Under the pieces are notes generated by a model that saw nothing but the letters and a program-made list of their open reading frames with translations, was not told where the DNA came from and did no database searches. DNA of 64,000 nucleotides, taken from positions 1 through 64,000 of the forward strand of contig JAEPQE010000001.1 in the NCBI GenBank assembly GCA_017640665.1, read 5' to 3'. The stretch's first letter is position 1. Every line of letters starts with the position of its first letter. Both the position numbers and the translations under genes were made by a program. This stretch comes from Balneolaceae bacterium. Lineage in GTDB: Bacteria; Bacteroidota; Rhodothermia; Balneolales; Balneolaceae. Shown one piece after another: positions 1 to 64,000 of this stretch.

Positions 1-190
1 ACTCTCATTCAAAAGAATTTCCGAGCTCTCGCTCGCACAAACAATCTGTCTATTGCTTCTCAATATATTCAAAGAACTTGCCTTTCAGAGATAAAAAAAG
101 CTGATCAAAACTTATGTTTTTAACCAGCAATTTCATTTCCTCGAAAGGATTACAAAGGTACGGCAAAGAGAGGGTTTATAGCAAGTTTAA
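1..190 (-). promoter_or_regulatory. rRNA operon promoter and 16S leader (leftward)
   Basis: Read on the minus strand, TACCTTTG (160-153) fits the Bacteroidota -7 box TANNTTTG. TTG at 184-182 fits the -33 box with a 21-nt spacer. Downstream comes a leader with GTTCTTTGAATATATTG (77-61), a boxA-like phrase typical of 16S leaders in this phylum. The minus strand reaches the window edge as GAATGAGAGT, which matches the bases just before and at the start of 16S rRNA (AGAGTTTGATC). The 16S gene itself would lie outside the window, so its presence is inferred. No protein gene is seen in 1-245. Confidence 0.65.
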
Positions 191-245
191 TTTGAAAGAA
201 TTTTGTCTTTTTTGACTAAAAATTTCGTGCAAATTCTCTAAACCA

Positions 246-986
246 TTAATAGGCTCGGTTTACCTCGGGGTCTTCTTCAAAATCTTTGAATAGCTTAACT
301 CCGAGATACATAAGAGGAGTGTCAAAAAGAGCAAAAAAGAACTTGAACAGATAGGAGTTCATAATGAGAATAATGACTGCTGCCACACTATTAATATTAT
401 CTCCCAAATTTCCGGCAACATATAGAATAGTAATAATTGCTGTTGAGTCTATTAACTGACTAAACATCGTGGATCCATTATTCCTCAACCAAAGATGTTT
501 ACCATTGGTTTTCTTTTTCCAAAAATGGAACAGGCGAACATCCACACTTTGGGCTATTAAATATGCGATCATACTCGCAATCACATTACCAACCATAAAC
601 TCGTAAACCCCTTCAAATAAGTCGAGTCCTCCGCTCACACCTAATGAATTTGGAAGCCAGTGATTAACCGACATCAGAAAAAGCATAAAAAAATTCATCG
701 AGAAACCAATCCAAACCACAAGTTGTGCTTTCTTTCTTCCGAAAAGTTCGGAAATTAAATCCGTAGCCAGGAAGGTAAAAGGGTATGCAATCAATCCGGC
801 GGGTACACTCATTGTATAATGTGCTCCGTTTCGAACCAGCTCCGGTGTGATTGCCTGTAACCAACCGGGTAAATCCATTTCAAAAATTGTTACGAACTTA
901 GTAGTTCCTATCACATTACCTAGAACAAGGGAAGTAAGAAAGACCCCTGTTAATGTGAGAAAAAGTGCATCTCTTTTATGATTCAT
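246..986 (-). CDS. queuosine precursor transporter (VUT/YhhQ family)
   Basis: A 246-residue integral membrane protein with about six hydrophobic segments. It opens with a short basic stretch, then a segment around LTSLVLGNVIGTTKF, which resembles the start of YhhQ/VUT proteins. An internal LIAYPFTFLATDLISELFGRKKA stretch (shown here only as its position, about residues 65-87) is the most diagnostic part, with the conserved acidic T-D-x-x-x-E-x-x-G-R-K pattern. The family imports precursors of the tRNA modification queuosine such as preQ0 or preQ1. The gene lies between the rRNA promoter and the divergent TetR-like gene. No queuosine biosynthesis gene or preQ1 riboswitch was recognised nearby, so the exact substrate is inferred from the family. 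Confidence 0.85.
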   Translation of the reverse strand: MNHKRDALFLTLTGVFLTSLVLGNVIGTTKFVTIFEMDLPGWLQAITPELVRNGAHYTMSVPAGLIAYPFTFLATDLISELFGRKKAQLVVWIGFSMNFFMLFLMSVNHWLPNSLGVSGGLDLFEGVYEFMVGNVIASMIAYLIAQSVDVRLFHFWKKKTNGKHLWLRNNGSTMFSQLIDSTAIITILYVAGNLGDNINSVAAVIILIMNSYLFKFFFALFDTPLMYLGVKLFKDFEEDPEVNRAY

Positions 987-1054
987 CAGTATACAGTTGC
1001 GGTTTTTAGAAGTGCTTCAATTAACGAACAGTTTGAAACAAAAGCACATAAAAT

Positions 1055-1071
1055 TAGTTCAGAACGAACTA
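1055..1071. promoter_or_regulatory. candidate TetR-type operator
   Basis: TAGTTC and GAACTA form a perfect inverted repeat with a 5-nt centre, in the 103-bp gap between the divergent transporter and TetR-like genes. It lies about 40 bp before the ATG of the regulator. Its position and symmetry suit autoregulation, but no further copy was found in the window. Confidence 0.35.
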
Positions 1072-1110
1072 GACTATATTTAGGTTTGTTTGCCTGTAAA
1101 ACTATTCATT

Positions 1111-1827
1111 ATGACTGCAGAAAAAATTAATTCTAAAATCGAAATTACCTGGAAGGCCGTTGAGCTTTTCGAAACAAAGGGAAAGGTTTCTATTCCTGAT
1201 CTGGTTGATGCTACGGGTATGACGGCTACTGAAATCTACTCCTTCTTCTCTAATAAGAAGGCTATTTTATCTTTCTACTATCCTGCCTTAGTATATCAAT
1301 ACTGGGCAATGATTGAAGAGATTGATGGCTTTGAAGATTATTCTCTTAGTGAGAAACTCTCAAATTTCATTTACACACTTTTCGATATGATGAGTGAGAA
1401 TAAGGAATTCGTAACAGAGACCTTTGATAAACACGTTTTCCATAAAGGTTCGAGCTCGGAATTCCATAAAGAAGTAACTTCCCTTTTTAAAGATTTCCTC
1501 ACTTCAGATGGAGAGATTGCTGTGAGCGCCGGTTTTTTTATGAAGGATTATTTCTATTCCCTCCTTACCTCTCAATATTTGTTTCTGATTAATTTTTGGA
1601 GGAAGGATGAATCAGATGGAAAAGAACGAACACTTGCCCTTTCCGATAAACTAACCTCTTTACTTGAGGAAGCAGTCTACAACAAAACACTTGATAAAAC
1701 CTTCGACCTTGCGAAATATGTTTTTGGCTCGGTTGGAGTTGGAAAAGACATCCCATTTATTGGGGATTGTCTCACGGATTTATTTAGTGAAAAAGAAGAA
1801 GTAAAAAAGGACGATAACGATGAGTGA
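1111..1827 (+). CDS. TetR/AcrR-like transcriptional regulator
   Basis: About 238 residues from the ATG at 1111. The reading frame opens upstream at a TTG (1090), but MTAEKINSKIEITWKAVELF is the expected beginning of a TetR helix 1. The N-terminal 50 residues hold a TetR-type helix-turn-helix: VSIPDLVDATGMTATEIYSFF, then the typical NKKAIL stretch. The rest is alpha-helical and unlike other families I know, as usual for the ligand-binding part of TetR proteins. The last 8 bases overlap the start of the ABC1 kinase gene, so the two are probably co-translated. The C-terminus is very charged (SEKEEVKKDDNDE). The ligand is unknown. The inverted repeat at 1055-1071 may be its own operator. Confidence 0.75.
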   Translation: MTAEKINSKIEITWKAVELFETKGKVSIPDLVDATGMTATEIYSFFSNKKAILSFYYPALVYQYWAMIEEIDGFEDYSLSEKLSNFIYTLFDMMSENKEFVTETFDKHVFHKGSSSEFHKEVTSLFKDFLTSDGEIAVSAGFFMKDYFYSLLTSQYLFLINFWRKDESDGKERTLALSDKLTSLLEEAVYNKTLDKTFDLAKYVFGSVGVGKDIPFIGDCLTDLFSEKEEVKKDDNDE

Positions 1828-3145
1828 TTTTCCATCATCAAAATTTGAGCGAAGTAAAATTATCGCCAAAACAGGAATTAAAGTTGGTACGAATTACGCT
1901 CAGCGTTACATCAAAAAAAAGATGGGCACTGATGGCGGAGAGGACAAAGAATTCCATACCAATAACGCGAAGGAAGTATTTAAAGAATTTACCAAACTCC
2001 GTGGAACCGCATTGAAGATTGCTCAGGGTATGAGCATGGATCAGGGTTTTCTTCCCGAAGAATTTGCAGAAGTGATGAGTCAGGCTCAATATTCAGTTCC
2101 TCCTATTAATAAGGCGCTTGTGCGGACGATTATTAAGCGTGAACTTGGAGATTACCCGGAGAAGCTTTTTGCCAAGTTTGAACCAGAAGCTTTTGCTGCG
2201 GCCTCGATCGGACAAGTTCACCGGGCAGAGCTTAAAGATGGACGGAAAGTAGCTGTTAAAATCCAGTACCCGAATGTGCGTGAGACCATCAATTCCGACA
2301 TGGCAGTTGCAAAATCTCTGGCAAAGCGAATCATCAAAAAGGGACAGGATATCGATCCTTATTTCAACGAGATTAAGAACACCTTGATGGAGGAAACAGA
2401 CTACCATCATGAAGGGTCGCAGATTGATCAGTTCCGAAGGCGATTTGGCAATGATGAAATCATTATTCCCGAGTGGGTTCAGGAGTTCTCTACTGAAAAG
2501 GTATTGTGCATGAGTTTTGTAAACGGTCGTCATCTTGGAGATTTCTTAAAAGAGAATCCAAGCCAGGAGGAACGAAACCATTTCGGACAGTTAATATGGG
2601 ATTTCTTCCATGAGGAAATCCGGGTTGGTGGCTATGTGCATGCCGACACTCATCCCGGGAATTTTCTTTTTACTTATGATGGGCAATTGGGAGTCATTGA
2701 TTTCGGCTGTGTGAAGTTATTTCCCGATGAGTTTTTCACCAATTATCTAAAACTTCTCCCTACCCATCTTGCCAACAATCAGGATGCCATTCGTGATTTA
2801 TACATTAAGCTGGATGTCATAAATCCTGATGCTAAAGAACAAGGCCGGGAAACCGAATACTATAACTTTGCCCGAAATTATGGCATCATGTTTTCCAAGC
2901 CTTACAAATATGATGTATTTGATTTCAGCGACCCTAAGTTTGATGCAGAAATTCGCCATTTTACGAAAGAAGCTCCGTTATCAAATGAGCTTCGGGGATC
3001 TAAGCATTTCTTGTACACCAGCCGGGTTCACACAGGTTTATATAGCATGTTGATCAAACTGGGTGCTCAGATTGATACTACGGGAGCAAAAGTAATTCTT
3101 AGTGAATTACTAGACATGGAATTTGCTGAGTATGCCGAGGCCTGA
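1820..3145 (+). CDS. ABC1/UbiB-like (AarF/ADCK) kinase
   Basis: A 441-residue atypical kinase of the UbiB/ADCK family. Visible hallmarks are the KxGQ-like motif ALKIAQG (64-70), the Ala-rich loop AAASIGQVHRA (126-136), the ATP-binding lysine in VAVKIQYP (Lys147), the catalytic loop HADTHPGNF (274-282) and the metal-binding VIDFG (292-296). In KIAQG the usual Gly of KxGQ is Ala, a mild deviation. Members support ubiquinone or menaquinone-linked lipid metabolism and are often ATPases, not protein kinases. No long C-terminal membrane segment is obvious. The start overlaps the TetR-like gene by 8 bases, and the stop abuts the convergent histidine kinase stop with no intervening base. The substrate cannot be told from sequence. 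Confidence 0.85.
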   Translation: MSDFPSSKFERSKIIAKTGIKVGTNYAQRYIKKKMGTDGGEDKEFHTNNAKEVFKEFTKLRGTALKIAQGMSMDQGFLPEEFAEVMSQAQYSVPPINKALVRTIIKRELGDYPEKLFAKFEPEAFAAASIGQVHRAELKDGRKVAVKIQYPNVRETINSDMAVAKSLAKRIIKKGQDIDPYFNEIKNTLMEETDYHHEGSQIDQFRRRFGNDEIIIPEWVQEFSTEKVLCMSFVNGRHLGDFLKENPSQEERNHFGQLIWDFFHEEIRVGGYVHADTHPGNFLFTYDGQLGVIDFGCVKLFPDEFFTNYLKLLPTHLANNQDAIRDLYIKLDVINPDAKEQGRETEYYNFARNYGIMFSKPYKYDVFDFSDPKFDAEIRHFTKEAPLSNELRGSKHFLYTSRVHTGLYSMLIKLGAQIDTTGAKVILSELLDMEFAEYAEA

Positions 3146-4876
3146 TCATATAAACTTGCCCAGCGTCTCTTTGAGTTCTTCTTTGGTAACCGGCTTACTT
3201 AGATATCCATCAATTCCTGCGTCTTCGTATTTCTTTTGATCTGTAATCATGGCGTTAGCTGTAATAGCAATAATCACTGGCTTTCTTCTCACTTTAAAAT
3301 GATTTGAGATTAATTCGGAAGCTTCCAACCCGTCCATTACCGGCATTTGAATATCCATTAAAATTACATCGTACCATTTCTCTTTTATTTTCTGAAGAGC
3401 TTCCTCCCCGTGATTTGCGATTTCGATGGATTCCAGGCCTAAACTTTCCAGCATTTTTTTTATCACAACCTGATTGATCTTCACATCTTCCGCGATCAAA
3501 ATATTAATGTCGGCTAAGGGCTTCTCTTTTAATTGTGAATCTGTTTGTTTCGCCTCGCTTTTATTACTCGGTTTAAACGGTAGTTCAAAGAAAAAAGTTG
3601 AACCAACTCCTCTTTGCGAGGTGAATCCAATTTCGCCCCCCATCAATGTGATCAGATTTTTAGAAATAGAAAGTCCAAGCCCGGTTCCTTCAATATTTGA
3701 GTCTTCACTTCCTTTAAAGAATTTGCTGAATAATTTTTCCTGTCCTTCTTTTGAAATCCCCCTCCCTGTATCATTCACACTAAATTTAACAACCACTTTC
3801 TGCTCTGTTGAGGAAACCAGTTCAGAACGAATTTCGATCTCCCCCTTTTCAGTAAACTTAATTGCATTATTGATGAGATTTAGAAGTACCTGCCGAAATC
3901 GAAGTGCATCTCCAACAAGAAATTCGGGAATCTTCTGATCGTGGATTATGCTCAACTCAACATCAAACTCTTTCTTAGCTAATCGAGGCCTAACAATCTC
4001 TACCAGTTTCTTAACTTCGTGTTCGATATCTATTTCGGTTGACTGAATAACCAGTTTTCCGCTCTCAATAAGACTTACATCCAGAATATCGCTTATTAAA
4101 CCGTGTAGTAACTCGCTACTGTATGTAAGGTTCTCAATTAATGGCTTTTGGTCTTCTACAAGTTCTGTTTCTTTTAATAATTGTGATATTCCCACAATGC
4201 CATTCAGAGGGGTTCTCATCTCATGACTGATTGTCGCAAGAAAGTCTGATTTTGCTTTGTCTGCAGATAGGGCTTTTTCTTTTTCGATTTCTAAATCTTC
4301 AATGGAACTTCTAAGCCTCTTTCTATCTAAATTATATTCCTTTTTGAATAGGTATAAAGCCATTCCTACAGAAACAAGGCAAATAAAACCCGCAATTCCA
4401 AAGTCTCTTATCCTGTCAAATTCATCCATGTAATTATCTGCGAGCACTAATCCTGAAAGTTCCAGACCATAATAAGTTCCTACAAGAAATAAACTAATGA
4501 TTATATATATGAGAAAAGCAGGAAGAGGTAATACTAATAAACCGGATACAAAGATCATCAGGAGCATAATTAAAATTACTCCGGTAATTCCACCGGCTGG
4601 CAACCATGTATAGGCTACGATTATGAATGCAAGCACATAATAAATGGTAGCCAGGATATTGAGTGAAACACCTCTGTTAAAGGCTACTAACAATCCGGAG
4701 TAAATAACAAAACAAATTGCGTAGGTAACCTTAATTTGAATAGTATAATCTGCAAGTAATGCTATTGCCAACCATATCCCAAATACAGCTACTGTTATCC
4801 AAAGGGTGACTTTGAATAATTTATATTCTACATCGGTCTTTTCACCGAAGGAAGGAATCTGGGACTGGTTGCTCAT
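3146..4876 (-). CDS. hybrid sensor histidine kinase with receiver domain
   Basis: A 576-residue membrane hybrid kinase. Residues 20-175 carry about six hydrophobic helices with almost no extracytoplasmic loops, so it probably senses something in or at the membrane. A short coiled coil (180-210) leads to the HisKA box SHEMRTPLNG with His218. The ATPase domain has N boxes near 334-337, DTGRGIS (369-375) and GTGLGLS (397-403). A receiver domain from about 455 has acidic residues in AED (462-464), phospho-acceptor Asp508 in LMDIQMPVMDG and the conserved Lys of LSKPV near the end. No separate response regulator or Hpt gene lies next to it, so its output partner is unknown. Its stop codon touches that of the ABC1 kinase gene. 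Confidence 0.9.
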   Translation of the reverse strand: MSNQSQIPSFGEKTDVEYKLFKVTLWITVAVFGIWLAIALLADYTIQIKVTYAICFVIYSGLLVAFNRGVSLNILATIYYVLAFIIVAYTWLPAGGITGVILIMLLMIFVSGLLVLPLPAFLIYIIISLFLVGTYYGLELSGLVLADNYMDEFDRIRDFGIAGFICLVSVGMALYLFKKEYNLDRKRLRSSIEDLEIEKEKALSADKAKSDFLATISHEMRTPLNGIVGISQLLKETELVEDQKPLIENLTYSSELLHGLISDILDVSLIESGKLVIQSTEIDIEHEVKKLVEIVRPRLAKKEFDVELSIIHDQKIPEFLVGDALRFRQVLLNLINNAIKFTEKGEIEIRSELVSSTEQKVVVKFSVNDTGRGISKEGQEKLFSKFFKGSEDSNIEGTGLGLSISKNLITLMGGEIGFTSQRGVGSTFFFELPFKPSNKSEAKQTDSQLKEKPLADINILIAEDVKINQVVIKKMLESLGLESIEIANHGEEALQKIKEKWYDVILMDIQMPVMDGLEASELISNHFKVRRKPVIIAITANAMITDQKKYEDAGIDGYLSKPVTKEELKETLGKFI

Positions 4877-4968
4877 CTACTGATGATGACTGAGTTCTGA
4901 TAAATAACTCTTCTAAAGTCTGTCATCTGAGCTTATTAAGCAAATGCTGATATTAATTTAGCAGATAT

Positions 4969-4999
4969 AAAAAAGGTTCCGACAGAGATCGTCGGAACC
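4969..4999 (-). terminator. rho-independent terminator after hflC
   Basis: Perfect 9-bp stem GGTTCCGAC/GTCGGAACC with a 7-nt loop at 4975-4999. On the minus strand it is followed by six T residues (4974-4969). It lies 145 bp past the hflC stop codon. The rest of the 268-bp gap 4877-5144 holds no gene that I can see. Confidence 0.8.
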
Positions 5000-5144
5000 A
5001 GGGGAAATTATACATGCATTAAACAAGCTAAAGATTTAAATCCTACGCTTGTAAAACTTCTATCGCCGCGTAAGGCGAAGTTGTCTCCATAAGTCAGCTT
5101 CTCATCAAGAAATTACTTCGCTTCGTTCGAAAATGTGTTACCTA

Positions 5145-6089
5145 TTAATCAATCGAATTCAGGTATTTATAAAACTCACTATTTGTTGAGATAATCAGTG
5201 AAGTTTCTGAATCGATGGTATTGCGATAAGCTTCCATACTTTTAGTGAAGGAATATAAATCCCTTGCAGCCGAAGTTCGGTTGTAAGCGGCATTATAAAT
5301 AGCAGCCGCCTGCGCATCAGCTCTACCACGAATGGTTTCTGCCTCACGGAATGCTTCCGATTGAATTCGAAGAAGTTCGCGTTCTTTTTCACCATTAATA
5401 CGTGAAGATTCCCCCTGACCTTCTGACCGGAATTTATCCGCGATTCGGTTACGTTCAGAAATCATACGATCATATACGGTACGCCGAACCTCTTCTGCGT
5501 AATTGATTCTTTTGAATCTGAAATCCAGAATCTCGATTCCAAGATCTTCAGCACGCTGATTTGCAAGCTCTACAATCTGATCCTGAATGACACCACGACC
5601 TACTGAAATCGACTGCAAAGAATCTTGTGCGATGTCTGCAATCACTCCTTCCTGAGAAGCTTCCCGATTTGTACTTCGGATCAACTCTACTAAATCATGA
5701 CCTGCAACAGCATTTCGGGTTTCACCATCCAAAATATCATCCAGACGAGATTGAGCACCACGCTCATTTCCAAGTCGTTCAAAGTATTTCAAAGGATCCG
5801 TGATCTGCCATCTGGCGTAGGTATCTACATAAATAAATACTTTATCTTTGGTCGGAACCTGATTCGGGTCTCCATCCCATTCCAGGTATCTCTTCTCGAA
5901 GTAGTTCGCTTTTTGTAAAAACGGGGTTTTAACCTTTAATCCGGGTTCAGTCACAGCTTCCCCTCTTGGCTCTCCAAACTGGGTAATAATAACCTGATTG
6001 GTTTCACTTACTACATACAATGCCTGAGTCGCTATCAAAGCGATGACTCCCAATACAACAAATAGTCCTATTCCTTTAAGTTCTTTCAT
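5145..6089 (-). CDS. hflC: HflC-type SPFH/band-7 membrane protein
   Basis: A 314-residue protein with one N-terminal membrane helix (about residues 5-25) followed by an SPFH/band-7 domain. The opening after the helix, SETNQVIITQFGEPRGEAVTEPGL, is shown here by its position (about 29-52) and its QFGEP and PGL core. A long helical region (about 180-270) carries the RAEDLGIEI and ADAQAAAIYNAAY phrases typical of HflC. In other bacteria HflC and HflK form a large cage around the FtsH protease in the inner membrane and limit its access to substrates. The gene is 11 nt downstream of hflK, in the usual hflK-hflC order, and ends before a clear terminator. FtsH itself is not in the window. Confidence 0.9.
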   Translation of the reverse strand: MKELKGIGLFVVLGVIALIATQALYVVSETNQVIITQFGEPRGEAVTEPGLKVKTPFLQKANYFEKRYLEWDGDPNQVPTKDKVFIYVDTYARWQITDPLKYFERLGNERGAQSRLDDILDGETRNAVAGHDLVELIRSTNREASQEGVIADIAQDSLQSISVGRGVIQDQIVELANQRAEDLGIEILDFRFKRINYAEEVRRTVYDRMISERNRIADKFRSEGQGESSRINGEKERELLRIQSEAFREAETIRGRADAQAAAIYNAAYNRTSAARDLYSFTKSMEAYRNTIDSETSLIISTNSEFYKYLNSID

Positions 6090-6100
6090 TCTTATACCTC

Positions 6101-7099
6101 TTAATTTTGACTATTGTTGGTTCTTCTGGCGCCATCCATCTGCAACTGAAGCAATGGGATTACACTATTCCCGTCTTCGTCAGTAATAATCTTCTGCCCC
6201 ATTTGAGGAAGAATATCTTCCATTGTCTCGAGGAAGATTCTTCTTTTGGTCACTTCCGGAGCTTTGATATACTCGGCATACAAATCGTTGAATCTTGAAA
6301 CCTCACCTTCTGCTCGGTTTACTCGATCTAACGCATAACCTTCAGCCTGCTGAATAGTTTGCTCAGCTTCACCGGCTGCACGGGGAATTACTCGGTTGTA
6401 ATCGGCCCGAGCCTGGTTTATGAGTGTTTCTCGCTGCTGCTGAGCTTCGTTTACTCCATTGAAAGAGGGTTTCACGGGATCTGGCGGATTTGCATCCTGA
6501 AGCACAACCTGCTCAATCTTAATTCCCATTTCGTATTCATCGCTGATACCTTGGAGTACGACTTCCATCTCTGAAGCGACTTCAGCACGGCCGACTGTGA
6601 GCACCTCATTTACCGTTCGATCACCTACAATCTGACGCATGGCCGCTTCCGAAACATCACGAAGAGTTTCGTCTACATTTCGCACTTTGAATAGATAATT
6701 ATATGGATTGTCAATTCTATATTGCACTACCCACTCAACATCTCCCAGGTTCAAATCACCTGTTAGCATAAGTGATTCTCCGCCATATCCTGCCTTACGA
6801 TAGGTAGAGTTTACCCCGGCTGATGTGGTTCGGTATCCGAATTCTTGTTTTAACTGTCGTTGTACGGGTACATATTCAACCTGATCAATAAAAGGGATTT
6901 TAAAATTCAATCCCGGTCTTGCTTCTGATACGTATTTCCCAAAGCGCATAATCACTCCTACTTCTTCAGTTTCTACTGTAAAGAAGGAAGACATAGCGGC
7001 TGCGAATACCAGAAACCCGACAATAATCAGCCGGATATTTTTTGTAATCTTGTCAAACTGCGGAGGCAGATTGAACTCGATATTTGGTTCTTGAGCCAT
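6101..7099 (-). CDS. hflK: HflK-type SPFH/band-7 membrane protein
   Basis: A 332-residue partner of HflC. The first 20 residues are cytoplasmic, followed by a membrane helix (about 22-42) and the SPFH domain starting FTVETEEVGVIMRFGKY. The phrases GLNFKIPFIDQVEYVPVQ and LTGDLNLGDVEWVVQYRI match the HflK signature. The helical part ends with LQLQMDGARRTNNSQN. Unlike the E. coli protein it lacks a long Gly/Pro-rich N-terminal tail. It is the first gene of the hflK-hflC pair, 93 bp after the phosphatase gene on the same strand, so read-through from upstream is possible. Its role as a modulator of FtsH comes from the family. Confidence 0.9.
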   Translation of the reverse strand: MAQEPNIEFNLPPQFDKITKNIRLIIVGFLVFAAAMSSFFTVETEEVGVIMRFGKYVSEARPGLNFKIPFIDQVEYVPVQRQLKQEFGYRTTSAGVNSTYRKAGYGGESLMLTGDLNLGDVEWVVQYRIDNPYNYLFKVRNVDETLRDVSEAAMRQIVGDRTVNEVLTVGRAEVASEMEVVLQGISDEYEMGIKIEQVVLQDANPPDPVKPSFNGVNEAQQQRETLINQARADYNRVIPRAAGEAEQTIQQAEGYALDRVNRAEGEVSRFNDLYAEYIKAPEVTKRRIFLETMEDILPQMGQKIITDEDGNSVIPLLQLQMDGARRTNNSQN

Positions 7100-7192
7100 T
7101 GTTTATTTGTATTCGTTAGTTTGTTTTAACTGAATGTGATAACCCAAACACTACGCCAAATAAGGCGACTGTGCTAAACTGTCAGTAAAGCT

Positions 7193-9730
7193 CTACACTT
7201 TAAGGCAAATAACCGTAGTGTCATCGGCAAGCTGGTAGTTACTGAATTTTTGAACCGTTCGCTTGATTTCCTGAGCTATTTCCTGTGAAGACAATTTCTC
7301 AGTATGAATCCGTTCCAGTAAACGCGGAATTTCTTCAAAGCCGAAACGCTCTCCTTGCCCGTTTTCTGCCTCAGGAAGTCCATCAGAATACAGGAGAAAT
7401 ACATCTCCCTTTTTGAGCTTGAACTCCTGGGATTTATACACCGTGTTCTCTCTGAAACCAAGCGGGAATCTTGGATCTGGAGTTTGAATAAAATCAGCAA
7501 CTCCATTTCTCTTGAGTATGGGCTTACAATGTCCGGCATTTACAACCGAAATCATTTTTGATTCCAGATCATAGCGAGCCATTGCGCAGGTTATAAACGT
7601 ACGTTTATCGGTTCGGGTATAGATAGGCTCGTTTACGTTAGTGAGTGCCACTTCCGGACTGTCTTCTTTCATCCGGGCGAGCAGTAATCCACTTGTAAAG
7701 ATAGCAGGCATTGCAGCACGCATTGCTTTTCCCGAAACATCAACAACAACCATAGTAAGGGCTTTGGGGTTCGCCTCTTTATCTTTTGAAAGAACATAAT
7801 CGAAGTAGTCACCACCTACTTCAAAAGAAGGAAGGAAAAAGCCGTATACATCAAAACCCTCTCCTTTTGGTGGCTGAACAGGCATTAACTTGTACTGACT
7901 TTCACGGGCTATTTCGATTTCTTTTTCAACCCGCAAGTGTTTGGCGATGCGTTCTTCGTACTCAGGAATATAATCTCCAACTTCCGAAACAGGAACTCCA
8001 TATCGATAGGTTACAAATCCAAAAACCGGAACACCGGCAATCAAAAAGCCCTGAACCCACCAGGTTGAGGCCATTTCCACACTTTCAGAACCGATGTAGG
8101 GCATCATCATAATTACACAAACGAACACCCACCAAGCCGTATTTACGGTTACAATGCCAAAATTATGATATACCAAAACGATTGCTACCGCCAATGAGCT
8201 GAATATAATAATGTCTCTCCAAATTTCTACCGGAGTTGCAACCAACCGGCCAAGTAAACTAATAAGCAATCCCGTGAATAAAACGGCTACAATTAAAGAG
8301 AGGATATTATTTTTTATCCAGTGGCGGCAGAAACCATACACAAAACCAATCTGCCCAAAACCAATCAGCCAAACGGTACTCCATGCCGTCATATTAATTG
8401 TGAGAATTTTAAAGCGCATACTTCCCTCAGAAAACCCGAATTGACTATCGCTTTGCATAAAAAAGATATCCTGTAAATAAACCCCGAGAGCAAACAAACC
8501 GAGTAGTAAACCTCCAATAAAAAAGCCGTGGATTAAACTTGCACCGGTTTCTTTTATGAAGAACTTCCGTTGCCATAAGGCATCCACCAGTTCCAGCTCT
8601 CCATTTTTCTGACTTCGGGCAAATGCTTCCCAACTTATATATGCCATGGCCGCATAAAGCCCCATTACCAACCCGTAGAGTAGATTGTTCAGAGAAATCA
8701 TAAACAGACCTTCACTATCCAGGAGCTCGCCAAATACATCAGCATAAAAAATTTCTCTCCATCCAAAAAAAGCACCAGCCATTAACGCAAAAATAGCAAG
8801 CGATCTGCGCCATTCTACTTTTCCTTTAAAGATGTTTCGAACCCCTACTGCAAATACAAGAATAGCAAGAATTACAGCCATCACTACAAGAATGTAGGTG
8901 AAAATCGGAAAGTCTGAGAAGAAGTCTACGTTGAGGTTTTCCGGTTCCAAGTCGTTTTTAGCAACAAAGGAGCTTACGGTATACCCAAACTTTGTATTAA
9001 AACCTGATGCAGTTTCAAACTCTTTGATAACCGGTTCAAGAGATAAGGAAAGTATCTCCGGACCGGATTGGGCAGCAGAGCTTCTCCTCCATTCGATATC
9101 GATAATGGGTGAATTAGAGTCTCCTGAATCGGTATTGGGCTGTATAAGTGTTTCACCCTCTACACTAAAAACCAGAGAGTCGCTGTCCTGTGAGTTTATT
9201 GAGATATAGTCATCAAGATTATAACCAAAAATATCATCCACAATTTTATGTGCCACAGCTTCAATGGAGTCTCCCTGTACAAAGGTAGGGTTAGGAAACT
9301 CAGGGTTGGTGCTTAGTCTAATGATTTTACCTTCGTTTGATGTGCGAAGCCCCAGCTTACCCACTGATCGAAACGCGGCATTTATATTCAAAACCATATC
9401 ATCAAGCGTTCCCGGCGTTGCAATTATTGTAGACCAGCTTTGAATATGAGCACCTCTTGCGTTCATCAACCCAGGTGAGACTTCTCCGGGCACTGAGTCT
9501 TCCAACATTCTCATGTAATCGGAGTGTTGCTCGAACATGGATGCAGTTGCCAGACTATCCATAGAAAAACCCAGCCCTTTGGCAATTTCTTCAATCTGCT
9601 CATCTACATCTGATCTGCTCTGTGCGATAGCTCCCTTAGCATTGATATCAATCTCTGATCTGAGCATCCAAAACGTAATTGCTCCGATCAATCCTAATGC
9701 AAATAATATGTATGAATTTTTTTGTATCAC
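7193..9730 (-). CDS. membrane SpoIIE-type PP2C serine phosphatase
   Basis: An 845-residue protein in three parts. After a signal-anchor helix (about 7-24), residues 25-275 form an extracytoplasmic region that I do not recognise. Residues 275-580 contain eight or more membrane helices. The C-terminal 240 residues are a SpoIIE/RsbU phosphatase. The latter starts with ESQYKLMPVQPP and contains the metal-binding signatures VGGDYFDYV, VVVDVSGKAMRAAMPA, VNAGHCKPIL and LLYSDGLPEAEN. Such enzymes usually dephosphorylate anti-sigma-factor antagonists in partner-switching pathways. No STAS-domain or anti-sigma kinase gene is nearby, so its target is unknown. It lies 134 bp downstream of the NtrY-like kinase gene on the same strand. 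The large unassigned N-terminal sensor is its most unusual part. Confidence 0.85.
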   Translation of the reverse strand: MIQKNSYILFALGLIGAITFWMLRSEIDINAKGAIAQSRSDVDEQIEEIAKGLGFSMDSLATASMFEQHSDYMRMLEDSVPGEVSPGLMNARGAHIQSWSTIIATPGTLDDMVLNINAAFRSVGKLGLRTSNEGKIIRLSTNPEFPNPTFVQGDSIEAVAHKIVDDIFGYNLDDYISINSQDSDSLVFSVEGETLIQPNTDSGDSNSPIIDIEWRRSSAAQSGPEILSLSLEPVIKEFETASGFNTKFGYTVSSFVAKNDLEPENLNVDFFSDFPIFTYILVVMAVILAILVFAVGVRNIFKGKVEWRRSLAIFALMAGAFFGWREIFYADVFGELLDSEGLFMISLNNLLYGLVMGLYAAMAYISWEAFARSQKNGELELVDALWQRKFFIKETGASLIHGFFIGGLLLGLFALGVYLQDIFFMQSDSQFGFSEGSMRFKILTINMTAWSTVWLIGFGQIGFVYGFCRHWIKNNILSLIVAVLFTGLLISLLGRLVATPVEIWRDIIIFSSLAVAIVLVYHNFGIVTVNTAWWVFVCVIMMMPYIGSESVEMASTWWVQGFLIAGVPVFGFVTYRYGVPVSEVGDYIPEYEERIAKHLRVEKEIEIARESQYKLMPVQPPKGEGFDVYGFFLPSFEVGGDYFDYVLSKDKEANPKALTMVVVDVSGKAMRAAMPAIFTSGLLLARMKEDSPEVALTNVNEPIYTRTDKRTFITCAMARYDLESKMISVVNAGHCKPILKRNGVADFIQTPDPRFPLGFRENTVYKSQEFKLKKGDVFLLYSDGLPEAENGQGERFGFEEIPRLLERIHTEKLSSQEIAQEIKRTVQKFSNYQLADDTTVICLKV

Positions 9731-9864
9731 TACCCGGTTTATTCCCCAATTATTCTCAGTTAAGAAAACAAAATCAATCCCGAAAAGCTACGATTTAACT
9801 ACGACTTTGTTGCCCTTTTCTAAAGGATTTTGGGAATTCCGGATGTTAATTCCTGTAATGGAAA

Positions 9865-11232
9865 TTAAAACCTGAACGTAAATACCGTACACCCTTCTTT
9901 ACTCGTGGTAACGTTGAGCGTTCCACTGTGCATTCTCATAATTTGTCTCGAAAGACTAAGCCCTATTCCCGAGCCTCCGTTTTCCGTGTTGGATTTACTG
10001 GTTGTATAAAAGGGCACAAAAATCTTTTCTTTCACCGATTCTTTAATTCCAGGTCCATTATCTTGTACTTCTAAAACAGGATGACCTGATCCATCAATTC
10101 TACCTCTGAGAATGATTTTAGGGTTCGAAGTCTCAGACAATGCTTTGAAAGCGTTTTTAACAATGTTGATGAGCGCTTGATCGATAAGCTGGGAATCAGC
10201 GGTTATTTCGAGCGTCTCAGGATCTACCATTACTTCCATCTCTACTCTGCGCCGTGTTGCTTCCCCTTTCATCAGATTTCTAACCCGTTCAAGCACTTCT
10301 TTTACGGTAAGAACTTCAAAAATCGGCGTGGGGATTTGTGTGATGTTTCGATATGAGTTCACAAAGCGCATTAACCCCAAGCTTCTTTTATTAATAGTTC
10401 CCAAAGCGTCTTTAACATCCTTGAGTGTTTCCTGGGGAATCGGTTCCGGGGATTCTGAACCAAAAACATCCCCCATCAACATAGAATTCACCGTGTCTGA
10501 TAAAGACGCAATTGGAGTGATTGAATTCATGATTTCATGCGCCAATACCTGAGTCAGATTTTGCCAGGCCTCCATTTCTTTTTCATCCAATTCTGTGGAT
10601 ATGTTTTGAAGCGAGATCAGTTTATAGTTATCGCCCTTCATCCTGAATTCGGTTGCATAAATTGCCAGCTGAAGTTTCTCGGAACCAATCGAGCAATTCA
10701 GTAAGGTTCGGGCTCCACTTTTTAAACCAATAACCGTTTCGAATAATGGAGTACTTACTTCTTTCAGTTGATCCACATTTCTCAATACCGAAACATCAAG
10801 CAATCGCTTCGCCGCAGTATTAAAAAGTTCAATTTCTCCTTTCTGATTGTAAGAGAACAATCCAATACCCACATGTTGAACAACAGTTTGAAGATATCGG
10901 TAACTCTCCTCCCCTTTTGAACGTTCGGATTTGAATTTTTCGATGATATCATTGAAGGCATCGTTGAGCGAAGCAAACGATTTATTGCCTGCACGATTGG
11001 AAAACGTTTGAGAGAAGTCGTTATAGCTGATTGCTTCAAAGAAACGTTGAAGCTGTTTGTTGGTAGTCTCCACATAGCGAATCAGGTTAATAACCTGCGT
11101 TATTATAAGCACACCAATTAAGGCACTACTCACAAAGTATTGAGTATTCATCACCATATAAATGAACAGCCCAACCATGCCAAACATGAATATCACGCGG
11201 GTAATTACCCCTATCCTAAAGCGGGCAATCAT
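9865..11232 (-). CDS. NtrY-like sensor histidine kinase, array regulator
   Basis: A 455-residue kinase with two close N-terminal membrane helices (about 12-50) and practically no periplasmic sensor, then a HAMP-like or helical linker, a PAS domain (about 110-215) and a kinase core. The H-box is LAHEIMNSITPI with His232. The ATPase motifs are DNGPGI and GGSGIGLSLSRQI, with a FYTTS lid. The H-box and MNSITPI wording are typical of NtrY-type kinases that pair with sigma-54 activators. It follows the NtrC-type regulator by 66 nt, so the two form a two-component pair. With no large outside domain, the signal is probably read in the membrane or by the PAS domain. The link to the permease array is inferred from the shared sites and position. 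Confidence 0.88.
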   Translation of the reverse strand: MIARFRIGVITRVIFMFGMVGLFIYMVMNTQYFVSSALIGVLIITQVINLIRYVETTNKQLQRFFEAISYNDFSQTFSNRAGNKSFASLNDAFNDIIEKFKSERSKGEESYRYLQTVVQHVGIGLFSYNQKGEIELFNTAAKRLLDVSVLRNVDQLKEVSTPLFETVIGLKSGARTLLNCSIGSEKLQLAIYATEFRMKGDNYKLISLQNISTELDEKEMEAWQNLTQVLAHEIMNSITPIASLSDTVNSMLMGDVFGSESPEPIPQETLKDVKDALGTINKRSLGLMRFVNSYRNITQIPTPIFEVLTVKEVLERVRNLMKGEATRRRVEMEVMVDPETLEITADSQLIDQALINIVKNAFKALSETSNPKIILRGRIDGSGHPVLEVQDNGPGIKESVKEKIFVPFYTTSKSNTENGGSGIGLSLSRQIMRMHSGTLNVTTSKEGCTVFTFRF

Positions 11233-11298
11233 TGGTATTGCTTAAGTTTTGTTTGAACCATCTTTTTATAATTTCATCTTCCTGATACTTAATCAATC

Positions 11299-12675
11299 CT
11301 ACAGCCCATACTTATCCAGCCTGCGATAGAGAGATGCTCTGGTTAGTCCTAATTCTTCTGCCGCTTTAGAGATATTACCTTCATGCTTTCTAAGTGCTTT
11401 CCGCAAAACCATTTTTTCTACTTCTTCCAAATTGTAATCTTCTATTTGAACTTGTTCGCTATGATCCTGGGTTTCATTAAGAAGAAAATCTCCAGGCAGT
11501 AAAATATCAGATTCAGCCATAATTACTCCTCGCTCCACTGCATGTTGTAACTCACGAACGTTTCCAGGCCAGGAATATCCGTTTAGCTTGCTGAGTGTAG
11601 CTTTATCAAGCCCCTTCATTTGTTTTTTATACTTGCTGGAATATAGTTTTATGAAATGATTCACGAGTAACTCAATATCTTCTTTGCGATCCCGAAGTGG
11701 AGGAAGCTGGATTTCGATGGTATTAATCCTAAACAGTAAATCCTGCCGGAAAGAACCTTCTGCAACCATTTCTTTTAATGATTGATTGGTAGCGCAAACC
11801 AATCTTATGTTGATCGACTTTGAGGTTACGGCCCCTACTCTGTTTACTTTTCTGCTTTGCAAAACGGTAAGTAACTTCGATTGAAGGGAGAGCGGTAAAT
11901 TTCCGATCTCATCCAGAAAAAGAGTTCCTCCGTTTGCTACTTCAAATCGTCCGGCACGGTCTTCTTTTGCGTCTGTAAATGCGCCTTTTACGTATCCGAA
12001 TAATTCGCTTTCAAACAGATTTTCTGAGATTGCCCCCATATCAACATTAATGAACACATTTTCTTTTCGGTTCGAGCGCCGGTGAAGCGCCCGGGCAATC
12101 ATCTCTTTTCCGGTTCCGTTCTCTCCTAAGATGAGCACATTGGCATCCGTAGCTGCTACTTTTTCGATCGTTTGAAAGACTTCCATCATTGCCGGACTTC
12201 GACCAATAATTTCTCTGTAATGATGGTCGATATCGCTACTCAACTGCTTTTGTTGCTGCTTTAATGCGACAACCTGCCTAAGACTCGTAGTAAGTTTCAA
12301 AGCGGAAGAAACTGTAGCTAATAGCTTCTCATTTTGCCATGGTTTAAGTACAAAATCAGTGGCTCCGTTTTTTACGGCCCTAACTGCTTTGTCAACATCC
12401 CCATAAGCAGTGATTAAAATAACCGCGATCGATGGATCAATTTCCAGAATCTTGTCCAGCCAGAAAAAACCTTCTTCTCCACTGCTCACATCATCCGTGA
12501 AGTTCATATCCAGAAGGATCATGTCGTAGCTGTTGTTCTTCAATAAAGTAGGAATAGATTTAGGATCCTTCTCTGTCTCAACCCTGGCAACGTGCTGTTT
12601 TAAAAACAGTCGGGCGGCCTGAAGCACATCTCCATCATCATCTACAACCAAAATCCGGCCTTGATTAACATCCAT
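11299..12675 (-). CDS. sigma-54-dependent NtrC-family response regulator
   Basis: A 458-residue activator with the three classic domains. The receiver (1-125) has the acidic pocket VVDDDGD, phospho-acceptor Asp56 in ILLDMNF and Lys111. The AAA+ domain (about 155-385) has Walker A GENGTGKE (184-191), sigma-54 loop GAFTDA (231-236, the usual GAFTGA with Gly to Asp), Walker B TLFLDEIG and the arginine-finger region. The C-terminal Fis-type helix-turn-helix is in the last 45 residues, ending SKAAEELGLTRASLYRRL. It is divergent from the adaptor gene. A 37-bp double palindrome lies between them and recurs before three permease units, making this protein the natural candidate to bind it. RpoN is not encoded in the window. 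Confidence 0.93.
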   Translation of the reverse strand: MDVNQGRILVVDDDGDVLQAARLFLKQHVARVETEKDPKSIPTLLKNNSYDMILLDMNFTDDVSSGEEGFFWLDKILEIDPSIAVILITAYGDVDKAVRAVKNGATDFVLKPWQNEKLLATVSSALKLTTSLRQVVALKQQQKQLSSDIDHHYREIIGRSPAMMEVFQTIEKVAATDANVLILGENGTGKEMIARALHRRSNRKENVFINVDMGAISENLFESELFGYVKGAFTDAKEDRAGRFEVANGGTLFLDEIGNLPLSLQSKLLTVLQSRKVNRVGAVTSKSINIRLVCATNQSLKEMVAEGSFRQDLLFRINTIEIQLPPLRDRKEDIELLVNHFIKLYSSKYKKQMKGLDKATLSKLNGYSWPGNVRELQHAVERGVIMAESDILLPGDFLLNETQDHSEQVQIEDYNLEEVEKMVLRKALRKHEGNISKAAEELGLTRASLYRRLDKYGL

Positions 12676-12720
12676 GTTTACAATCGTTAGTTACATTCAA
12701 AATAGTTGAAATACTCATTT

Positions 12721-12735
12721 ACAAATACCGTACCT
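12721..12735 (-). promoter_or_regulatory. candidate sigma-54 promoter for the regulator gene
   Basis: On the minus strand, AGGTAC-GGTAT-TTGT starts at 12735. The GG of the -24 box and TTG of the -12 box have the correct 10-nt spacing, and the expected C at -12 is T. It lies 46 bp before the regulator ATG. Its first base is 64 bp from the near edge of UAS A (12799), one helical turn more than the 54 bp on the other side. Confidence 0.45.
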
Positions 12736-12798
12736 AACTATTTGATACTTTCAAAAACCAGAACCTGAGACTACATATATCTAATCTCAAATTCTGAC

Positions 12799-12835
12799 TG
12801 TTCGATATCGGACACTAAGTGTATCAAAATGAACG
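12799..12835. promoter_or_regulatory. UAS A: double palindrome between regulator and adaptor
   Basis: TGTTCGATATCGGACA (12799-12814), a 5-bp spacer, and TGTATCAAAATGAACG (12820-12835). The two TGT-N10-ACA half-sites repeat every 21 bp, two helical turns, which suits a dimeric Fis-type activator binding the same DNA face. Its relatives are UAS C (20010), UAS B (27615) and UAS D (35239). The 285-bp gap 12676-12960 holds no gene. Confidence 0.8.
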
Positions 12836-12888
12836 GTCATAAGCTACAAAACGATCAATAAATACATTAAACCGTAACTTTTTGTATT

Positions 12889-12904
12889 TGGCACAGTAAT
12901 TGAC
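12889..12904 (+). promoter_or_regulatory. sigma-54-like promoter of the adaptor unit
   Basis: TGGCAC-AGTAA-TTGAC matches the sigma-54 consensus TGGCAC-N5-TTGCW, apart from A in place of C at -12. It begins 54 bp after UAS A and 72 bp before the adaptor start codon. Confidence 0.6.
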
Positions 12905-12960
12905 TTAACGAGATGCAAAACGATTAATCGACACACTTTAAAAATATCTCGTGCACTTTT

Positions 12961-14217
12961 ATGGGAATGGATAAAAAAATTAAAAAGAAAACCTGGACCA
13001 CAAACCGCATCATCATGCTTGTGGCTGGGATAGCTGTTATTAGTTTCTTCATCTACACGTTTATGTTTGCTGACTTCAGGTCCACGCTTAATGTTGAGAG
13101 AGATAAACTCACCATTGCAACAGTTTCTGAAGATTCTTTTCAGGAGTTCATCCAGGTAACAGGGAATATCCAACCAATTAATACCAGTTTTTTGGATGCA
13201 ATTGAAGGCGGAGTGGTACAGCACGTAGTGTTGGAATCGGGTGCTATGGTTTCACCCGGGGACACCGTACTTATTTTAACCAACTCAAACCTCCAGCTTT
13301 CGGTATTGAATCAGGAAGCGAGTTTATATGATCAGATCAATAATGTTCGAAATTCGAGATTAAACCTTGAGCAAAATAGTCTTCGAATTAAAGAGCAGTT
13401 AGCCAATGCTGAATACCAACTGGATATTCTTAAACCACAATTTGATCGGTCACAAAGTTTGTATGAGCAAAACCTGATCTCTAAGCAAGATTTTGAGGCG
13501 GTAGCAGAAAATTATGAGTACGAGAAAAAGAGATATGAACTAACGTATGAGTCTTTTATTAAGGATTCCATCCAAACTATAAATCAACTTCGCCAACTGG
13601 ATGATTCTGAATCACGAATGTATCGCAGTTTGACTGCTGTTCAGGGAATTCTTGACAATCTTGTAATCAGGGCCCCTTTAGAAGGACAGCTAACAACTAT
13701 CGAAATGCAGCCCGGACAATCGATTTCCCAAGGCGAAAGGGTCGGTCAGGTCGATATGCTGGATAATTTTAAAGTTCGGGTTGGTGTAGATGAATTCCAC
13801 CTTTCAAGAATCACAACCGGACTTAAGGGAACCTTTGATTTTGCCGGTTCCGAATATGATCTGGAAATCACTAAGGTTTACCCCGTAATTAATAATGGGC
13901 AGTTTCAGGTTGATATGGAATTTGTTGGAGATGCTCCTACTGGCATTCGCAGAGGACAACGTGTAAGGATAAGACTTGAACTGGGCGATGCTTCAACTGC
14001 TGTATTACTTGAAAAAGGAGGCTTTTTCCAAACTACCGGAGGAAGCTGGGTGTACAAGTTGAATGCAGATGAGACTAAAGCTGAACGGCATAATATCCGT
14101 CTTGGACAGCAAAACCCGGAATTTTTTGAAGTAGTGGAAGGTCTGGAACCCGGTGATAAAGTGATTATTTCCAGCTATGATACTTTTGGCGATAACGAAG
14201 TTTTGGATTTGGAGTAA
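12961..14217 (+). CDS. HlyD/MacA-type periplasmic adaptor subunit
   Basis: A 418-residue membrane-fusion protein. A basic N-terminus precedes one inner-membrane anchor (about 17-38). Next come the first half of a lipoyl domain (TGNIQPINTSFLDAIEGG...VVLESGAMVSPGD), a coiled-coil hairpin (about 110-225), and the second lipoyl half with LVIRAPLEGQLTTI and MQPGQSISQGE. A beta-barrel and membrane-proximal domain ends in GLEPGDKVIISSYD. Such proteins connect an inner-membrane ABC transporter to an outer-membrane TolC-type channel. It is the only adaptor in the array, so it may serve many permeases. No TolC homologue is in the window. ATG at 12967 is an alternative start. It is the first gene after the UAS A promoter. 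Confidence 0.9.
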   Translation: MGMDKKIKKKTWTTNRIIMLVAGIAVISFFIYTFMFADFRSTLNVERDKLTIATVSEDSFQEFIQVTGNIQPINTSFLDAIEGGVVQHVVLESGAMVSPGDTVLILTNSNLQLSVLNQEASLYDQINNVRNSRLNLEQNSLRIKEQLANAEYQLDILKPQFDRSQSLYEQNLISKQDFEAVAENYEYEKKRYELTYESFIKDSIQTINQLRQLDDSESRMYRSLTAVQGILDNLVIRAPLEGQLTTIEMQPGQSISQGERVGQVDMLDNFKVRVGVDEFHLSRITTGLKGTFDFAGSEYDLEITKVYPVINNGQFQVDMEFVGDAPTGIRRGQRVRIRLELGDASTAVLLEKGGFFQTTGGSWVYKLNADETKAERHNIRLGQQNPEFFEVVEGLEPGDKVIISSYDTFGDNEVLDLE

Positions 14218-14339
14218 TTTATGATTGGTTCTCAACTATTAATTTCGAAATGTCGAAGCATTCAGCTGACAGTATTAGACCGCTCAAAACCAAACTCCTA
14301 CAAACAAATTAAACACATACACACAAAACCTACACAACG

Positions 14340-15029
14340 ATGATTCAAGCAAAAAATCTAAAAAAGCTCTACATAACTGAAGATGTAGAAACTACGGCCC
14401 TAAACAACGTAAACGTTGAGATTAAGGAAGGGGAATTTGTAGCCATTATGGGACCTTCCGGATGCGGTAAATCTACCCTCCTAAACATTATGGGACTTCT
14501 TGATAACCCTTCTGATGGAGAATATAATTTTCTTGGTCACGAAGTTTCTTCCTACAGCGAACGCGAAAGAGCTCAGCTTAGAAAGGGTAACATTGGCTTT
14601 GTATTCCAGAGCTTTAACCTGATTGACGAGCTTACTGTTTTTGAAAATGTAGAACTTCCTCTTCTTTATTTAGGGATGGATGCTTCAGAACGAAAAGAAA
14701 AAGCCGAAGCTGCACTCGAGCGCATGAGTATGATGCACCGCCGAAATCACTTCCCTCAACAACTATCTGGTGGACAGCAACAACGTGTGGCTATTGCCCG
14801 GGCAGTAGTTGCAAATGCAAAACTAATTCTTGCCGATGAGCCTACGGGTAACCTCGATTCTGATCACGGTAACGAGGTAATGAAGCTTCTTGAAGAATTA
14901 AATGAAGCAGGAACCACCATTGTAATGGTAACTCACTCTCCTCATGATGCCGATTTCGCTACACGGGTAATCCACCTCTTTGATGGCCATGTTGTGACTG
15001 AGAATATGAAAGAAGGTTTCCACGTGTAA
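14340..15029 (+). CDS. MacB-type ABC transporter ATPase 1
   Basis: A 229-residue nucleotide-binding protein of the MacB/LolD/FtsE group. It has Walker [10 protein letters not shown] (38-46), a Q-loop in VFQSFNL, signature LSGGQQQR (142-149), Walker [14 protein letters not shown] (162-174) and the H-loop His199 in VTHS. All catalytic positions are intact. It would power mechanotransmission by MacB/FtsX permeases, where ATP use in the cytoplasm drives periplasmic movements without passage through the membrane. It is 122 nt after the adaptor gene and 87 nt before P1. It is the only fully canonical ATPase for the fourteen permeases here, and may therefore be shared. Confidence 0.93.
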
Positions 15030-15116
15030 ATTAGCTTTCAGCAAACAGCTCTCAGTTTTTGGTATAAAGTATGTCCAAAAGCTGGAGCCTAACGCTGGGC
15101 TTCAAGCTCAATAAGT

Positions 15117-17498
15117 ATGCTTAAGAACTACTTCAAACTCGCCTTTCGGAATATCGTCAAATACAAAAGCTATTCGGCAATAAATATTCTGGGGCTAGCT
15201 ACTGGTATCACGCTATGCCTACTCATACTAACTTATGTTAATCATGAGCTCAGCTATGACAGCTTTCATGAAAACAGTGATCGTATCGTTCGGGTAACCA
15301 TGAGCGATGAGGACGGTGAAATAGCAGTAACTCCTTCGATGGTAGCTCCATCTCTGGCATCTATCGCTCCGGAAATAGAAAACTGGGTTCGATTATATGA
15401 ACCTACACGATACAGCCCGGCAATAATAGGTGTTCAGAATCAGAAATTTCAGGAAAACAGTTTTCTATTTGCTGATTCTTCTTTCTTTGAAGTATTCACA
15501 TTTCAGTTTTTAAACGGAGACGCTAACAGTGCTTTGATAAACCCGGGAGCCCTCGTGTTAACAGAGTCGATAGCACGTAAGCTTTTTGGCTCTTTAGATG
15601 TAATAGGAGAAACCGTTTCAACGCAAATCTTTAATACCGAAACTGACTTTGAAGTAACCGGAGTGATTAGAGATATGCCTTCTAACTCACACTTCAGCTT
15701 CGATTATATCGCTTCTCTTTCCAGTTGGAGTTCCTGGTCTCAGCTTAACGATTCTGAAATCAGATCTGCTAATTTCTATACGTATTTAGTGTTGAATTCT
15801 TCGGAGTCTATTTCCCCACTTCAGGATAAAACTAATGCATTTGTAAATGAGCGAATTAAAGAACAACGGGATGTAAATCTGAATTTGGTTCCTTTATCTG
15901 AAATCTATCTTACATCTAATGCAGGAGCTGAGATTGCTCCGATGGGTGATATTTATAGGGTATATGGGTTTATGTTGATGGGGTTAGTGGTGTTGCTAAT
16001 TGCGATTATAAACTATGTGAACTTATCTACTGCCCGATCATCGAGACGAGCTACTGAAGTTGGTATCCGAAAAGCGTTGGGAGCCTATCGAAGCCAGTTA
16101 ATTAAACAGTTTTATGGCGAGTCTACCCTTATCACACTCATTTCTGTGATGATCTCCCTTATACTGGTTGAACTGTTTAATGAAGAATTCTTTGCATTGA
16201 TGGGCAAATCCATTCAATTCACTTTATTAAATGGTTATTCAGTCTGGATTTTAGTAGCCGGAATTGTTGTAGTAACTTCGTTATTGGCAGGCAGCTATCC
16301 GGCCATACTTCTTTCTTCCTTTAAGCCGGTAACTGTATTAAAGGGCATGATCAACAGCTCTTCATCGAGTTCTTTCCTTAGAAAAGGCTTGGTCATATCT
16401 CAGTTTTCCATTTCTACTTTTTTGATTATTAGTACCATTGTGATTTATCAACAAACCGACTTTGTGATTTCCACCAGTCTTGGTTTTGATAAAGAGTCTG
16501 TAATAGTACTCCCTGCCCGAGATCGATACTTAGCTCCAAAACAGGATGTATTGAAATCTGAGATACTTCGACAACCTGGGGTAATGAGTGCTACCTACAT
16601 GTCTAATATTCCGGGTAAAGTTTTTGGCGGTTACGGTGCACAGCATACTCCCGGAACTGACGCAATTAGCACTCAGGCCGGAGCCGCTGACAAAGACCTC
16701 GTAAAAACTCTAGGAATTGAACTTCTTGCAGGCGACGGATTTCCTGAATCTGAAGGGTATACTCTGGAGCAGGGCTATGTTTACCTGATTAATGAAACCC
16801 TGGCCAAAAGATTTGGCTGGACTCCCGAAGAGGCGTTAAATCAGCCGTTCAATGTATTGGGTAATCGCGAAGGCGAAATAGTTGGAGTTGTAAAAGACTT
16901 TAACTTTGCCTCGTTGCACGACGAAGTTAATCCACTCGCGCTTTTTATTAATCCTGATATGCATAACTATTTGCTTATCAAAGTAGCTCCAAACAGCACC
17001 CGGGAATCACTTACCGCCATTGAAGGAGTCTGGGATGAATTAGCACCTCACCGACCTTTTGAATTTGAATTTTTGGATCAGCAACTTGATCAACTCTATG
17101 AGCAGGAAGTACAAACCCGAAACCTGATTTCATTATTCTCGGTTCTGGCAATTTTTATAGCATGCCTTGGACTGGTTGGGCTTTCATCATTCCTGATTGA
17201 ACGCAGAGCTAAAGAAATTGGCATTAGAAAAGTTCTTGGTGCTTCCGTAGCAAATGTCGTCACCCTTTTAACAACAGATTTCCTCAAACTTGTAAGTCTT
17301 GGGTTTATTATCGGGGCTCCAATTGCCTGGTATGCGATGGAACAATGGCTAACCGGTTTTGCCTACAGAATTGAAATTGGAATAGCTGTATTCATTATAT
17401 GTGCCTTGCTTGGAATTATCATTGCGTTTTTAACTGTAAGCGGGCAGTCTGTTAAAGCCGCGCTTACGAATCCCGTCAACAGTCTGAAGAGTGAATAA
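15117..17498 (+). CDS. permease P1 (duplicated MacB/FtsX type)
   Basis: A 793-residue chain with the plan shared by P1-P14. TM1 (about 20-42) follows the family opening MLKNYFKLAFRN and precedes a MacB-type periplasmic domain. A three-helix FtsX block starts near 278 (NLSTARSSRRATEVGIRKALGA). Next comes a further TM near 425 (LRKGLVISQFSIS), a second periplasmic domain, and a second FtsX block near 671 (ERRAKEIGIRKVLGASV). Eight TMs in one chain make it a complete permease, not half of a MacB-like dimer. It ends NPVNSLKSE, a tail nearly constant across the array. It lies just after ATPase 1, in the same unit. The cargo is unknown. Confidence 0.92.
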   Translation: MLKNYFKLAFRNIVKYKSYSAINILGLATGITLCLLILTYVNHELSYDSFHENSDRIVRVTMSDEDGEIAVTPSMVAPSLASIAPEIENWVRLYEPTRYSPAIIGVQNQKFQENSFLFADSSFFEVFTFQFLNGDANSALINPGALVLTESIARKLFGSLDVIGETVSTQIFNTETDFEVTGVIRDMPSNSHFSFDYIASLSSWSSWSQLNDSEIRSANFYTYLVLNSSESISPLQDKTNAFVNERIKEQRDVNLNLVPLSEIYLTSNAGAEIAPMGDIYRVYGFMLMGLVVLLIAIINYVNLSTARSSRRATEVGIRKALGAYRSQLIKQFYGESTLITLISVMISLILVELFNEEFFALMGKSIQFTLLNGYSVWILVAGIVVVTSLLAGSYPAILLSSFKPVTVLKGMINSSSSSSFLRKGLVISQFSISTFLIISTIVIYQQTDFVISTSLGFDKESVIVLPARDRYLAPKQDVLKSEILRQPGVMSATYMSNIPGKVFGGYGAQHTPGTDAISTQAGAADKDLVKTLGIELLAGDGFPESEGYTLEQGYVYLINETLAKRFGWTPEEALNQPFNVLGNREGEIVGVVKDFNFASLHDEVNPLALFINPDMHNYLLIKVAPNSTRESLTAIEGVWDELAPHRPFEFEFLDQQLDQLYEQEVQTRNLISLFSVLAIFIACLGLVGLSSFLIERRAKEIGIRKVLGASVANVVTLLTTDFLKLVSLGFIIGAPIAWYAMEQWLTGFAYRIEIGIAVFIICALLGIIIAFLTVSGQSVKAALTNPVNSLKSE

Positions 17499-17509
17499 TT
17501 GGAGAAACT

Positions 17510-19942
17510 ATGCTTAAAAGTTATCTTAAAATTGCATTTCGAAATCTGGTCAAAAATCCTGGATACTCTTTCATCAATATTTTTGGGCTGGCGCTTGGTA
17601 TTACGGCATTCGTACTCATTCTGCTTTTTATTACCGATGAACTTAGTTATGACAGTTACCATGAAGAGTCAGATCGGATTTATCGTGTTTCAAGAGAATG
17701 GAAAAACCCTGATGGTGAAACCAGTCTGCATCTAGGGCATGTAGCCCCTCCCTTCGCTGAACTAATTAGAGAAGATTACCCTGATGATGTTCAGTATGCA
17801 GTCCGGTTTTTTGATGTATCTCCACTCATCAGTTATGAAGAAAAACATCTGATACAGGATCGCTTTTTCTTTGCAGACGCGGATGTATTTGAAGTTTTTT
17901 CATGGAATATGATAAAAGGAAATTCTTCTACGGCACTCTCCTCTCCTGATGGATTAGTCATTACAGAAAGTATGGCGGAGGTTTATTTTGGTGATGAAGA
18001 TCCAATAGGAAAAGCACTTGAATTCTCTCTTCAGGGCACTGAAATGGTATTTCAGGTGAATGGAGTTATAGAGGATGTACCTGAAAACTCACATTTTCAG
18101 TTCGATTTCCTGGCCTCAATGCAACCAGTAGTTCAATTTTATGGCGGCTACGAACAAATGATGCAGAATTTTGGGAGTAATAACTTTTCAACTTACTTGC
18201 TGCTTTCTGAGCATACCAAACCGGAAGAGTTGGAAGCCAGATTTTCAGCTTTAATGGACAAAATTTTTCCACCTGATGAAGCCGATGGAGATGCCAGAGC
18301 TTCCGATTTTATGAAGCTTCATTTAATGAATGTTACGGATATCCATCTCCATTCCTACCTCGATTCTGAAATTGAAGCCAACGGTAATATCGAATATGTA
18401 TATATCTATATAGCCGTGGCAATTTTCATCCTACTCATTGCCTGTATCAATTTTATGAATCTATCTACCGCACGTTCTGCCCGCCGATCAAGTGAAGTGG
18501 GCTTAAGAAAGGTGATGGGAGCTCAACGTTCTTCTTTAGTACGTCAGTTTATGGGTGAATCTTTTCTATTGGCCTTTCTGGCATTGATCCTTGGAGTCAT
18601 ATTCGTTGAGGTACTCACCCCCTATTTCAATGATTTTGTAGAAAAAGATCTGGCTCTTAATTACTTCTCAGATATAAGATGGGCTCTGGGACTTCTCGGA
18701 GTGGTTGCTTTCATTGGACTTGTTGCAGGAAGTTACCCGGCTTTATTTTTGTCTTCCTTTCAACCTGCTAGCGTACTTAAAGGGTCTTTTCAAGCGGGAG
18801 GAAAACATCAATGGTTCCGCTCTGGACTGGTGGTACTCCAGTTTACAATTTCTATTGCATTGATCGCAAGCATGGGTATTGTGTACAATCAGTTAGAATA
18901 CGTTCAGGAAAAGGAATTAGGCTTTAATAAGGATAATATCGCCGTACTTCCGGTTAGTCCTGAGATTGAGAACAATTATGTTGATATCCGAAACCGTCTG
19001 ATTCAGCAGCCGGGAATTATGGATGTATCCATGCAAAGTCGTGTTCCATCAGGCCGTCTGCTCGATTCTCAAGGCGGGTCTGCCGAAATAAATGGAGAAT
19101 TAGTAGAAATTGATTTCCGAATCGCCGATATCCATGTTAGCCACAATTTTGTTGATTTATTTGGATTAGATATTGTTGCCGGTCGCAGTTTTGATATCAA
19201 CCTTGCAAGCGATTCTTCAGAAGCATTTGTGCTGAATGAATCTTCTATCTATCGCTTAGGCTACGTTTCTCCGGAAGCGGCCATTGGCAAACAATTTAAT
19301 TATGGAGGAAGACAAGGGTTCATCACAGGAGTTGTAAACGACTTTCATTTTGAGTCACTCCATCAAAGTATAGCCCCAATTGTATTTGTGATCTCCAATG
19401 GAAGGAATAATACGATTGCAGTAAAGTTCAGCGATACCTATCAGGAAGAAACCATTGCTTACCTCGAAAATACCTGGGCTGATTACCGACCTAACTTTCC
19501 TTTCACTTATTCTTTGATTGAAGATAATTTTGCAGAGCAATACCAGGGAGAAGAGCGTCTCGGAAAGGTATTTGGCTATTTTGCTCTCCTAGCAATTATT
19601 ATTGCTGCCCTTGGGCTCTTTGGATTAGCATCTTTCACCATCCAGCAACGTGTAAAAGAAATTGGGATCAGGAAGGTGCTTGGAGCTTCTGTCAGCCAGA
19701 TCGTATATCTGCTCTCAACCAACTTTGCGAAGCTCGTCTTAATAGCTTTTCTGCTGGCAACTCCGACTGCTTATTTCGCTATGAATAAATGGCTTGAAAA
19801 CTTTGCATACTCAGAAGGTATAAGTCCATGGATATTTATAATGGGTGGCGGAATTGCCCTTGCGATTGCCTTGCTTACAATCAGTTATCAGGCAATTAAA
19901 TCTGCTCTGCTTAATCCTGCTCATACCTTAAAAAGCGAATAA
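17510..19942 (+). CDS. permease P2 (duplicated MacB/FtsX type)
   Basis: 810 residues. The start is fixed by GGAG (17501-17504) and the family opening MLKSYLKIAFRNLVKNPGYS. It begins 11 nt after P1 ends and is the last gene of the adaptor unit, before the hairpin at 19966. FtsX block 1 starts near residue 297 (STARSARRSSEVGLRKVMGAQ, followed by QFMGES) and block 2 near 687 (FGLASFTIQQRVKEIGIRK). The first periplasmic domain is rich in Met and Phe, and carries the acidic stretch PPDEADGDARASD. The tail is NPAHTLKSE, where most paralogues have NPVDSLKSE. It shares one unit with the adaptor, ATPase 1 and P1, so these four may form the ancestral transporter set. Confidence 0.92.
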   Translation: MLKSYLKIAFRNLVKNPGYSFINIFGLALGITAFVLILLFITDELSYDSYHEESDRIYRVSREWKNPDGETSLHLGHVAPPFAELIREDYPDDVQYAVRFFDVSPLISYEEKHLIQDRFFFADADVFEVFSWNMIKGNSSTALSSPDGLVITESMAEVYFGDEDPIGKALEFSLQGTEMVFQVNGVIEDVPENSHFQFDFLASMQPVVQFYGGYEQMMQNFGSNNFSTYLLLSEHTKPEELEARFSALMDKIFPPDEADGDARASDFMKLHLMNVTDIHLHSYLDSEIEANGNIEYVYIYIAVAIFILLIACINFMNLSTARSARRSSEVGLRKVMGAQRSSLVRQFMGESFLLAFLALILGVIFVEVLTPYFNDFVEKDLALNYFSDIRWALGLLGVVAFIGLVAGSYPALFLSSFQPASVLKGSFQAGGKHQWFRSGLVVLQFTISIALIASMGIVYNQLEYVQEKELGFNKDNIAVLPVSPEIENNYVDIRNRLIQQPGIMDVSMQSRVPSGRLLDSQGGSAEINGELVEIDFRIADIHVSHNFVDLFGLDIVAGRSFDINLASDSSEAFVLNESSIYRLGYVSPEAAIGKQFNYGGRQGFITGVVNDFHFESLHQSIAPIVFVISNGRNNTIAVKFSDTYQEETIAYLENTWADYRPNFPFTYSLIEDNFAEQYQGEERLGKVFGYFALLAIIIAALGLFGLASFTIQQRVKEIGIRKVLGASVSQIVYLLSTNFAKLVLIAFLLATPTAYFAMNKWLENFAYSEGISPWIFIMGGGIALAIALLTISYQAIKSALLNPAHTLKSE

Positions 19943-19965
19943 CAAGCTTTTAGTTGGTTAGCCTT

Positions 19966-19999
19966 TAGCGGTTAGATATCTGAAAAATACTAACCGCTA
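19966..19999 (+). terminator. hairpin between P2 and UAS C
   Basis: TAGCGGTTAG (19966-19975) and CTAACCGCTA (19990-19999) form a perfect 10-bp stem with a 14-nt loop. The following T tract is poor (TTCTCTT), so termination may be partial. It lies 23 bp after the P2 stop codon and immediately before the next control region. Confidence 0.5.
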
Positions 20000-20009
20000 T
20001 TCTCTTACC

Positions 20010-20046
20010 TGTACGATAACGTACACCTTCTGTATAAATCCGTACA
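20010..20046. promoter_or_regulatory. UAS C: double palindrome upstream of P3
   Basis: TGTACGATAACGTACA (20010-20025), a perfect palindrome at its outer seven bases, then CCTTC and TGTATAAATCCGTACA (20031-20046). It has the same 16+5+16 layout as UAS A, B and D. Confidence 0.8.
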
Positions 20047-20099
20047 TGTTTTCCATCAAAACCATTGTTTTTGAGCTGATTTAATAGGTTCCGATAGTT

Positions 20100-20115
20100 T
20101 GGTATGGTTGTTGGA
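20100..20115 (+). promoter_or_regulatory. sigma-54-like promoter of unit P3-P5
   Basis: TGGTAT-GGTTG-TTGGA begins 54 bp after UAS C and 98 bp before the P3 start codon. It has GG at -24 and TTG before -12 as in the other array promoters, with G in place of C at -12. Confidence 0.55.
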
Positions 20116-20197
20116 ACAAGCTGGGTATAGAATCTAAATTGAGATCTGGATATAGGGTTCTATCTCAAAAAATTGACTTCAACATAGCTTCTTTACC

Positions 20198-22612
20198 ATG
20201 CTTAAAAACTACCTGAAAATCGCGTTTAGAAATCTCATCAAAAATAAGAGTAACACTATTATAAATGTTAGCGGTCTAACTCTGGGTGTGGTTTGTGCTC
20301 TGGTTATTTTTTTAGTGATTCAATTCGATTTGAGTTTTGATACGTGGCACAAAGATGGAGATCGGGTATACAGAATTGTTAAGTCCGATTCTGAATATGG
20401 AGATATTAGCTACGATCGTGGCGGGCAGTATCCACTGGCCAAAGCAGTCAAGGAAGATATTGTTGGAATCGAATATGCCTCAATTGCAGATAATAATTAT
20501 GGAAATGACCCTGTAATTTCATACATGGAGGAAGGTATTGTTCAAAATAAATTCAAAGAAAGTAATCTGGTATTCGTTCAACAGGAATTTTTTAACATCC
20601 TCACTTATCAATGGTTAGCTGGTGATTCAGAGTCTGCCCTTGAACGACCCAATACTGCAGTAATAACAAAAAGTTTTGCAGAAAAGATGTTTGGAAATAC
20701 AAACGTCGTCGGCAAAAATCTGGTGCTTAGCATGAGTGGTTCATATTCAGATCTTGAAATTACCGGACTTGTAAATGACCAACCTGAGAATTCAGATTTT
20801 CCATTCACAATTCTAGCTTCTTCTCACTCCAAAAACAGAGATGGTGAAAGTGGTGAAAATGATAGCTGGAGTAGCAGCTCTAGTTCAATTCAAACTTATT
20901 TAAAGCTTGAAGAAGGAGTTACCGTTGAATCAGTAAATGCTCAGCTTGAGGATTTAATCATTAAATATAAAGGGGAAGAAGATGCTAAGTACCTTGAATA
21001 CTTTCTCCAACCACTTTCGGAAATTCATTTTGACAGCAGGTTCGGAAACTATAATGGCCGTACGATTGAAATCCGCATTCTTTTCGCCCTAGGTATAATA
21101 GGCTTATTCCTATTAATCACAGCTTGCATCAATTTTATTAACCTGAATACTGCCATAGCCGTTAGTCGTTCTAAAGAAGTTGGTCTTCGTAAAACCTTAG
21201 GAGGCACAAAAACCCAACTTACCTTTCATTTCCTTGGTGAGACTGCTTTTATCACACTTCTAGCTATCATTCTTGGGATAGGTTTGACAGAAATAGTACT
21301 TCTTAAAATTGAACCCCTTCTCGGGTTTACCCCGGAATTTAATCTCTTCGCTAATACACAAGTTCTAGCTTTTCTCGGCATTCTGTTTTTAGTGATTACG
21401 CTTGCAGCAGGATGGTACCCGGCTCGTCATCTCTCAAGCTTTAATCCTATTGAAGCCATTCGAAATAAGATCAATGCCAGTTATGGAAAAGGAATTACTC
21501 TTCGAAGAGGTCTTATTGTAGTACAATTTACAATTACACAAGTATTGGTAATCGGTACCATTGTAATTGCTACTCAAATCAACCATTTCCAAAATCAGGA
21601 TCTTGGATTTGAAAAGGAAGCTCTTGTTGAAGTTCCCCTCCCAACAAGAGATAAGCAGACCCTCTCAACTTTTAAGAACCAGTTATTAAATCAAGCAACC
21701 ATCAATAATGTAACTTTCTCAAATACGGGGACCACCAGTAACAGTACCTGGGGAGGAAACTATATAGTTACTATTGATACTACAAGATTTGAAAATCATG
21801 CTCAGGTTAAATTTATTGACGAAGACTTCGCAGTCACTTATGGGTTAACTATTCTTGCTGGAAAAAATCTCTCGCCTTCCGATACGGTGTATCAGTATTT
21901 GGTAAATGAAGCCTTTGCTAAACAAGTTGGCTTTGGGGATGATTATGAGGGATTAATTGGAAAAACTAATCTTTTTTGGGGAGCTGAAGCTCCAATAGTT
22001 GGAGTAGTGAAAGATTTTAATACTCAATCATTGCATGAAGGACTTACCCCGGTAGTAATGACAACCCGAAGAAGCTATTTCGTTGGTGGCATAAAAATTA
22101 ATACTGCACAAACCTCTGAAGCACTTGCTGCCATAGAGCAAACCTACAATCAAGTATTTCCCGATTACATCTTTGAGTATTCTTTTCTTGATGACTATAT
22201 CACAGAAATGTATGAGGATGAGCAACGCACTGCGAGAATCATGAATGCTTTTACGCTCATTGCAATTTTAATTGGTTCATTAGGCCTGTTTGGTTTGGTA
22301 TCGTATATGGCAACTACGCGAACTAAAGAAATAGGTGTTCGGAAAGTCCTCGGTGCTAATATTCTGGATATTCTGAAAATATTTGGATTTGAATTAGCCT
22401 TGTTGGTAGGTATTTCATTTGTAATTGCCGCACCGGTTTCCTGGTACTTGATGCAGCAATGGTTAGCTGATTTCGCTTATAAAATAGAATTAGGTCTAAG
22501 CATTTTTATTCTTGCTTTAGCTGGAACAATTCTGATAGCAGTACTAACCGTAGGATATAGAACGATGAGGGCAGCTCTTGCCAATCCTGTTGATAGCCTG
22601 AAGAGTGAATAA
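20198..22612 (+). CDS. permease P3 (close twin of P4)
   Basis: 804 residues, first gene of the second unit. It shares with P4 features absent from the other twelve. These are LSFDTWHKDGDRVYRIV after TM1, a Ser-run DSWSSSSSS in the first periplasmic domain (about 226), NLNTAIAVSRSKEVGLRKTLGG in FtsX block 1 (from about 294) in place of NLSTA...GA, and AGWYPARHLSSFNP in place of AGSYPA. FtsX block 2 (about 683) carries MATTRTKEIGVRKVLGA. By eye about two thirds of the positions match P4, so the pair is the most recent duplication in the array. The ATPase for this unit is not encoded in it. It ends NPVDSLKSE. Confidence 0.92.
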   Translation: MLKNYLKIAFRNLIKNKSNTIINVSGLTLGVVCALVIFLVIQFDLSFDTWHKDGDRVYRIVKSDSEYGDISYDRGGQYPLAKAVKEDIVGIEYASIADNNYGNDPVISYMEEGIVQNKFKESNLVFVQQEFFNILTYQWLAGDSESALERPNTAVITKSFAEKMFGNTNVVGKNLVLSMSGSYSDLEITGLVNDQPENSDFPFTILASSHSKNRDGESGENDSWSSSSSSIQTYLKLEEGVTVESVNAQLEDLIIKYKGEEDAKYLEYFLQPLSEIHFDSRFGNYNGRTIEIRILFALGIIGLFLLITACINFINLNTAIAVSRSKEVGLRKTLGGTKTQLTFHFLGETAFITLLAIILGIGLTEIVLLKIEPLLGFTPEFNLFANTQVLAFLGILFLVITLAAGWYPARHLSSFNPIEAIRNKINASYGKGITLRRGLIVVQFTITQVLVIGTIVIATQINHFQNQDLGFEKEALVEVPLPTRDKQTLSTFKNQLLNQATINNVTFSNTGTTSNSTWGGNYIVTIDTTRFENHAQVKFIDEDFAVTYGLTILAGKNLSPSDTVYQYLVNEAFAKQVGFGDDYEGLIGKTNLFWGAEAPIVGVVKDFNTQSLHEGLTPVVMTTRRSYFVGGIKINTAQTSEALAAIEQTYNQVFPDYIFEYSFLDDYITEMYEDEQRTARIMNAFTLIAILIGSLGLFGLVSYMATTRTKEIGVRKVLGANILDILKIFGFELALLVGISFVIAAPVSWYLMQQWLADFAYKIELGLSIFILALAGTILIAVLTVGYRTMRAALANPVDSLKSE

Positions 22613-22650
22613 AAACCAGCTATAGCCTAATCGTGTAAAAACTAAAAATT

Positions 22651-25062
22651 ATGTTTAAAAATTATTCCAAAATCGCGTTTAGAAATCTCATCAAAAATAA
22701 GAGCCATACTTTTATCAATATTGGAGGACTCTCGCTCGGGGTAATCTGTTCTTTGGTAATATTTCTGGTCATCCAGTTCGATTTAAGTTTCGATACCTGG
22801 CATGAAGACGGAGACCGGATATACAGAGTTGTACGAATTGATTCTGATTACGGGGACATAACATATAGCGAGGGCAATACCTATCCCCTTGCTGAAGCTG
22901 TTGAAAATGACATCTCTGGTGTGGAGTATGTAAGCATTGTTAACACGAATTACGCAAACGTACCTATCATTTCTTATACCAATGGAAATGTGGTGCAGAA
23001 TAGGTTAAAAAACGATTTCACCGTTTTTGTTGAACCGGACTACTTCGATATTTTTACTTATATCTGGATTTCAGGCAATAAAGAAACAGCTTTATCTAAA
23101 CCAAATACAGCCGTTATTTCAGAAGACTTAGCATTTAAACTTTTTGGAGACCTGAATGTCATAGGAAAAGTAATTCAATTTGATGCCGGAACTGTTTCCG
23201 ACCTTGAAATAACAGGAATTGTTAAAGATGTCCCAGATAACTCTGACTTTCCTTTCACTCTTTTTATAGAATCAACCTCAAAAAACAGAGAAGGAAAAAC
23301 TAATATAAACGATTCATGGTCAAGTTCATCCAGCTCAACTCAAACATTCGTCAAGCTGTCATCTGGTGTACTCCCGGAAAATGTAAATGCCCAGTTCGAT
23401 GATTTGATTACCAAATATCAAAGCGCAGATGTAGCTGAGTACCTGGATTTCAGACTTCAACCTTTATCTGAAATTCACTTCGACAGCAGATTCGACACTC
23501 ATTTAGGGCGAGTCGTAGAAAAAAGAACGCTGTTGGCACTAGGTATTATTGGTCTCCTCCTCTTAATAACCGCATTCATTAACTTTATAAACTTAAACAC
23601 AGCGTTGGCAGTAAGTCGTTCTAAAGAAGTAGGTTTAAGAAAGACTCTGGGAGGAACCAGGACACAACTTATCTGGCATTTTCTTGGAGAAACGGCGTTG
23701 GTATCTTTGATTGCAATAGTAGTTGGTGTTGGAATTGCCGAAATCATCACTCCCTACCTTGAGCCAATGCTTGGATTTGAGCCAAAGCTGAATTTAGCTT
23801 TTAACCAATCCGTCCAATTGTTTCTTGTTGGATTGTTTGTTCTTACAACACTAGCCGCAGGATGGTATCCCGCGCGACATCTTTCCAGTTTTAATCCTAT
23901 TGATGCTATTAGAAACCGCATCAATTCCAGTTATGGTAGAGGATTAACACTAAGAAGAAGCCTTATTGTGGTTCAATTCACAATTACCCAGATCCTAATA
24001 ATCGGCACTATTACTATTGCTGCTCAAATAAAATATTTCCAGGAAAGAGATCTCGGATATAATAAGGAAGCCTTAGTGGAAATCGAATTACCGAATAACG
24101 AGGAAGCTACTCTTGAAACTTTTAAAAACATACTCCTTAACGAATCATCCATTCTGGGGGTTACTTATTCTAACACAGGCACTACAAGTAATAGTACCTG
24201 GTCGGGAAATTACTTGGTTATGGAGGATACCGTAAGACTTGAAAACAACGCTCAAATAAAATATGCTGATGCTGATTTTGTTGATACTTATGGGCTTACC
24301 ATTCTTGCAGGAGAAAATCTGACTCCATCCGATACCGTAAATAAATTTCTAGTTAATGAAGCGTTTGCAAAACAAGTAGGCTATGGTGATGACTATGAAG
24401 GTCTGATAGGTAAAATAAATATTTTCTGGGGCGCAGAAGCTCCTATAGTAGGAGTAGTTAAAGATTTTAACACACGGTCTTTACATAGTGAGTTAGGTCC
24501 GGTTGTCATCGCAACACGAAACATGTTTTACACCGGTGCAATACGTATTAACGCAAGCCGAACCTCTGACGCTCTTGCTGCAATTGAGGATGCCTTTGAA
24601 AACACTTTTCCTCAGGCAGTCTATGAGTATGCTTTTCTTGATGATAAAATCGAACGGATGTATAAAGATGAGGAACGTACTGCAAAAATAATGAATGCAT
24701 TTACATTGATTTCTATTCTGATTGGATGCCTTGGGTTATTTGGGTTGGTTTCTTATATGGCTACTACTAAAACGAAAGAGATCGGAGTACGTAAAGTACT
24801 TGGAGCAACTTTACCTGATATTCTGAAAATTTTTGCGGCCGAACTAATCATTCTTACAGGCGCATCCTTTCTGATAGCAACCCCGGTTTCCTGGTATTTG
24901 ATGAAGCAATGGCTGGCAGACTTCGCTTATCAAATTGACATTGGTTTAGAGATTTTCGCACTGGCTCTGATAGGAATTATACTGATTTCAGTACTTACCG
25001 TAGGCTACAAATCAACGAGAGCTGCACTCGCCAATCCTGTAGATAGTTTGAAGAGCGAGTAA
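22651..25062 (+). CDS. permease P4 (close twin of P3)
   Basis: 803 residues, 38 nt downstream of P3 with an AT-rich spacer and no clear ribosome-binding site. It differs from P3 mostly in the periplasmic domains. For instance, GDITYSEGNTYPLAEAVEND replaces the equivalent P3 stretch, and the Ser-run reads DSWSSSSSSTQTF. The membrane blocks are nearly the same: NLNTALAVSRSKEVGLRKTLGG (from about 293) and MATTKTKEIGVRKVLGA (from about 682). Variation concentrated outside the membrane would fit changed cargo specificity on a constant engine, but that is an inference from eye comparison. All key family positions are kept and nothing suggests decay. Tail NPVDSLKSE. Confidence 0.92.
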   Translation: MFKNYSKIAFRNLIKNKSHTFINIGGLSLGVICSLVIFLVIQFDLSFDTWHEDGDRIYRVVRIDSDYGDITYSEGNTYPLAEAVENDISGVEYVSIVNTNYANVPIISYTNGNVVQNRLKNDFTVFVEPDYFDIFTYIWISGNKETALSKPNTAVISEDLAFKLFGDLNVIGKVIQFDAGTVSDLEITGIVKDVPDNSDFPFTLFIESTSKNREGKTNINDSWSSSSSSTQTFVKLSSGVLPENVNAQFDDLITKYQSADVAEYLDFRLQPLSEIHFDSRFDTHLGRVVEKRTLLALGIIGLLLLITAFINFINLNTALAVSRSKEVGLRKTLGGTRTQLIWHFLGETALVSLIAIVVGVGIAEIITPYLEPMLGFEPKLNLAFNQSVQLFLVGLFVLTTLAAGWYPARHLSSFNPIDAIRNRINSSYGRGLTLRRSLIVVQFTITQILIIGTITIAAQIKYFQERDLGYNKEALVEIELPNNEEATLETFKNILLNESSILGVTYSNTGTTSNSTWSGNYLVMEDTVRLENNAQIKYADADFVDTYGLTILAGENLTPSDTVNKFLVNEAFAKQVGYGDDYEGLIGKINIFWGAEAPIVGVVKDFNTRSLHSELGPVVIATRNMFYTGAIRINASRTSDALAAIEDAFENTFPQAVYEYAFLDDKIERMYKDEERTAKIMNAFTLISILIGCLGLFGLVSYMATTKTKEIGVRKVLGATLPDILKIFAAELIILTGASFLIATPVSWYLMKQWLADFAYQIDIGLEIFALALIGIILISVLTVGYKSTRAALANPVDSLKSE

Positions 25063-25098
25063 ATCAACTATTACCCAATTGCACAAAGCTAGAAAATT

Positions 25099-27558
25099 AT
25101 GTTTAAAAATTACCTCAAAATCGCATTTCGTAATATCCGCAAGCAAAAAATATATTCCTTAATCAATATAGTAGGGTTAACACTTGGTATCACATGTTGC
25201 ATCATTATCTACTTATTTATTCAGGATGAATATTCTTACGATAAATTCCATGAAAATAGCGGGAATATTTACTTGGTTGAGGAAATCAATTATTATGACA
25301 TCAAAGAAAATATAGAGCCTTCTCCTTTTTTTGATAGCCGGACTCCTGAAGGTATTCGCAAATCACCCTGGTTACCACTTTCGTTAGGGCCGGTTTTAAA
25401 AGACCGCATCCCGGAAATCAAGGATTTTGTGAGAGCAGATCAGTTTACAACAATTCTCAGGATTGGAAATGAGTCTTTTGAAGAAGAACTGACTTATACC
25501 GATGAATCTTTTTTTACCATGTTTTCTTTCCCTCTTCTTCAGGGAAATCCCGTTACCGTACTCAAAGATCCAGGCAGTCTTGTCCTTACACAGGAATTTG
25601 CTTCCAAGTATTTTGGAGACAGAAATCCAGTTGGAGAAACTATATTTATTACCGTCAGTAATGAAGACATACCTTTTACAGTAACAGGAATTGCGAAGGC
25701 TCCACCGGTAAATTCCAGCACCCCTTTCTCTATTGTTACAAACCTGAAAGAAAGCCCATATTATGAACGGAATCTAGATCAATGGAACCGATTTAATACC
25801 CCTGTTTTTTTGCAGCTAGAATCCAATGTCGATATCGCAGCGGTAAATGAAAAGATAAATGAATTTGTAGTCGAAAAATGGAGCGATAACTGGGACAATG
25901 TCAGGGAACGAAGAGGACTTCCTGCTGGTGCCGATGTAATGGAGTTCGGACTTGTTCCTTTAACTTCTCTACATCTGGATGCATCTATTGAATGGATAAA
26001 TTCCAGTAATCCTCTCTATTCCTATATTCTTGGTGCAGTTGGGATTTTAATTCTTCTGATTGCTTGCATTAATTATGTTACACTGGCCTTGGCCCGGTCA
26101 TCAAGCAGAGCAAAAGAAGTAGGAATCAGAAAAACATCCGGAGCAAAAAAGAATCAAATAGCGCTTCAATTTTGGGGTGAAACTCAGCTTTTAACTATTT
26201 TGGCTATAGTTCTAGGCATTTGTTTTGCTGAGATCCTGCTTCCCTACTTTAACTCCGTATCAGGGAAATCACTCGTTATCAATTATTTAGATAATGCAGG
26301 CTTTCTTATTGCCATTTTAGGTATTGCATTAATGACAGGGTTAATTGCAGGGAGTTATCCGGCCCTTGTTCTTTCTAAATATCAACCAGCAAAAGTTCTT
26401 AAAGGAATGAGCGGGTTTCAGTATAAACCCCGCCTTACAAAAGGACTTATTGTAGTACAATACAGTCTGTCTATATTTTTGATTATAAGTTCCGTAATCA
26501 TGTTTAAGCAGATGGATTATATCAATGGAAAGGATTTGGGATATAATGAGGAACAGGTATTATTTATTCCAACACATACCGGATGGAATGAAGAAGGTAC
26601 AAGACTCATGGAGCTATATCGAAGTGAATTGATTGGAACACGGGGCGTGGTTAATGTAAGCGGGATGGCTCCGGCTTTTACCAGTGGTTCTAACCGTTAT
26701 GGCTTTGAAGTTAACGACGACGAATTTCGCTCTTATATTTATTTTGTTGAAGAGGAGTTAATACCAACCTTAGGTCTTGAACTTTTATTCGGACGTAATT
26801 TCTCCGAAGATCGTCCTTCCGATGAAACAGAGTCTATCATTGTAAACGAAGCCCTTATTAACGCTTTGGGTTGGCAGGAAGATCCCATTGGTAAACTTCT
26901 ACCTTGGAAAGGAAAAGAAAATCCCTCCACTGTAATTGGAGTTGTTAAAGACTTCCACTTTCAGTCTTTAGAGACTGAAATTCAGCCCATGCTCATGCAT
27001 ATGGATCACAACCAAGGAGGTGTGGCTTCTATTGCTGTTAAACTTGAACCTGGAATGATTGGAGAAGCATTACCAATACTCGAAGAGAAATGGGCTGAAG
27101 TATCTCCGCTCCGGCCCTTTAGTTTCTGGTTTTTAGATGATGCTGTAGCCAGCCAATATGAAGACTACCAACGATGGTTACAAATTATGGGCGTTGCAAC
27201 ATTTATCGCAATTCTAATCGCTTGCTTAGGTTTATTCGGACTTGCCGGGCTTACAGCGGTAAATAAAACCAAAGAAATTGGAATACGAAAAGTACTCGGT
27301 GCTGGAATTGATCAAATTGTACTTTTATTAAATAAAGATATTGTTCTATTGGTTCTCATTTCTATGATAATTGCAGCTCCGGCATCATGGTATATCATGG
27401 AGCAATGGCTTTCTGATTTCTCCTATCGAATCAATATTAATGCCGGGGTGTATATGATTTCTACGATCGTTGCTCTGGCTTTGGCAATTTTAACGGTAAG
27501 TTACCACTCTGTAAAAGCAGCCCTTGCCAATCCCGTGGATAGTTTAAAGAGCGAATGA
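25099..27558 (+). CDS. permease P5 (QFWGE subgroup)
   Basis: 819 residues, last gene of the second unit. FtsX block 1 (from about 306) has LALARSSSRAKEVGIRKTSGA followed by QFWGE. P9 and P13 also have QFWGE in place of the common QFxGES, so these three form a subgroup spread over two units. After TM1 the usual SYDxFHENSDRIYRV reads SYDKFHENSGNIYLV. The first periplasmic domain is longer than in P1 by some 25 residues and is Pro-rich near 73-90 (PSPFFDSRTPEGIRKSPW). FtsX block 2 begins near 697 with AGLTAVNKTKEIGIRKVLGAG. The gene is followed after 15 bp by the hairpin at 27574. Tail NPVDSLKSE. Confidence 0.92.
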   Translation: MFKNYLKIAFRNIRKQKIYSLINIVGLTLGITCCIIIYLFIQDEYSYDKFHENSGNIYLVEEINYYDIKENIEPSPFFDSRTPEGIRKSPWLPLSLGPVLKDRIPEIKDFVRADQFTTILRIGNESFEEELTYTDESFFTMFSFPLLQGNPVTVLKDPGSLVLTQEFASKYFGDRNPVGETIFITVSNEDIPFTVTGIAKAPPVNSSTPFSIVTNLKESPYYERNLDQWNRFNTPVFLQLESNVDIAAVNEKINEFVVEKWSDNWDNVRERRGLPAGADVMEFGLVPLTSLHLDASIEWINSSNPLYSYILGAVGILILLIACINYVTLALARSSSRAKEVGIRKTSGAKKNQIALQFWGETQLLTILAIVLGICFAEILLPYFNSVSGKSLVINYLDNAGFLIAILGIALMTGLIAGSYPALVLSKYQPAKVLKGMSGFQYKPRLTKGLIVVQYSLSIFLIISSVIMFKQMDYINGKDLGYNEEQVLFIPTHTGWNEEGTRLMELYRSELIGTRGVVNVSGMAPAFTSGSNRYGFEVNDDEFRSYIYFVEEELIPTLGLELLFGRNFSEDRPSDETESIIVNEALINALGWQEDPIGKLLPWKGKENPSTVIGVVKDFHFQSLETEIQPMLMHMDHNQGGVASIAVKLEPGMIGEALPILEEKWAEVSPLRPFSFWFLDDAVASQYEDYQRWLQIMGVATFIAILIACLGLFGLAGLTAVNKTKEIGIRKVLGAGIDQIVLLLNKDIVLLVLISMIIAAPASWYIMEQWLSDFSYRININAGVYMISTIVALALAILTVSYHSVKAALANPVDSLKSE

Positions 27559-27573
27559 TTTAGCAAGCAGTTT

Positions 27574-27609
27574 GCAGTAAGCAGAATAATACTACAAACT
27601 GCTTACTGC
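27574..27609 (+). terminator. hairpin between P5 and UAS B
   Basis: GCAGTAAGCAG (27574-27584) and CTGCTTACTGC (27599-27609) pair perfectly over 11 bp with a 14-nt loop. An alternative pairing uses GCAGTTTG and CAAACTGC. No T tract follows. It sits directly after P5 and 5 bp before UAS B. Confidence 0.45.
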
Positions 27610-27614
27610 CGAAC

Positions 27615-27651
27615 TGTTCAATAGCGGACACTCATTGTCTGAAATCGAACA
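27615..27651. promoter_or_regulatory. UAS B: double palindrome upstream of P6
   Basis: TGTTCAATAGCGGACA (27615-27630), CTCAT, and TGTCTGAAATCGAACA (27636-27651). The first half-site is closest to that of UAS A, with identical TGTTC and CGGACA ends. Confidence 0.8.
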
Positions 27652-27704
27652 GTAATTATTCAAAAAAAGACGGTTTTACTATAAATAAGAGCTTCCTATC
27701 AATT

Positions 27705-27720
27705 TGGTACGGTTGTTGAA
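27705..27720 (+). promoter_or_regulatory. sigma-54-like promoter of unit P6-P8
   Basis: TGGTAC-GGTTG-TTGAA begins 54 bp after the end of UAS B and about 57 bp before the P6 start. It has A instead of C at -12. Confidence 0.55.
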
Positions 27721-27764
27721 ATAACGTTACTGTAATTGAGAATACAACATATTGTGGGGAGATG

Positions 27765-30149
27765 ATGTTTAAAAATTACTTCAAAATTGCTTTTCGTAAT
27801 GTATCAAAACAGAAAGGGTACACTTTAATAAATACTCTTGGTTTGGCAATTGGAATGGGTGTGTGCTTGTTTCTCGTACTCTTAACTCAGTATGCCTTTA
27901 CTTTTGATCAATATCATGAAAACTCCGATCGAATCTACAGGGTAGCGGACAAAATCAAGCAGCAAAACGGAAGTATTCTTGATGTAGCGATTTCTCCTAG
28001 CCCCTGGGGAAAGGCCCTGGAAGCAGATTATCCAGAGATTGAAGAATCTACACGTTTTCTATACCGGGGAGCGGCTATCGAGTATGGTGATAAAATTCTT
28101 CGGCAGGGCATCACTTATGTAGATGAAGGGATTTTCGACATCTTTTCCTATCCGTTTAAATACGGCACTCCCGAAGGAGCCCTTTCTCAACCCAACAATA
28201 TTGTTATTACAGAGGAGATGTCGGTTCGTTATTTTGGTGAAGAGAACCCGGTAGGGGAAACACTTCTGTTAGATAAAACACCATTTCAGGTTACAGGGGT
28301 ACTTAAAAAGCTCAACCCACAATCCAGCTTTGCATTTAATTCTCTGGTACCATTTTCGGGGCTGACCGAAGAAGACTATGCATCAATCAACGATTGGAGA
28401 TCTCATAATCTATACACGTATCTACTGTTGAAGGAAGGGACTAATGTCGCCGAGCTGGAGTCAAAACTTCCAGATTTTATTGAAAAACATGTTGGGGAAG
28501 AGTTCCGTGACCGATATGTGCCGCATCTGCAAAATATTGGAGATTTACTTCTCAGATCAAATTTATATGCTGAGCATGGAGAGACTTTAGAAGTGTCTTA
28601 TGTATACATTTTTATAGCGATAGCTCTTCTCATACTGATTATAGCCTGTATTAACTTCATCAATCTATCTACTGCACAAGGACTGAAGCGAGCAAAAGAA
28701 GTGGGAGTTCGAAAGGTAATGGGGGCCTTTAAAAAACAACTCGTATTTCAATTTTTAGCTGAGGCGCTATTAATTGCATTTTTTGCGGTTGTTATAAGTA
28801 TGATGCTTGTTGAGCTCGCTCTCCCTTGGTTTAATGATCTGGCTGAATGGAGTGTTCAGGCCAGCTATCTTGCTAATCCCGTTTATATGGTTTCTATATT
28901 TCTGATTGTGTTACTAGTTGGGGTATTGGCAGGTGGTTATCCGGCCTTTGTGTTATCTGCGTTTAAGCCTGCTGCTGTTTTAAAAGGAGAAAAGACGGGA
29001 GCAAAAGGAAATTCGTTCCTTAAAACGGGATTAGTAGTAGCCCAATTTACTGTAGCTATATTTATGATTGTAAGTACTGCAGCTGTGGATAAGCAACTTT
29101 CTTTCCTGAAAAGCAAAGATCTTGGGTTCAACAAAAATGATGTACTTGTAGCAGGAGTACCCAGTGAAATTTCAGGTGACGAACTTGAGTTAGTCCGGGA
29201 TGAATTATTCAGAATTCCCGGAGTCACTAAAGTATCTTTCAGCTCAAATATTCCAGGAAATGAATCGGGTAATCGAAGTCAGTTTTACCCTGAAGGTGCC
29301 TTTGCTGAGGATGGCTTACTTGTGAACACCTATTCAATTGATGACTACTTTATCTCGCAATTCGATTTAACTTTGATTGATGGAAGAGACTTTAGCAGTG
29401 ATTTAGCTTCAGATTCGGCAAATTCAGTCATCATAAATCAGGCTGCAGTTACAAAATTCGGATGGGAATCTCCTATTGGAAAAACCATTGTTACCGAAAA
29501 CAGGGAGAAAGAAAGAACTTATTTTGATGTGGTAGGAGTGTTGGAGGACTTCCACTATGAAACCCTCCATTCGTCTATAGAACCTTTAATCATTCGAAAA
29601 AATCCGAATCAATTTTACGACTTAAGTATCCGGCTGAATACTGCAAATCTGGAAGAAACTACAGCTCAGGTATCTGATGTACTGAAAGGGTTTAATGAAG
29701 GTATTCCTGTTTGGTATTATTTTCTTGAAGATGATATAGCGACCGATTATACCACAGAAGAGGTGATTGGAGAAATGCTCAGATACTTCGCCTATCTCAC
29801 CATTTTCATAGCTTGCCTTGGTTTATTGGGATTAGTCTCATTCACTGTAATAAACAGAAAGAAGGAAATTGGAATACGTAAAGTATTAGGTGCATCAGTG
29901 AGTAATATTGTTCAAACTATTTCTACCGACTTCTTAAAGTTGGTAATATTCGGCTTTGTAATAGGTGCTCCACTCGCTTTTTTTCTGGTTCAACAATGGT
30001 TAAACAGCTTTGCCTACAGTACTAGTCCGGATGCCCTTATTTTCGTAGGATCTGGTGCAACAATTATTGCGATCTCCCTTCTGACAATAGGATATCAGGC
30101 TGTAAAAGCAGCTTTAGCTAATCCTGTAGAAAGTTTAAAGAATGAATGA
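27765..30149 (+). CDS. permease P6 (duplicated MacB/FtsX type)
   Basis: 794 residues from the second of two adjacent ATG codons. ATG at 27762 would add one Met, but paralogues open MFKNY or MLKNY. A GGGGAG (27756-27761) directly abuts the start, much closer than a normal ribosome-binding site, so initiation may be unusual. FtsX block 1 (about 278) reads NLSTAQGLKRAKEVGVRKVMGA with QFLAEA in place of QFxGES. Block 2 (about 673) reads INRKKEIGIRKVLGASV. The first periplasmic domain is short and contains VAISPSPWGKALEADYPEI, resembling P12 (VTAPWGEAAL) at the same place. First gene of the third unit. Tail NPVESLKNE. Confidence 0.92.
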   Translation: MFKNYFKIAFRNVSKQKGYTLINTLGLAIGMGVCLFLVLLTQYAFTFDQYHENSDRIYRVADKIKQQNGSILDVAISPSPWGKALEADYPEIEESTRFLYRGAAIEYGDKILRQGITYVDEGIFDIFSYPFKYGTPEGALSQPNNIVITEEMSVRYFGEENPVGETLLLDKTPFQVTGVLKKLNPQSSFAFNSLVPFSGLTEEDYASINDWRSHNLYTYLLLKEGTNVAELESKLPDFIEKHVGEEFRDRYVPHLQNIGDLLLRSNLYAEHGETLEVSYVYIFIAIALLILIIACINFINLSTAQGLKRAKEVGVRKVMGAFKKQLVFQFLAEALLIAFFAVVISMMLVELALPWFNDLAEWSVQASYLANPVYMVSIFLIVLLVGVLAGGYPAFVLSAFKPAAVLKGEKTGAKGNSFLKTGLVVAQFTVAIFMIVSTAAVDKQLSFLKSKDLGFNKNDVLVAGVPSEISGDELELVRDELFRIPGVTKVSFSSNIPGNESGNRSQFYPEGAFAEDGLLVNTYSIDDYFISQFDLTLIDGRDFSSDLASDSANSVIINQAAVTKFGWESPIGKTIVTENREKERTYFDVVGVLEDFHYETLHSSIEPLIIRKNPNQFYDLSIRLNTANLEETTAQVSDVLKGFNEGIPVWYYFLEDDIATDYTTEEVIGEMLRYFAYLTIFIACLGLLGLVSFTVINRKKEIGIRKVLGASVSNIVQTISTDFLKLVIFGFVIGAPLAFFLVQQWLNSFAYSTSPDALIFVGSGATIIAISLLTIGYQAVKAALANPVESLKNE

Positions 30150-30284
30150 GGCTACCAAAAAGAGAAGAATGTATATCAAAAAGAAAATTCTAGAATAATT
30201 GCTTTTAGCTACTAGCCGTTAGCCTTAATCAACACTCAGAATCAGGCGGACAGCTATAAAACTAAGAGCTAAACCCTTTTTACC

Positions 30285-32696
30285 ATGCTTAAAAACTATC
30301 TGAAAATCGCCTTCCGTAATCTACTCCGAAATAAATCGTATTCATTTATAAACATATTTGGGCTTGCGATCGGACTTACATGTACTATCCTGATTGGGCT
30401 TTATGTCATCCATGAGCTTTCGTATGACAAATTTCATGAAAACGGAGATCGTATCTATCGTGTAGTGGAAAGCTATAACAGTGAGCAGGAAGAAAACTGG
30501 TATGCCACCACCTTCTCAGCACTCGCTCCAACCCTCAAAAGCGAGTTTCCATCCATAAAGCATGTTACCCATGTTTATCCAACCAATGGATTAGTTACCG
30601 GAGGCGAAAACCAGAAATATCAGGAAGACACTATCATCTATGGTGATTCTGCGTTCTTTGAAATGTTTTCTTTTCCTCTTTTATCAGGTGACCCCACTTC
30701 TGTACTTAATCAACCTTTAACCGTTGTAATTACAGAAAGTGTTGCTCAAAAGTTTTTTGGTAAAGAGAACCCGGTTGGTAAAAGTATTTCATTCAAAGGT
30801 CAAAGAAGCACTGTTGAATTTGAAATAACCGGTGTAGCTGAAAACCCTCCCTCCAATTCACACATTCAATTTGAGTATGTGTTCTCTTATGAGAGTTTGA
30901 GAAACCTTAGGCCCTGGGAGTACAACAAATGGTATTACCCACCCGTGTATACGTATGTTGAGTTGGCTTCGAATGAATCTGTTACTGATCTGAAGTCTGT
31001 TTTCCCAGCGTTCCAGGAAAAATATGTTGGTGCAGAAGCTCACCTTCGTAATCTTGACTTACAACCTATTGGTGATATTCGATTATTCTCTGATTATCAG
31101 AATGAATTGTCCACGACCTCAGATATCAGCTACATTTACTTATTTTCAGCAATTGGGATTTTTATTCTCCTCATTGCTTGTATCAATTTCATGAATTTGG
31201 CAACTGCTAAATCTATGAAACGATCAAGAGAAGTGGGTATGAGGAAAACACTGGGAGCCCGAAGAAAACAACTGATTTGGCAGTTTCTGGGCGAAGCATT
31301 TATCATTACCTCTATCAGCCTAACCCTTGCCTTCCTGATTTCTGAAATTGTACTTCCCTATTTCAATGCAATATCCGGCAAAGAACTAGCAATGGGAGCT
31401 ATAGGCCTTAGCTCATGGATGGTTGGAGCATTTGGAATAATACTCATAGTGGGTTTAATAGCAGGTAGTTATCCCGCTTTTTATCTCTCTTCCTTTAAAC
31501 CTATTACCGTACTTAAAGGGATTAAGGATACTAGTGGAAGTTCGGATTCTTTATTTAGAAAGGGATTGGTCATATTCCAGTTCTTCATTTCTACGGGGCT
31601 CATCTTTGGGACATTTATTGTGACCCAGCAGCTGGATTTTCTTCAAAACGACCGTCTCGGCTTTAATAAAGAACAGGTAGCGATTATCCCTGTTCGTGAA
31701 ACCACTGATCAATTCAATATAAAATCACTTAAAGAAGAAATACTGAGAATTCCCGGCGTGGAGTCGGCTGCTGCGGTATCCGGCGTTCCGGGTATAAGTA
31801 GCGGAATTCACTCATTTGGAGCTGTCCCTGATGATAACAAAACGGATACGCTTGGTGTTATGACCATTACAAGTGACCATTCTTTTGTTGAAACTCTTCA
31901 GCTGAACTTATTGGAAGGAAGGGATTTCTCCGAAGCATTTAGCACCGATGAGACTCAGGCGTTTATCATCAATCAAACAGCCGCGGAAAAATTTGGCTGG
32001 GATAATCCTGTTGGAGAAGAGCTAACTCTTCGTTTTTACACAACAGATTTGGTTGAAAAAAAAGGAACCGTTGTCGGCATGGTAGAAGATTTCCAATACC
32101 ACTCCCTGCATTCAGACATCGATCCGATTCTGATTCAGGTGTTCTCCGCTACCTTTTATCACGACTATCTCGCTATTCGGTTTACTTCGGATAATCTGCA
32201 GGCTTCTCTTCAGGATGTAGAGGCAAAATGGAGTGCCTTCAATCCGGATCGACCTTTCGAATATACTTTCCTGGATGATACCTTCGACTCTATGTACAAG
32301 GCTGAGGAACAACTCAGTATGATTTTCAACATGTTTGCAGTTATCGCAATTGCCATTGCCTGCCTCGGGTTATTCGGGTTAGCTTCGTACAGCACAGAGC
32401 GCCGGTTGAAGGAGTTGGGAATCAGAAAAGTACTTGGAGCATCCGTGGCGGATATCCTCACGCTTTTATCCAAAGATTTCCTAAAACTGGTAGTGATTGG
32501 GTTCCTCGTTTCTGTTCCGTTTGCCATCTTCTTTATGAATAAATGGCTTCAGAATTTTTCAGAGCGTATAGAAATAAACTTTGCCCTGTTTTTCTTTGTA
32601 GCCGTAGTCGCTATTTCTGTCGCTGTAATTGCAGTGAGTTATCAATCTATCCGCGCTGCAGTGATGAATCCTGTTGATAGTTTAAAACGGGAATAA
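30285..32696 (+). CDS. permease P7 (duplicated MacB/FtsX type)
   Basis: 803 residues. It lies 135 bp after P6, an unusually long spacer inside a unit, with no double palindrome in it. FtsX block 1 (about 282) has NLATAKSMKRSREVGMRKTLGA followed by QFLGEA. Block 2 (about 680) has TERRLKELGIRKVLGASV, where Leu replaces the Ile of the KEIGIRK consensus. TM8 is followed by FSERIEINF instead of the usual FAYRI. The first periplasmic domain opens with VESYNSEQEENWYATTFS. Tail NPVDSLKRE. The gene is followed by the P8 hairpin, whose terminator-like form may separate P7 from P8 in part. Confidence 0.92.
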   Translation: MLKNYLKIAFRNLLRNKSYSFINIFGLAIGLTCTILIGLYVIHELSYDKFHENGDRIYRVVESYNSEQEENWYATTFSALAPTLKSEFPSIKHVTHVYPTNGLVTGGENQKYQEDTIIYGDSAFFEMFSFPLLSGDPTSVLNQPLTVVITESVAQKFFGKENPVGKSISFKGQRSTVEFEITGVAENPPSNSHIQFEYVFSYESLRNLRPWEYNKWYYPPVYTYVELASNESVTDLKSVFPAFQEKYVGAEAHLRNLDLQPIGDIRLFSDYQNELSTTSDISYIYLFSAIGIFILLIACINFMNLATAKSMKRSREVGMRKTLGARRKQLIWQFLGEAFIITSISLTLAFLISEIVLPYFNAISGKELAMGAIGLSSWMVGAFGIILIVGLIAGSYPAFYLSSFKPITVLKGIKDTSGSSDSLFRKGLVIFQFFISTGLIFGTFIVTQQLDFLQNDRLGFNKEQVAIIPVRETTDQFNIKSLKEEILRIPGVESAAAVSGVPGISSGIHSFGAVPDDNKTDTLGVMTITSDHSFVETLQLNLLEGRDFSEAFSTDETQAFIINQTAAEKFGWDNPVGEELTLRFYTTDLVEKKGTVVGMVEDFQYHSLHSDIDPILIQVFSATFYHDYLAIRFTSDNLQASLQDVEAKWSAFNPDRPFEYTFLDDTFDSMYKAEEQLSMIFNMFAVIAIAIACLGLFGLASYSTERRLKELGIRKVLGASVADILTLLSKDFLKLVVIGFLVSVPFAIFFMNKWLQNFSERIEINFALFFFVAVVAISVAVIAVSYQSIRAAVMNPVDSLKRE

Positions 32697-32744
32697 AACT
32701 ATTTGAAAGTGAACAAAATCTGGTTTTAATGTAACCATAAGTTT

Positions 32745-32786
32745 AAATCTTCGTGTTATGCTTAGACCTTAACACGGAGATTTTTT
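32745..32786 (+). promoter_or_regulatory. terminator-like hairpin hiding the P8 ribosome-binding site
   Basis: AAATCTTCGTGTTA (32745-32758) pairs with TAACACGGAGATTT (32770-32783) through 14 positions, one of them a G-U pair. The loop has 11 nt and six T residues follow (32781-32786), overlapping the stem end. The right arm contains GGAG (32776-32779), 7 nt before the P8 ATG. The same hairpin can therefore stop transcription or mask the ribosome-binding site. It may act simply as an intrinsic terminator, or as an attenuator that lets P8 be expressed only under some condition. Confidence 0.65.
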
Positions 32787-35150
32787 ATGCTTAAGAATTA
32801 TATAAAGACGGCGTTTCGGGGATTCAGACGCCAAAAAAGCTCTTTTTTCATCAATTTAGCGGGGCTTTCCATCGGCTTAACCTGTAGCTTTCTCATCTTC
32901 CTTTGGGTAATTGATGAGATGAACATGGATCAGTATCACGCCGATTCTGATCGCATTGTTCAGATTATGGAATTTCAAGAGTACTCGGATGAAACCTTTG
33001 CCACACTCTCCACCCCTGGAATTATTGCCAGAAATATCAAAGAAGAATTCCCCGAGTTTGAATATGCCGCAAATTACACATGGAATGGAGACCGGTTATT
33101 CTCTAAAGATAATCTGAACTACTATGAAAACGGGCTGGATGTAGAAAACGATTTTTTCAAAATTCTGAGCATTGATTTAATCTACGGGAACAGAGATGAG
33201 CTTCTAGTCCAACCAAATACAGTAGTTCTTTCCGAAGAAACTGCTAAGAAATATTTCGGCGAATCGAACCCGGTAGGTCAGGCTATTACTTACAACAATA
33301 CCACCGAATTGATGGTAACCGGTGTGTTCAGGAAGATGCCAGATAATTCCACTTTCCAATTCGATGTCCTACTCAATTATGATGATTGGCTGGAGACCAA
33401 TGAATGGGCAACCGATTGGGGTAATAATGGTCCCAGAGCTATAGCCAAGCTTGTTCCCGGTACCAATCAGCAAGAATTAAACTCCAAAATTGTCAATTAC
33501 ATAAAGGGAAAAGATGAAGAGGGTGATTCAAACGTAGAAGTGTTTGTATATCCTTTTGCTCAACGTTATTTATATGGTCAGTTTGAGAATAAAGTTCAGT
33601 CTGGTGGCCGTATCGAGTATGTTCGCCTTTTTATTATTGTAGCAATTTTCGTACTTCTGATTGCTTGCATCAACTTTATGAACCTTAGTACAGCTAAAGC
33701 TACCAAACGAGCTAAAGAGGTTGGAATTCGTAAATCTATCGGAGCTAGTCAGGGCTCATTAATCGGGCAGTTCATTGGCGAATCCATGATTATTAGTTTC
33801 TTCTCGTTGTTTATCTCAATCATAATGGTAGAGTTGTTCCTTCCCATATTTAATAATATTACAGGAAAAGAAATCTCCGTTGATTATTCGAACCCAACAC
33901 TTCTGTCGATTTTTATTGGCACTGTATTAATCACAGGCTTGGTATCCGGAAGTTATCCTGCTTTTTATCTTTCATCGATAGAGGCTGTCAAGTCTTTGAA
34001 AGGTTCCCTTAGGTCTTCTTTTAAGGAAGTATTCGCCCGGAAAGGTCTGGTTGTATTTCAATTCAGCCTTTCTGTTATCCTCATTATTTCGACTATTATT
34101 ATCTATCGCCAAATTCAGTTTACACAACAGAAAAATCTTGGATACAAAAAAGAAAATCTGGTGTTTTTTACTGTTGAGGACGAAATCTATGACAGATGGG
34201 AAACTTTTAAAGAACAAGTTGAAGGAATTCCGGGAGTACAACATGTATCAAGAAGCAGTTCTACTTTCCTCGGCAGGAATTCGAACACATCCGGTTTAGA
34301 CTGGGAAGGCAAAGACCCTGATTCGCGAATTTTGTTTGAAAATGTTTTAGCTGATTACGATTTACAGGAAACCATGGGTTTTGAATTGGTTGATGGACGA
34401 TTTTTTTCAGAAGAGTTTGGAATTACTGACACCTCGAAAATCATATTTAACGAACGGGGTATTGAAGTAATGGGTCTCGAAGATCCTGTTGGAAAAGTAA
34501 TCACCCTTTGGGATGACTATGAAATGGAAATAATCGGGGTAGTGAAAGACTTCAACTTCCAAAGCCTGAGAAGCGAAGTGGAACCACTGTTTTTCCGTTA
34601 TAGAGAAAACTCAGGCTGGCGGGGATTTGTCCGCATCGAAAGCAGTAATATTACTTCTACTCTTTCAAATCTGGAAGAAACGTATAAATCGTTTAATGCA
34701 AATTACCCCTTCGAATATAATTTCATGGACGACCAATACGCTGCACTGTACCGCAGCGAAATGAGAATCGGGGAACTTGCGAAGTACTTCTCCATCTTCG
34801 CTATACTTATATCTTGTTTAGGTTTGTTCGGGTTGTCTGCTTTCACTGCCGAGCAGCGCTCTAAAGAAATCGGTGTTCGAAAAGTATTGGGAGCTTCTGT
34901 ACGCAGCTTAGTACTACTCATCTCGAAAGACTTCACCAAGCTTGTTTTGATTTCAATCGCTGTGTCTATTCCGGTTTCCTGGTATCTAATGAGTATCTGG
35001 ATTGAAGATTTTGCTTATAGTTCAGGAATTGAATGGTGGGTATTCTTTGCAGCAGGGATTTGTGCACTTGTTATCGCCTGGCTAACAGTAAGCTGGCAAT
35101 CTGTAAAAGCAGCACTAATGAATCCAGTTAAAAGTTTGAAGAGCGAGTGA
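32787..35150 (+). CDS. permease P8 (shortest of the array)
   Basis: 787 residues, the shortest permease, and the only one whose start sits directly under a hairpin. The opening is MLKNYIKTAFRGFRRQKSSF. After TM1 it has MNMDQYHADSDRIVQIMEF, losing the SYD of most paralogues. FtsX block 1 (about 278) reads NLSTAKATKRAKEVGIRKSIGAS followed by QFIGES. Block 2 (about 666) reads AEQRSKEIGVRKVLGAS. The first periplasmic domain is Asn/Trp-rich (NEWATDWGNNGP near 210). The second domain carries a NSNTSGLDWEGKDPDSRI stretch. Last gene of the third unit, ahead of the hairpin at 35176. Tail NPVKSLKSE. Confidence 0.92.
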   Translation: MLKNYIKTAFRGFRRQKSSFFINLAGLSIGLTCSFLIFLWVIDEMNMDQYHADSDRIVQIMEFQEYSDETFATLSTPGIIARNIKEEFPEFEYAANYTWNGDRLFSKDNLNYYENGLDVENDFFKILSIDLIYGNRDELLVQPNTVVLSEETAKKYFGESNPVGQAITYNNTTELMVTGVFRKMPDNSTFQFDVLLNYDDWLETNEWATDWGNNGPRAIAKLVPGTNQQELNSKIVNYIKGKDEEGDSNVEVFVYPFAQRYLYGQFENKVQSGGRIEYVRLFIIVAIFVLLIACINFMNLSTAKATKRAKEVGIRKSIGASQGSLIGQFIGESMIISFFSLFISIIMVELFLPIFNNITGKEISVDYSNPTLLSIFIGTVLITGLVSGSYPAFYLSSIEAVKSLKGSLRSSFKEVFARKGLVVFQFSLSVILIISTIIIYRQIQFTQQKNLGYKKENLVFFTVEDEIYDRWETFKEQVEGIPGVQHVSRSSSTFLGRNSNTSGLDWEGKDPDSRILFENVLADYDLQETMGFELVDGRFFSEEFGITDTSKIIFNERGIEVMGLEDPVGKVITLWDDYEMEIIGVVKDFNFQSLRSEVEPLFFRYRENSGWRGFVRIESSNITSTLSNLEETYKSFNANYPFEYNFMDDQYAALYRSEMRIGELAKYFSIFAILISCLGLFGLSAFTAEQRSKEIGVRKVLGASVRSLVLLISKDFTKLVLISIAVSIPVSWYLMSIWIEDFAYSSGIEWWVFFAAGICALVIAWLTVSWQSVKAALMNPVKSLKSE

Positions 35151-35175
35151 GAACTCATGCTTTCAGCGAACATCG

Positions 35176-35208
35176 TTCAGCTTTTTGATTCTTGTACAAA
35201 AAGCTGAA
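35176..35208 (+). terminator. hairpin between P8 and UAS D
   Basis: TTCAGCTTTTTG (35176-35187) and CAAAAAGCTGAA (35197-35208) form a perfect 12-bp stem with a 9-nt loop. Little T follows. It lies 25 bp after P8 and 30 bp before UAS D. Confidence 0.5.
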
Positions 35209-35238
35209 TGCTGATTACTTCTTAGCTGACAACTAACA

Positions 35239-35275
35239 TGTCCGTTAGCGTACACCCTCTGTATAAAACCGAACA
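35239..35275. promoter_or_regulatory. UAS D: double palindrome upstream of P9
   Basis: TGTCCGTTAGCGTACA (35239-35254), CCCTC, and TGTATAAAACCGAACA (35260-35275). It resembles UAS C most closely, and the similarity continues in patches down to the promoter. Confidence 0.8.
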
Positions 35276-35328
35276 TCTTTTCTTCTAAAATCAGTGCTTT
35301 TAAGCTTATTTATGCTGTTTGGTTAGTT

Positions 35329-35344
35329 TGGTATGATTGTTGGC
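35329..35344 (+). promoter_or_regulatory. sigma-54-like promoter of unit P9-ATPase 2
   Basis: TGGTAT-GATTG-TTGGC begins 54 bp after UAS D and 51 bp before the P9 start. It would drive a unit of about 15 kb ending at 50650. Confidence 0.55.
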
Positions 35345-35379
35345 ATTATAACTTAGAATTCCAATAATCAGCTATTACA

Positions 35380-37845
35380 ATGGTCAAAAACTATATCAAA
35401 ATTGCGTTTCGTAATCTCTTCAAGAATAAAACCTATTCCGGTATAAATATTTTTGGTCTTGCTGTTGGTATCTGCTGCTGTGTTCTTATTGGTTTATATG
35501 TTCAAAATGAATGGAGCTATGATGAATTCCACTCTAAATCAGATCGTATTTATCGGATTTGGTATGAGGAAACCATGTCGGATCAACGAGTTCTTACAAA
35601 TACGGCAACTCCAGTTAAACTTGGGCCAACCATTCGTGAAAATATTCCTGAAGCGGAGCATATAACCTATGTATATAATTTCAACAATTTGGTTACTACC
35701 GAAGACAAGCCTGATGTACAAAGTGAAAACTTTCAGGTCGTTAATAAAGATTTTTTCCAAATATTTGATTTTGAATTACTAACTGGAGATGCATCTTCAG
35801 TATTCAATAATCCTTCTTCGGTTGTCCTTTCCGAGTCTGCAGCGCAACGATTACTAGGAGATCAAAATCCCTTAATGAAAGTCTTATCCATTCGTTTAGG
35901 TGATACCTACTATCCATTCACTGTGACAGGAGTAATTGAAGATGTACCTTCGAATTCAAGTCTATCCTATAATATTCTAATGCCAATTGAGAATCTCGAA
36001 GTATTGATTTCCGAAAGAGGAAGAGAAAGCTGGTTTAGTATTTATGGAGGTACTTTCATCACCTTAAATGAAGGAACAAACCCTGAAAATCTGGATAGTA
36101 AATTCGCTTCTATGATGGAACGTGAGCTTGGTACCGAAACCTTTGAGGAAACGAACTATACTATTCATTTGCAGCCTTTAGAGGATATTCATTTAAATAC
36201 CGAACTTGATGGAAATCTTATTTCTGTAAGCGACCCTGTTTATTCTTACATCCTGAGTGCCATAGCAATTCTGATTTTAATTATTGCTTGTATAAACTTT
36301 ATGACGTTATCCATAAGTCGTTCAACATCGAGGGCTAAAGAAGTAGGAATAAGAAAAACTATTGGTGCATATCGCCAACACCTGATGTTTCAATTCTGGG
36401 GAGAAGCACTTTTAATGACCGGAATTGCTTTTCTAATCGGACTCACTTTTGCTGAACTCTTACTTCCTTACTTCAATAATCTGTCCGGGACCGATTTAAA
36501 TCTAATTTATAGCCCCGATATGGTTTTAATACTAACAGCTACCGCTACATTAGTTAGCCTCTTTGCAGGAATTTACCCTGCATTGATTCTATCCGGGTTC
36601 AAACCGATTGAAGTCCTTAAAGGTAGAATTAAGTTAACCTCTGGTAAAGGACGTTTTCAGGAGGTTATGGTAGTTTTTCAGTTCGCATTATCAATCACTT
36701 TAATTATTGGAACAATTACCATTCAACAACAAATGAATTATGTTCAAAAAAAGAATCTGGGCTTTCAGAAAGATCAGGTATTGGTAATAAATAGCGGCCT
36801 TACAAATACCGCCCAAAACGAACCGGATGAAGTTTTTCAACAAGCATTAAGAAATAAAGAATTATTTGAAAGTAAACTTAATATCGGCCAGGGAATCGAG
36901 GCAATAACCGTTTCTTCATATACTCCTGTTCAAACTGGCGGGTGGTTTCAAATGGGTTTTAGTGATAATGATGACCAAATTCGAAATATTCATGGAAATG
37001 TTGTTGATGCAGAATTTATAACATCCCTCGGAATCAATATAAAACAGGGGCGCAACTTTTCAGATGAAAATACAAGCGATTCACGTCAAGCTATTATAGT
37101 TAACGAAGCTACAGTCGAATATTTCGGCTGGGAAAATCCGATTGGAGAAAGACTTCCCGGACCCGAATTCTCCGATCATGAAGTAATCGGAGTAGTTGAG
37201 AATTTCCACTTCGAGTCTCTCCATACCTCTGTTAAGCCACTAGTTTTAGCAATGTCATTTGACTTGCTCTTTTCAGGCATCCAGAATCTTGGAATAAATA
37301 ATTCCTTTAATCCCAGAATGTCTATGACTTTAACCACCTCGGATATTCAGGAAACCGTTAGTATCATTCAGGATGAGTTCAAAACTATTATGCCGGGAAC
37401 ACCATTTACGTATTCATTTGTAGATCAGGCACTAGATAATCAATACCGTCAGGAACAGCGACTCAGCCAAATTGTAAGTACCGGCTCTTTACTGGCTATT
37501 ATTATTGCTTGCCTAGGACTATTTGGACTCGCATCGCTCATGGTAACTCGCCGAACAAAAGAAATAGGAGTAAGAAAAGTTCTGGGGGCTTCCTCCTCAC
37601 GGATCTTATTCATGATTAATGCACAGTTTACTCTGTTGGTTATTGTTGGTTTTGTGATTGCAGCTCCAGTTGCGTGGTTTGGGATGAACAATTGGCTCAA
37701 AGGTTTTGCCTATCAAATGGGGATCAGTATCTGGACATTTATAATTGCCGGTTCTGCAAGCCTACTTATCGCCTGGCTTTCGGTGGGATATCAATCATTC
37801 AAAGCCACCACTATCAACCCGGTAGAAAGCCTGAAGGGAGAGTAA
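35380..37845 (+). CDS. permease P9 (QFWGE subgroup, longest)
   Basis: 821 residues, the longest permease and the first gene of the fourth unit. It belongs with P5 and P13: FtsX block 1 (about 287) reads LSISRSTSRAKEVGIRKTIGA followed by QFWGEA. The extra length is in the second periplasmic domain. An insertion near 470-495 contains NTAQNEPDEVFQQALRNKE, and another near 630-645 is Asn-rich (IQNLGINNSFNPRM). Block 2 (about 700) reads VTRRTKEIGVRKVLGASS. TM1 is Cys-rich (GICCCVLIGLY), as in P14 and P5. P10 begins 2 nt after its stop, so translation is probably coupled. Tail NPVESLKGE. Confidence 0.92.
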   Translation: MVKNYIKIAFRNLFKNKTYSGINIFGLAVGICCCVLIGLYVQNEWSYDEFHSKSDRIYRIWYEETMSDQRVLTNTATPVKLGPTIRENIPEAEHITYVYNFNNLVTTEDKPDVQSENFQVVNKDFFQIFDFELLTGDASSVFNNPSSVVLSESAAQRLLGDQNPLMKVLSIRLGDTYYPFTVTGVIEDVPSNSSLSYNILMPIENLEVLISERGRESWFSIYGGTFITLNEGTNPENLDSKFASMMERELGTETFEETNYTIHLQPLEDIHLNTELDGNLISVSDPVYSYILSAIAILILIIACINFMTLSISRSTSRAKEVGIRKTIGAYRQHLMFQFWGEALLMTGIAFLIGLTFAELLLPYFNNLSGTDLNLIYSPDMVLILTATATLVSLFAGIYPALILSGFKPIEVLKGRIKLTSGKGRFQEVMVVFQFALSITLIIGTITIQQQMNYVQKKNLGFQKDQVLVINSGLTNTAQNEPDEVFQQALRNKELFESKLNIGQGIEAITVSSYTPVQTGGWFQMGFSDNDDQIRNIHGNVVDAEFITSLGINIKQGRNFSDENTSDSRQAIIVNEATVEYFGWENPIGERLPGPEFSDHEVIGVVENFHFESLHTSVKPLVLAMSFDLLFSGIQNLGINNSFNPRMSMTLTTSDIQETVSIIQDEFKTIMPGTPFTYSFVDQALDNQYRQEQRLSQIVSTGSLLAIIIACLGLFGLASLMVTRRTKEIGVRKVLGASSSRILFMINAQFTLLVIVGFVIAAPVAWFGMNNWLKGFAYQMGISIWTFIIAGSASLLIAWLSVGYQSFKATTINPVESLKGE

Positions 37846-37847
37846 CT

Positions 37848-40277
37848 ATGCTAAGAAATTACCTGAAGCTCGCTATCCGAAATCTGTTCAAGAATAAAAC
37901 ATTCTCTGTTATCAATATTCTTGGATTAACCCTTGGGTTTACCTGTTTCATCCTGCTTTCCCTATTTGTGTTGGATGAACTCTCTTTTGATACATTCCAC
38001 GATGATTCCGATGAGATCTACCGGGTGATTCAACATATTACCGAATCATCCGGTGACTCTCGGAATTTAGCTACAATCGCGCCTTTAGTTGGTACAGAAG
38101 CTGAATCCAGGTTTCCGGAAGTTACCGATCAGACTCAAATTATATCCATCGGGAGAAACACTGTTGGTAACGAACCTCTTGAACGTGACTATGAAACCAT
38201 CTGGATTGCTGATGAGAACTTCTTTCAGTTTTTTGATTTTGAATTCATTGACGGAGACCCTACTACTGCACTTTCCCAACCCGATAATCTGGTTATTACA
38301 GAATCAATTGCGTTAAAATATTTTGGTGATATTGATGTAGTTGGGCAGTCTTTATTTACTAACACTTATGTAGCAACCATTGCGGGTGTAATTGAAGATT
38401 TCCCTGCCAATTCGCATTTAAGTTTTGAATTGGTACACGCTGAACCAACATGGGCGAGAGAAATTTCGGGATGGAACGAGTTTGTGACTACAAACTGGAC
38501 TTCAAACTCGATGGTTACTTATGTTAAAATGCAGTCCGGTTTTGATAAAACTGCTTTTGAAAATAAACTTACTAATCTCGTTACCGGAAATTATTCTGAT
38601 GACGTAGAATACACCAGCTCATTTTCCCTTCAGCCTTTAAAAGATATCCATCTTTATTCAGCTGATATACAGGGAGGACTGAACGCAAACCAAGGCAGTC
38701 CGCTCTACCTCTATATGTTCTCAATTGTAGGTGTTTTGATTCTGATTATTGCCTGTTTTAACTATATGAATCTTTCCACTGCATCAGCATCACGAAGAAC
38801 CCGCGAAGTAGGAATGAGAAAAACTTTGGGTGCAGTAAAGGGGCAATTAATTACTCAGTATCTCGGAGAATCTTTAGTTATTGCTTTATTATCTCTGGTA
38901 CTTGCTGTTACAACCGTTGAGCTCTCTCTTCCCTGGGCTAACGAACTAACGGGAAAAGAACTGTTTCTGCCATTTAATAATTACCTGCTTATCATCGGAT
39001 TGCTTTCAGTTGCACTAGTTTCAGGTATTCTTTCCTCTTTATACCCTGCTTTTTTCTTATCCAAGGTGAACCCTGCTTCGGCATTTAAAAATGAAGTGAA
39101 AATTGGAAATACAAACTTTTCTCTAAGAAAAGCGCTCATTATTACTCAGTTTGCTATTTCTATTGGCATGATTGCCACTACCATTATCATTTATCAGCAA
39201 CTGAATTTTGTAAAAGACAAAGAACTTGGCTTCAACAAAGAAAACCGTCTCGTTATCGATATTAATAGTGGTGCGTTCCGGAGTCAGTTCGAAAGCATTA
39301 AAGAAGAATTCGGCAAACTTTCTGAAGTCCGTAGCGTCTCAGCATCTTCAAGAGTCCCCGGAGAATGGAAAGTATTGCCGGTGGCAAACGTTGACCGAAC
39401 CGACTCAGATATTTCAACACAGATGAATTATGTAGCTGCAGATGGGGATTTTCTGGAAACTTTCGAGATTAATTTGCTTCAGGGAAGGAATCTTCGAAAT
39501 ACCATTGCTGATTCGAATTCTGTACTTATTACCCAAACCGGAGCTAAGAGGCTTGGACTTGAAAACCCAATCGGGCAAATTGTACATATACCCAGCACAA
39601 TATGGAATGGAGATTTTGCTGAACAAGAGACTCCTTTTAGCCCGGAAATAGTCGGGATTGTTGAAGACTTCTATTTTGAATCACTTCATCAAACCCAGAA
39701 ACCGGTAATGATTGCCTCCTATCGTAATCCTATACACAACATCGATTATTTCACGCTTAACATTGTAGCCGACGATTGGCAGTGGACCATTGCAAGACTG
39801 AAAGAAATCAGCTTCCGTTTTGATCCTGAAAACCCGATGGAATATACTTTCCTGGATAACAGGTTTGACGAAATCTATCAAGCTGACCAACTGAGAGGCC
39901 AACTATTTTTCATCTTTTCGATGGTGATCATATTCATTGCAGCAATGGGACTTTTTGCACTTGCTTCATTTACTATCGAATCCAGAGTACGGGAAATTGG
40001 GGTTCGTAAGGTATTAGGTGCATCTGTTCAGAACATTATTTATCTGGTTTGTAAAGACTTCTTATCGTTGGTAATCATCGGCTTTATAATTGCTACCCCG
40101 CTTGCATGGTATGTAATTGAGCAATGGTTAACAGATTTTGCCTATCGTATAAGTATTAGCCCTCTCTTTTTCATCCTGGCTGGGGTTATCGCAATCGGTA
40201 TAGCACTCATAACCATTGGATATCACGCAATTAAATCTGCCATGCTAAACCCTGTAGATAGTTTAAGGAGCGAATAA
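37848..40277 (+). CDS. permease P10 (duplicated MacB/FtsX type)
   Basis: 809 residues from ATG 37848. The open frame extends 58 codons upstream inside P9, but that part overlaps P9 coding sequence. The family opening MLRNYLKLAIRNLFKNK begins at 37848, with GGGAG (37836-37840) in front. FtsX block 1 (about 284) reads NLSTASASRRTREVGMRKTLGA followed by QYLGES. Block 2 (about 684) reads IESRVREIGVRKVLGASV. Both have Arg-Glu where most paralogues have Lys-Glu. The turn before the fifth TM reads LSSLYPAFFLSKVNPASAF, diverging from AGSYPA. Tail NPVDSLRSE. P11 begins 2 nt after the stop. Confidence 0.92.
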   Translation: MLRNYLKLAIRNLFKNKTFSVINILGLTLGFTCFILLSLFVLDELSFDTFHDDSDEIYRVIQHITESSGDSRNLATIAPLVGTEAESRFPEVTDQTQIISIGRNTVGNEPLERDYETIWIADENFFQFFDFEFIDGDPTTALSQPDNLVITESIALKYFGDIDVVGQSLFTNTYVATIAGVIEDFPANSHLSFELVHAEPTWAREISGWNEFVTTNWTSNSMVTYVKMQSGFDKTAFENKLTNLVTGNYSDDVEYTSSFSLQPLKDIHLYSADIQGGLNANQGSPLYLYMFSIVGVLILIIACFNYMNLSTASASRRTREVGMRKTLGAVKGQLITQYLGESLVIALLSLVLAVTTVELSLPWANELTGKELFLPFNNYLLIIGLLSVALVSGILSSLYPAFFLSKVNPASAFKNEVKIGNTNFSLRKALIITQFAISIGMIATTIIIYQQLNFVKDKELGFNKENRLVIDINSGAFRSQFESIKEEFGKLSEVRSVSASSRVPGEWKVLPVANVDRTDSDISTQMNYVAADGDFLETFEINLLQGRNLRNTIADSNSVLITQTGAKRLGLENPIGQIVHIPSTIWNGDFAEQETPFSPEIVGIVEDFYFESLHQTQKPVMIASYRNPIHNIDYFTLNIVADDWQWTIARLKEISFRFDPENPMEYTFLDNRFDEIYQADQLRGQLFFIFSMVIIFIAAMGLFALASFTIESRVREIGVRKVLGASVQNIIYLVCKDFLSLVIIGFIIATPLAWYVIEQWLTDFAYRISISPLFFILAGVIAIGIALITIGYHAIKSAMLNPVDSLRSE

Positions 40278-40279
40278 CT

Positions 40280-42724
40280 ATGTTTAAAAATTACCTCAAA
40301 ATTGCCTACCGGAATATTGTAAAAGATAAATACTATTCATTAATCAGCTTTGTTGGGTTAAGTATCGGTTTGTCGTTCTTTGCTCTTATGCTCATTTTTC
40401 TTAACCATGAGCTAAATTATGATACTTCTTATTCTGATCATGACCGTATTTACCGCACCCTGCTCACATCAAGTCAGGACGATCTGGAGAATACTACCGC
40501 TCAGTTACCCCTTCCTTTTTCGGATGTAATAACCAGCGAATTGGAAGGTATTGAATCTGTATCTAAGGTATATGGTGTTCCACAGCAAATTCTCGAAACT
40601 GAAGTTATTCGAGGAAGGTTGGATGACATAGTAGCTACAGATGGAGCCTTCTTTGATATTTTCGATTTAGAGATAGTAGCTGGTAATTCAGAAAACCCAC
40701 TTGAAAATCAAATGAGCATAGTTCTTACTGAAACTACAGCCCAACGATTTTTTGGAGAATCAAATCCTATTGGAAAAACAATCGAGGTAGAAGCATACGG
40801 ATTGTTCACGGTGACTGCAGTTCTGGATGAAATACCTAATAACTCGAGCTTCCGGTTTACCGCAATAATGAATGCCAGTGTAGATCGGTATTTGGAAAAC
40901 TTTACAGGACCGGATTGGTTTAGAACATATTATACAAGTTGGAATGGCAGAGTCGCCCACAACTATATCAAACTAGATGAAGAAGCTGATCCTGAATTGA
41001 TTGCCTCTCAGTTACAGGAAATATCTGCTAACTATTTCGGGAATCCTGAAATCAACAGACGTTTTACCCTGCAACCCATCATCGATGTACATTTCAACTC
41101 CTCTGCTATTCAGACTAACATAGATGAAGTAAATGGTGTGCCCGGGAATATTCAATATGTGTACATCTTTATTGCTATTGCCGTCCTTATTCTTGTAATC
41201 GCATGTATCAACTACATGAATTTATCTTCAGCCAGGTCTATCAAAAGAACGGCCGAAGTAGGCTTGAGAAGTGTGTTCGGAGCTCAGAAATCTCAACTTG
41301 TCTTACTCTTTCTTGTTCAATCTGTATTGATGGCAACCATGGCCCTGATCCCTTCGCTTGGGCTGTTACAACTCATGATTCCTTACTTCGAATCTATTGC
41401 TGGCATTCAGTTGGCTTTAAGTAATTCTGATCTGATTAATGTAGGATTATCTGCTCTGCCGTTACTCTTAATAATTGGAATAGTTTCCGGCTCCTACCCG
41501 GCATTTATGCTCACAAAAAATGAACTTTCAAATACGGTAAAACAAACATCTACGGGATCAGTTCAAAGCTCTTTTTTCAGGAAAAGCTTAGTTGTAGGCC
41601 AATTCGCGCTTACATACATAATTGTTGTGTTAACACTGGTTACCAGCAAACAACTCGGTTATATCTTTGATAAAGAATTAGGATTCGAAAACGAACAGGT
41701 TGTAGTTATGGAAATCAATGATGGAAGGCTCAGAAACAGCATTCCTGATCTAAAACAGCAGATTTCTAGTCACCCAAATGTTATAGGTATAGCCGGATTA
41801 AGTCGTATGATAAGTGGTTACCGGGAGCCCGACATTGTGGAAGTTAGCAGAGAAGAGAATCCTGAAGAAAATTTACCACTCTCATTTTACGGCTTTGATG
41901 AGCATGTACTCCCACTGCTTGAACTCGATATTCTTCAGGGAAGAAATTTTCATTCTGAAGGAGGAGAAAACATCAATCGCTCTTCTGTTTTGATAAATCG
42001 GGCAGCTGCACAAATGCTCTTCAAGGATCAGTCTCCTATTAACCAAACTCTTTCGCTTGGTAATGAAGAGCCTCTTGAAGCTACTGTTGTGGGCGTGATT
42101 GAAGATTTTCACTACAGATCACTGCACGAAGAGATTGAACCATTGATTATTGGCTATATAGACAACCCATTTGTAGGTATTGATGATTTTGCAATTCGTT
42201 TATCAGGTAATGAAACAAGCGAAACACTGGCAGACATCGAACAAATTGTAGGCCAGTTTATAGAGCTGGATGAAGAAGCGGGATTAGAGTATGAGTTTCT
42301 GGATTCCATGATAGCAGATTACTATAAAATTGATGTGATCTATAAGAAACTATTCACAATAGGCTCTTGGGTTACCATCATACTGGCAATTGTTGGCTTA
42401 GTAGGGTTAACCTCCTTTTATGCAGAAATGCGTACCAAAGAATTTGGAATAAGAAAAGTCTTAGGAGCCTCCCTAAAAGATCTGGTTTCCATTCAATCTG
42501 CCTTTTTTGTTAAGCTGATTTTCATCGCCATTTTCCTGGGCATACCTCTTTCTTATTTTATCATTCTTGAGTGGTTGCAAAACTTTTCCTATCAGGTTGA
42601 TTTTGGAATAGTACAGTTTGCAATAGCAAGTACTGGCATATTCGCGATTGCACTGCTCCCCATTTGTATAATTGCTGTAAGAACCGCGCTTCAAAACCCG
42701 ATTTCTCAATTAAGAACTGAATAA
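40280..42724 (+). CDS. permease P11 (most divergent of the array)
   Basis: 814 residues. FtsX block 1 (about 292) reads NLSSARSIKRTAEVGLRSVFGAQ, so the basic RK before GA, kept in every other paralogue, becomes RS. It continues with LFLVQS in place of QFxGES. The region after TM4 reads SGSYPAFMLTKNELSNTVKQ and lacks the FxPxxVLKG motif. Block 2 (about 692) is more standard: AEMRTKEFGIRKVLGASL, with Phe for Ile. The last helix carries PICIIAVRTALQNPISQLRTE, the most altered tail. In FtsX proteins the RK-GA segment faces the ATPase coupling helix. The loss in block 1 may therefore change how this chain contacts its ATPase. This is an inference. Confidence 0.9.
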   Translation: MFKNYLKIAYRNIVKDKYYSLISFVGLSIGLSFFALMLIFLNHELNYDTSYSDHDRIYRTLLTSSQDDLENTTAQLPLPFSDVITSELEGIESVSKVYGVPQQILETEVIRGRLDDIVATDGAFFDIFDLEIVAGNSENPLENQMSIVLTETTAQRFFGESNPIGKTIEVEAYGLFTVTAVLDEIPNNSSFRFTAIMNASVDRYLENFTGPDWFRTYYTSWNGRVAHNYIKLDEEADPELIASQLQEISANYFGNPEINRRFTLQPIIDVHFNSSAIQTNIDEVNGVPGNIQYVYIFIAIAVLILVIACINYMNLSSARSIKRTAEVGLRSVFGAQKSQLVLLFLVQSVLMATMALIPSLGLLQLMIPYFESIAGIQLALSNSDLINVGLSALPLLLIIGIVSGSYPAFMLTKNELSNTVKQTSTGSVQSSFFRKSLVVGQFALTYIIVVLTLVTSKQLGYIFDKELGFENEQVVVMEINDGRLRNSIPDLKQQISSHPNVIGIAGLSRMISGYREPDIVEVSREENPEENLPLSFYGFDEHVLPLLELDILQGRNFHSEGGENINRSSVLINRAAAQMLFKDQSPINQTLSLGNEEPLEATVVGVIEDFHYRSLHEEIEPLIIGYIDNPFVGIDDFAIRLSGNETSETLADIEQIVGQFIELDEEAGLEYEFLDSMIADYYKIDVIYKKLFTIGSWVTIILAIVGLVGLTSFYAEMRTKEFGIRKVLGASLKDLVSIQSAFFVKLIFIAIFLGIPLSYFIILEWLQNFSYQVDFGIVQFAIASTGIFAIALLPICIIAVRTALQNPISQLRTE

Positions 42725-42736
42725 GGTACTCCTCCT

Positions 42737-45121
42737 ATGTTTAAGAATTATCTCAAAATCGCCTTCAGAAACCTGAAGAAACACAAAGTTTATTCTTCCA
42801 TCAATGTAATTGGCCTTGCAGCCGGATTGGCCTGCTTTATACTGGTAGGTTTATACATAAGCTACGAAACAAGCTTTGATAAATACCACGAAAACAAAGA
42901 TGAACTGTACCGTTTAGTTACCACCGGAGGCAGAGATGATAATTACGGGGGTATTGCCAAGGTAACTGCACCTTGGGGTGAAGCCGCTTTAACCGAAATT
43001 TCGGAAATAGAGTCCATGACACGTTTTGTATTTCATGGTACTTCATTAATGCGCTACAAAGAGAATCGTTTCTTTGAAGGAAACGGGTTCTTCGCAGACT
43101 CCTCTGCTCTCGAAATGTTTACCTTTCCTTTGATTGAGGGAGACCCGAAAACCGCTCTTGATCTACCTAACTCTATTATTATTGATGAAGATTTCGCTCA
43201 ACGATTTTTTGGAGAAGAAAACCCAATGGGTAAAACCATAATTGTTAGTGAAGAAACAGAGTATACGGTAACAGGTATCTTAGAAGAAGTTCCTTCAAAT
43301 AGTCATTTCACCTTCGACTTTCTTGTTTCTTTAACTTCATATACCCACCCCGATATTGATGACTGGCGAATCTGGAATCAGTTTTATACCTATGTACAAC
43401 TGAAAGATGGTGCTCAGGTCGCTTCTGTTGAAAACCAGATGCAGGATATTCTTGAGCTTAATCTTGGAGAACACTTTAATCCTGAAAGTAAAGCTACACT
43501 TCAGCCTATCACTTCTATACATTTAACATCCAATCTTTGGCGGGAAATGACCTTAAACTCCGATACCTCATCTTTGTATGCGTATGGGATAGTTGGATTC
43601 TTCATTCTGCTCTTGGCATGTATCAACTTTATTAACCTTATGACAGCCCGGGCTTCTACGCGCTTGAAAGAAGTTGGAATCCGAAAAACAATTGGAGCCC
43701 AACGAGGGGCATTAATCAGACAATTTTTGGGTGAATCTTTGATTGTTACCTTTATCGCGTTGATATTGGCTTTAATAATTACGGATTTATTTCTCCCCTC
43801 ATTTTCAGAATTATCCAGCAGTCCGTTTGATAATACGTTCTTATTAAACCCGATTATCCTGGGCTCGATACTGGTACTAACCCTATTGATTGGTTTTCTA
43901 TCAGGCATGTACCCAGCGTTTGTACTTTCTTCCCCGAAACCATCTTCCATTTTAAAAGGTGTTCAGAAAATCCAGGGAAATGTATTACTAAGAAAAGGTC
44001 TTGTCGTTTTTCAATTCGCAGCCTCCGTTGCCTTGATTTGTTCTACTCTGGTGATGCAAAAACAATTCAGTTTTATGCAAAACAAGGATCTGGGTTTTGA
44101 TAAAGAACAAGTCATTAATATTCCAATTCGGGATTTTACCATAAACCCTCAGTTTGAAACCATCAAAGAGGAGTTTTTACAAATACCGGGTGTAAACAAT
44201 GTTTCCTTTTCCGGAAACCTACCCGGAGGTGGAGACTGGGGCCTCCCTTATGTTGCTGACGGGATTCCCGAAGAAGATCAACCAACAATGCGGATGCTGG
44301 CTATAGATCATGACTTTGTTGAAACCTTTGGAATGGAGATTACTGAAGGCCGTGACTTTTCAACCGAATATTCTACTGATGTACAAGGTGGTTTTCTTTT
44401 AAATGAAGAAGCTGTAAAACAATTGAACTGGACAGAAAACACATTAGCTCAGTCTATATCTTTCCCCTTCGATCAGCTAGACATGAACAATAAACCTGTT
44501 CTTGGAGTTGTAAAAGACTTCCACTTCCGGTCAATGAAAGAAGAAATTGCGCCAATAATGCTATTTATTCCTCCAAATGGGTGGTACTCTCAGATATCAG
44601 TGAAAATAAATACCACCAATACCGAAGAAATTATAGCTGGTCTTGAAGAGGTTTGGGCTAAGTTCGATCCTGTGCACCCAATGACCGCAACCTTCTTCGA
44701 TCAACGGTATGGAAGACTACATCAGGTGGAAGAAAATGCAGGGACTTTACTTGGGTACCTGACTGCGGTAGCTATACTGATAGCTTGTTTTGGCTTGTTT
44801 GGATTAGTTGCTTTTTCAGCACAACAACGAACCAAAGAAATCGGAATCCGGAAAGTGCTGGGATCCAGTGTTCAGGGCATCGTTGGTCTTCTATCTAAAG
44901 AATATTTAGCATTGGTCATGTTTGGCTTTATTGTCGGGATACCTCTCTCCTATTACTGGATTTCCGGATGGTTAAATCAATTCGCTTATCAGACAAGTAT
45001 TGGTGCAGAAATCTTCGTCTTCACGTTTTGCATTACCGTTCTTGTTGCTATGCTGGCAGTATGCTACCAGGCAATTAAAGCGGCTTTATTGAATCCCGTT
45101 CAAAGTTTAAAAAGCGAGTAA
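42737..45121 (+). CDS. permease P12 (duplicated MacB/FtsX type)
   Basis: 794 residues, 12 nt after P11 with CTCCT but no purine-rich ribosome-binding site before ATG. After TM1 it reads SFDKYHENKDELYRLV. The first periplasmic domain is short, carrying AKVTAPWGEAALTEISEIESM, like P6. FtsX block 1 (about 278) reads NLMTARASTRLKEVGIRKTIGAQ followed by QFLGES. Block 2 (about 673) reads AQQRTKEIGIRKVLGSS, with Ser-Ser for Ala-Ser. The turn before the fifth TM is SGMYPAFVLSSPKPSSILKG. TM7-8 includes YYWISGWLNQFAYQ. Tail NPVQSLKSE. P13 starts 3 nt after the stop. Confidence 0.92.
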   Translation: MFKNYLKIAFRNLKKHKVYSSINVIGLAAGLACFILVGLYISYETSFDKYHENKDELYRLVTTGGRDDNYGGIAKVTAPWGEAALTEISEIESMTRFVFHGTSLMRYKENRFFEGNGFFADSSALEMFTFPLIEGDPKTALDLPNSIIIDEDFAQRFFGEENPMGKTIIVSEETEYTVTGILEEVPSNSHFTFDFLVSLTSYTHPDIDDWRIWNQFYTYVQLKDGAQVASVENQMQDILELNLGEHFNPESKATLQPITSIHLTSNLWREMTLNSDTSSLYAYGIVGFFILLLACINFINLMTARASTRLKEVGIRKTIGAQRGALIRQFLGESLIVTFIALILALIITDLFLPSFSELSSSPFDNTFLLNPIILGSILVLTLLIGFLSGMYPAFVLSSPKPSSILKGVQKIQGNVLLRKGLVVFQFAASVALICSTLVMQKQFSFMQNKDLGFDKEQVINIPIRDFTINPQFETIKEEFLQIPGVNNVSFSGNLPGGGDWGLPYVADGIPEEDQPTMRMLAIDHDFVETFGMEITEGRDFSTEYSTDVQGGFLLNEEAVKQLNWTENTLAQSISFPFDQLDMNNKPVLGVVKDFHFRSMKEEIAPIMLFIPPNGWYSQISVKINTTNTEEIIAGLEEVWAKFDPVHPMTATFFDQRYGRLHQVEENAGTLLGYLTAVAILIACFGLFGLVAFSAQQRTKEIGIRKVLGSSVQGIVGLLSKEYLALVMFGFIVGIPLSYYWISGWLNQFAYQTSIGAEIFVFTFCITVLVAMLAVCYQAIKAALLNPVQSLKSE

Positions 45122-45124
45122 ATC

Positions 45125-47557
45125 ATGCTTAAAAATTACTTCAAAATAGCCCTCCGTAACCTTTCTAAACAAAAGCTTTACAGTTTTATAAATGTATTTG
45201 GTCTGGCTATTGGAATGGCTTTTTCCATTTTGGTTATCCTCTTTGTATTTGATGAACTCCGGTATGACCATTTTCATGAAAATAAGGAGGATATCTATCG
45301 GGTTTACCGTCAACCAACGTCTTCAAGCTCTCCAATAGATCTGGAGTTGGCTACCCCACTTCCTACCGGACAAGCCATGAAAGATGATTTTCCCGAAGTT
45401 GAAGAATTTGCAAGATTAACCCCTTTCGGTGGCTTTGTTATTCAAAAAGATGGTGAGTTAATCCAACAATCTGGGTTTGCTTACGGAGATCCGTCTGTAC
45501 TGGAAATGTTTACTTTCCCAACACTTTATGGTGACCCCTCTTCTGCATTAAACAATCCTTCCTCCATTGTAATTACAGAAGAAATAGCGGAGAAGTATTT
45601 CGGTAGTTCAAATGCTCTTGGTGAGATACTCTCAATAAGGCTAAACAATGAATTTCAAAATTTTGAAGTAACTGCTGTTCTGAAAGATATACCACAAAAC
45701 TCTTCGATACAGTTCAACCTGTTATTTTCAACCCAAACCATATTTAATAATTTTGAAAGATATGCCTCCATGACAGAACGTTGGGATGCATCGAGTACTG
45801 TCACCTTTGTAAAGCTTTTAGAAGGAACTGAAATAGAATTAGTTCGTGCGAAACTATCTGGTTTTATGGAAAAGTATCAATCTGCTATGTTTGATCAAAT
45901 GAGGGAACAAGGACGAATTGAAACCGGAGAGACTCCTTTCATTTATCAACTTCAACCTTTGCTTGACGTGCATTTAAATCCGGATATACCAGGCTCTTTT
46001 ACCTCCCCAAGCGATCCCAGGTATTCTCTTATATTAGCTGCTATAGCTACGGCAGTATTGTTAATCGCATGCTTCAATTTTATGATTCTTGCTATCGGTC
46101 GCTCTTCTAAAAGAATTAAAGAAGTTGGGCTTCGCAAAGTAATTGGAGCTCACCGTTCACAATTAATGCTTCAATTCTGGGGAGAAGCATTAATTATTAC
46201 TTTCCTGGCTTTCCTTGCTGGTTTTGTGTTAGCAGAGTTTTCGCTACCCATTTTTAATGAACTTTCGGGTAAAGAACTTTCAATGCTCAGTTTGTTTTCG
46301 AATAGCAAAGTAGTGGCAGGATTAATCGGGATATTTCTTTTTACAAGCTTGGTGGCAGGTAGTTACCCTGCATTATTTTTAGCCAATTTCCGACCAATAG
46401 AATCGCTTAAGCAAAAAATAAACCTGAGAAGCTCTGGTAGATTTACTAAAGGTTTGATTGTCACTCAGTTCGGTCTCACCATTTTTCTCATCGCTTCTAC
46501 TTTTATAATGACAGAACAGCTCCAGTTTATGCAGGAGAAAAATCTGGGATTTTCGGGCCAACAAATGGTGGTAATTCCAACAAATGGACTTGATGGGCAA
46601 AGAGTGATGGAAATCTATCAAAATGAATTTAACAGTAATCCGAACGTAATAAACGTATCAGGCGCTAACGTCTCGTTTGCAACCGGGCTTTGGAGACGCG
46701 GTTACAGATACGAAGGCGAAATTCATCAGGCTGCTGTTTTTCGTGTTGCACCTAATTATATCGAGACCATGGAAATGAATTTAGTTTCCGGGCGGAATTT
46801 TGATCCTTTACTTGCTTCTGACTCAACCCAAAGCATTATCGTAAATCAAACCTTTCTCGAAAATCATAATCTCAACCTTTCTGCTGTAGGCCAGTCTTTT
46901 CCGATAGATTGGGGCTGGATGGTTGACCCGATAATTATCGGTGTTGTCGAGGATTTCAATTATCAATCTCTGGAAAATGAAGTCGCTCCTGTAATGATTT
47001 ATATGAACCCCAGAGATCCGATTCTGAATTTAATGGTCAGAATCCGACCTGAACAAATGCAGGAAACTATTGCAGAGTTCGAAAATACATGGACTAGTAT
47101 CACTAATGAAGTTCCTTTCGAATACAGTTTTCTGGATGATGACATGAATAATCTATACGCTGAACAAGACAGATGGAGTAGAATTATTAGCTACAGTTCT
47201 TTTTTAGCCATTCTAATTGCCTGCTTAGGGCTCTTTGGTCTGGCAGGTTTAGTAGCAGTACAACGCCAAAAGGAAATTGGAATTCGTAAAGTCCTGGGTG
47301 CAACAACTTCAGGAATTACCGTAATGCTTTCTTCAGGATTTGCAAAGTTAGTGCTGCTTGCGCTTATTATTTCATCTCCTGTAGCGTGGTATGTAATGAA
47401 TAATTGGTTAAAAGATTTCGCATATAGAATTGAAATAAGTGCCTGGATTTTTATACTATCAGGGCTGATTGCTTTGGGTATCGCTTTACTTACAGTGAGT
47501 TATCAGTCTGTTAAAGCAGCGGTTCAGGATCCTGTAAATAACTTAAGAAGTGAATAG
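45125..47557 (+). CDS. permease P13 (QFWGE subgroup)
   Basis: 810 residues. It groups with P5 and P9: FtsX block 1 (about 298) reads LAIGRSSKRIKEVGLRKVIGAH followed by QFWGEA. Block 2 (about 688) reads AVQRQKEIGIRKVLGATT, also like P5 (AVNKTKEIG). The first periplasmic domain starts with QPTSSSSPIDLELATPLPTG. The second contains GLWRRGYRYEGEIHQ, matching GSNRYGFEVNDDE of P5 in position. The tail DPVNNLRSE departs from NPVDSLKSE, as does P11. Its subgroup mates lie in other positions of the array, so duplication was not simply of neighbours. P14 begins 3 nt after the stop. Confidence 0.92.
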   Translation: MLKNYFKIALRNLSKQKLYSFINVFGLAIGMAFSILVILFVFDELRYDHFHENKEDIYRVYRQPTSSSSPIDLELATPLPTGQAMKDDFPEVEEFARLTPFGGFVIQKDGELIQQSGFAYGDPSVLEMFTFPTLYGDPSSALNNPSSIVITEEIAEKYFGSSNALGEILSIRLNNEFQNFEVTAVLKDIPQNSSIQFNLLFSTQTIFNNFERYASMTERWDASSTVTFVKLLEGTEIELVRAKLSGFMEKYQSAMFDQMREQGRIETGETPFIYQLQPLLDVHLNPDIPGSFTSPSDPRYSLILAAIATAVLLIACFNFMILAIGRSSKRIKEVGLRKVIGAHRSQLMLQFWGEALIITFLAFLAGFVLAEFSLPIFNELSGKELSMLSLFSNSKVVAGLIGIFLFTSLVAGSYPALFLANFRPIESLKQKINLRSSGRFTKGLIVTQFGLTIFLIASTFIMTEQLQFMQEKNLGFSGQQMVVIPTNGLDGQRVMEIYQNEFNSNPNVINVSGANVSFATGLWRRGYRYEGEIHQAAVFRVAPNYIETMEMNLVSGRNFDPLLASDSTQSIIVNQTFLENHNLNLSAVGQSFPIDWGWMVDPIIIGVVEDFNYQSLENEVAPVMIYMNPRDPILNLMVRIRPEQMQETIAEFENTWTSITNEVPFEYSFLDDDMNNLYAEQDRWSRIISYSSFLAILIACLGLFGLAGLVAVQRQKEIGIRKVLGATTSGITVMLSSGFAKLVLLALIISSPVAWYVMNNWLKDFAYRIEISAWIFILSGLIALGIALLTVSYQSVKAAVQDPVNNLRSE

Positions 47558-47560
47558 TGT

Positions 47561-49948
47561 ATGATTAAGAATTATCTAAAAATTGCGTACAGGGGTTTCC
47601 TTAAAAGGAAAAGTTATTCGTTCATTAATCTTTTTGGGCTGTCCACCGGGATAGCCTGTTGTATAATAATCCTTCTATTTGTAACAGATGAACTTTCGTA
47701 CGATTCATTTCATGAAAATTCAGATAGGATTGTTCGTGTTCAAAGGCAGCAAATTAATAACATAGGAGATGTATCCCGAAATGCGGCAATAAATTATTCG
47801 CTAGCAGACTTAACCAAAGAACACATCGCTGATGTGGAAGCCACAACTCGTATTGCAAAACGTGAAGTACATGTCAAAATTGAGGATCAGGTATTTACTG
47901 AATCAGGTTTTCTTTTCGCCGAACCTTCTTTTTTTGATATGTTTTCTGTGAAACTACTTTCGGGTAGTACAGAAGCTTCACTTAGCTCGCCAATGTCGGT
48001 GCTTTTAACCCCCAAAATGGCTGTTAAATATTTTGGGGAAATGAGTCCGATTGGACAGACGCTAACCATTAACGATGAACATTTATTTACAGTAACCGGA
48101 ATTGTTCAGGAAATGCCTGGTAACTCTCATTTCCATTACGACTTCATCGCTTCTATGGAAAGCACTAAAAGCATGTTTTCAAATTCTATGTTTGAGCACT
48201 GGGGCAATATCTGGGTTTATACCTATGCTCTGATACGTGACGGGGCTGATATTGGAAACGTTCAAAGTGAATTAGATCAGATGATAAGTGAATTCGGACC
48301 TCCCGCACTTGCCCAATTCGGAGTAAGTTTTTACCTGCATCCACTTTCTGAGATCTACTTTTATTCCAAAACCAATTCAGAAATAGAACCATCAGGCAAT
48401 GCGCTTTTTGTGTACGTTTTTCTGGTTGTTGCAATACTCATTCTTCTGATCGCCTGTTTTAATTTCATTAATTTATCCACTGCGAGGTCGTCTTGGCGTG
48501 CTAAAGAAGTGGGAGTTAGAAAGGTATTGGGAGCCTCCAGAAAGAGCCTGATCAGGCAATTCCTTAGTGAGTCAGTTCTTTATTCTTTTGTCGCTTTTTT
48601 GCTCGCAATTTTGTTCATCGAATTTTCTTTACCCACCATTAATAATTTCCTTGCCAAAGATCTCAGCCTGAATCTTTTCAACGATTTCCAGTTATTGGCC
48701 GGGCTGATTTTTCTTTTTCTATTTGTTGGAATATTTGCAGGCAGCTATCCTTCACTCATTCTATCTGCATTTACGCCTTCAAAAGCACTAAAGGGAAATG
48801 GTAAATCTGAAGGTGGGTTTAATACTTACCTCAGGAAAGGACTTGTCGTATTCCAGTTTAGTATTTCCACAATACTTATCCTGGGTACTATGGTTGTGTA
48901 CACACAGTTACAGTTTATTAAGAACAAAGATATAGGACTGAATAAAGATCAGGTTATCGTTCTGAAACTGAATAACCCTGACTCAAGGAGTCAAACTAAT
49001 TCTCTTAAACAGGCTTTATTGTCGAACACCAATATTCTTGGAGTTGCAGGAGTATCAGATGAATTACCAACTTCATTAAATTCGTGGAGAGTTAGAAAAC
49101 CGGGAGCCAGTGCCGAGACTGAGGAGCTGCTAAAAGTTATGGCTGTAGACCCGAACTTTTTCAAGGTTCTTGATATAGAATTAGTTTCAGGAAGGAATTT
49201 TTCTGAGGAAAGAATTTCTGATCTAAATTCCGCAGTAATACTCAATCAGACTGCAGCAGAACATTTTGGCTTTGAAACCCCGGTAGGCGAACAGCTATAC
49301 TTTTCTACAACCGACAGAACAACAGAAATTATCGGGATAAGCGAAGATTTCCACAATCAATCACTTCATTCAGATATCATTCCTATTGCCTTCCATTTCT
49401 ATCCAACTTGGATCGATAACTTGTATATCAAAGTATCAGCAGATAACCTTTCTGAAACAATTAACGCTATTGAAAACGAATGGAGATCTAATTATCCGGG
49501 CTCTCCTTTTGAGTATAGCTTTCTGGACAATTCATTTGAGCAACTATATCAAGCCGATCAAAAATTGGGAGTCTTAATTGGCATATTTTCTTTATTAGCA
49601 ATTGTGATTGCTTCTTTAGGCCTGCTCGGTCTTGCTTCCTTTACAACAGAACTCAGGTTTAAAGAAATCGGGGTCAGGAAAGTTCTGGGAGCTTCTATTT
49701 CAGATATATTACAGCTGTTATCAAAAGATTATTTCTTATTACTAATCATCAGTATGGTTGTTGCTATTCCAACTGCATACTTCATTATGCAGTCCTGGCT
49801 AACAAATTTTACCTACCGGATTTCATTTAGTCCATGGTTATTTGCAGGTGCCGCCGCTATTACAATTTTAATTGCTTTATTTGCTGTAAGTACACAATCA
49901 ATAAAAGCAGCTACTATGAATCCTGTTGATAGTTTAAAAAGCGAGTAA
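47561..49948 (+). CDS. permease P14 (duplicated MacB/FtsX type)
   Basis: 795 residues, the last permease, 18 nt before ATPase 2. Both FtsX blocks carry RKVLGAS: NLSTARSSWRAKEVGVRKVLGAS near 280, followed by QFLSES, and TELRFKEIGVRKVLGAS near 673. The two halves are thus more alike here than in the other paralogues, where block 1 usually differs. TM1 has the Cys pair IACCIIILLF. After it comes SYDSFHENSDRIVRVQ, close to P1 (SYDSFHENSDRIVRV). A possible relation between the first and last permeases of the array is worth testing. Tail NPVDSLKSE. Confidence 0.92.
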   Translation: MIKNYLKIAYRGFLKRKSYSFINLFGLSTGIACCIIILLFVTDELSYDSFHENSDRIVRVQRQQINNIGDVSRNAAINYSLADLTKEHIADVEATTRIAKREVHVKIEDQVFTESGFLFAEPSFFDMFSVKLLSGSTEASLSSPMSVLLTPKMAVKYFGEMSPIGQTLTINDEHLFTVTGIVQEMPGNSHFHYDFIASMESTKSMFSNSMFEHWGNIWVYTYALIRDGADIGNVQSELDQMISEFGPPALAQFGVSFYLHPLSEIYFYSKTNSEIEPSGNALFVYVFLVVAILILLIACFNFINLSTARSSWRAKEVGVRKVLGASRKSLIRQFLSESVLYSFVAFLLAILFIEFSLPTINNFLAKDLSLNLFNDFQLLAGLIFLFLFVGIFAGSYPSLILSAFTPSKALKGNGKSEGGFNTYLRKGLVVFQFSISTILILGTMVVYTQLQFIKNKDIGLNKDQVIVLKLNNPDSRSQTNSLKQALLSNTNILGVAGVSDELPTSLNSWRVRKPGASAETEELLKVMAVDPNFFKVLDIELVSGRNFSEERISDLNSAVILNQTAAEHFGFETPVGEQLYFSTTDRTTEIIGISEDFHNQSLHSDIIPIAFHFYPTWIDNLYIKVSADNLSETINAIENEWRSNYPGSPFEYSFLDNSFEQLYQADQKLGVLIGIFSLLAIVIASLGLLGLASFTTELRFKEIGVRKVLGASISDILQLLSKDYFLLLIISMVVAIPTAYFIMQSWLTNFTYRISFSPWLFAGAAAITILIALFAVSTQSIKAATMNPVDSLKSE

Positions 49949-49966
49949 AAATTTTATATTCAATCT

Positions 49967-50650
49967 ATGATCAAACTTACAAACATCGATAAATACCTGG
50001 ATAAAAAATTCCAGCGGACTTTTATACTTAAAGATATTAACCTGGAACTGGAACAAGGTGAATTTGCCTCCATTATGGGGCCTAGTGGGGCCGGGAAATC
50101 TACTCTTTTGAATATCCTGGGCTTTCTTGATGATGCCAATAGTGGTGAATATCACTTCTTTGATGAACCCGTTCATAATCTTTCAGAAAAACAGAAGTCT
50201 CAATACCATAAATCTCATATTGGTTTTGTATTTCAGGCTTACCATCTGATTGATGAACTAACCGTATATGAGAATATTGAGATGCCACTTCTTTACCGAA
50301 AGGTTAAAGGAAGTGAGCGTAAGGGAATGGTAGCCGAAATACTCGATCGCTTTAATATGGTTGCCAAGAAGGATTTATTCCCCCATCAACTTTCCGGCGG
50401 ACAACAACAACTGGTGGGAGTTGCAAGAGCGTTAATTGGAAGTCCAAAACTAATTCTGGCAGATGAACCTACCGGAAATCTCCACTCCGATCAGGCTGCA
50501 GAAATCATGGAATTGTTTCAAAGCTTGAATAAGGAAGGAGTAACTATCGTTCAGGTTACACATTCTGAAAAGATGGCATCCTACGGAAATCGGATTATCA
50601 AAATGCAGGATGGGATGTTGCTGGAGAACTTCCCGCACATGGCAGACTGA
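49967..50650 (+). CDS. atypical MacB-type ABC ATPase 2
   Basis: 227 residues, collinear with ATPase 1. Walker A GPSGAGKST (38-46), Q-loop VFQAYHL, signature LSGGQ (142-146), Walker B LILADEPT and H-loop VTHS are intact. Two conserved positions differ. Leu149 replaces the Arg of LSGGQQQR, and His173 replaces the D-loop Asp (GNLHS, where ATPase 1 has GNLDS). The D-loop Asp helps communication between the two ATP sites. The protein may hydrolyse poorly as a homodimer or pair with ATPase 1. It ends the fourth unit, after P14, and is the only ATPase inside units 2-4. The change could also be neutral variation. Confidence 0.9.
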   Translation: MIKLTNIDKYLDKKFQRTFILKDINLELEQGEFASIMGPSGAGKSTLLNILGFLDDANSGEYHFFDEPVHNLSEKQKSQYHKSHIGFVFQAYHLIDELTVYENIEMPLLYRKVKGSERKGMVAEILDRFNMVAKKDLFPHQLSGGQQQLVGVARALIGSPKLILADEPTGNLHSDQAAEIMELFQSLNKEGVTIVQVTHSEKMASYGNRIIKMQDGMLLENFPHMAD

Positions 50651-50673
50651 CTTCTACAGAATACCTTTAAGTT

Positions 50674-50750
50674 GTCATTGCGGACTTGATCCACAATCTG
50701 GAGCTTTGTTATGACTCAGGATTCCAGGTCTTCGCCCGGAATGGAATGAC
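50674..50750. repeat. palindromic intergenic repeat (GTCATT...AATGAC)
   Basis: An imperfect inverted repeat with ends GTCATT and AATGAC and a core CGGACTTGATCC...ATCTGG / GGATTCC...CCGGAATGG. The 50674-50704 half matches 59203-59233 in the CGGACTTGATC and ATCTG parts. It fills the gap between the convergent ATPase 2 and rnhA genes and could end both transcripts. Confidence 0.6.
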
Positions 50751-50775
50751 TTTATATAAGTAATCGAGTCTAAAA

Positions 50776-51219
50776 CTAAAACTTCTTGCTCTCGGCCACG
50801 GCCAATTGATCGACTCGTTCGTTGAGTTCCAGACCCGAATGTCCTTTTACTTTGATCCAGCTTATTGTGTGACCATTCATTGCTTTAAGTATCTGCTCCC
50901 AAAGTTCCTTGTTCTCAACGGGTTTCTTATCAGCTTTTCGCCATCCCTTCTTTTGCCAGTTTTCGATCCACCCTTTCGTCATCGCATTGATAATTAACGC
51001 ACTGTCGCTATGTATTTTAACATGGCAGGGTTTTTTCATGGCTTTAAGAGCCTCGATCACCGCCTTCATTTCCATACGGTTATTCGTGGTTTGAGGATCG
51101 CCACCCGAAAGCTCTTTCTCTTTCCCTTTATAAATTAAGATGGCTCCCCAACCTCCCGGGCCGGGATTTCCCGAACAAGCCCCATCGGTGTAAACAATTA
51201 CTTCAGGAAGTGCTGACAT
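50776..51219 (-). CDS. rnhA: ribonuclease HI
   Basis: 147 residues, the usual length of bacterial RNase HI, which cuts the RNA strand of RNA-DNA hybrids in the cytoplasm. The catalytic carboxylates are visible: Asp in YTDGACSGNPGPGGWG, Glu in NNRMEMKAV, Asp in IHSDSALIINA and the last Asp in ELNERVDQLA. The basic handle region (GWIENWQKKGWRKADKKPVEN) and the WIKVKGHSG motif are present. The N-terminus overlaps the end of pyrF by 17 bases, so the two genes form one minus-strand unit and the start MSALPEV may be coupled to pyrF translation. Confidence 0.95.
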   Translation of the reverse strand: MSALPEVIVYTDGACSGNPGPGGWGAILIYKGKEKELSGGDPQTTNNRMEMKAVIEALKAMKKPCHVKIHSDSALIINAMTKGWIENWQKKGWRKADKKPVENKELWEQILKAMNGHTISWIKVKGHSGLELNERVDQLAVAESKKF

Positions 51220-52051
51220 ACTGCTCCGTTATCTTTGAAATTCTATCCTTCATTGTTTTTGCACTTTCTGACACATGTTCAATCCAGTTTTCCTGATCTG
51301 AGCCTGCATAGATAATTCCTCTGCTGGAATTAATCAACGGAATACCATCGTGATCCCTCAATGAGTTTGCCAGTTCTTGTATAGAACCTCCTTGTGCACC
51401 AATTCCGGGAATCAATAAACTTCCATTGGAGTGATGCTGAATTACTATTTTGGCTTCCTCTGCCTGAGTAGCACCAATCACCATGCCAAGATGTGTTTCT
51501 ACCTGAACCGACCACTCGAATAGCTCATGCGCAATATATTCTGCCATGCTATCAAATCCTTCAAAAGGTTTCTTCAGAAAGTCTGTTGCTCCGGGATTAG
51601 AGGTCAAAGTAAGTACGTAAATGGCTTTACTTTCATCCTTGGCAAAAGCATCCAGTGTTTCAAAACCCATAAGTGGGTTTAAAGTAATTGCGTCAACATC
51701 AAAACCATCAAAAAAAGCTTTTTTATAATGCTCGGCTGTAGAACTGATGTCTCCTCGTTTTGCATCTGCTATTATGATGCGATCATCCGGAATATGATTA
51801 ACCACTTCCTGAAATACAGCCAATCCATGAATTCCCAGTGCCTCGAAAAAAGCGAGATTGGGTTTATAAGCAGCGCATGAATCATATGTGTAATCAATTA
51901 CCATCTTACAGAAAAAAGCGACCTGCTCTTCAGGAGTATCAAATTTACTTTTTATTGCCTCTGGGAGAAGATCCAGATTAGGATCAAGTCCCACACATAG
52001 TGTTGATTGAGATAGGTTAACTGCTTGTTGAAGCTTTTCTAAGTAGATCAT
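51203..52051 (-). CDS. pyrF: orotidine 5'-phosphate decarboxylase, type 2
   Basis: About 282 residues from ATG 52051. A TTG two codons upstream (52057) also keeps the frame open. The enzyme makes UMP from OMP, the last step of pyrimidine synthesis. Seen are LCVGLDPNLDLLP near the start, the catalytic K-x-D region as IIADAKRGDISSTAEHY, and the phosphate-binding LLIPGIGAQGG. Length and wording fit the longer type 2 form (PyrF family 2), not the 230-residue form. It is upstream of rnhA in the same direction and overlaps it. The gap 52058-52261 to the divergent gene has no obvious feature besides AT-rich sequence. Confidence 0.93.
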   Translation of the reverse strand: MIYLEKLQQAVNLSQSTLCVGLDPNLDLLPEAIKSKFDTPEEQVAFFCKMVIDYTYDSCAAYKPNLAFFEALGIHGLAVFQEVVNHIPDDRIIIADAKRGDISSTAEHYKKAFFDGFDVDAITLNPLMGFETLDAFAKDESKAIYVLTLTSNPGATDFLKKPFEGFDSMAEYIAHELFEWSVQVETHLGMVIGATQAEEAKIVIQHHSNGSLLIPGIGAQGGSIQELANSLRDHDGIPLINSSRGIIYAGSDQENWIEHVSESAKTMKDRISKITEQYVSTS

Positions 52052-52261
52052 TAACAATGGTAAGTTTTACACTGCTAAAATATTAATACTGTTGCTGGAA
52101 TGCGACCTTAGTTTGACATGATGAACGTTGAGAGTTGAGATTGCCTTACAACCAACTCATAGCTTTCAACTCCCACTGTAGCATAAGTTTATAAATGAAA
52201 AAAATTTGGTGAATAGCTGTTTTTCTTTAGCTTCCATGATATTCAAACTAATTACGGTATA

Positions 52262-55200
52262 ATGATCTCCAAACAGCTTTTTCAGCAAACGTATTTCACT
52301 TTTCTAATTATCATATTCAGTTTTACCACAACCATCCCGCTTATCGCACAGGATGAACCAGTAGACTCTGATTCTACTGAGAAAAAAATCAGTAACGGAG
52401 ACCTTCCGTTAGAAGCCGGGCGTACTTTTTCTTTTGATGTGAATGAAGGCTCCTGGATTTCGCTTGATGTTAGCCCTGATGGAGAAACCATTGTGTTTGA
52501 TTTTCTCGGTGATCTTTATACCCTACCGATTTCAGGAGGCGAAGCAACTCAAATTACAGAAGGGATGCAGTTTGATAGCCAGCCACGTTTCAGTCCGGAT
52601 GGGAAAAAAGTAGTATTTATTTCTGATGCTTCTGGCGGAGAAGGAGTTTGGACCATTGATCTCGCTTCAGAAGACATGGAGAAAAAACAGATTACTAAGG
52701 GAAAAAGTAACGAATATCAGTCTCCGGAATGGGCACCGGATGGTAACTATATCATAGCCTCTAAAAACTCTCCCGGTAATCATAAAATCTGGATGTATCA
52801 TGTTGATGGGGGTTCTGGAGTTGCTTTGGTAAAAGAACCGGGAAGCTTAAGAATGACTGAAGGTGCCTTCAGCCCGGATGGACGATATGTTTGGTTTTCA
52901 AGACGAAGTGGAACATGGAATTACAACGCTTCGATGCCACAATACCAGATCGCAACTTATGATCGTGAAACAGGTGATATCACTACACAAGCTTCAAGAT
53001 ACGGGTCTTCTTTCCGCGCCACTCCTTCTAACGATGGAAACCATTTAGTGTATGGATCTCGCTATGATGAACACACAGGTTTAGTAATTCGCGACCTTAA
53101 TACAGGTGACGAGAGGTGGCTTGCCTACCCTGTACAACGAGATGATCAGGAATCCAGAGCATCCAGAGATGTACTTCCCGGAATCTCTTTTACTCCCGAT
53201 GACCAATTTGTAGTGGCTTCTTATGGAGGGAAAATCTGGAAAATCCCCACTTCCGGAGGAGATGCCATTGAGATTCCATTTAGCATAAATGGATCCATTG
53301 AGCTTGGTCCTGAATTAGATTTTGAATATCCGATTTCTGATAGCGAAGACTTCATCATTACTCAAATCCGGGATGCAGTTCCATCACCAGATGGAAAGAA
53401 AATTGCTTTTACAGCCTTAAATGAAGTCTACACTATGGATTTCCCAAATGGAACCCCGAAAAAGCTTGTGGATTTGGATGAAACTCAGGCTCAGCCTGTT
53501 TGGTCTCCTAATGGAGGATGGATCGCCTTTGTAACATGGCAACCCGAGGGTGGAAAAGTCTACAAAGTACAGCCTAATGGGAGAAACCTGACCCAACTGA
53601 ATGAAGACAACGGAGTGTATCAACATCCGGTATGGAGCAATGATAACAGTCGAATTGTACTCGTTAATGGTGATTCAGAAGGGTTCCGGAATGCGACACG
53701 GAGAACAGCATTCAGAGGAACTTCGAATTTAGTCTGGATCAGTGCTGATGGCGGGCCTGATAACTTTATTGCTTTCTCGAATGGTCGTTCAAACCCTCAT
53801 TTTGTAAAAGGGAATGATCGGATTTTCTTATCCAGTTTTAACGGGCTTACTTCCATTCGTTGGGATGGCACTGATGAAAAGGAGCATTTAAAAGTTCAGG
53901 GAAGTCCGGCTCCGAACTCTTCATTCAGTCCAAGAGCCTCCTGGATCAGAATGGCCCCTGAAGGAGATAAAGCCTTGGCTCAGCTTGGATATGATTTATA
54001 TGTAGTTACTGTTCCTCAAATTGGTGGTGAAGCCCCGACAATCAGAGTTGGTGGATCCAGTTCTTTCCCTACGGATAAACTCACTGATATCGGAGCTCAG
54101 TTTCCTGCCTGGGGATGGGAAGCAAACAACATACATTGGTCTATCGGAAATGCGCATATACGCTATAGCATGGATGATGCGAAAGCTCATAAAGATAGTG
54201 TAGAAGCTGCCAAAGAGCTGAAGAAAGAACAAGACGAAGCTAAAGATTCAGATGAAGATGTTGAGGAAGAAGAGGAAGCTGACACCGACGAAGAAAAAGA
54301 AGAAAAGAAAGAAGACGAAGGGTATAAACCTCTGGAAAAACGTATCGAGGTAAAAGCAAAAAGAGATACTCCGGAAGGCACCATTGTTTTACGGGGAGGA
54401 ACCGCAATAACTATGGATGGAGATGAGATTATTCGAAATGCAGATATCCTTATCGTCAATAATCGGATTCAGGAAGTAGGTTCCCGTGGTTCTTTTGCAA
54501 TACCTGAGGGAGCAGAAATTATGGACATGTCGGGTAAAACAATACTTCCTGGTTTTGTGGATACTCATGCCCACTTCAGACATCCGGTAAATCTGCACCG
54601 TGGACAGTTCTGGTCTTATCTTACAAATCTCGCCTTTGGGGTAATTACTACACGTGACCCACAAACGGCTACTACCGATGTGCTCACTTATGGGGATTTG
54701 GTTGATGCTGGCGAGTTACTCGGACCTCGGGTCTATTCTACTGGCCCTGGTGTATTCAGTAGCGAGAATATCAAAAGTCTTGAACATGCTCAGGATGTTC
54801 TGATGAGATACAGCTCTTATTACAATACTAAAACCATCAAAATGTATGGGGCCGGAAACCGGGAACAGCGTCAATGGATTATCGAAGCTGCCCGGGAACA
54901 GGAACTGATGCCAACCACAGAAGGATCGCTGGATTTCAAGGAAAATCTTACCCAGGTTATTGATGGATACCCCGGACATGAACACTCCTTCCCTGTTTTT
55001 CCTTTATATAAAGATGTAGTTGATTTGGTGGCATTCTCGAATACAGCATATACCCCTACTCTTTTAGTTGCCTATGGTGGCCCATGGACTGAAAACTATT
55101 TCTATTCTACCGAACGCCCTCATGATAATGAAAAACTAAACCGGTTCATGCCTCATGAAAATCTGGATTCCAGATCACGCAGGAGAAATGCAGGATGGTT

Positions 55201-55633
55201 CATGGAAGAAGAATATGTACATGAAGAACAATCCAAAGTCTTGAAGGATATTGTTGAAAGTGGAGGTATTGCCGGTGTAGGAAGTCATGGTCAGTTACAG
55301 GGCCTTGGATATCACTGGGAGCTGTGGGCAATCCAAAGTGGAGGGCTTAGCGAACATGATGCTCTCAAAGTAGCAACCATTCATGGTGCGAAAGCAATCG
55401 GTTTGGAAAGAGATCTCGGAACAATTGAATCCGGCAAACTCGCTGATTTTGTAATTCTGGATAGAAATCCTTTGGAAAATATCCGGAATACTAACTCGGT
55501 GAGCTACATTATGAAAAATGGAAGATTATATGATGCGAACACACTCGATCAGGTGTTTCCTGTAGAAGATGAGCTTGGAACATTCTGGTGGCAAAATAGT
55601 GCACCAACTGGTGTTCCGGGTGTTAAAGAGTAG
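52262..55633 (+). CDS. secreted PD40 beta-propeller/amidohydrolase fusion
   Basis: 1123 residues. A signal peptide (1-30, ending near LIAQDEP) sends it to the periplasm. Residues about 45-610 hold repeated TolB/PD40 propeller motifs such as FSPDGKKVVFISDASGG and WSPNGGWIAFVTW. A very acidic linker (about 640-690, runs of Glu, Asp and Lys) separates it from an amidohydrolase domain starting TPEGTIVLRGGTAITMDG. The metal motif is DTHAHFRHP (HAH near 767-769). Further signatures are HGAKAIGLERDLGTIESGKLADFVILD near the C-terminus. At the site where many amidohydrolases have a metal-binding GTD, this one reads GVGSHGQLQG. The substrate is unknown; related fusions are annotated as dipeptidase- or imidazolonepropionase-like. 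It stands alone on the plus strand. Confidence 0.88.
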   Translation: MISKQLFQQTYFTFLIIIFSFTTTIPLIAQDEPVDSDSTEKKISNGDLPLEAGRTFSFDVNEGSWISLDVSPDGETIVFDFLGDLYTLPISGGEATQITEGMQFDSQPRFSPDGKKVVFISDASGGEGVWTIDLASEDMEKKQITKGKSNEYQSPEWAPDGNYIIASKNSPGNHKIWMYHVDGGSGVALVKEPGSLRMTEGAFSPDGRYVWFSRRSGTWNYNASMPQYQIATYDRETGDITTQASRYGSSFRATPSNDGNHLVYGSRYDEHTGLVIRDLNTGDERWLAYPVQRDDQESRASRDVLPGISFTPDDQFVVASYGGKIWKIPTSGGDAIEIPFSINGSIELGPELDFEYPISDSEDFIITQIRDAVPSPDGKKIAFTALNEVYTMDFPNGTPKKLVDLDETQAQPVWSPNGGWIAFVTWQPEGGKVYKVQPNGRNLTQLNEDNGVYQHPVWSNDNSRIVLVNGDSEGFRNATRRTAFRGTSNLVWISADGGPDNFIAFSNGRSNPHFVKGNDRIFLSSFNGLTSIRWDGTDEKEHLKVQGSPAPNSSFSPRASWIRMAPEGDKALAQLGYDLYVVTVPQIGGEAPTIRVGGSSSFPTDKLTDIGAQFPAWGWEANNIHWSIGNAHIRYSMDDAKAHKDSVEAAKELKKEQDEAKDSDEDVEEEEEADTDEEKEEKKEDEGYKPLEKRIEVKAKRDTPEGTIVLRGGTAITMDGDEIIRNADILIVNNRIQEVGSRGSFAIPEGAEIMDMSGKTILPGFVDTHAHFRHPVNLHRGQFWSYLTNLAFGVITTRDPQTATTDVLTYGDLVDAGELLGPRVYSTGPGVFSSENIKSLEHAQDVLMRYSSYYNTKTIKMYGAGNREQRQWIIEAAREQELMPTTEGSLDFKENLTQVIDGYPGHEHSFPVFPLYKDVVDLVAFSNTAYTPTLLVAYGGPWTENYFYSTERPHDNEKLNRFMPHENLDSRSRRRNAGWFMEEEYVHEEQSKVLKDIVESGGIAGVGSHGQLQGLGYHWELWAIQSGGLSEHDALKVATIHGAKAIGLERDLGTIESGKLADFVILDRNPLENIRNTNSVSYIMKNGRLYDANTLDQVFPVEDELGTFWWQNSAPTGVPGVKE

Positions 55634-55660
55634 CATAATCTTAATGATGAAGTGACAGGA

Positions 55661-55721
55661 GAAAGGTGATTAGGTTTGTCAATTCGCACCTTTCACCTAT
55701 CACCTATCACCTATCACTTAT
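55661..55721. repeat. inverted repeat and 7-bp tandem repeat in a convergent gap
   Basis: GAAAGGTG (55661-55668) pairs with CACCTTTC (55687-55694), a possible weak terminator of the amidohydrolase gene. It is followed by three perfect copies of CACCTAT (55694-55714) and one CACTTAT. This is too short and lacks spacers, so it is not a CRISPR array. Confidence 0.5.
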
Positions 55722-55728
55722 TTCTTAA

Positions 55729-55878
55729 TCAATCCCCACACTTACAACCAGGTCCACATTTGTGATCCGAAGAAGCCTGTGAGTTCCGAAGCGGCTTTAC
55801 GATAAAACGATTAGCAAGGTATACCAGCACCACTGCAAGTACTCCAAAAGCTACACCAGTTTGAAAATCGAACTCCAT
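55729..55878 (-). CDS. small FeoB-associated Cys-rich membrane protein
   Basis: 49 residues, read MEFDFQTGVAFGVLAVVLVY, then LANRFIVKPLRN and a Cys-rich tail CGPGCKCGD. One N-terminal membrane helix (about 8-24) is followed by a short basic stretch. Small proteins of this form are often encoded after feoB and are called FeoB-associated Cys-rich membrane proteins. They may bind iron or form the Feo complex, but their role is not settled. The ATG overlaps the feoB stop codon by one base (TAATG), so expression should be translationally coupled. Homology rests on layout and Cys pattern only. Confidence 0.8.
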   Translation of the reverse strand: MEFDFQTGVAFGVLAVVLVYLANRFIVKPLRNSQASSDHKCGPGCKCGD

Positions 55879-58022
55879 TATAAATTACTCCCTATTTGGA
55901 AGGCTATAAAAGAACTGATATATGCCAATGCTGTCATATACACAAACATGGCAGTTGGCCACTTCCAGGAATTGGTTTCCCGTTTCACAATAGCAATTGT
56001 ACTCATGCACTGCATTGCAAGAGCAAAAAATATCATCAATGAGATAGCCGTAGCGATCGAGTACACTGGTTTCCCGGTTTCGGGATTTACATCATTGATG
56101 AGTTTCTCTTTAAGCGTTGAACTTTCCCCATCTTCTTCCTCAATACTATAAATAGTATTCAAAGTCCCGACCATAACCTCACGAGCCGCAAAGGACGTGA
56201 TTAATCCGATTCCAATTTTCCAGTCAAAACCAAGGGGCTCGATTACAGGCTCAATCATCTTACCAAAACGACCAGCAAAACTGTGGCGCAGCTGATACGA
56301 CTCAGGGTTCTCGGTGATATCAAAAGAAGAATCGTATTCTGTGGATTCAGACTGTACTACTTGTGGCATTTCGGTTTTAGGGAAAGAGGCCAGAAACCAA
56401 AGTACGATTGAAATAGCGACTATAATTTTCCCTGCCTCGGTAATAAAAACTTTTCCACGCTCAGCGGTATTCTGAAATACCACCGACCATTTTGGCATCT
56501 TATACGCAGGAAGTTCCATTATGAATGGAGTCTGCTGCCCGGTGGGGAAAATTCGTTTCATCACAACAGCAGCAAAAACTGCCATCACAATTCCAAAAAT
56601 ATAGAGACCAAAAAAGGTGATCCCCTGTAGAGTGAAAATCCCCAACACCGTTGTTGAAGGAATAAAAGCAGCAATCATTAAGGCATAAACAGGAAGCCGT
56701 GCTGAACATGCCATAAATGGAAGCACCATTATAGTGATAATCCGGTCTCTCCAGTTTTCAATTGTACGGGTAGCCATTATACCCGGAATTGCGCACGCAA
56801 AGCCAGACATCAACGGAACAACAGAACGACCATGCAATCCTACTTTAGTCATGAATCCATCCATCACAAAAGCAGCTCTGGCCATGTAGCCGGTTCCTTC
56901 CAAAATGTAGATAAAGAAGAACAAAAACAGGATTTGCGGCAGGAAGATCACTACTCCACCTAAACCTGCGATCACACCGTCAACCAGTAAATCGTTGAGC
57001 ATTCCGTCCGGAAGTGTGTTTGCGACCCAATTCCCTCCTTCTACAAAAAGGAGATCAATCATATCCATAAAAGGAGTAGCCCATGAAAAAATAGCCTGGA
57101 ACATGAACAAGAGTACTAGTGTGAAAATAACAGGTCCGGCTACTTTATGTGTAACAAAAGCATCAATTCGATCGGTAATTGAAACCTCTGATTGAGCAGA
57201 ATGAGTAGCCGCTTCTGAAGTAGATTCTCCAATAAAATTATATCTGAGCAACACTTCGGCTGCCATTGGATTGCCACCACCTTGTTCTATAATTTGCTGG
57301 GCCTTTCGAATTGTTGCTCTTCCCTTTCCTTCATCCTCAAAAGTGTAAAAAGCGTCTTTAAAATCTCCCTCGCTAATCAGTCTTAATGCTTCAATTGCTT
57401 GAGCACGATCCGGAATATCTGTATGTAGCTTAATCCAGTCGTTTATTAGCAAATCCATTGCCTCTTTCAAGCTATCGTCAGGATTCCATTTCAGCGCTTC
57501 AGGTTTACTGAGATCGAAATTACTGATCTCTCCTTTTAGCTTTTCAATTTCGGTTTTATTTTTTGCTGAGATTGCTACAACAGGTATTCCCAATGAAGAC
57601 GAAATCAAATCCGGATTTATCTTGATTCCTTTTCCTTCAGCAACATCGGTCATGTTAAGTACAAGCATTACCGGAATTCCTAAATCCATAACTTGCGAAG
57701 CCAGATACAGATTCCGATCTAAGTTGCTTGAATCAACCACTACCAAAACTAAATCGGGCACTTCTTCATGCTCGTAACTCCCAATCAGGGTTTCATACGC
57801 AATCCGCTCATCCAGCTTTTTATAGTTAAGACTGTAAGCTCCGGGTAGGTCTATCACCTTATGAAGCACACCACCAATGATAGTAGTACCTACCTTGCGC
57901 TCTACCGTTATTCCTGGGTAGTTCGCTATTTTCTGTCGGAGCCCTGTAAGCGCATTGAAAATAGTAGATTTTCCCGTATTAGGATTTCCAACCAATGCTA
58001 TCGATAATGGTTCCTTATTCAT
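55878..58022 (-). CDS. feoB: ferrous iron transport protein B
   Basis: 714 residues. The N-terminal GTPase domain has G1 GNPNTGKST (10-18), G2 in YPGITVERK, G3 DLPGAYSL and G4 NMTDVAEG. A helical linker is followed by the Gate-containing membrane domain with about eight or more helices. Its conserved Cys in FACAIPGIMATRT and MACSARLPVYAL lie in the expected positions. FeoB imports Fe2+ across the inner membrane, helped by GTP hydrolysis. The gene starts 1 base after feoA (58024) and is followed by the small Cys-rich gene in a TAATG overlap. The order is feoA-feoA-feoB-small gene. Confidence 0.95.
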   Translation of the reverse strand: MNKEPLSIALVGNPNTGKSTIFNALTGLRQKIANYPGITVERKVGTTIIGGVLHKVIDLPGAYSLNYKKLDERIAYETLIGSYEHEEVPDLVLVVVDSSNLDRNLYLASQVMDLGIPVMLVLNMTDVAEGKGIKINPDLISSSLGIPVVAISAKNKTEIEKLKGEISNFDLSKPEALKWNPDDSLKEAMDLLINDWIKLHTDIPDRAQAIEALRLISEGDFKDAFYTFEDEGKGRATIRKAQQIIEQGGGNPMAAEVLLRYNFIGESTSEAATHSAQSEVSITDRIDAFVTHKVAGPVIFTLVLLFMFQAIFSWATPFMDMIDLLFVEGGNWVANTLPDGMLNDLLVDGVIAGLGGVVIFLPQILFLFFFIYILEGTGYMARAAFVMDGFMTKVGLHGRSVVPLMSGFACAIPGIMATRTIENWRDRIITIMVLPFMACSARLPVYALMIAAFIPSTTVLGIFTLQGITFFGLYIFGIVMAVFAAVVMKRIFPTGQQTPFIMELPAYKMPKWSVVFQNTAERGKVFITEAGKIIVAISIVLWFLASFPKTEMPQVVQSESTEYDSSFDITENPESYQLRHSFAGRFGKMIEPVIEPLGFDWKIGIGLITSFAAREVMVGTLNTIYSIEEEDGESSTLKEKLINDVNPETGKPVYSIATAISLMIFFALAMQCMSTIAIVKRETNSWKWPTAMFVYMTALAYISSFIAFQIGSNL

Positions 58023-58023
58023 C

Positions 58024-58245
58024 TTAACCTTCGATTTCTATACATTTGGCTTCAGATTCACGTAGTGTTAAAAGATATCCTCTCACCTTAATCTCAATTG
58101 GAAAGCCTAACGGCGCTTTTCTAACTACTTTAAGATCAATTCCGGGTGTAATTCCCATTTCGAGTAATCGGGTGGTGTCTGCTCCCTGGATGTTCTTAAC
58201 TCTGTAGGTGTCGGGAGAACTAATATCCGAAAGAAAAAGAGCCAT
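58024..58245 (-). CDS. feoA: FeoA-domain protein (feoB-proximal)
   Basis: 73 residues, all of them a typical FeoA SH3-like fold. Visible are LLEMGITPGIDLKVVRKAPLG and FPIEIKVRGYLLTLRESEA, with the conserved GITPG and LRxxEA signatures. FeoA works in the cytoplasm with FeoB in Fe2+ uptake. It lies between the other FeoA gene (3-nt gap) and feoB (1-base gap). A stretch just before GITPG, SDISSPDTYRVKNIQGADTTR (written here by its first and last residues, about 6-26), is somewhat unusual for the family. Confidence 0.9.
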   Translation of the reverse strand: MALFLSDISSPDTYRVKNIQGADTTRLLEMGITPGIDLKVVRKAPLGFPIEIKVRGYLLTLRESEAKCIEIEG

Positions 58246-58248
58246 TAT

Positions 58249-58470
58249 TTATTGAGGACTTACCAGAATAGTTTTTGCAAGAGTGGAGGCGATGGCCAAA
58301 CGGGCCTCACCAACCTGAAGGATCACACTTTTTTGATTTGAAATGATGCGACCCCTTGCTCCTTCCACGCAACCTAGTTCGTTTAACCTACAAACATCAT
58401 CGCAATGGCAGTCCAAACAACGGACTACAACTTCTTCTCCTTCCTTTCCAATGCTAAGCGGGTGCATCAT
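58249..58470 (-). CDS. second FeoA-domain protein (first gene of the feo operon)
   Basis: 73 residues, a more divergent FeoA. It keeps NELGCVEGARGRIISNQKS where GITPG usually is, and VQVGEARLAIA-like strands (VILQVGEARLAIASTLA). A Cys-rich beginning, VVRCLDCHCDDVCRL, has four Cys and one His, which could bind a metal and is absent from the feoB-proximal FeoA. The function of the extra FeoA is not known from sequence; it may sense iron or redox state. It is the first gene of the unit, preceded by an AT-rich gap with a possible operator at 58479. An alternative start is the second Met. Confidence 0.75.
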   Translation of the reverse strand: MMHPLSIGKEGEEVVVRCLDCHCDDVCRLNELGCVEGARGRIISNQKSVILQVGEARLAIASTLAKTILVSPQ

Positions 58471-58478
58471 AAAATTCC

Positions 58479-58501
58479 TTATTTAAAAATGATCTAAATA
58501 A
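58479..58501. promoter_or_regulatory. possible iron-responsive operator
   Basis: TTATTTA-N9-TAAATAA, a 23-bp inverted repeat, 8 bp before the feo operon start codon. Its position would suit a Fur- or DtxR-type repressor, but the sequence matches no consensus well and the region is AT-rich, so chance is possible. Confidence 0.25.
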
Positions 58502-58549
58502 AGATAAAGATTAATCTACTTTAAAGGAATCTCTTTTTTGTTAGAGAAA

Positions 58550-59200
58550 TCAAAGCACAGACTCTGGAAAAACTTCTTCAAATCCGTGTGGCGGTTTAGC
58601 TAAAGACCAAGTCTCGAAATAGAACTTCTTTTCGTTAGTAAGGCGTTTTCCATTGATAGAGAAAAACCGGAAAGCATCCGGTAAAAGATTCTGCAAAGGA
58701 TAAAAGAACTGTGTATAGATATTTTTTCTACTAAAGAAATGCAGATCGAACCCGTCTTTTGCTTCTCTCTTGTAGATAATTATCCAGTCTTTTTCTAGTA
58801 CATCCCTGAGCATCTTTCTTGTAAAGGAATGTACAATATCAGCTTCTACCTCTTCCTTTGAAGCCACTAAAACTTCATTCATTTCCAGCCCCTCAATCCC
58901 TGTTAAAAGTGATTTCTGTTCACCATCTTTTGTCGTAAAGGTAAATCCACCTAACCCTTTGTCTAAAGCTTCCATAAAAGCTTCGTATTCCGAAAGTACA
59001 TTAATTCCAAATTTCTCTTTCTCCAGATCACTTGCTGAAAAGTATAGTGTGGAATAGGTGGGATCCGGTTTGGTAAAAGCTGCCAGCGGATTATCATCAA
59101 CAGTTTCTGATGACGGAGCCAGATCACCCAGGCGTTGATCGTGGTGGAAAATGAGTTTAAGGATATCGGTTTGTGGCATTGATTGTAATTTCTTTTTCAT
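58550..59200 (-). CDS. hypothetical protein
   Basis: About 216 residues from ATG 59200 (alternatives 59206 and 59179). I do not recognise the family. The open frame continues upstream to 59353, but that part runs through an intergenic repeat with a long hairpin (59203-59330), so the extra 49 residues are probably not real. The protein lacks a signal peptide and membrane helices. It has alternating charged and aromatic stretches such as FHHDQRLGDLAP, YSTLYFSASDLEKEKFG and DGFDLHFFSRKNIYTQFF. It may be a soluble cytoplasmic protein. It is on the same strand as the feo operon but has its own gap on each side. Confidence 0.6.
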   Translation of the reverse strand: MKKKLQSMPQTDILKLIFHHDQRLGDLAPSSETVDDNPLAAFTKPDPTYSTLYFSASDLEKEKFGINVLSEYEAFMEALDKGLGGFTFTTKDGEQKSLLTGIEGLEMNEVLVASKEEVEADIVHSFTRKMLRDVLEKDWIIIYKREAKDGFDLHFFSRKNIYTQFFYPLQNLLPDAFRFFSINGKRLTNEKKFYFETWSLAKPPHGFEEVFPESVL

Positions 59201-59202
59201 TG

Positions 59203-59330
59203 TCATCCCGGACTTGATCAGGGATCTGTCGGGCGTGAATCGTTGATTATAATTTGAATTCCCTAAAGTATCGCACTTTACGGATCCTGAAACTTCCGAA
59301 GGAATGCCTTCGGCAAAGTTCAGGATTGTA
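59203..59330. repeat. intergenic repeat with long hairpin
   Basis: GTCATCCCGGACTTGATC...GGGATCTG (59203-59231) resembles the repeat at 50674. Downstream, ATCCTGAA...CCGAAGG (59284-59302) and CCTTCGG...TTCAGGAT (59307-59326) form an imperfect hairpin with an AATG loop. Such palindromic units occur in many genomes. This copy adds a misleading N-terminal extension to the neighbouring open frame. Confidence 0.55.
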
Positions 59331-59374
59331 GAAGTTAGATAATTCGATGACAATAATTATGCTAGTTACTGGTC

Positions 59375-59412
59375 AAAAAAAATCCCGGCTACACTATTGC
59401 AGCCGGGATTTT
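59375..59412 (-). terminator. rho-independent terminator after hppA
   Basis: AAAATCCCGGCT (59379-59390) and AGCCGGGATTTT (59401-59412) form a perfect 12-bp stem with a 10-nt loop. On the minus strand a run of T residues follows (59382-59375). It begins 19 nt after the hppA stop codon. It can also act for rightward transcripts, though with fewer T residues. Confidence 0.9.
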
Positions 59413-59430
59413 AAAATCAATTCGAATTGA

Positions 59431-61641
59431 TTAGATCATCGTTGCAATAACAAGAGCAACAACAGACATCAACTTAAGAAGGATGTTTAGTGATGGACCT
59501 GAAGTATCCTTGAATGGATCACCCACAGTATCACCAACAACACCAGCTTTGTGTGGTTCAGAACCTTTTCCATATTCCACACCATCTATGGTTACACCTT
59601 CTTCAATCATTTTCTTGGCGTTATCCCAGGCACCACCAGCGTTGGACTGGAACAGTGCCATCAATACACCTGCAGAAGTCACACCTGCAAGTAATCCACC
59701 AAGCATTTTTGCTCCAAGTGTTGGATCGTCACTAATGAATCCGGGTACAAATCCGAATAATACAGGAACAATCACAGCAAGAAGACCCGGAACAACCATT
59801 TCACGAATAGAAGCAGCAGTAGAAATCTCAACACATTTCTCGTATTCCGCTTTTCCATCAGCAGCTTCAAATGTAGTCTGATCTTCTTTAGACCATTCTT
59901 TGAAATCGGTCTCTCCGTTTTTGTTCATTACATCAAGAGCAGCTCTTAACTCAGGAATATCTTTGAACTGACGACGAACTTCTTCAATCATACTCATTGC
60001 TGCACGTCCAACCGCATTCATTGATAATGCAGAGAATAGGAACGGTAGCATAGCGCCAACAAACAGAGCTGCCATTACAAATGGATTCGTTACGTTGATG
60101 ATCACTTCTAATCCTGGATTTACAGCTTCATAGGCTGTGATGAAAGCAGCAAAAAGAGCTAGCGCAGTTAATGCAGCAGAACCAATCGCAAAACCTTTTC
60201 CAATCGCTGCTGTGGTGTTACCAACCGCATCTAGTTTATCAGTACGCTCACGTACTTCAGGCTCGAGCTCAGCCATCTCAGCGATACCACCTGCATTATC
60301 AGAAATAGGACCGTAAGCGTCAACAGCCAATTGGATTCCAGTATTTGCAAGCATTCCAACCGCAGCAATCGCAATACCATAAAGGCCTGCAAAGCTGTAT
60401 GCTCCGATAATTGCAATCGCAATAATGATGATAGGAATCGCAGTTGAAATCATTCCAACTCCCAATCCAGCAATAATGTTAGTAGCAGAGCCAGTTACCG
60501 ATTGCTTTACAATAGAAAGAACCGGCTTAGTACCTGTACCAGTGTAATGCTCTGTTACAAAACCGATTGCAAGTCCTGAAAGAAGGCCAAAGATGGTTGC
60601 AATAAACACTCCAGTGCTTGTGTACTCAATACCATTAAATGTCCAGTTTTCAGGCAATATCCAGGTTATGATGAAATAGGAAGCAACAAGCATTACTACT
60701 CCGGAGAAAAGTTCTCCCATATTCAATGCCTTCTGTGGATCTCCGCCTTCTTTAACTCGCACTAGAAAAGTCCCTAAGATGGAAGTTATAATCCCGGTTC
60801 CAGCTAGTACCAAAGGAAGTAAAACTGCTGATAGACCTTCAAAATTATCACTCCAGCTTGGAATAGTCATGAAAGCCGCTCCCAATACCATTGTACCAAT
60901 AATTGAACCGACATATGATTCAAAAAGATCTGCACCCATTCCGGCAACATCACCTACGTTATCGCCAACATTATCTGCAATAGTTGCAGGGTTTAACGGG
61001 TGATCTTCAGGAATACCTGCTTCTACTTTACCTACAAGGTCAGCTCCAACATCAGCTGCCTTGGTGTAAATACCGCCACCAACACGAGCAAATAATGCGA
61101 TAGATGATGCTCCGAAAGAAAATCCGGTTACTACAGCAAGTACTTTATTTACTGCATCAGCTCCATCAATTCCGAAGGTGCTTGAGAAAAGAAAAAACAA
61201 ACTTGAAAGTCCGAGAACTCCAAGACCAACTACTCCAAGTCCCATTACAGAACCTCCGGCAAAAGCAACTTCAAGTCCTTTACCTAAACTAATACGAGCG
61301 GCGTTGGTAGTTCTTACGTTAGCTTTGGTAGCAACTTTCATCCCGATGAAGCCTGCCAGACCTGAACAGATCGCACCTACAATAAAAGAGATAGCTACCA
61401 TCCAGCTTGAAGTAACTGCATCAGCACTTAGTGCTAAAATAATAGCTACAACAACTACGAAAATAGAAAGTACCCGATATTCTGCTTTAAGAAATGCCAT
61501 AGCGCCGGCAGCAATACTGTCTGCGATACGCCCCATTCTTTCGGTACCAACTTCCTGCTTATTTACCCAGGAAGATTTTAGTGCGGTAAAAAGAAGAGCA
61601 ATAACTCCTGCCGCTAATGAGAAAAAGATTATGTTTTGCAT
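59431..61641 (-). CDS. hppA: membrane-bound pyrophosphatase, K+-dependent type
   Basis: 736 residues with about 16 membrane helices. It hydrolyses PPi and pumps H+ or Na+ outward. The catalytic segments are [12 protein letters not shown] and [30 protein letters not shown] and, near the C-terminus, [16 protein letters not shown]. The phrase [10 protein letters not shown] has Ala where K+-independent enzymes have Lys, so it should need K+. Whether it moves Na+ or H+ cannot be told by eye. It is 44 nt after pth on the same strand and is closed by a strong terminator. It would reuse PPi, including that made in nucleotide metabolism, but the link to prs upstream is only suggestive. Confidence 0.95.
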
Positions 61642-61685
61642 AATTCCGCTTGTGTTAGTTTACGTTTAGTTCCGTATCCCGAAAC

Positions 61686-62243
61686 TTAATTAAAAAAGTT
61701 CATTGCTCTTTCAATGCCAATATTCACAAATGCAAGAGCAGCATCGTGGGCTTTTTGGATAGAGGCTTCCACCTCTTCCATTTCTGATGGATCAAAAGGA
61801 GAAAGAACAAAGTCTACTTGCCTTCCTCTTTTGTAATCATTTCCGATACCAACTCTCAACCGGGGGTAATCTCTACTTCCCAACTTTTCGTTGATATCTG
61901 CAATTCCGTTATGACCTCCATCGCTTCCACCGGGCTTCATTCTTGTAGCACCTACAGGAAGATTCAGATCATCATATACTATGAGGCAATCTTTTTTATC
62001 GGTTTTATACTTGGCAAGGGCTTTTTTTACCGCTGTACCACTTCTATTCATATAGTTAGTGGGTTTAATCAGGATAATTTTTCGGCCTTTATACCTTCCT
62101 TCTGCAACAACAAATGGTCCGTTTCCGGCTCCGAATTCTGTAGAAAGTGTTTCCGCCAATAAATCAACTACATCAAAACCGATGTTATGGCGGGTTCCCT
62201 CATACTCTTGTCCAACATTTCCTAATCCTACAATTATGGACAT
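61686..62243 (-). CDS. pth: peptidyl-tRNA hydrolase
   Basis: 185 residues, normal size. It releases tRNA from stalled peptidyl-tRNA in the cytoplasm. The catalytic His is in GTRHNIGFDVVD (about residue 20), and the tRNA and substrate-binding segments LIKPTNYMNRSG, VYDDLNLPVGATRMKPGGSDGGHNG and RVGIGN are all present (the long segment is given by its two ends). It lies 30 nt after the L25/Ctc gene. The order prs-rplY(ctc)-pth is common in bacteria, which supports the assignment and suggests one transcript. Confidence 0.96.
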   Translation of the reverse strand: MSIIVGLGNVGQEYEGTRHNIGFDVVDLLAETLSTEFGAGNGPFVVAEGRYKGRKIILIKPTNYMNRSGTAVKKALAKYKTDKKDCLIVYDDLNLPVGATRMKPGGSDGGHNGIADINEKLGSRDYPRLRVGIGNDYKRGRQVDFVLSPFDPSEMEEVEASIQKAHDAALAFVNIGIERAMNFFN

Positions 62244-62273
62244 GATTTCAGGCTCCCGCTAAACAACACCTTT

Positions 62274-62966
62274 TTATTCTTCTGAACTGGATTCTTCGCT
62301 TCCGCCTTCTTCAGAACCTTCGCCTTCAGCTCCTTCTTCGCCTTCTGCAGCACCTTCTTCCGCTCCTTCTTCATCCTCATCATCTGTAAGAACATCACTA
62401 ACAAGTGCGCCTTTAGGTGGACGAATAGTTACAATGGTTCTACTTAGAGCATCTAGTGGAATAATTCCTTCAAGCTCTAAATCTCCAACATGGAAAGAAT
62501 TACCAATATTCAGAGGACTCACATCTACTTCAAATTCTGAAATAATAAATTCAGGAAGAACGCGGATGCGAATGAACTTCATAGGCTGGAATAAACGTCC
62601 GCCACCTTCAACTACACCACGGGGCGTTCCTTTAATTCTTACAGGAACACGCAAAGTAACTTTGTGATTATCTGAAAGAACATAGAAATCTGCATGAATA
62701 GGTCGGTCGGTAACCGGATCAAATTCTGTTCTCTTTAAAAGCGTCTTATATACTTTACCATCTATGGTAAGCTCCTGAAGCTTAGTTTGAGCTCTACGGA
62801 GGATTTTCTCCAATTCAAGCTCATCAATAGAGAAGTGAACATTCTCTTCTACTTCCGGGCCATAAAGTACGGCGGGAACTCTTTTCTCAGCTCTTAAAGC
62901 ACGGTTAGCCTGCTTAGAGAGTTCACGTGGAGCTCCTTCCAATTTTACTAATTCTGGGTATGCCAT
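62274..62966 (-). CDS. rplY: 50S ribosomal protein L25/Ctc (TL5 type)
   Basis: 230 residues. The N-terminal 95 residues form the 5S rRNA-binding L25 domain (ELSKQANRALRAEKRVPAVLYG; middle given by NRALRAEKRVPAVLYG). The next 90 form the TL5/CTC beta domain (VPVRIKGTPRGVVEGGGRL, GNSFHVGDLELEGIIPL). The last 35 residues are an acidic, Glu/Gly/Ser-rich tail (EEGAEEGAAEGEEGAEGEG and on), much longer than usual and probably unstructured. The protein belongs to the large ribosomal subunit and lies 21 nt after prs. The acidic tail is the odd point and may be lineage-specific. Confidence 0.93.
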   Translation of the reverse strand: MAYPELVKLEGAPRELSKQANRALRAEKRVPAVLYGPEVEENVHFSIDELELEKILRRAQTKLQELTIDGKVYKTLLKRTEFDPVTDRPIHADFYVLSDNHKVTLRVPVRIKGTPRGVVEGGGRLFQPMKFIRIRVLPEFIISEFEVDVSPLNIGNSFHVGDLELEGIIPLDALSRTIVTIRPPKGALVSDVLTDDEDEEGAEEGAAEGEEGAEGEGSEEGGSEESSSEE

Positions 62967-62987
62967 TTTTCGTTTACCTTATAAACA

Positions 62988-63920
62988 TTAATTATCAAAC
63001 AATGCACTGATGGTATCATTGGTGTGGATACGTTGGATTGCTTCTGCAAAAATATTCGCAACACTCAGCACTTTAATCTTTTCAGATGGCTGGCGAAGCG
63101 GAATCGTATCCGTTACTAATAATTCATCAATGGGCGAATCGTCGATTCGCTGGAAAGCCGGTCCCGAGAGTATCGGGTGCGAACAAATCGCAGAAATATT
63201 CAAAGCTCCACGCTCTTTCATAGCGGTAGCAGCATTTGTAAGTGTACCGGCGGTGTCGATCAAATCGTCAACAATCAACACATTCTTGCCTTCCACTTCA
63301 CCAATAATATTCATGATTTCCGATTCGTTCGGCTTTGGTCGGCGTTTGTCGATAAAAGCCAGGGTAGCATTCAACTTCTTAGAGTAGGAACGTGCCATTT
63401 TTAAGCTGCCTACATCAGGTGCTACCACCACCAAATTCTCAATCGGATGCTCGGTGAAGTGGTCGATAAATACCCGACTCGCATAAAGGTGGTCGAGCGG
63501 AATATCGAAGAAACCCTGAATCTGTGCAGCATGTAAATCCATCGTAAGTACCCGATCGGCTCCGGCTTCAACCAACAGATTGGCCATCAATTTCGATCCT
63601 ATAGATACTCTGGGTTGGTCTTTACGGTCCTGGCGTGCATATCCGAAATATGGGATAACAGCGGTTACTCTTTTTACAGAAGCCCGCTTGGCTGCGTCTA
63701 ACATCAATAAAAGTTCGATGATATTATCGCCTGGAGGAGGAGTAGGTTGGACAATAAAAATATCCTCACCGCGAATGCTTTGCTGAAACTTTACATAAAG
63801 TTCTCCATCAGAAAATTTCTTAATGGTAACCTTACCCAAAGTGGTACCATACTCCTTAGCAATGGCGCGAGCCAAAGCCGGATTACTGGTACCGGAAAAT
63901 ATTGCGAGAGGACTTTCCAA
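62988..63920 (-). CDS. prs: ribose-phosphate pyrophosphokinase
   Basis: 310 residues, the usual size. The enzyme makes PRPP from ribose 5-phosphate and ATP, feeding purine, pyrimidine, His, Trp and NAD synthesis. Seen are KFSDGELYVKFQQSIRGED near the start, ARQDRKDQPRVSIGSKL (flexible loop), the metal site MDLHAAQIQGFFDIP and the PRPP loop NVLIVDDLIDTAGTL. The expected start MESPLAIFSG falls on a TTG (63920). The in-frame stop is only three codons upstream and no ATG lies between, so TTG or an ATT (63926) must be used. A weak start in an essential gene is notable. It is the first gene of the prs-rplY-pth-hppA run. Confidence 0.95.
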   Translation of the reverse strand: MESPLAIFSGTSNPALARAIAKEYGTTLGKVTIKKFSDGELYVKFQQSIRGEDIFIVQPTPPPGDNIIELLLMLDAAKRASVKRVTAVIPYFGYARQDRKDQPRVSIGSKLMANLLVEAGADRVLTMDLHAAQIQGFFDIPLDHLYASRVFIDHFTEHPIENLVVVAPDVGSLKMARSYSKKLNATLAFIDKRRPKPNESEIMNIIGEVEGKNVLIVDDLIDTAGTLTNAATAMKERGALNISAICSHPILSGPAFQRIDDSPIDELLVTDTIPLRQPSEKIKVLSVANIFAEAIQRIHTNDTISALFDN

Positions 63921-63964
63921 ATTAATTTGCTAGCACTGAAAAATTTCAGGATTACATAAAACAA

Positions 63965-63988
63965 AAGGATGCATCCTTAATCATCCTT
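63965..63988 (-). terminator. possible terminator upstream of prs
   Basis: On the minus strand, AAGGATG pairs with CATCCTT (63971-63965) across a 10-nt loop and is followed by TTGTTTT. It would end a leftward transcript that enters from beyond the window. A shorter perfect palindrome, AAGGATGCATCCTT, lies inside it. Confidence 0.4.
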
Positions 63989-64000
63989 CTGAGTGTTGTT

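Follow-up and report, generated by a model that had tools for sequence, protein, structure and literature searches.

ZraR of Salmonella and E. coli has under its control the divergent sigma-54 promoters of zraSR and of zraP, which encodes a periplasmic protein (PMC4987338), and the available text of PMC12316311 likewise describes the zraSR operon as autoregulated. In Desulfovibrio vulgaris, DVU2106 drives the two divergent sigma-54 promoters of the orp1/orp2 cluster simultaneously (PMC3897727). A motif-search study linked sigma-54 promoters to FtsX-like permeases (COG0577), with enrichment in Bacteroidia among others, and its available text calls this link the first evidence (PMC12316311). When we searched the literature for a named Bacteroidota system of this type, that general sigma-54/FtsX link was all that emerged.

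Here we set beside these systems a locus from a Balneolaceae bacterium, contained in the first 64,000 nucleotides of contig JAEPQE010000001.1, the whole stretch of DNA that was analysed and hereafter the window. The best explanation of its layout, to which we assign a probability of about 0.85, is bidirectional sigma-54 activation from a single activator site, UAS A, by which the regulator and kinase genes would be positively autoregulated.

A tandem activator site between divergent operons

The regulator and adaptor genes diverge from a gap of 285 bases (12676-12960; Table 1). As in ZraSR-like modules, a regulator with receiver, sigma-54 AAA+ and Fis-type HTH domains adjoins a kinase gene. 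Its best family match is the PEP-CTERM-box response regulator model TIGR02915, at 426 bits against a cut-off of 502.6; it reaches 323 bits with the ZraR equivalog (NCBIfam NF007689, cut-off 760) and 303 bits with the GlrR model (cut-off 763), and is thus not GlrR. The sigma-54 contact loop of its AAA+ domain reads GAFTDA, versus GAFTGA; the related locus L061 likewise has GAFTDA, and L121 has GSFTDA. The genome carries one rpoN gene and three regulators of the NtrC class, this one included.

Downstream of the adaptor and ATPase genes runs an array of tandem ORFs, the first assigned to the FtsX/MacB-permease type by Pfam and the other 13 by length, position and shared sequence. The array is unusually long, with one ATPase gene and one adaptor upstream serving 14 ORFs. 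Past its end lies a short ORF (49967-50650), relatives of which adjoin the ATPase gene in some related loci.

Table 1. Features of the locus, with positions in the window and recurrence among the 30 Rhodothermia orthologues where given
Feature	Positions	Strand	Elements	Recurrence or spacing
Histidine kinase gene, downstream of regulator	9865..11232	minus		
Response regulator gene, NtrC-type	11299..12675	minus	receiver, sigma-54 AAA+, Fis-type HTH	
Candidate sigma-54 promoter, regulator-kinase operon	12721..12735	minus	AGGTAC-GGTAT-TTGT	29/30
UAS A, first palindrome (16 bp)	12799..12814		TGTTCGATATCGGACA	30/30
UAS A, second palindrome (16 bp, weaker)	12820..12835		TGTATCAAAATGAACG	+21 in 27/30
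Candidate sigma-54 promoter, adaptor/transporter operon	12888..12903	plus	TTGGCAC-AGTAA-TTGA, TTGGCACAGTAATTGA	30/30
Periplasmic adaptor gene, HlyD-type; opens transporter run	12961..14217	plus		
ABC transporter ATPase gene	14340..15029	plus		
FtsX/MacB-permease type array, 14 long tandem ORFs	15117..49948	plus		
Array-internal UAS pair and sigma-54 promoter	20010..20115	plus	TGGTAT at 20100	90 bp
Array-internal UAS pair and sigma-54 promoter	27615..27720	plus	TGGTAC at 27705	90 bp
Array-internal UAS pair and sigma-54 promoter	35239..35344	plus	TGGTAT at 35329	90 bp

A preliminary description of this DNA had placed UAS A between the divergent regulator and adaptor genes, and the site does fall within the gap, spanning 12799-12835. 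It consists of tandem palindromes whose starts are 21 bp apart, a two-site nature that the description did not record. The UAS motif matches eight times in the window, against 0.37 expected (both strands, up to three mismatches), and at 14 places genome-wide with up to two mismatches, against seven for the reversed control; the best two genome-wide matches, with zero or one mismatch, are both at this locus. UAS A is therefore more than a chance occurrence.

The adaptor-facing promoter is near consensus, with a predicted transcription start at about 12915. Its TGGCAC begins 90 bp from the UAS start and 54 bp past the end of UAS A, so that the 54 bp given earlier for the plus side is exact when measured from the edge of the pair. 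The same geometry recurs inside the array, a feature absent from the preliminary description: three further modules place a promoter exactly 90 bp downstream of a UAS start, and the reversed window contains no UAS pair and promoter at that distance. The -24 elements of these internal promoters are GGTAC or GGTAT, the form of the regulator-facing promoter.

Conservation and helical phasing of the regulator-facing promoter

The candidate promoter on the minus side reads from 12735 to 12721, with a predicted transcription start near 12709. Its first base stands 64 bp from the UAS start, with 63 bp between, exactly the minus-side figure reported before. It deviates from consensus in both elements (AGGTAC and TTGT) and, scored with consensus weights set from general knowledge, is weak by itself and hardly above chance (shuffle p 0.005). 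Sigma-54-like matches occur in the window at the frequency found in shuffles, so that the promoter is not judgeable from one genome; motif counts in the window alone were undecisive and were rejected as a test. The modest excess over shuffles would suit a reading in which UAS A serves the adaptor side only, with transcription of the regulator from a housekeeping sigma-A promoter and a minus site that looks like a sigma-54 promoter by chance. Feedback also presupposes some basal expression of the regulator, a further point for a sigma-A promoter; a good sigma-A/sigma-70 promoter for the regulator was sought in the gap and not found.

What makes the minus promoter convincing is its conservation in orthologues. 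A regulator search of 147 genomes was made and the best 30 matches were taken, the window itself among them, covering 13 genera at 62-100% identity. The divergent order of regulator and adaptor genes is kept in all of these Rhodothermia loci, as is the UAS, with the second site at exactly +21 in 27 of the best 30. Every locus also has a plus-side promoter of the form TGGCA(C/T)-N5-TTG, nearly always 88-91 bp from the UAS start, with outliers at 81 and 100 bp, about one turn off. A regulator-facing GG-N10-G site of the GGTAC-N5-TTG type is present in 29, the exception being L029, where no convincing minus site was seen. As in ZraSR-like modules, then, a UAS common to both operons is flanked by sigma-54 promoters on both sides, as judged by conservation.

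With one locus per genus, the mean score of the minus site is 12.6, against 10.4 ± 0.26 for shuffles (about 8 s.d.), a value reached by none of 500 shuffle sets, and the combined shuffle p over 13 genera is 7.8e-10, although the orthologues are related by descent and such p-values overstate their independence. Four spacer positions outside the scoring carry 0.89 bits, compared with 0.22 ± 0.09 in shuffled sequences, and the flanks carry 0.20 bits, the background level. The same score measure gives 9.9 and 10.1 on the wrong strand or wrong side, versus 12.4 at the proper site. The regulator-facing promoter is thus genuinely conserved among about 30 relatives; these sites and their conservation across genera are direct observations.

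In L026 (genome G060), an inserted small plus-strand ORF resembling a lipoprotein gene separates the UAS from the regulator-facing promoter; this promoter, at 510 bp from the UAS, is still near consensus (TTGGCACAACTATTGTG). The intergenic region of L043 (genome G141) holds three UAS-like palindromes between the two promoters, not the usual tandem pair.

Among genera, the UAS and the minus-side promoter are separated by 59-66 bp (some genera; 63 bp in the window), 52-54 bp (others), 42-43 bp (two genera) or 32 bp (one genus). These values are quantised at about 32, 42, 53 and 63 bp, in helical-turn steps (Rayleigh p about 1e-3, one value per genus). A further 34 loci, held out from this first set and drawn from Cytophagales, Acidobacteriota and other groups, show the phase that it predicts (V-test p 1e-5; 5e-4 in a thinned set; score filter 11, one UAS per locus). 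Because site and UAS were selected per locus, these p-values are indicative, not exact. The remark that the minus side is one helical turn longer than the plus side fits this series, where other genera have one, two or three turns fewer. The helical spacing is itself observed directly; a fixed phase with a free number of turns is what a looped, DNA-bound activator predicts, and is unexpected for an incidental motif. Together with its presence in 29 of 30 orthologues amid background-level flanks, this register with the UAS argues against the reading of a chance resemblance and a sigma-A promoter for the regulator, which we consider unlikely.

Phasing also bears on the sign of the feedback. Both promoters could be sigma-54 dependent while abundant regulator represses or competes at its own side, making the net feedback negative or neutral. 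A related divergent cluster offers a precedent, since DVU2106 is negatively autoregulated and is transcribed from a sigma-70 promoter that its binding site overlaps (PMC3897727). Here, UAS A lies clear of the minus promoter, at a separation of 63 bp, and the phasing agrees with activation; negative or neutral feedback accordingly seems very unlikely. That the minus site is bound and used under another enhancer-binding protein is also conceivable in a genome with two further regulators of the class. The sole UAS in the gap is, however, the one common to the array, and in relatives of the same clade the upstream regions of 20 other NtrC-type regulator genes showed no such UAS and lower sigma-54 scores, which makes control by another activator exceedingly improbable.

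Spread of the cassette beyond Rhodothermia

The regulator family was also followed in 80 loci of named genomes, from Bacteroidota, Acidobacteriota/Aminicenantes, KSB1, Zixibacteria, Gemmatimonadota and others, with regulators at about 59-66% identity except for one Balneola at 81%. Most have regulator and kinase genes divergent from adaptor, ATPase and permease genes. Many loci from Cyclobacteriaceae and Aminicenantes show a clear sigma-54 site facing the regulator; those from KSB1, Marinifilaceae and other Bacteroidales have the UAS and the adaptor-side promoter and no such site. Such loci have the very layout expected if UAS A served the adaptor side only. Universal autoregulation was rejected on the basis of these Bacteroidales (Labilibaculum, Marinifilum and others) and KSB1 loci. 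Since the site is clear in some clades and absent in others, autoregulation would be clade-dependent, and present in the clade of the window. Six loci of the Marinifilaceae type (L096, L098, L101, L102, L109 and L112) have the UAS and adaptor-side promoter at a spacing of 103 bp and no regulator-facing site; loci of this type appear to represent natural loss or absence of autoregulation.

Several orphan loci, where the regulator lies away from the adaptor, have a sigma-54-like site as well as a UAS upstream of the regulator. These sites are alike and individually weak, with two of 23 at p<0.05, and because most fail this threshold one by one they were counted as supportive only. In one example, L061, the regulator follows an ORF resembling an outer-membrane efflux gene, with a UAS and a sigma-54-like site upstream.

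Proposed mechanism and comparison with known systems

In the proposed mechanism, the kinase would phosphorylate the NtrC-type regulator, dimers of which would then bind the two palindromes, spaced by two helical turns, and oligomerise. DNA looping would allow it to activate sigma-54 RNA polymerase at two promoters, the plus promoter serving the adaptor/transporter operon and the minus promoter the regulator-kinase operon. The outcome would be positive autoregulation coupled with transporter expression. That this regulator binds there, that it activates and that the feedback is positive is what we infer from the sequence. The preliminary suggestion that the regulator may raise its own level together with the array gains support from promoter conservation, phasing and the lack of a good sigma-A alternative. 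A switch-like response, which was also suggested, does not follow from positive feedback alone; because regulator and kinase would rise together, the outcome may be simple amplification. Tentatively, and with more doubt than confidence, one could extend the scheme to a multi-phylum two-component/sigma-54 cassette in which a two-way enhancer with helical phasing couples amplification of the regulator to a permease array able to expand, so that induction becomes hysteretic (memory-like), and in which the regulator-facing arm is a tunable element that clades gain or lose.

The cassette occurs in Bacteroidota, Acidobacteriota and other phyla. As an example from outside Proteobacteria of a bidirectional sigma-54 enhancer, it has strong support and can be tested directly. 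With its natural series of whole-turn distances and its clades that have or lack the autoregulatory arm, it is well suited to studying the role of two-component positive autoregulation.

Of the permease link in PMC12316311, the text available describes neither a UAS nor a cognate two-component system nor a divergent promoter for autoregulation. The UAS resembles that of the GlrR type, TGTC-N10-GACA, a similar palindrome with TGT...ACA ends and equal overall length (PMC4987338), although the regulator here is not GlrR. With orp1/orp2 the locus shares one enhancer-binding protein acting on two divergent sigma-54 promoters; that cluster differs in that the DVU2106 gene is sigma-70-transcribed and negatively autoregulated, and in that both operons have described binding and IHF sites (PMC3897727). 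The likeness to ZraSR/zraP lies in an NtrC-type regulator whose own two-component operon and whose target have divergent sigma-54 promoters, here recognised from sequence. Unlike ZraSR, the regulator belongs to another subfamily, as its score with the ZraR model indicates, the gene order is regulator then kinase, and the controlled genes form an ABC/FtsX permease array that has three additional promoters inside it. As ZraR already controls divergent zraSR and zraP sigma-54 promoters, the regulatory logic is not new; what is new here is a widely distributed member with a different regulator subfamily and a multi-promoter FtsX/MacB permease array as its target.

Follow-up and report, generated by a model that had tools for sequence, protein, structure and literature searches.

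How might a bacterium switch on fourteen related permease genes that stand one behind the other? This question is raised by the window analysed here, the first 64,000 nucleotides (forward strand) of contig JAEPQE010000001.1 from a Balneolaceae bacterium (assembly GCA_017640665.1), in which an array of MacB/FtsX-type permease genes lies beside the gene of an NtrC-family response regulator. The original prediction held that four identical 37-bp double palindromes, each at a constant distance from a sigma-54-like promoter, split the array into four units fired by a single activator, most simply this neighbour. We followed up this claim computationally and consider it highly probable that the element serves as an upstream activator site pair for the adjacent regulator, through which the array would be co-activated in a sigma-54-dependent manner. 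The observation as such was confirmed, and its principal reading is probably correct.

The permease array and its four tandem elements

The array is encoded on the forward strand and starts with an HlyD-family periplasmic adaptor (12961..14217) and an ABC ATPase of the MacB/LolD type (ATPase 1, 14340..15029), followed by the permeases P1 and P2 (15117..19942), P3-P5 (20198..27558), P6-P8 (27762..35150) and P9-P14 (35380..49948) and by a second ABC ATPase (ATPase 2, 49967..50650). Adaptor and ATPases were assigned with Pfam and NCBIfam, P1 and P2 with Pfam, and P3 to P14 as open reading frames in combination with a genome-wide MacB_PCD search, which yielded a match in all fourteen permeases. 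Domain scans of the permeases covered P1 and P2 with Pfam, revealing two MacB_PCD and two FtsX stretches in each, and P1 and P3 with NCBIfam. For P10, the ATG at 37848 is a likelier start than an upstream GTG. In NCBIfam, the adaptor, the ATPases, P1 and P3 matched best to components of the darobactin exporter (DarBCD) and to ADOP permeases, but scores stayed below the cut-offs for DarBCD (NF038010, NF038007, NF038008; adaptor 222.7 of 450 bits, ATPases 274.7 and 251.6 of 375 bits, P1 100 and P3 140.8 of 700 bits) and for the ADOP permease family TIGR03434 (P1 269.8 and P3 265.6 of 622.3 bits).

All four tandem palindromes (16+5+16 bp, plus strand) are found at the predicted positions. Site 1 (12799..12835) is located between the regulator and adaptor genes, while sites 2 (20010..20046), 3 (27615..27651) and 4 (35239..35275), obtained by pattern search, occupy the three largest gaps between permeases (255, 203 and 229 bp; other gaps 2-135 bp) and split the fourteen permeases 2+3+3+6. 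The elements are not identical, as had been claimed, since any two of them share 24-31 of 37 bases. Their proposed structure, TGT-N10-ACA repeated at 21 bp, is exact in seven of the eight palindromes, the exception being the imperfect second palindrome of site 1, which ends with ACG; the proposed site consensus TGTNCRWTANCGKACA agrees with the first palindrome at all four sites. The constant spacing holds throughout: in each case the first promoter base lies at +90 from the element start and 54 from the last base of the element. The sigma-54-like promoters, recognised by pattern and by alignment with relatives, are TGGCACAGTAATTG (12889..12902, +), predicted to serve adaptor-ATPase 1-P1-P2, TGGTATGGTTGTTG (20100..20113, +) for P3-P5, TGGTACGGTTGTTG (27705..27718, +) for P6 onwards and TGGTATGATTGTTG (35329..35342, +) for P9-P14-ATPase 2. 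Pairwise, they are identical at 8-13 of 14 bases, and all four have GG at -24 and G at -12 at the fixed 10-bp spacing; elsewhere in the window, TGGYAY-N5-TTG occurs three more times, always on the minus strand. A genome-wide search (3,796,084 bp, 9 contigs) for element plus promoter, as proposed in the original prediction, returned just these four copies, all at the predicted spacing; a looser pattern added none and a reversed-pattern control gave zero matches. Further MacB_PCD proteins are encoded elsewhere in the genome, and the element is absent there by strict and looser patterns.

Could the four copies simply have arisen along with permease units that were duplicated in tandem, and persist without any selection for co-regulation? 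The permeases are indeed all of one family, and sites 2 and 4 agree at 31 of 37 positions in the element and at 36 of 53 in the spacer. Against such an origin, the remaining five spacer pairs agree at 12-24 of 53 bases compared to 24-28 of 37 in their elements, and in relatives the element stands before different permeases as well as non-permease genes, with hardly any change in spacing. We give the duplication scenario almost no credence and regard the elements as probable regulatory sites.

Geometry in close relatives and comparison with known sites

To describe the geometry, 51 readings were merged into 45 elements; they came from the window and from 11 other genomes, from which 28 stretches had been fetched and 27 entered the comparison. 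With the element-to-promoter distance left free between 60 and 129 bp in the search, the promoter was found at 88-90 bp in 41 of the 45; four elements at 78, 79, 91 and 102 bp were excluded from base counts. Palindrome positions and promoter stand out in the 41 aligned sites with a weakly conserved spacer between them, a pattern that arises partly by construction, as the search demanded TGGYAY-N5-TTG and near-matches of the element. Likewise, GG at -24 and G at -12 are present in 41 of 41 sites by construction, and it is the distance to the element that provides the independent point. Within the first palindrome, further C, CG and CG positions are conserved among close relatives. The canonical GC at -12 is absent from these 41 sites, as the base after TTG is A (73%) or G (27%) and the sequence is never TTGC; the text of PMC12316311, in the part covered, gives TGC as canonical at -12. 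The spacer of the 41 sites also contains a weakly conserved A-run/T-run, which might be a candidate bend site.

An SOS-box reading of the element was dropped: the half sites of the SOS box stand in the opposite order to TGT...ACA. The arrangement resembles NtrC/NifA systems in its palindromic TGT-N10-ACA, in paired sites about 100 bp upstream of a -24/-12-like promoter and in an activator composed of receiver, AAA+ and Fis-type helix-turn-helix (HTH) domains; the nifH upstream activating sequence (UAS) is a palindromic TGT-N10-ACA according to the covered portion of PMC10590331. It differs from NtrC/NifA sites in the extra conserved C, CG and CG, the 21-bp pair spacing and the promoter mostly at 88-90 bp, and from the systems as a whole in the four copies per array, in GAFTDA instead of GAFTGA in the activator and in TTGA/TTGG instead of TTGC at -12.

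Co-occurrence of regulator and element

The proposed activator (11299..12675, minus strand) contains a receiver (PF00072), a sigma-54 AAA+ domain (Sigma54_activat, PF00158) and a Fis-type HTH (PF02954), which places it among NtrC-type regulators; it scored below the cut-offs of the PEP-CTERM response regulator (TIGR02915; 426.1 versus 502.6 bits) and of NifA (316.9 versus 528.85 bits). Among 58 genomes, 13 of which are outside the quality set (at least 90% complete, at most 5% contaminated), a relative of the regulator at E ≤ 1e-100 was detected in 12, its own genome included. Element plus promoter occurred in the same 12 genomes and in none of the other 46, with the reversed control at zero in all 58; a stricter element pattern still recovered 10 of the 12. 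In the genera g4 and g19, members lacking the regulator (G032 and G029) also lack the element. The nominal Fisher value for regulator versus element in the 58 genomes is 1.1e-12; it ignores kinship and, as the genomes are related and most sites lie in the locus of the regulator, overstates independence and is no fair probability. Since regulator, sites and array mostly form one locus, much of the 12/12 match can be explained by the whole locus being gained or lost as one piece. Of more help here are sites outside the array, which stand before permease or hydrolase genes. In G002 this applies on the contig of the array itself, at a distance of 2.2 Mb, and in G015 at 0.5 Mb as well as on another contig. 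In G019 such sites lie on three further contigs; this genome is a draft, and some of these contigs may adjoin the array.

A second explanation to be weighed is that a different regulator, either a repressor or another activator, binds the palindromes, while the adjacent protein acts elsewhere. TGT/ACA half sites are common among sigma-54 activators; in Desulfovibrio, three motif groups show them at distances of 9, 11 or 12 bp, as described in the covered part of PMC4641369. The genome carries ten PF00158 matches, namely the regulator, two other strong ones and seven weak ones (20-32 bits), and rpoN, which exceeded the cut-off in 54 of 58 genomes, is present as well. The two other strong activators were found in 42 and 53 of the 58 genomes and, being far commoner than the element, do not track it, whereas the element stays beside relatives of the adjacent regulator across phyla. 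A different binder is thus improbable, and the claim of an adjacent NtrC-family activator for the four promoters is the best reading and has gained strong comparative support. The exact limits of the units are less certain.

To assess the distribution beyond the 58 genomes, we used the best 80 of a longer list of named loci from a search with the regulator; three had too little upstream sequence and were dropped, leaving 77. The nearest relative among the listed matches is 81% identical and derives from a Balneola MAG, which suggests a relative of Balneola as the source of the window. Allowing at most one mismatch, 56 of the 77 loci have the palindrome in the 500 bp before the regulator gene and 21 lack it; the reversed pattern was found in 0/77 and a control inside the regulator gene gave 2/77. 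By record label, it was found in 37 of 54 Bacteroidota and 19 of 23 others, the latter including records labelled only 'bacterium'. Where at least 2.5 kb of upstream sequence were available, 59 of 67 loci encode an adaptor, ATPase or permease there (adaptor 53, permease 42), a count that stands without a background control in a setting where ABC ATPases are common, and eight have no transporter genes upstream. Palindrome and exact promoter were both present in 35 of the 77 loci, with C (13), G (16), A (3) or T (3) following TTG. Their distance spans 80-165 bp, so that the rigid 88-90 bp belongs to close relatives. We make no claim of helical phasing across phyla, since the small Rayleigh values rest on a cluster at about 89 bp and on five periods tried.

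In relatives, four copies of the element precede proteins of the PF00144 beta-lactamase family, which follow directly downstream (L161, 5841-6959; L174, 4272-5396; L180, 8561-9583; L183, 511-1527); the L180 element has 4 mismatches in 16 positions. A TonB-receptor/SusD pair is located between P8 and the next site in genome G012. Hydrolases and receptor pair point to the cell envelope and do not thereby fix a substrate.

The sigma-54 contact loop of the regulator reads GAFTDA in all 12 genomes and GAFTGA in the two other strong activators. Among the 80 named loci, GAFTDA was counted 69 times, GSFTDA nine times and neither twice, a sample not free of bias as one of the six search peptides behind it contained AFTDA. 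In the covered text of PMC4641369, GAFTDA is listed among loop variants that would keep activity, and according to the part of PMC2941729 that was covered, a G-to-D change in this loop of NorR leads to escape from repression and constitutive activity.

A candidate divergent promoter at site 1

On the minus strand, a candidate sigma-54-like promoter AGGTACGGTATTTG (12722..12735, NGGYAY-N5-TTG) faces the response-regulator gene. The pattern, whose first base (mostly A, not T) was relaxed after the sequences had been seen, occurs in this orientation within 260 bp of the element start in 11 of the 12 genomes, compared to 17 of 2400 base-shuffled segments; the distance is 90-101 bp in ten genomes and 201 bp in one, and one genome is without it. 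Site 1 may be a bidirectional enhancer that also serves the regulator and kinase genes, and the divergent promoter suggests positive autoregulation of the regulator. This promoter had not been mentioned in the original prediction; a possible action of site 1 in both directions is new here.

A SpoIIE-domain phosphatase gene (7193-9730, minus strand) follows the kinase gene, and relatives are likewise placed in G014 and G002; the phosphatase is possibly an extra output of the regulator-kinase operon.

The partner kinase

The histidine kinase (9865..11232, minus strand), whose gene comes next after that of the regulator, has two hydrophobic N-terminal stretches according to hydropathy analysis. 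A relative was recovered at 81 of 89 loci, and in 64 of these 81 no hydrophobic stretch starts beyond residue 60. The remaining 17 have one later stretch, in most cases around residue 114-123; for three (L053, L072, L171) the start codon was probably set too far upstream. In the sequences inspected, hydropathy of the kinase from the window and its relatives revealed no long outside domain between the two membrane stretches, and the partner kinase thus seems to have no outside sensor domain.

Bce-type modules use an OmpR-family regulator, in contrast to the NtrC-type regulator and sigma-54-like promoters described here; the many permeases sharing two ATPases and one adaptor are another difference. 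As far as the descriptions covered go, there is a likeness in the hydropathy of the kinase, which resembles the intramembrane-sensing kinases of Bce-type systems in Firmicutes, and in the placement of a two-component kinase beside an ABC transporter. It is tempting to speculate on a sigma-54 counterpart of Bce, in which the kinase hairpin would read the state of transporter or membrane, a self-amplifying bidirectional enhancer would turn the permease set into one switch, and the design would be used across Balneola relatives, Bacteroidota, Acidobacteriota, Aminicenantes, KSB1, Zixibacteria and others. We regard this broader reading as rather doubtful.

Transcription units within the array

Do the four promoters then define four units, as proposed? 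Directly before the ATG of P8, a 14-bp hairpin with a T-run (32745..32786, +; z -2.81) carries GGAG in its 3' arm, and its stem is kept with changed bases in the sister genome G002. Because of this hairpin the unit P6-P8 is uncertain: the element would still co-regulate the array, but a terminator or a hairpin at the ribosome site could uncouple P8 from P6-P7. On the other hand, transcripts may read through the hairpin, whose loop is longer than the limit of 8 set in the terminator scan and which is therefore absent from the list of that scan; in G001 and G014, the intergenic stretches upstream of P8-like genes have no hairpin of this form. We take an uncoupled P8 as a serious possibility, albeit one below an even chance.

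Hairpins were also marked before sites 2, 3 and 4 of the window (z -2.95, -3.83 and -3.55). A terminator hairpin as a fixed part of the module was nevertheless rejected, since z < -2 in base shuffles was reached at 13 of 29 internal sites versus 6 of 29 control stretches. Consensus scans of the window, run up to 32590 and then over the rest, gave terminator-like sites in about the shuffled number (12 versus 14.3 and 16 versus 14.4) and fewer sigma-70-like sites than in the shuffles (42 versus 53.4 and 34 versus 49.7). Imperfect hairpin repeats rich in AGC/TTAG words occupy the gaps 19943-20009, 27559-27614, 35151-35238 and 30150-30284, and similar-looking repeats stand before sites in G002.

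Discussion

What the sequences show are the elements with their spacing and the promoter-like sequences, along with their conservation and co-occurrence with the regulator. Binding, activation, autoregulation, co-transcription and physiological role, as we infer them from the sequence comparisons, would combine as follows. Two regulator dimers would bind the palindromes 21 bp apart, i.e. separated by about two helical turns, with centres at about -108 and -87 relative to the predicted start. The AAA+ ring would then open RNA polymerase-sigma-54 at the -24/-12 promoter beginning 54 bp past the element end. A single phosphorylation signal from the partner kinase could thereby yield up to four transcripts across the array, while the divergent promoter at site 1 would supply more regulator and kinase. 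The array itself would represent alternative duplicated permeases with a shared adaptor and two ATPases, most likely employed in an envelope response or in a response based on export of antimicrobial compounds.

The mechanism as such is textbook. What is new is the regulon and its occurrence in several phyla, together with autoregulation as a likely feature and a kinase apparently devoid of an outside sensor domain. A description of the regulon was not found in the literature searched, which consisted mostly of openly readable papers. Closest is a study from 2025 (PMC12316311), the covered part of which predicts sigma-54 promoters at FtsX-like ABC permeases of the antimicrobial-peptide type (COG0577), calls this first evidence and names gamma-Proteobacteria, Opitutia and Bacteroidia for the enrichment. 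A word search of its main text for 'UAS', 'upstream activat' and 'Balneol' gave no hits, and the text covered links these permeases to no particular activator or site, unlike in our proposal. In Flavobacterium psychrophilum, the covered part of PMC9723704 describes three PF00158 proteins and links sigma-54 targets to envelope stress.

For widespread MacB/FtsX-type permease arrays, for whose control no description was found in this literature, our results thus propose a regulator together with its binding site and the layout of the promoters, in phyla whose sigma-54 circuits are little studied; that such circuits are less explored outside Pseudomonadota is also stated in the covered text of PMC12316311. 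With the motif, sequenced genomes can be searched for more genes of this regulon. As the transporter genes have an apparently sensor-less kinase for a neighbour, the idea that transporters act as sensors outside Firmicutes also becomes open to direct tests.
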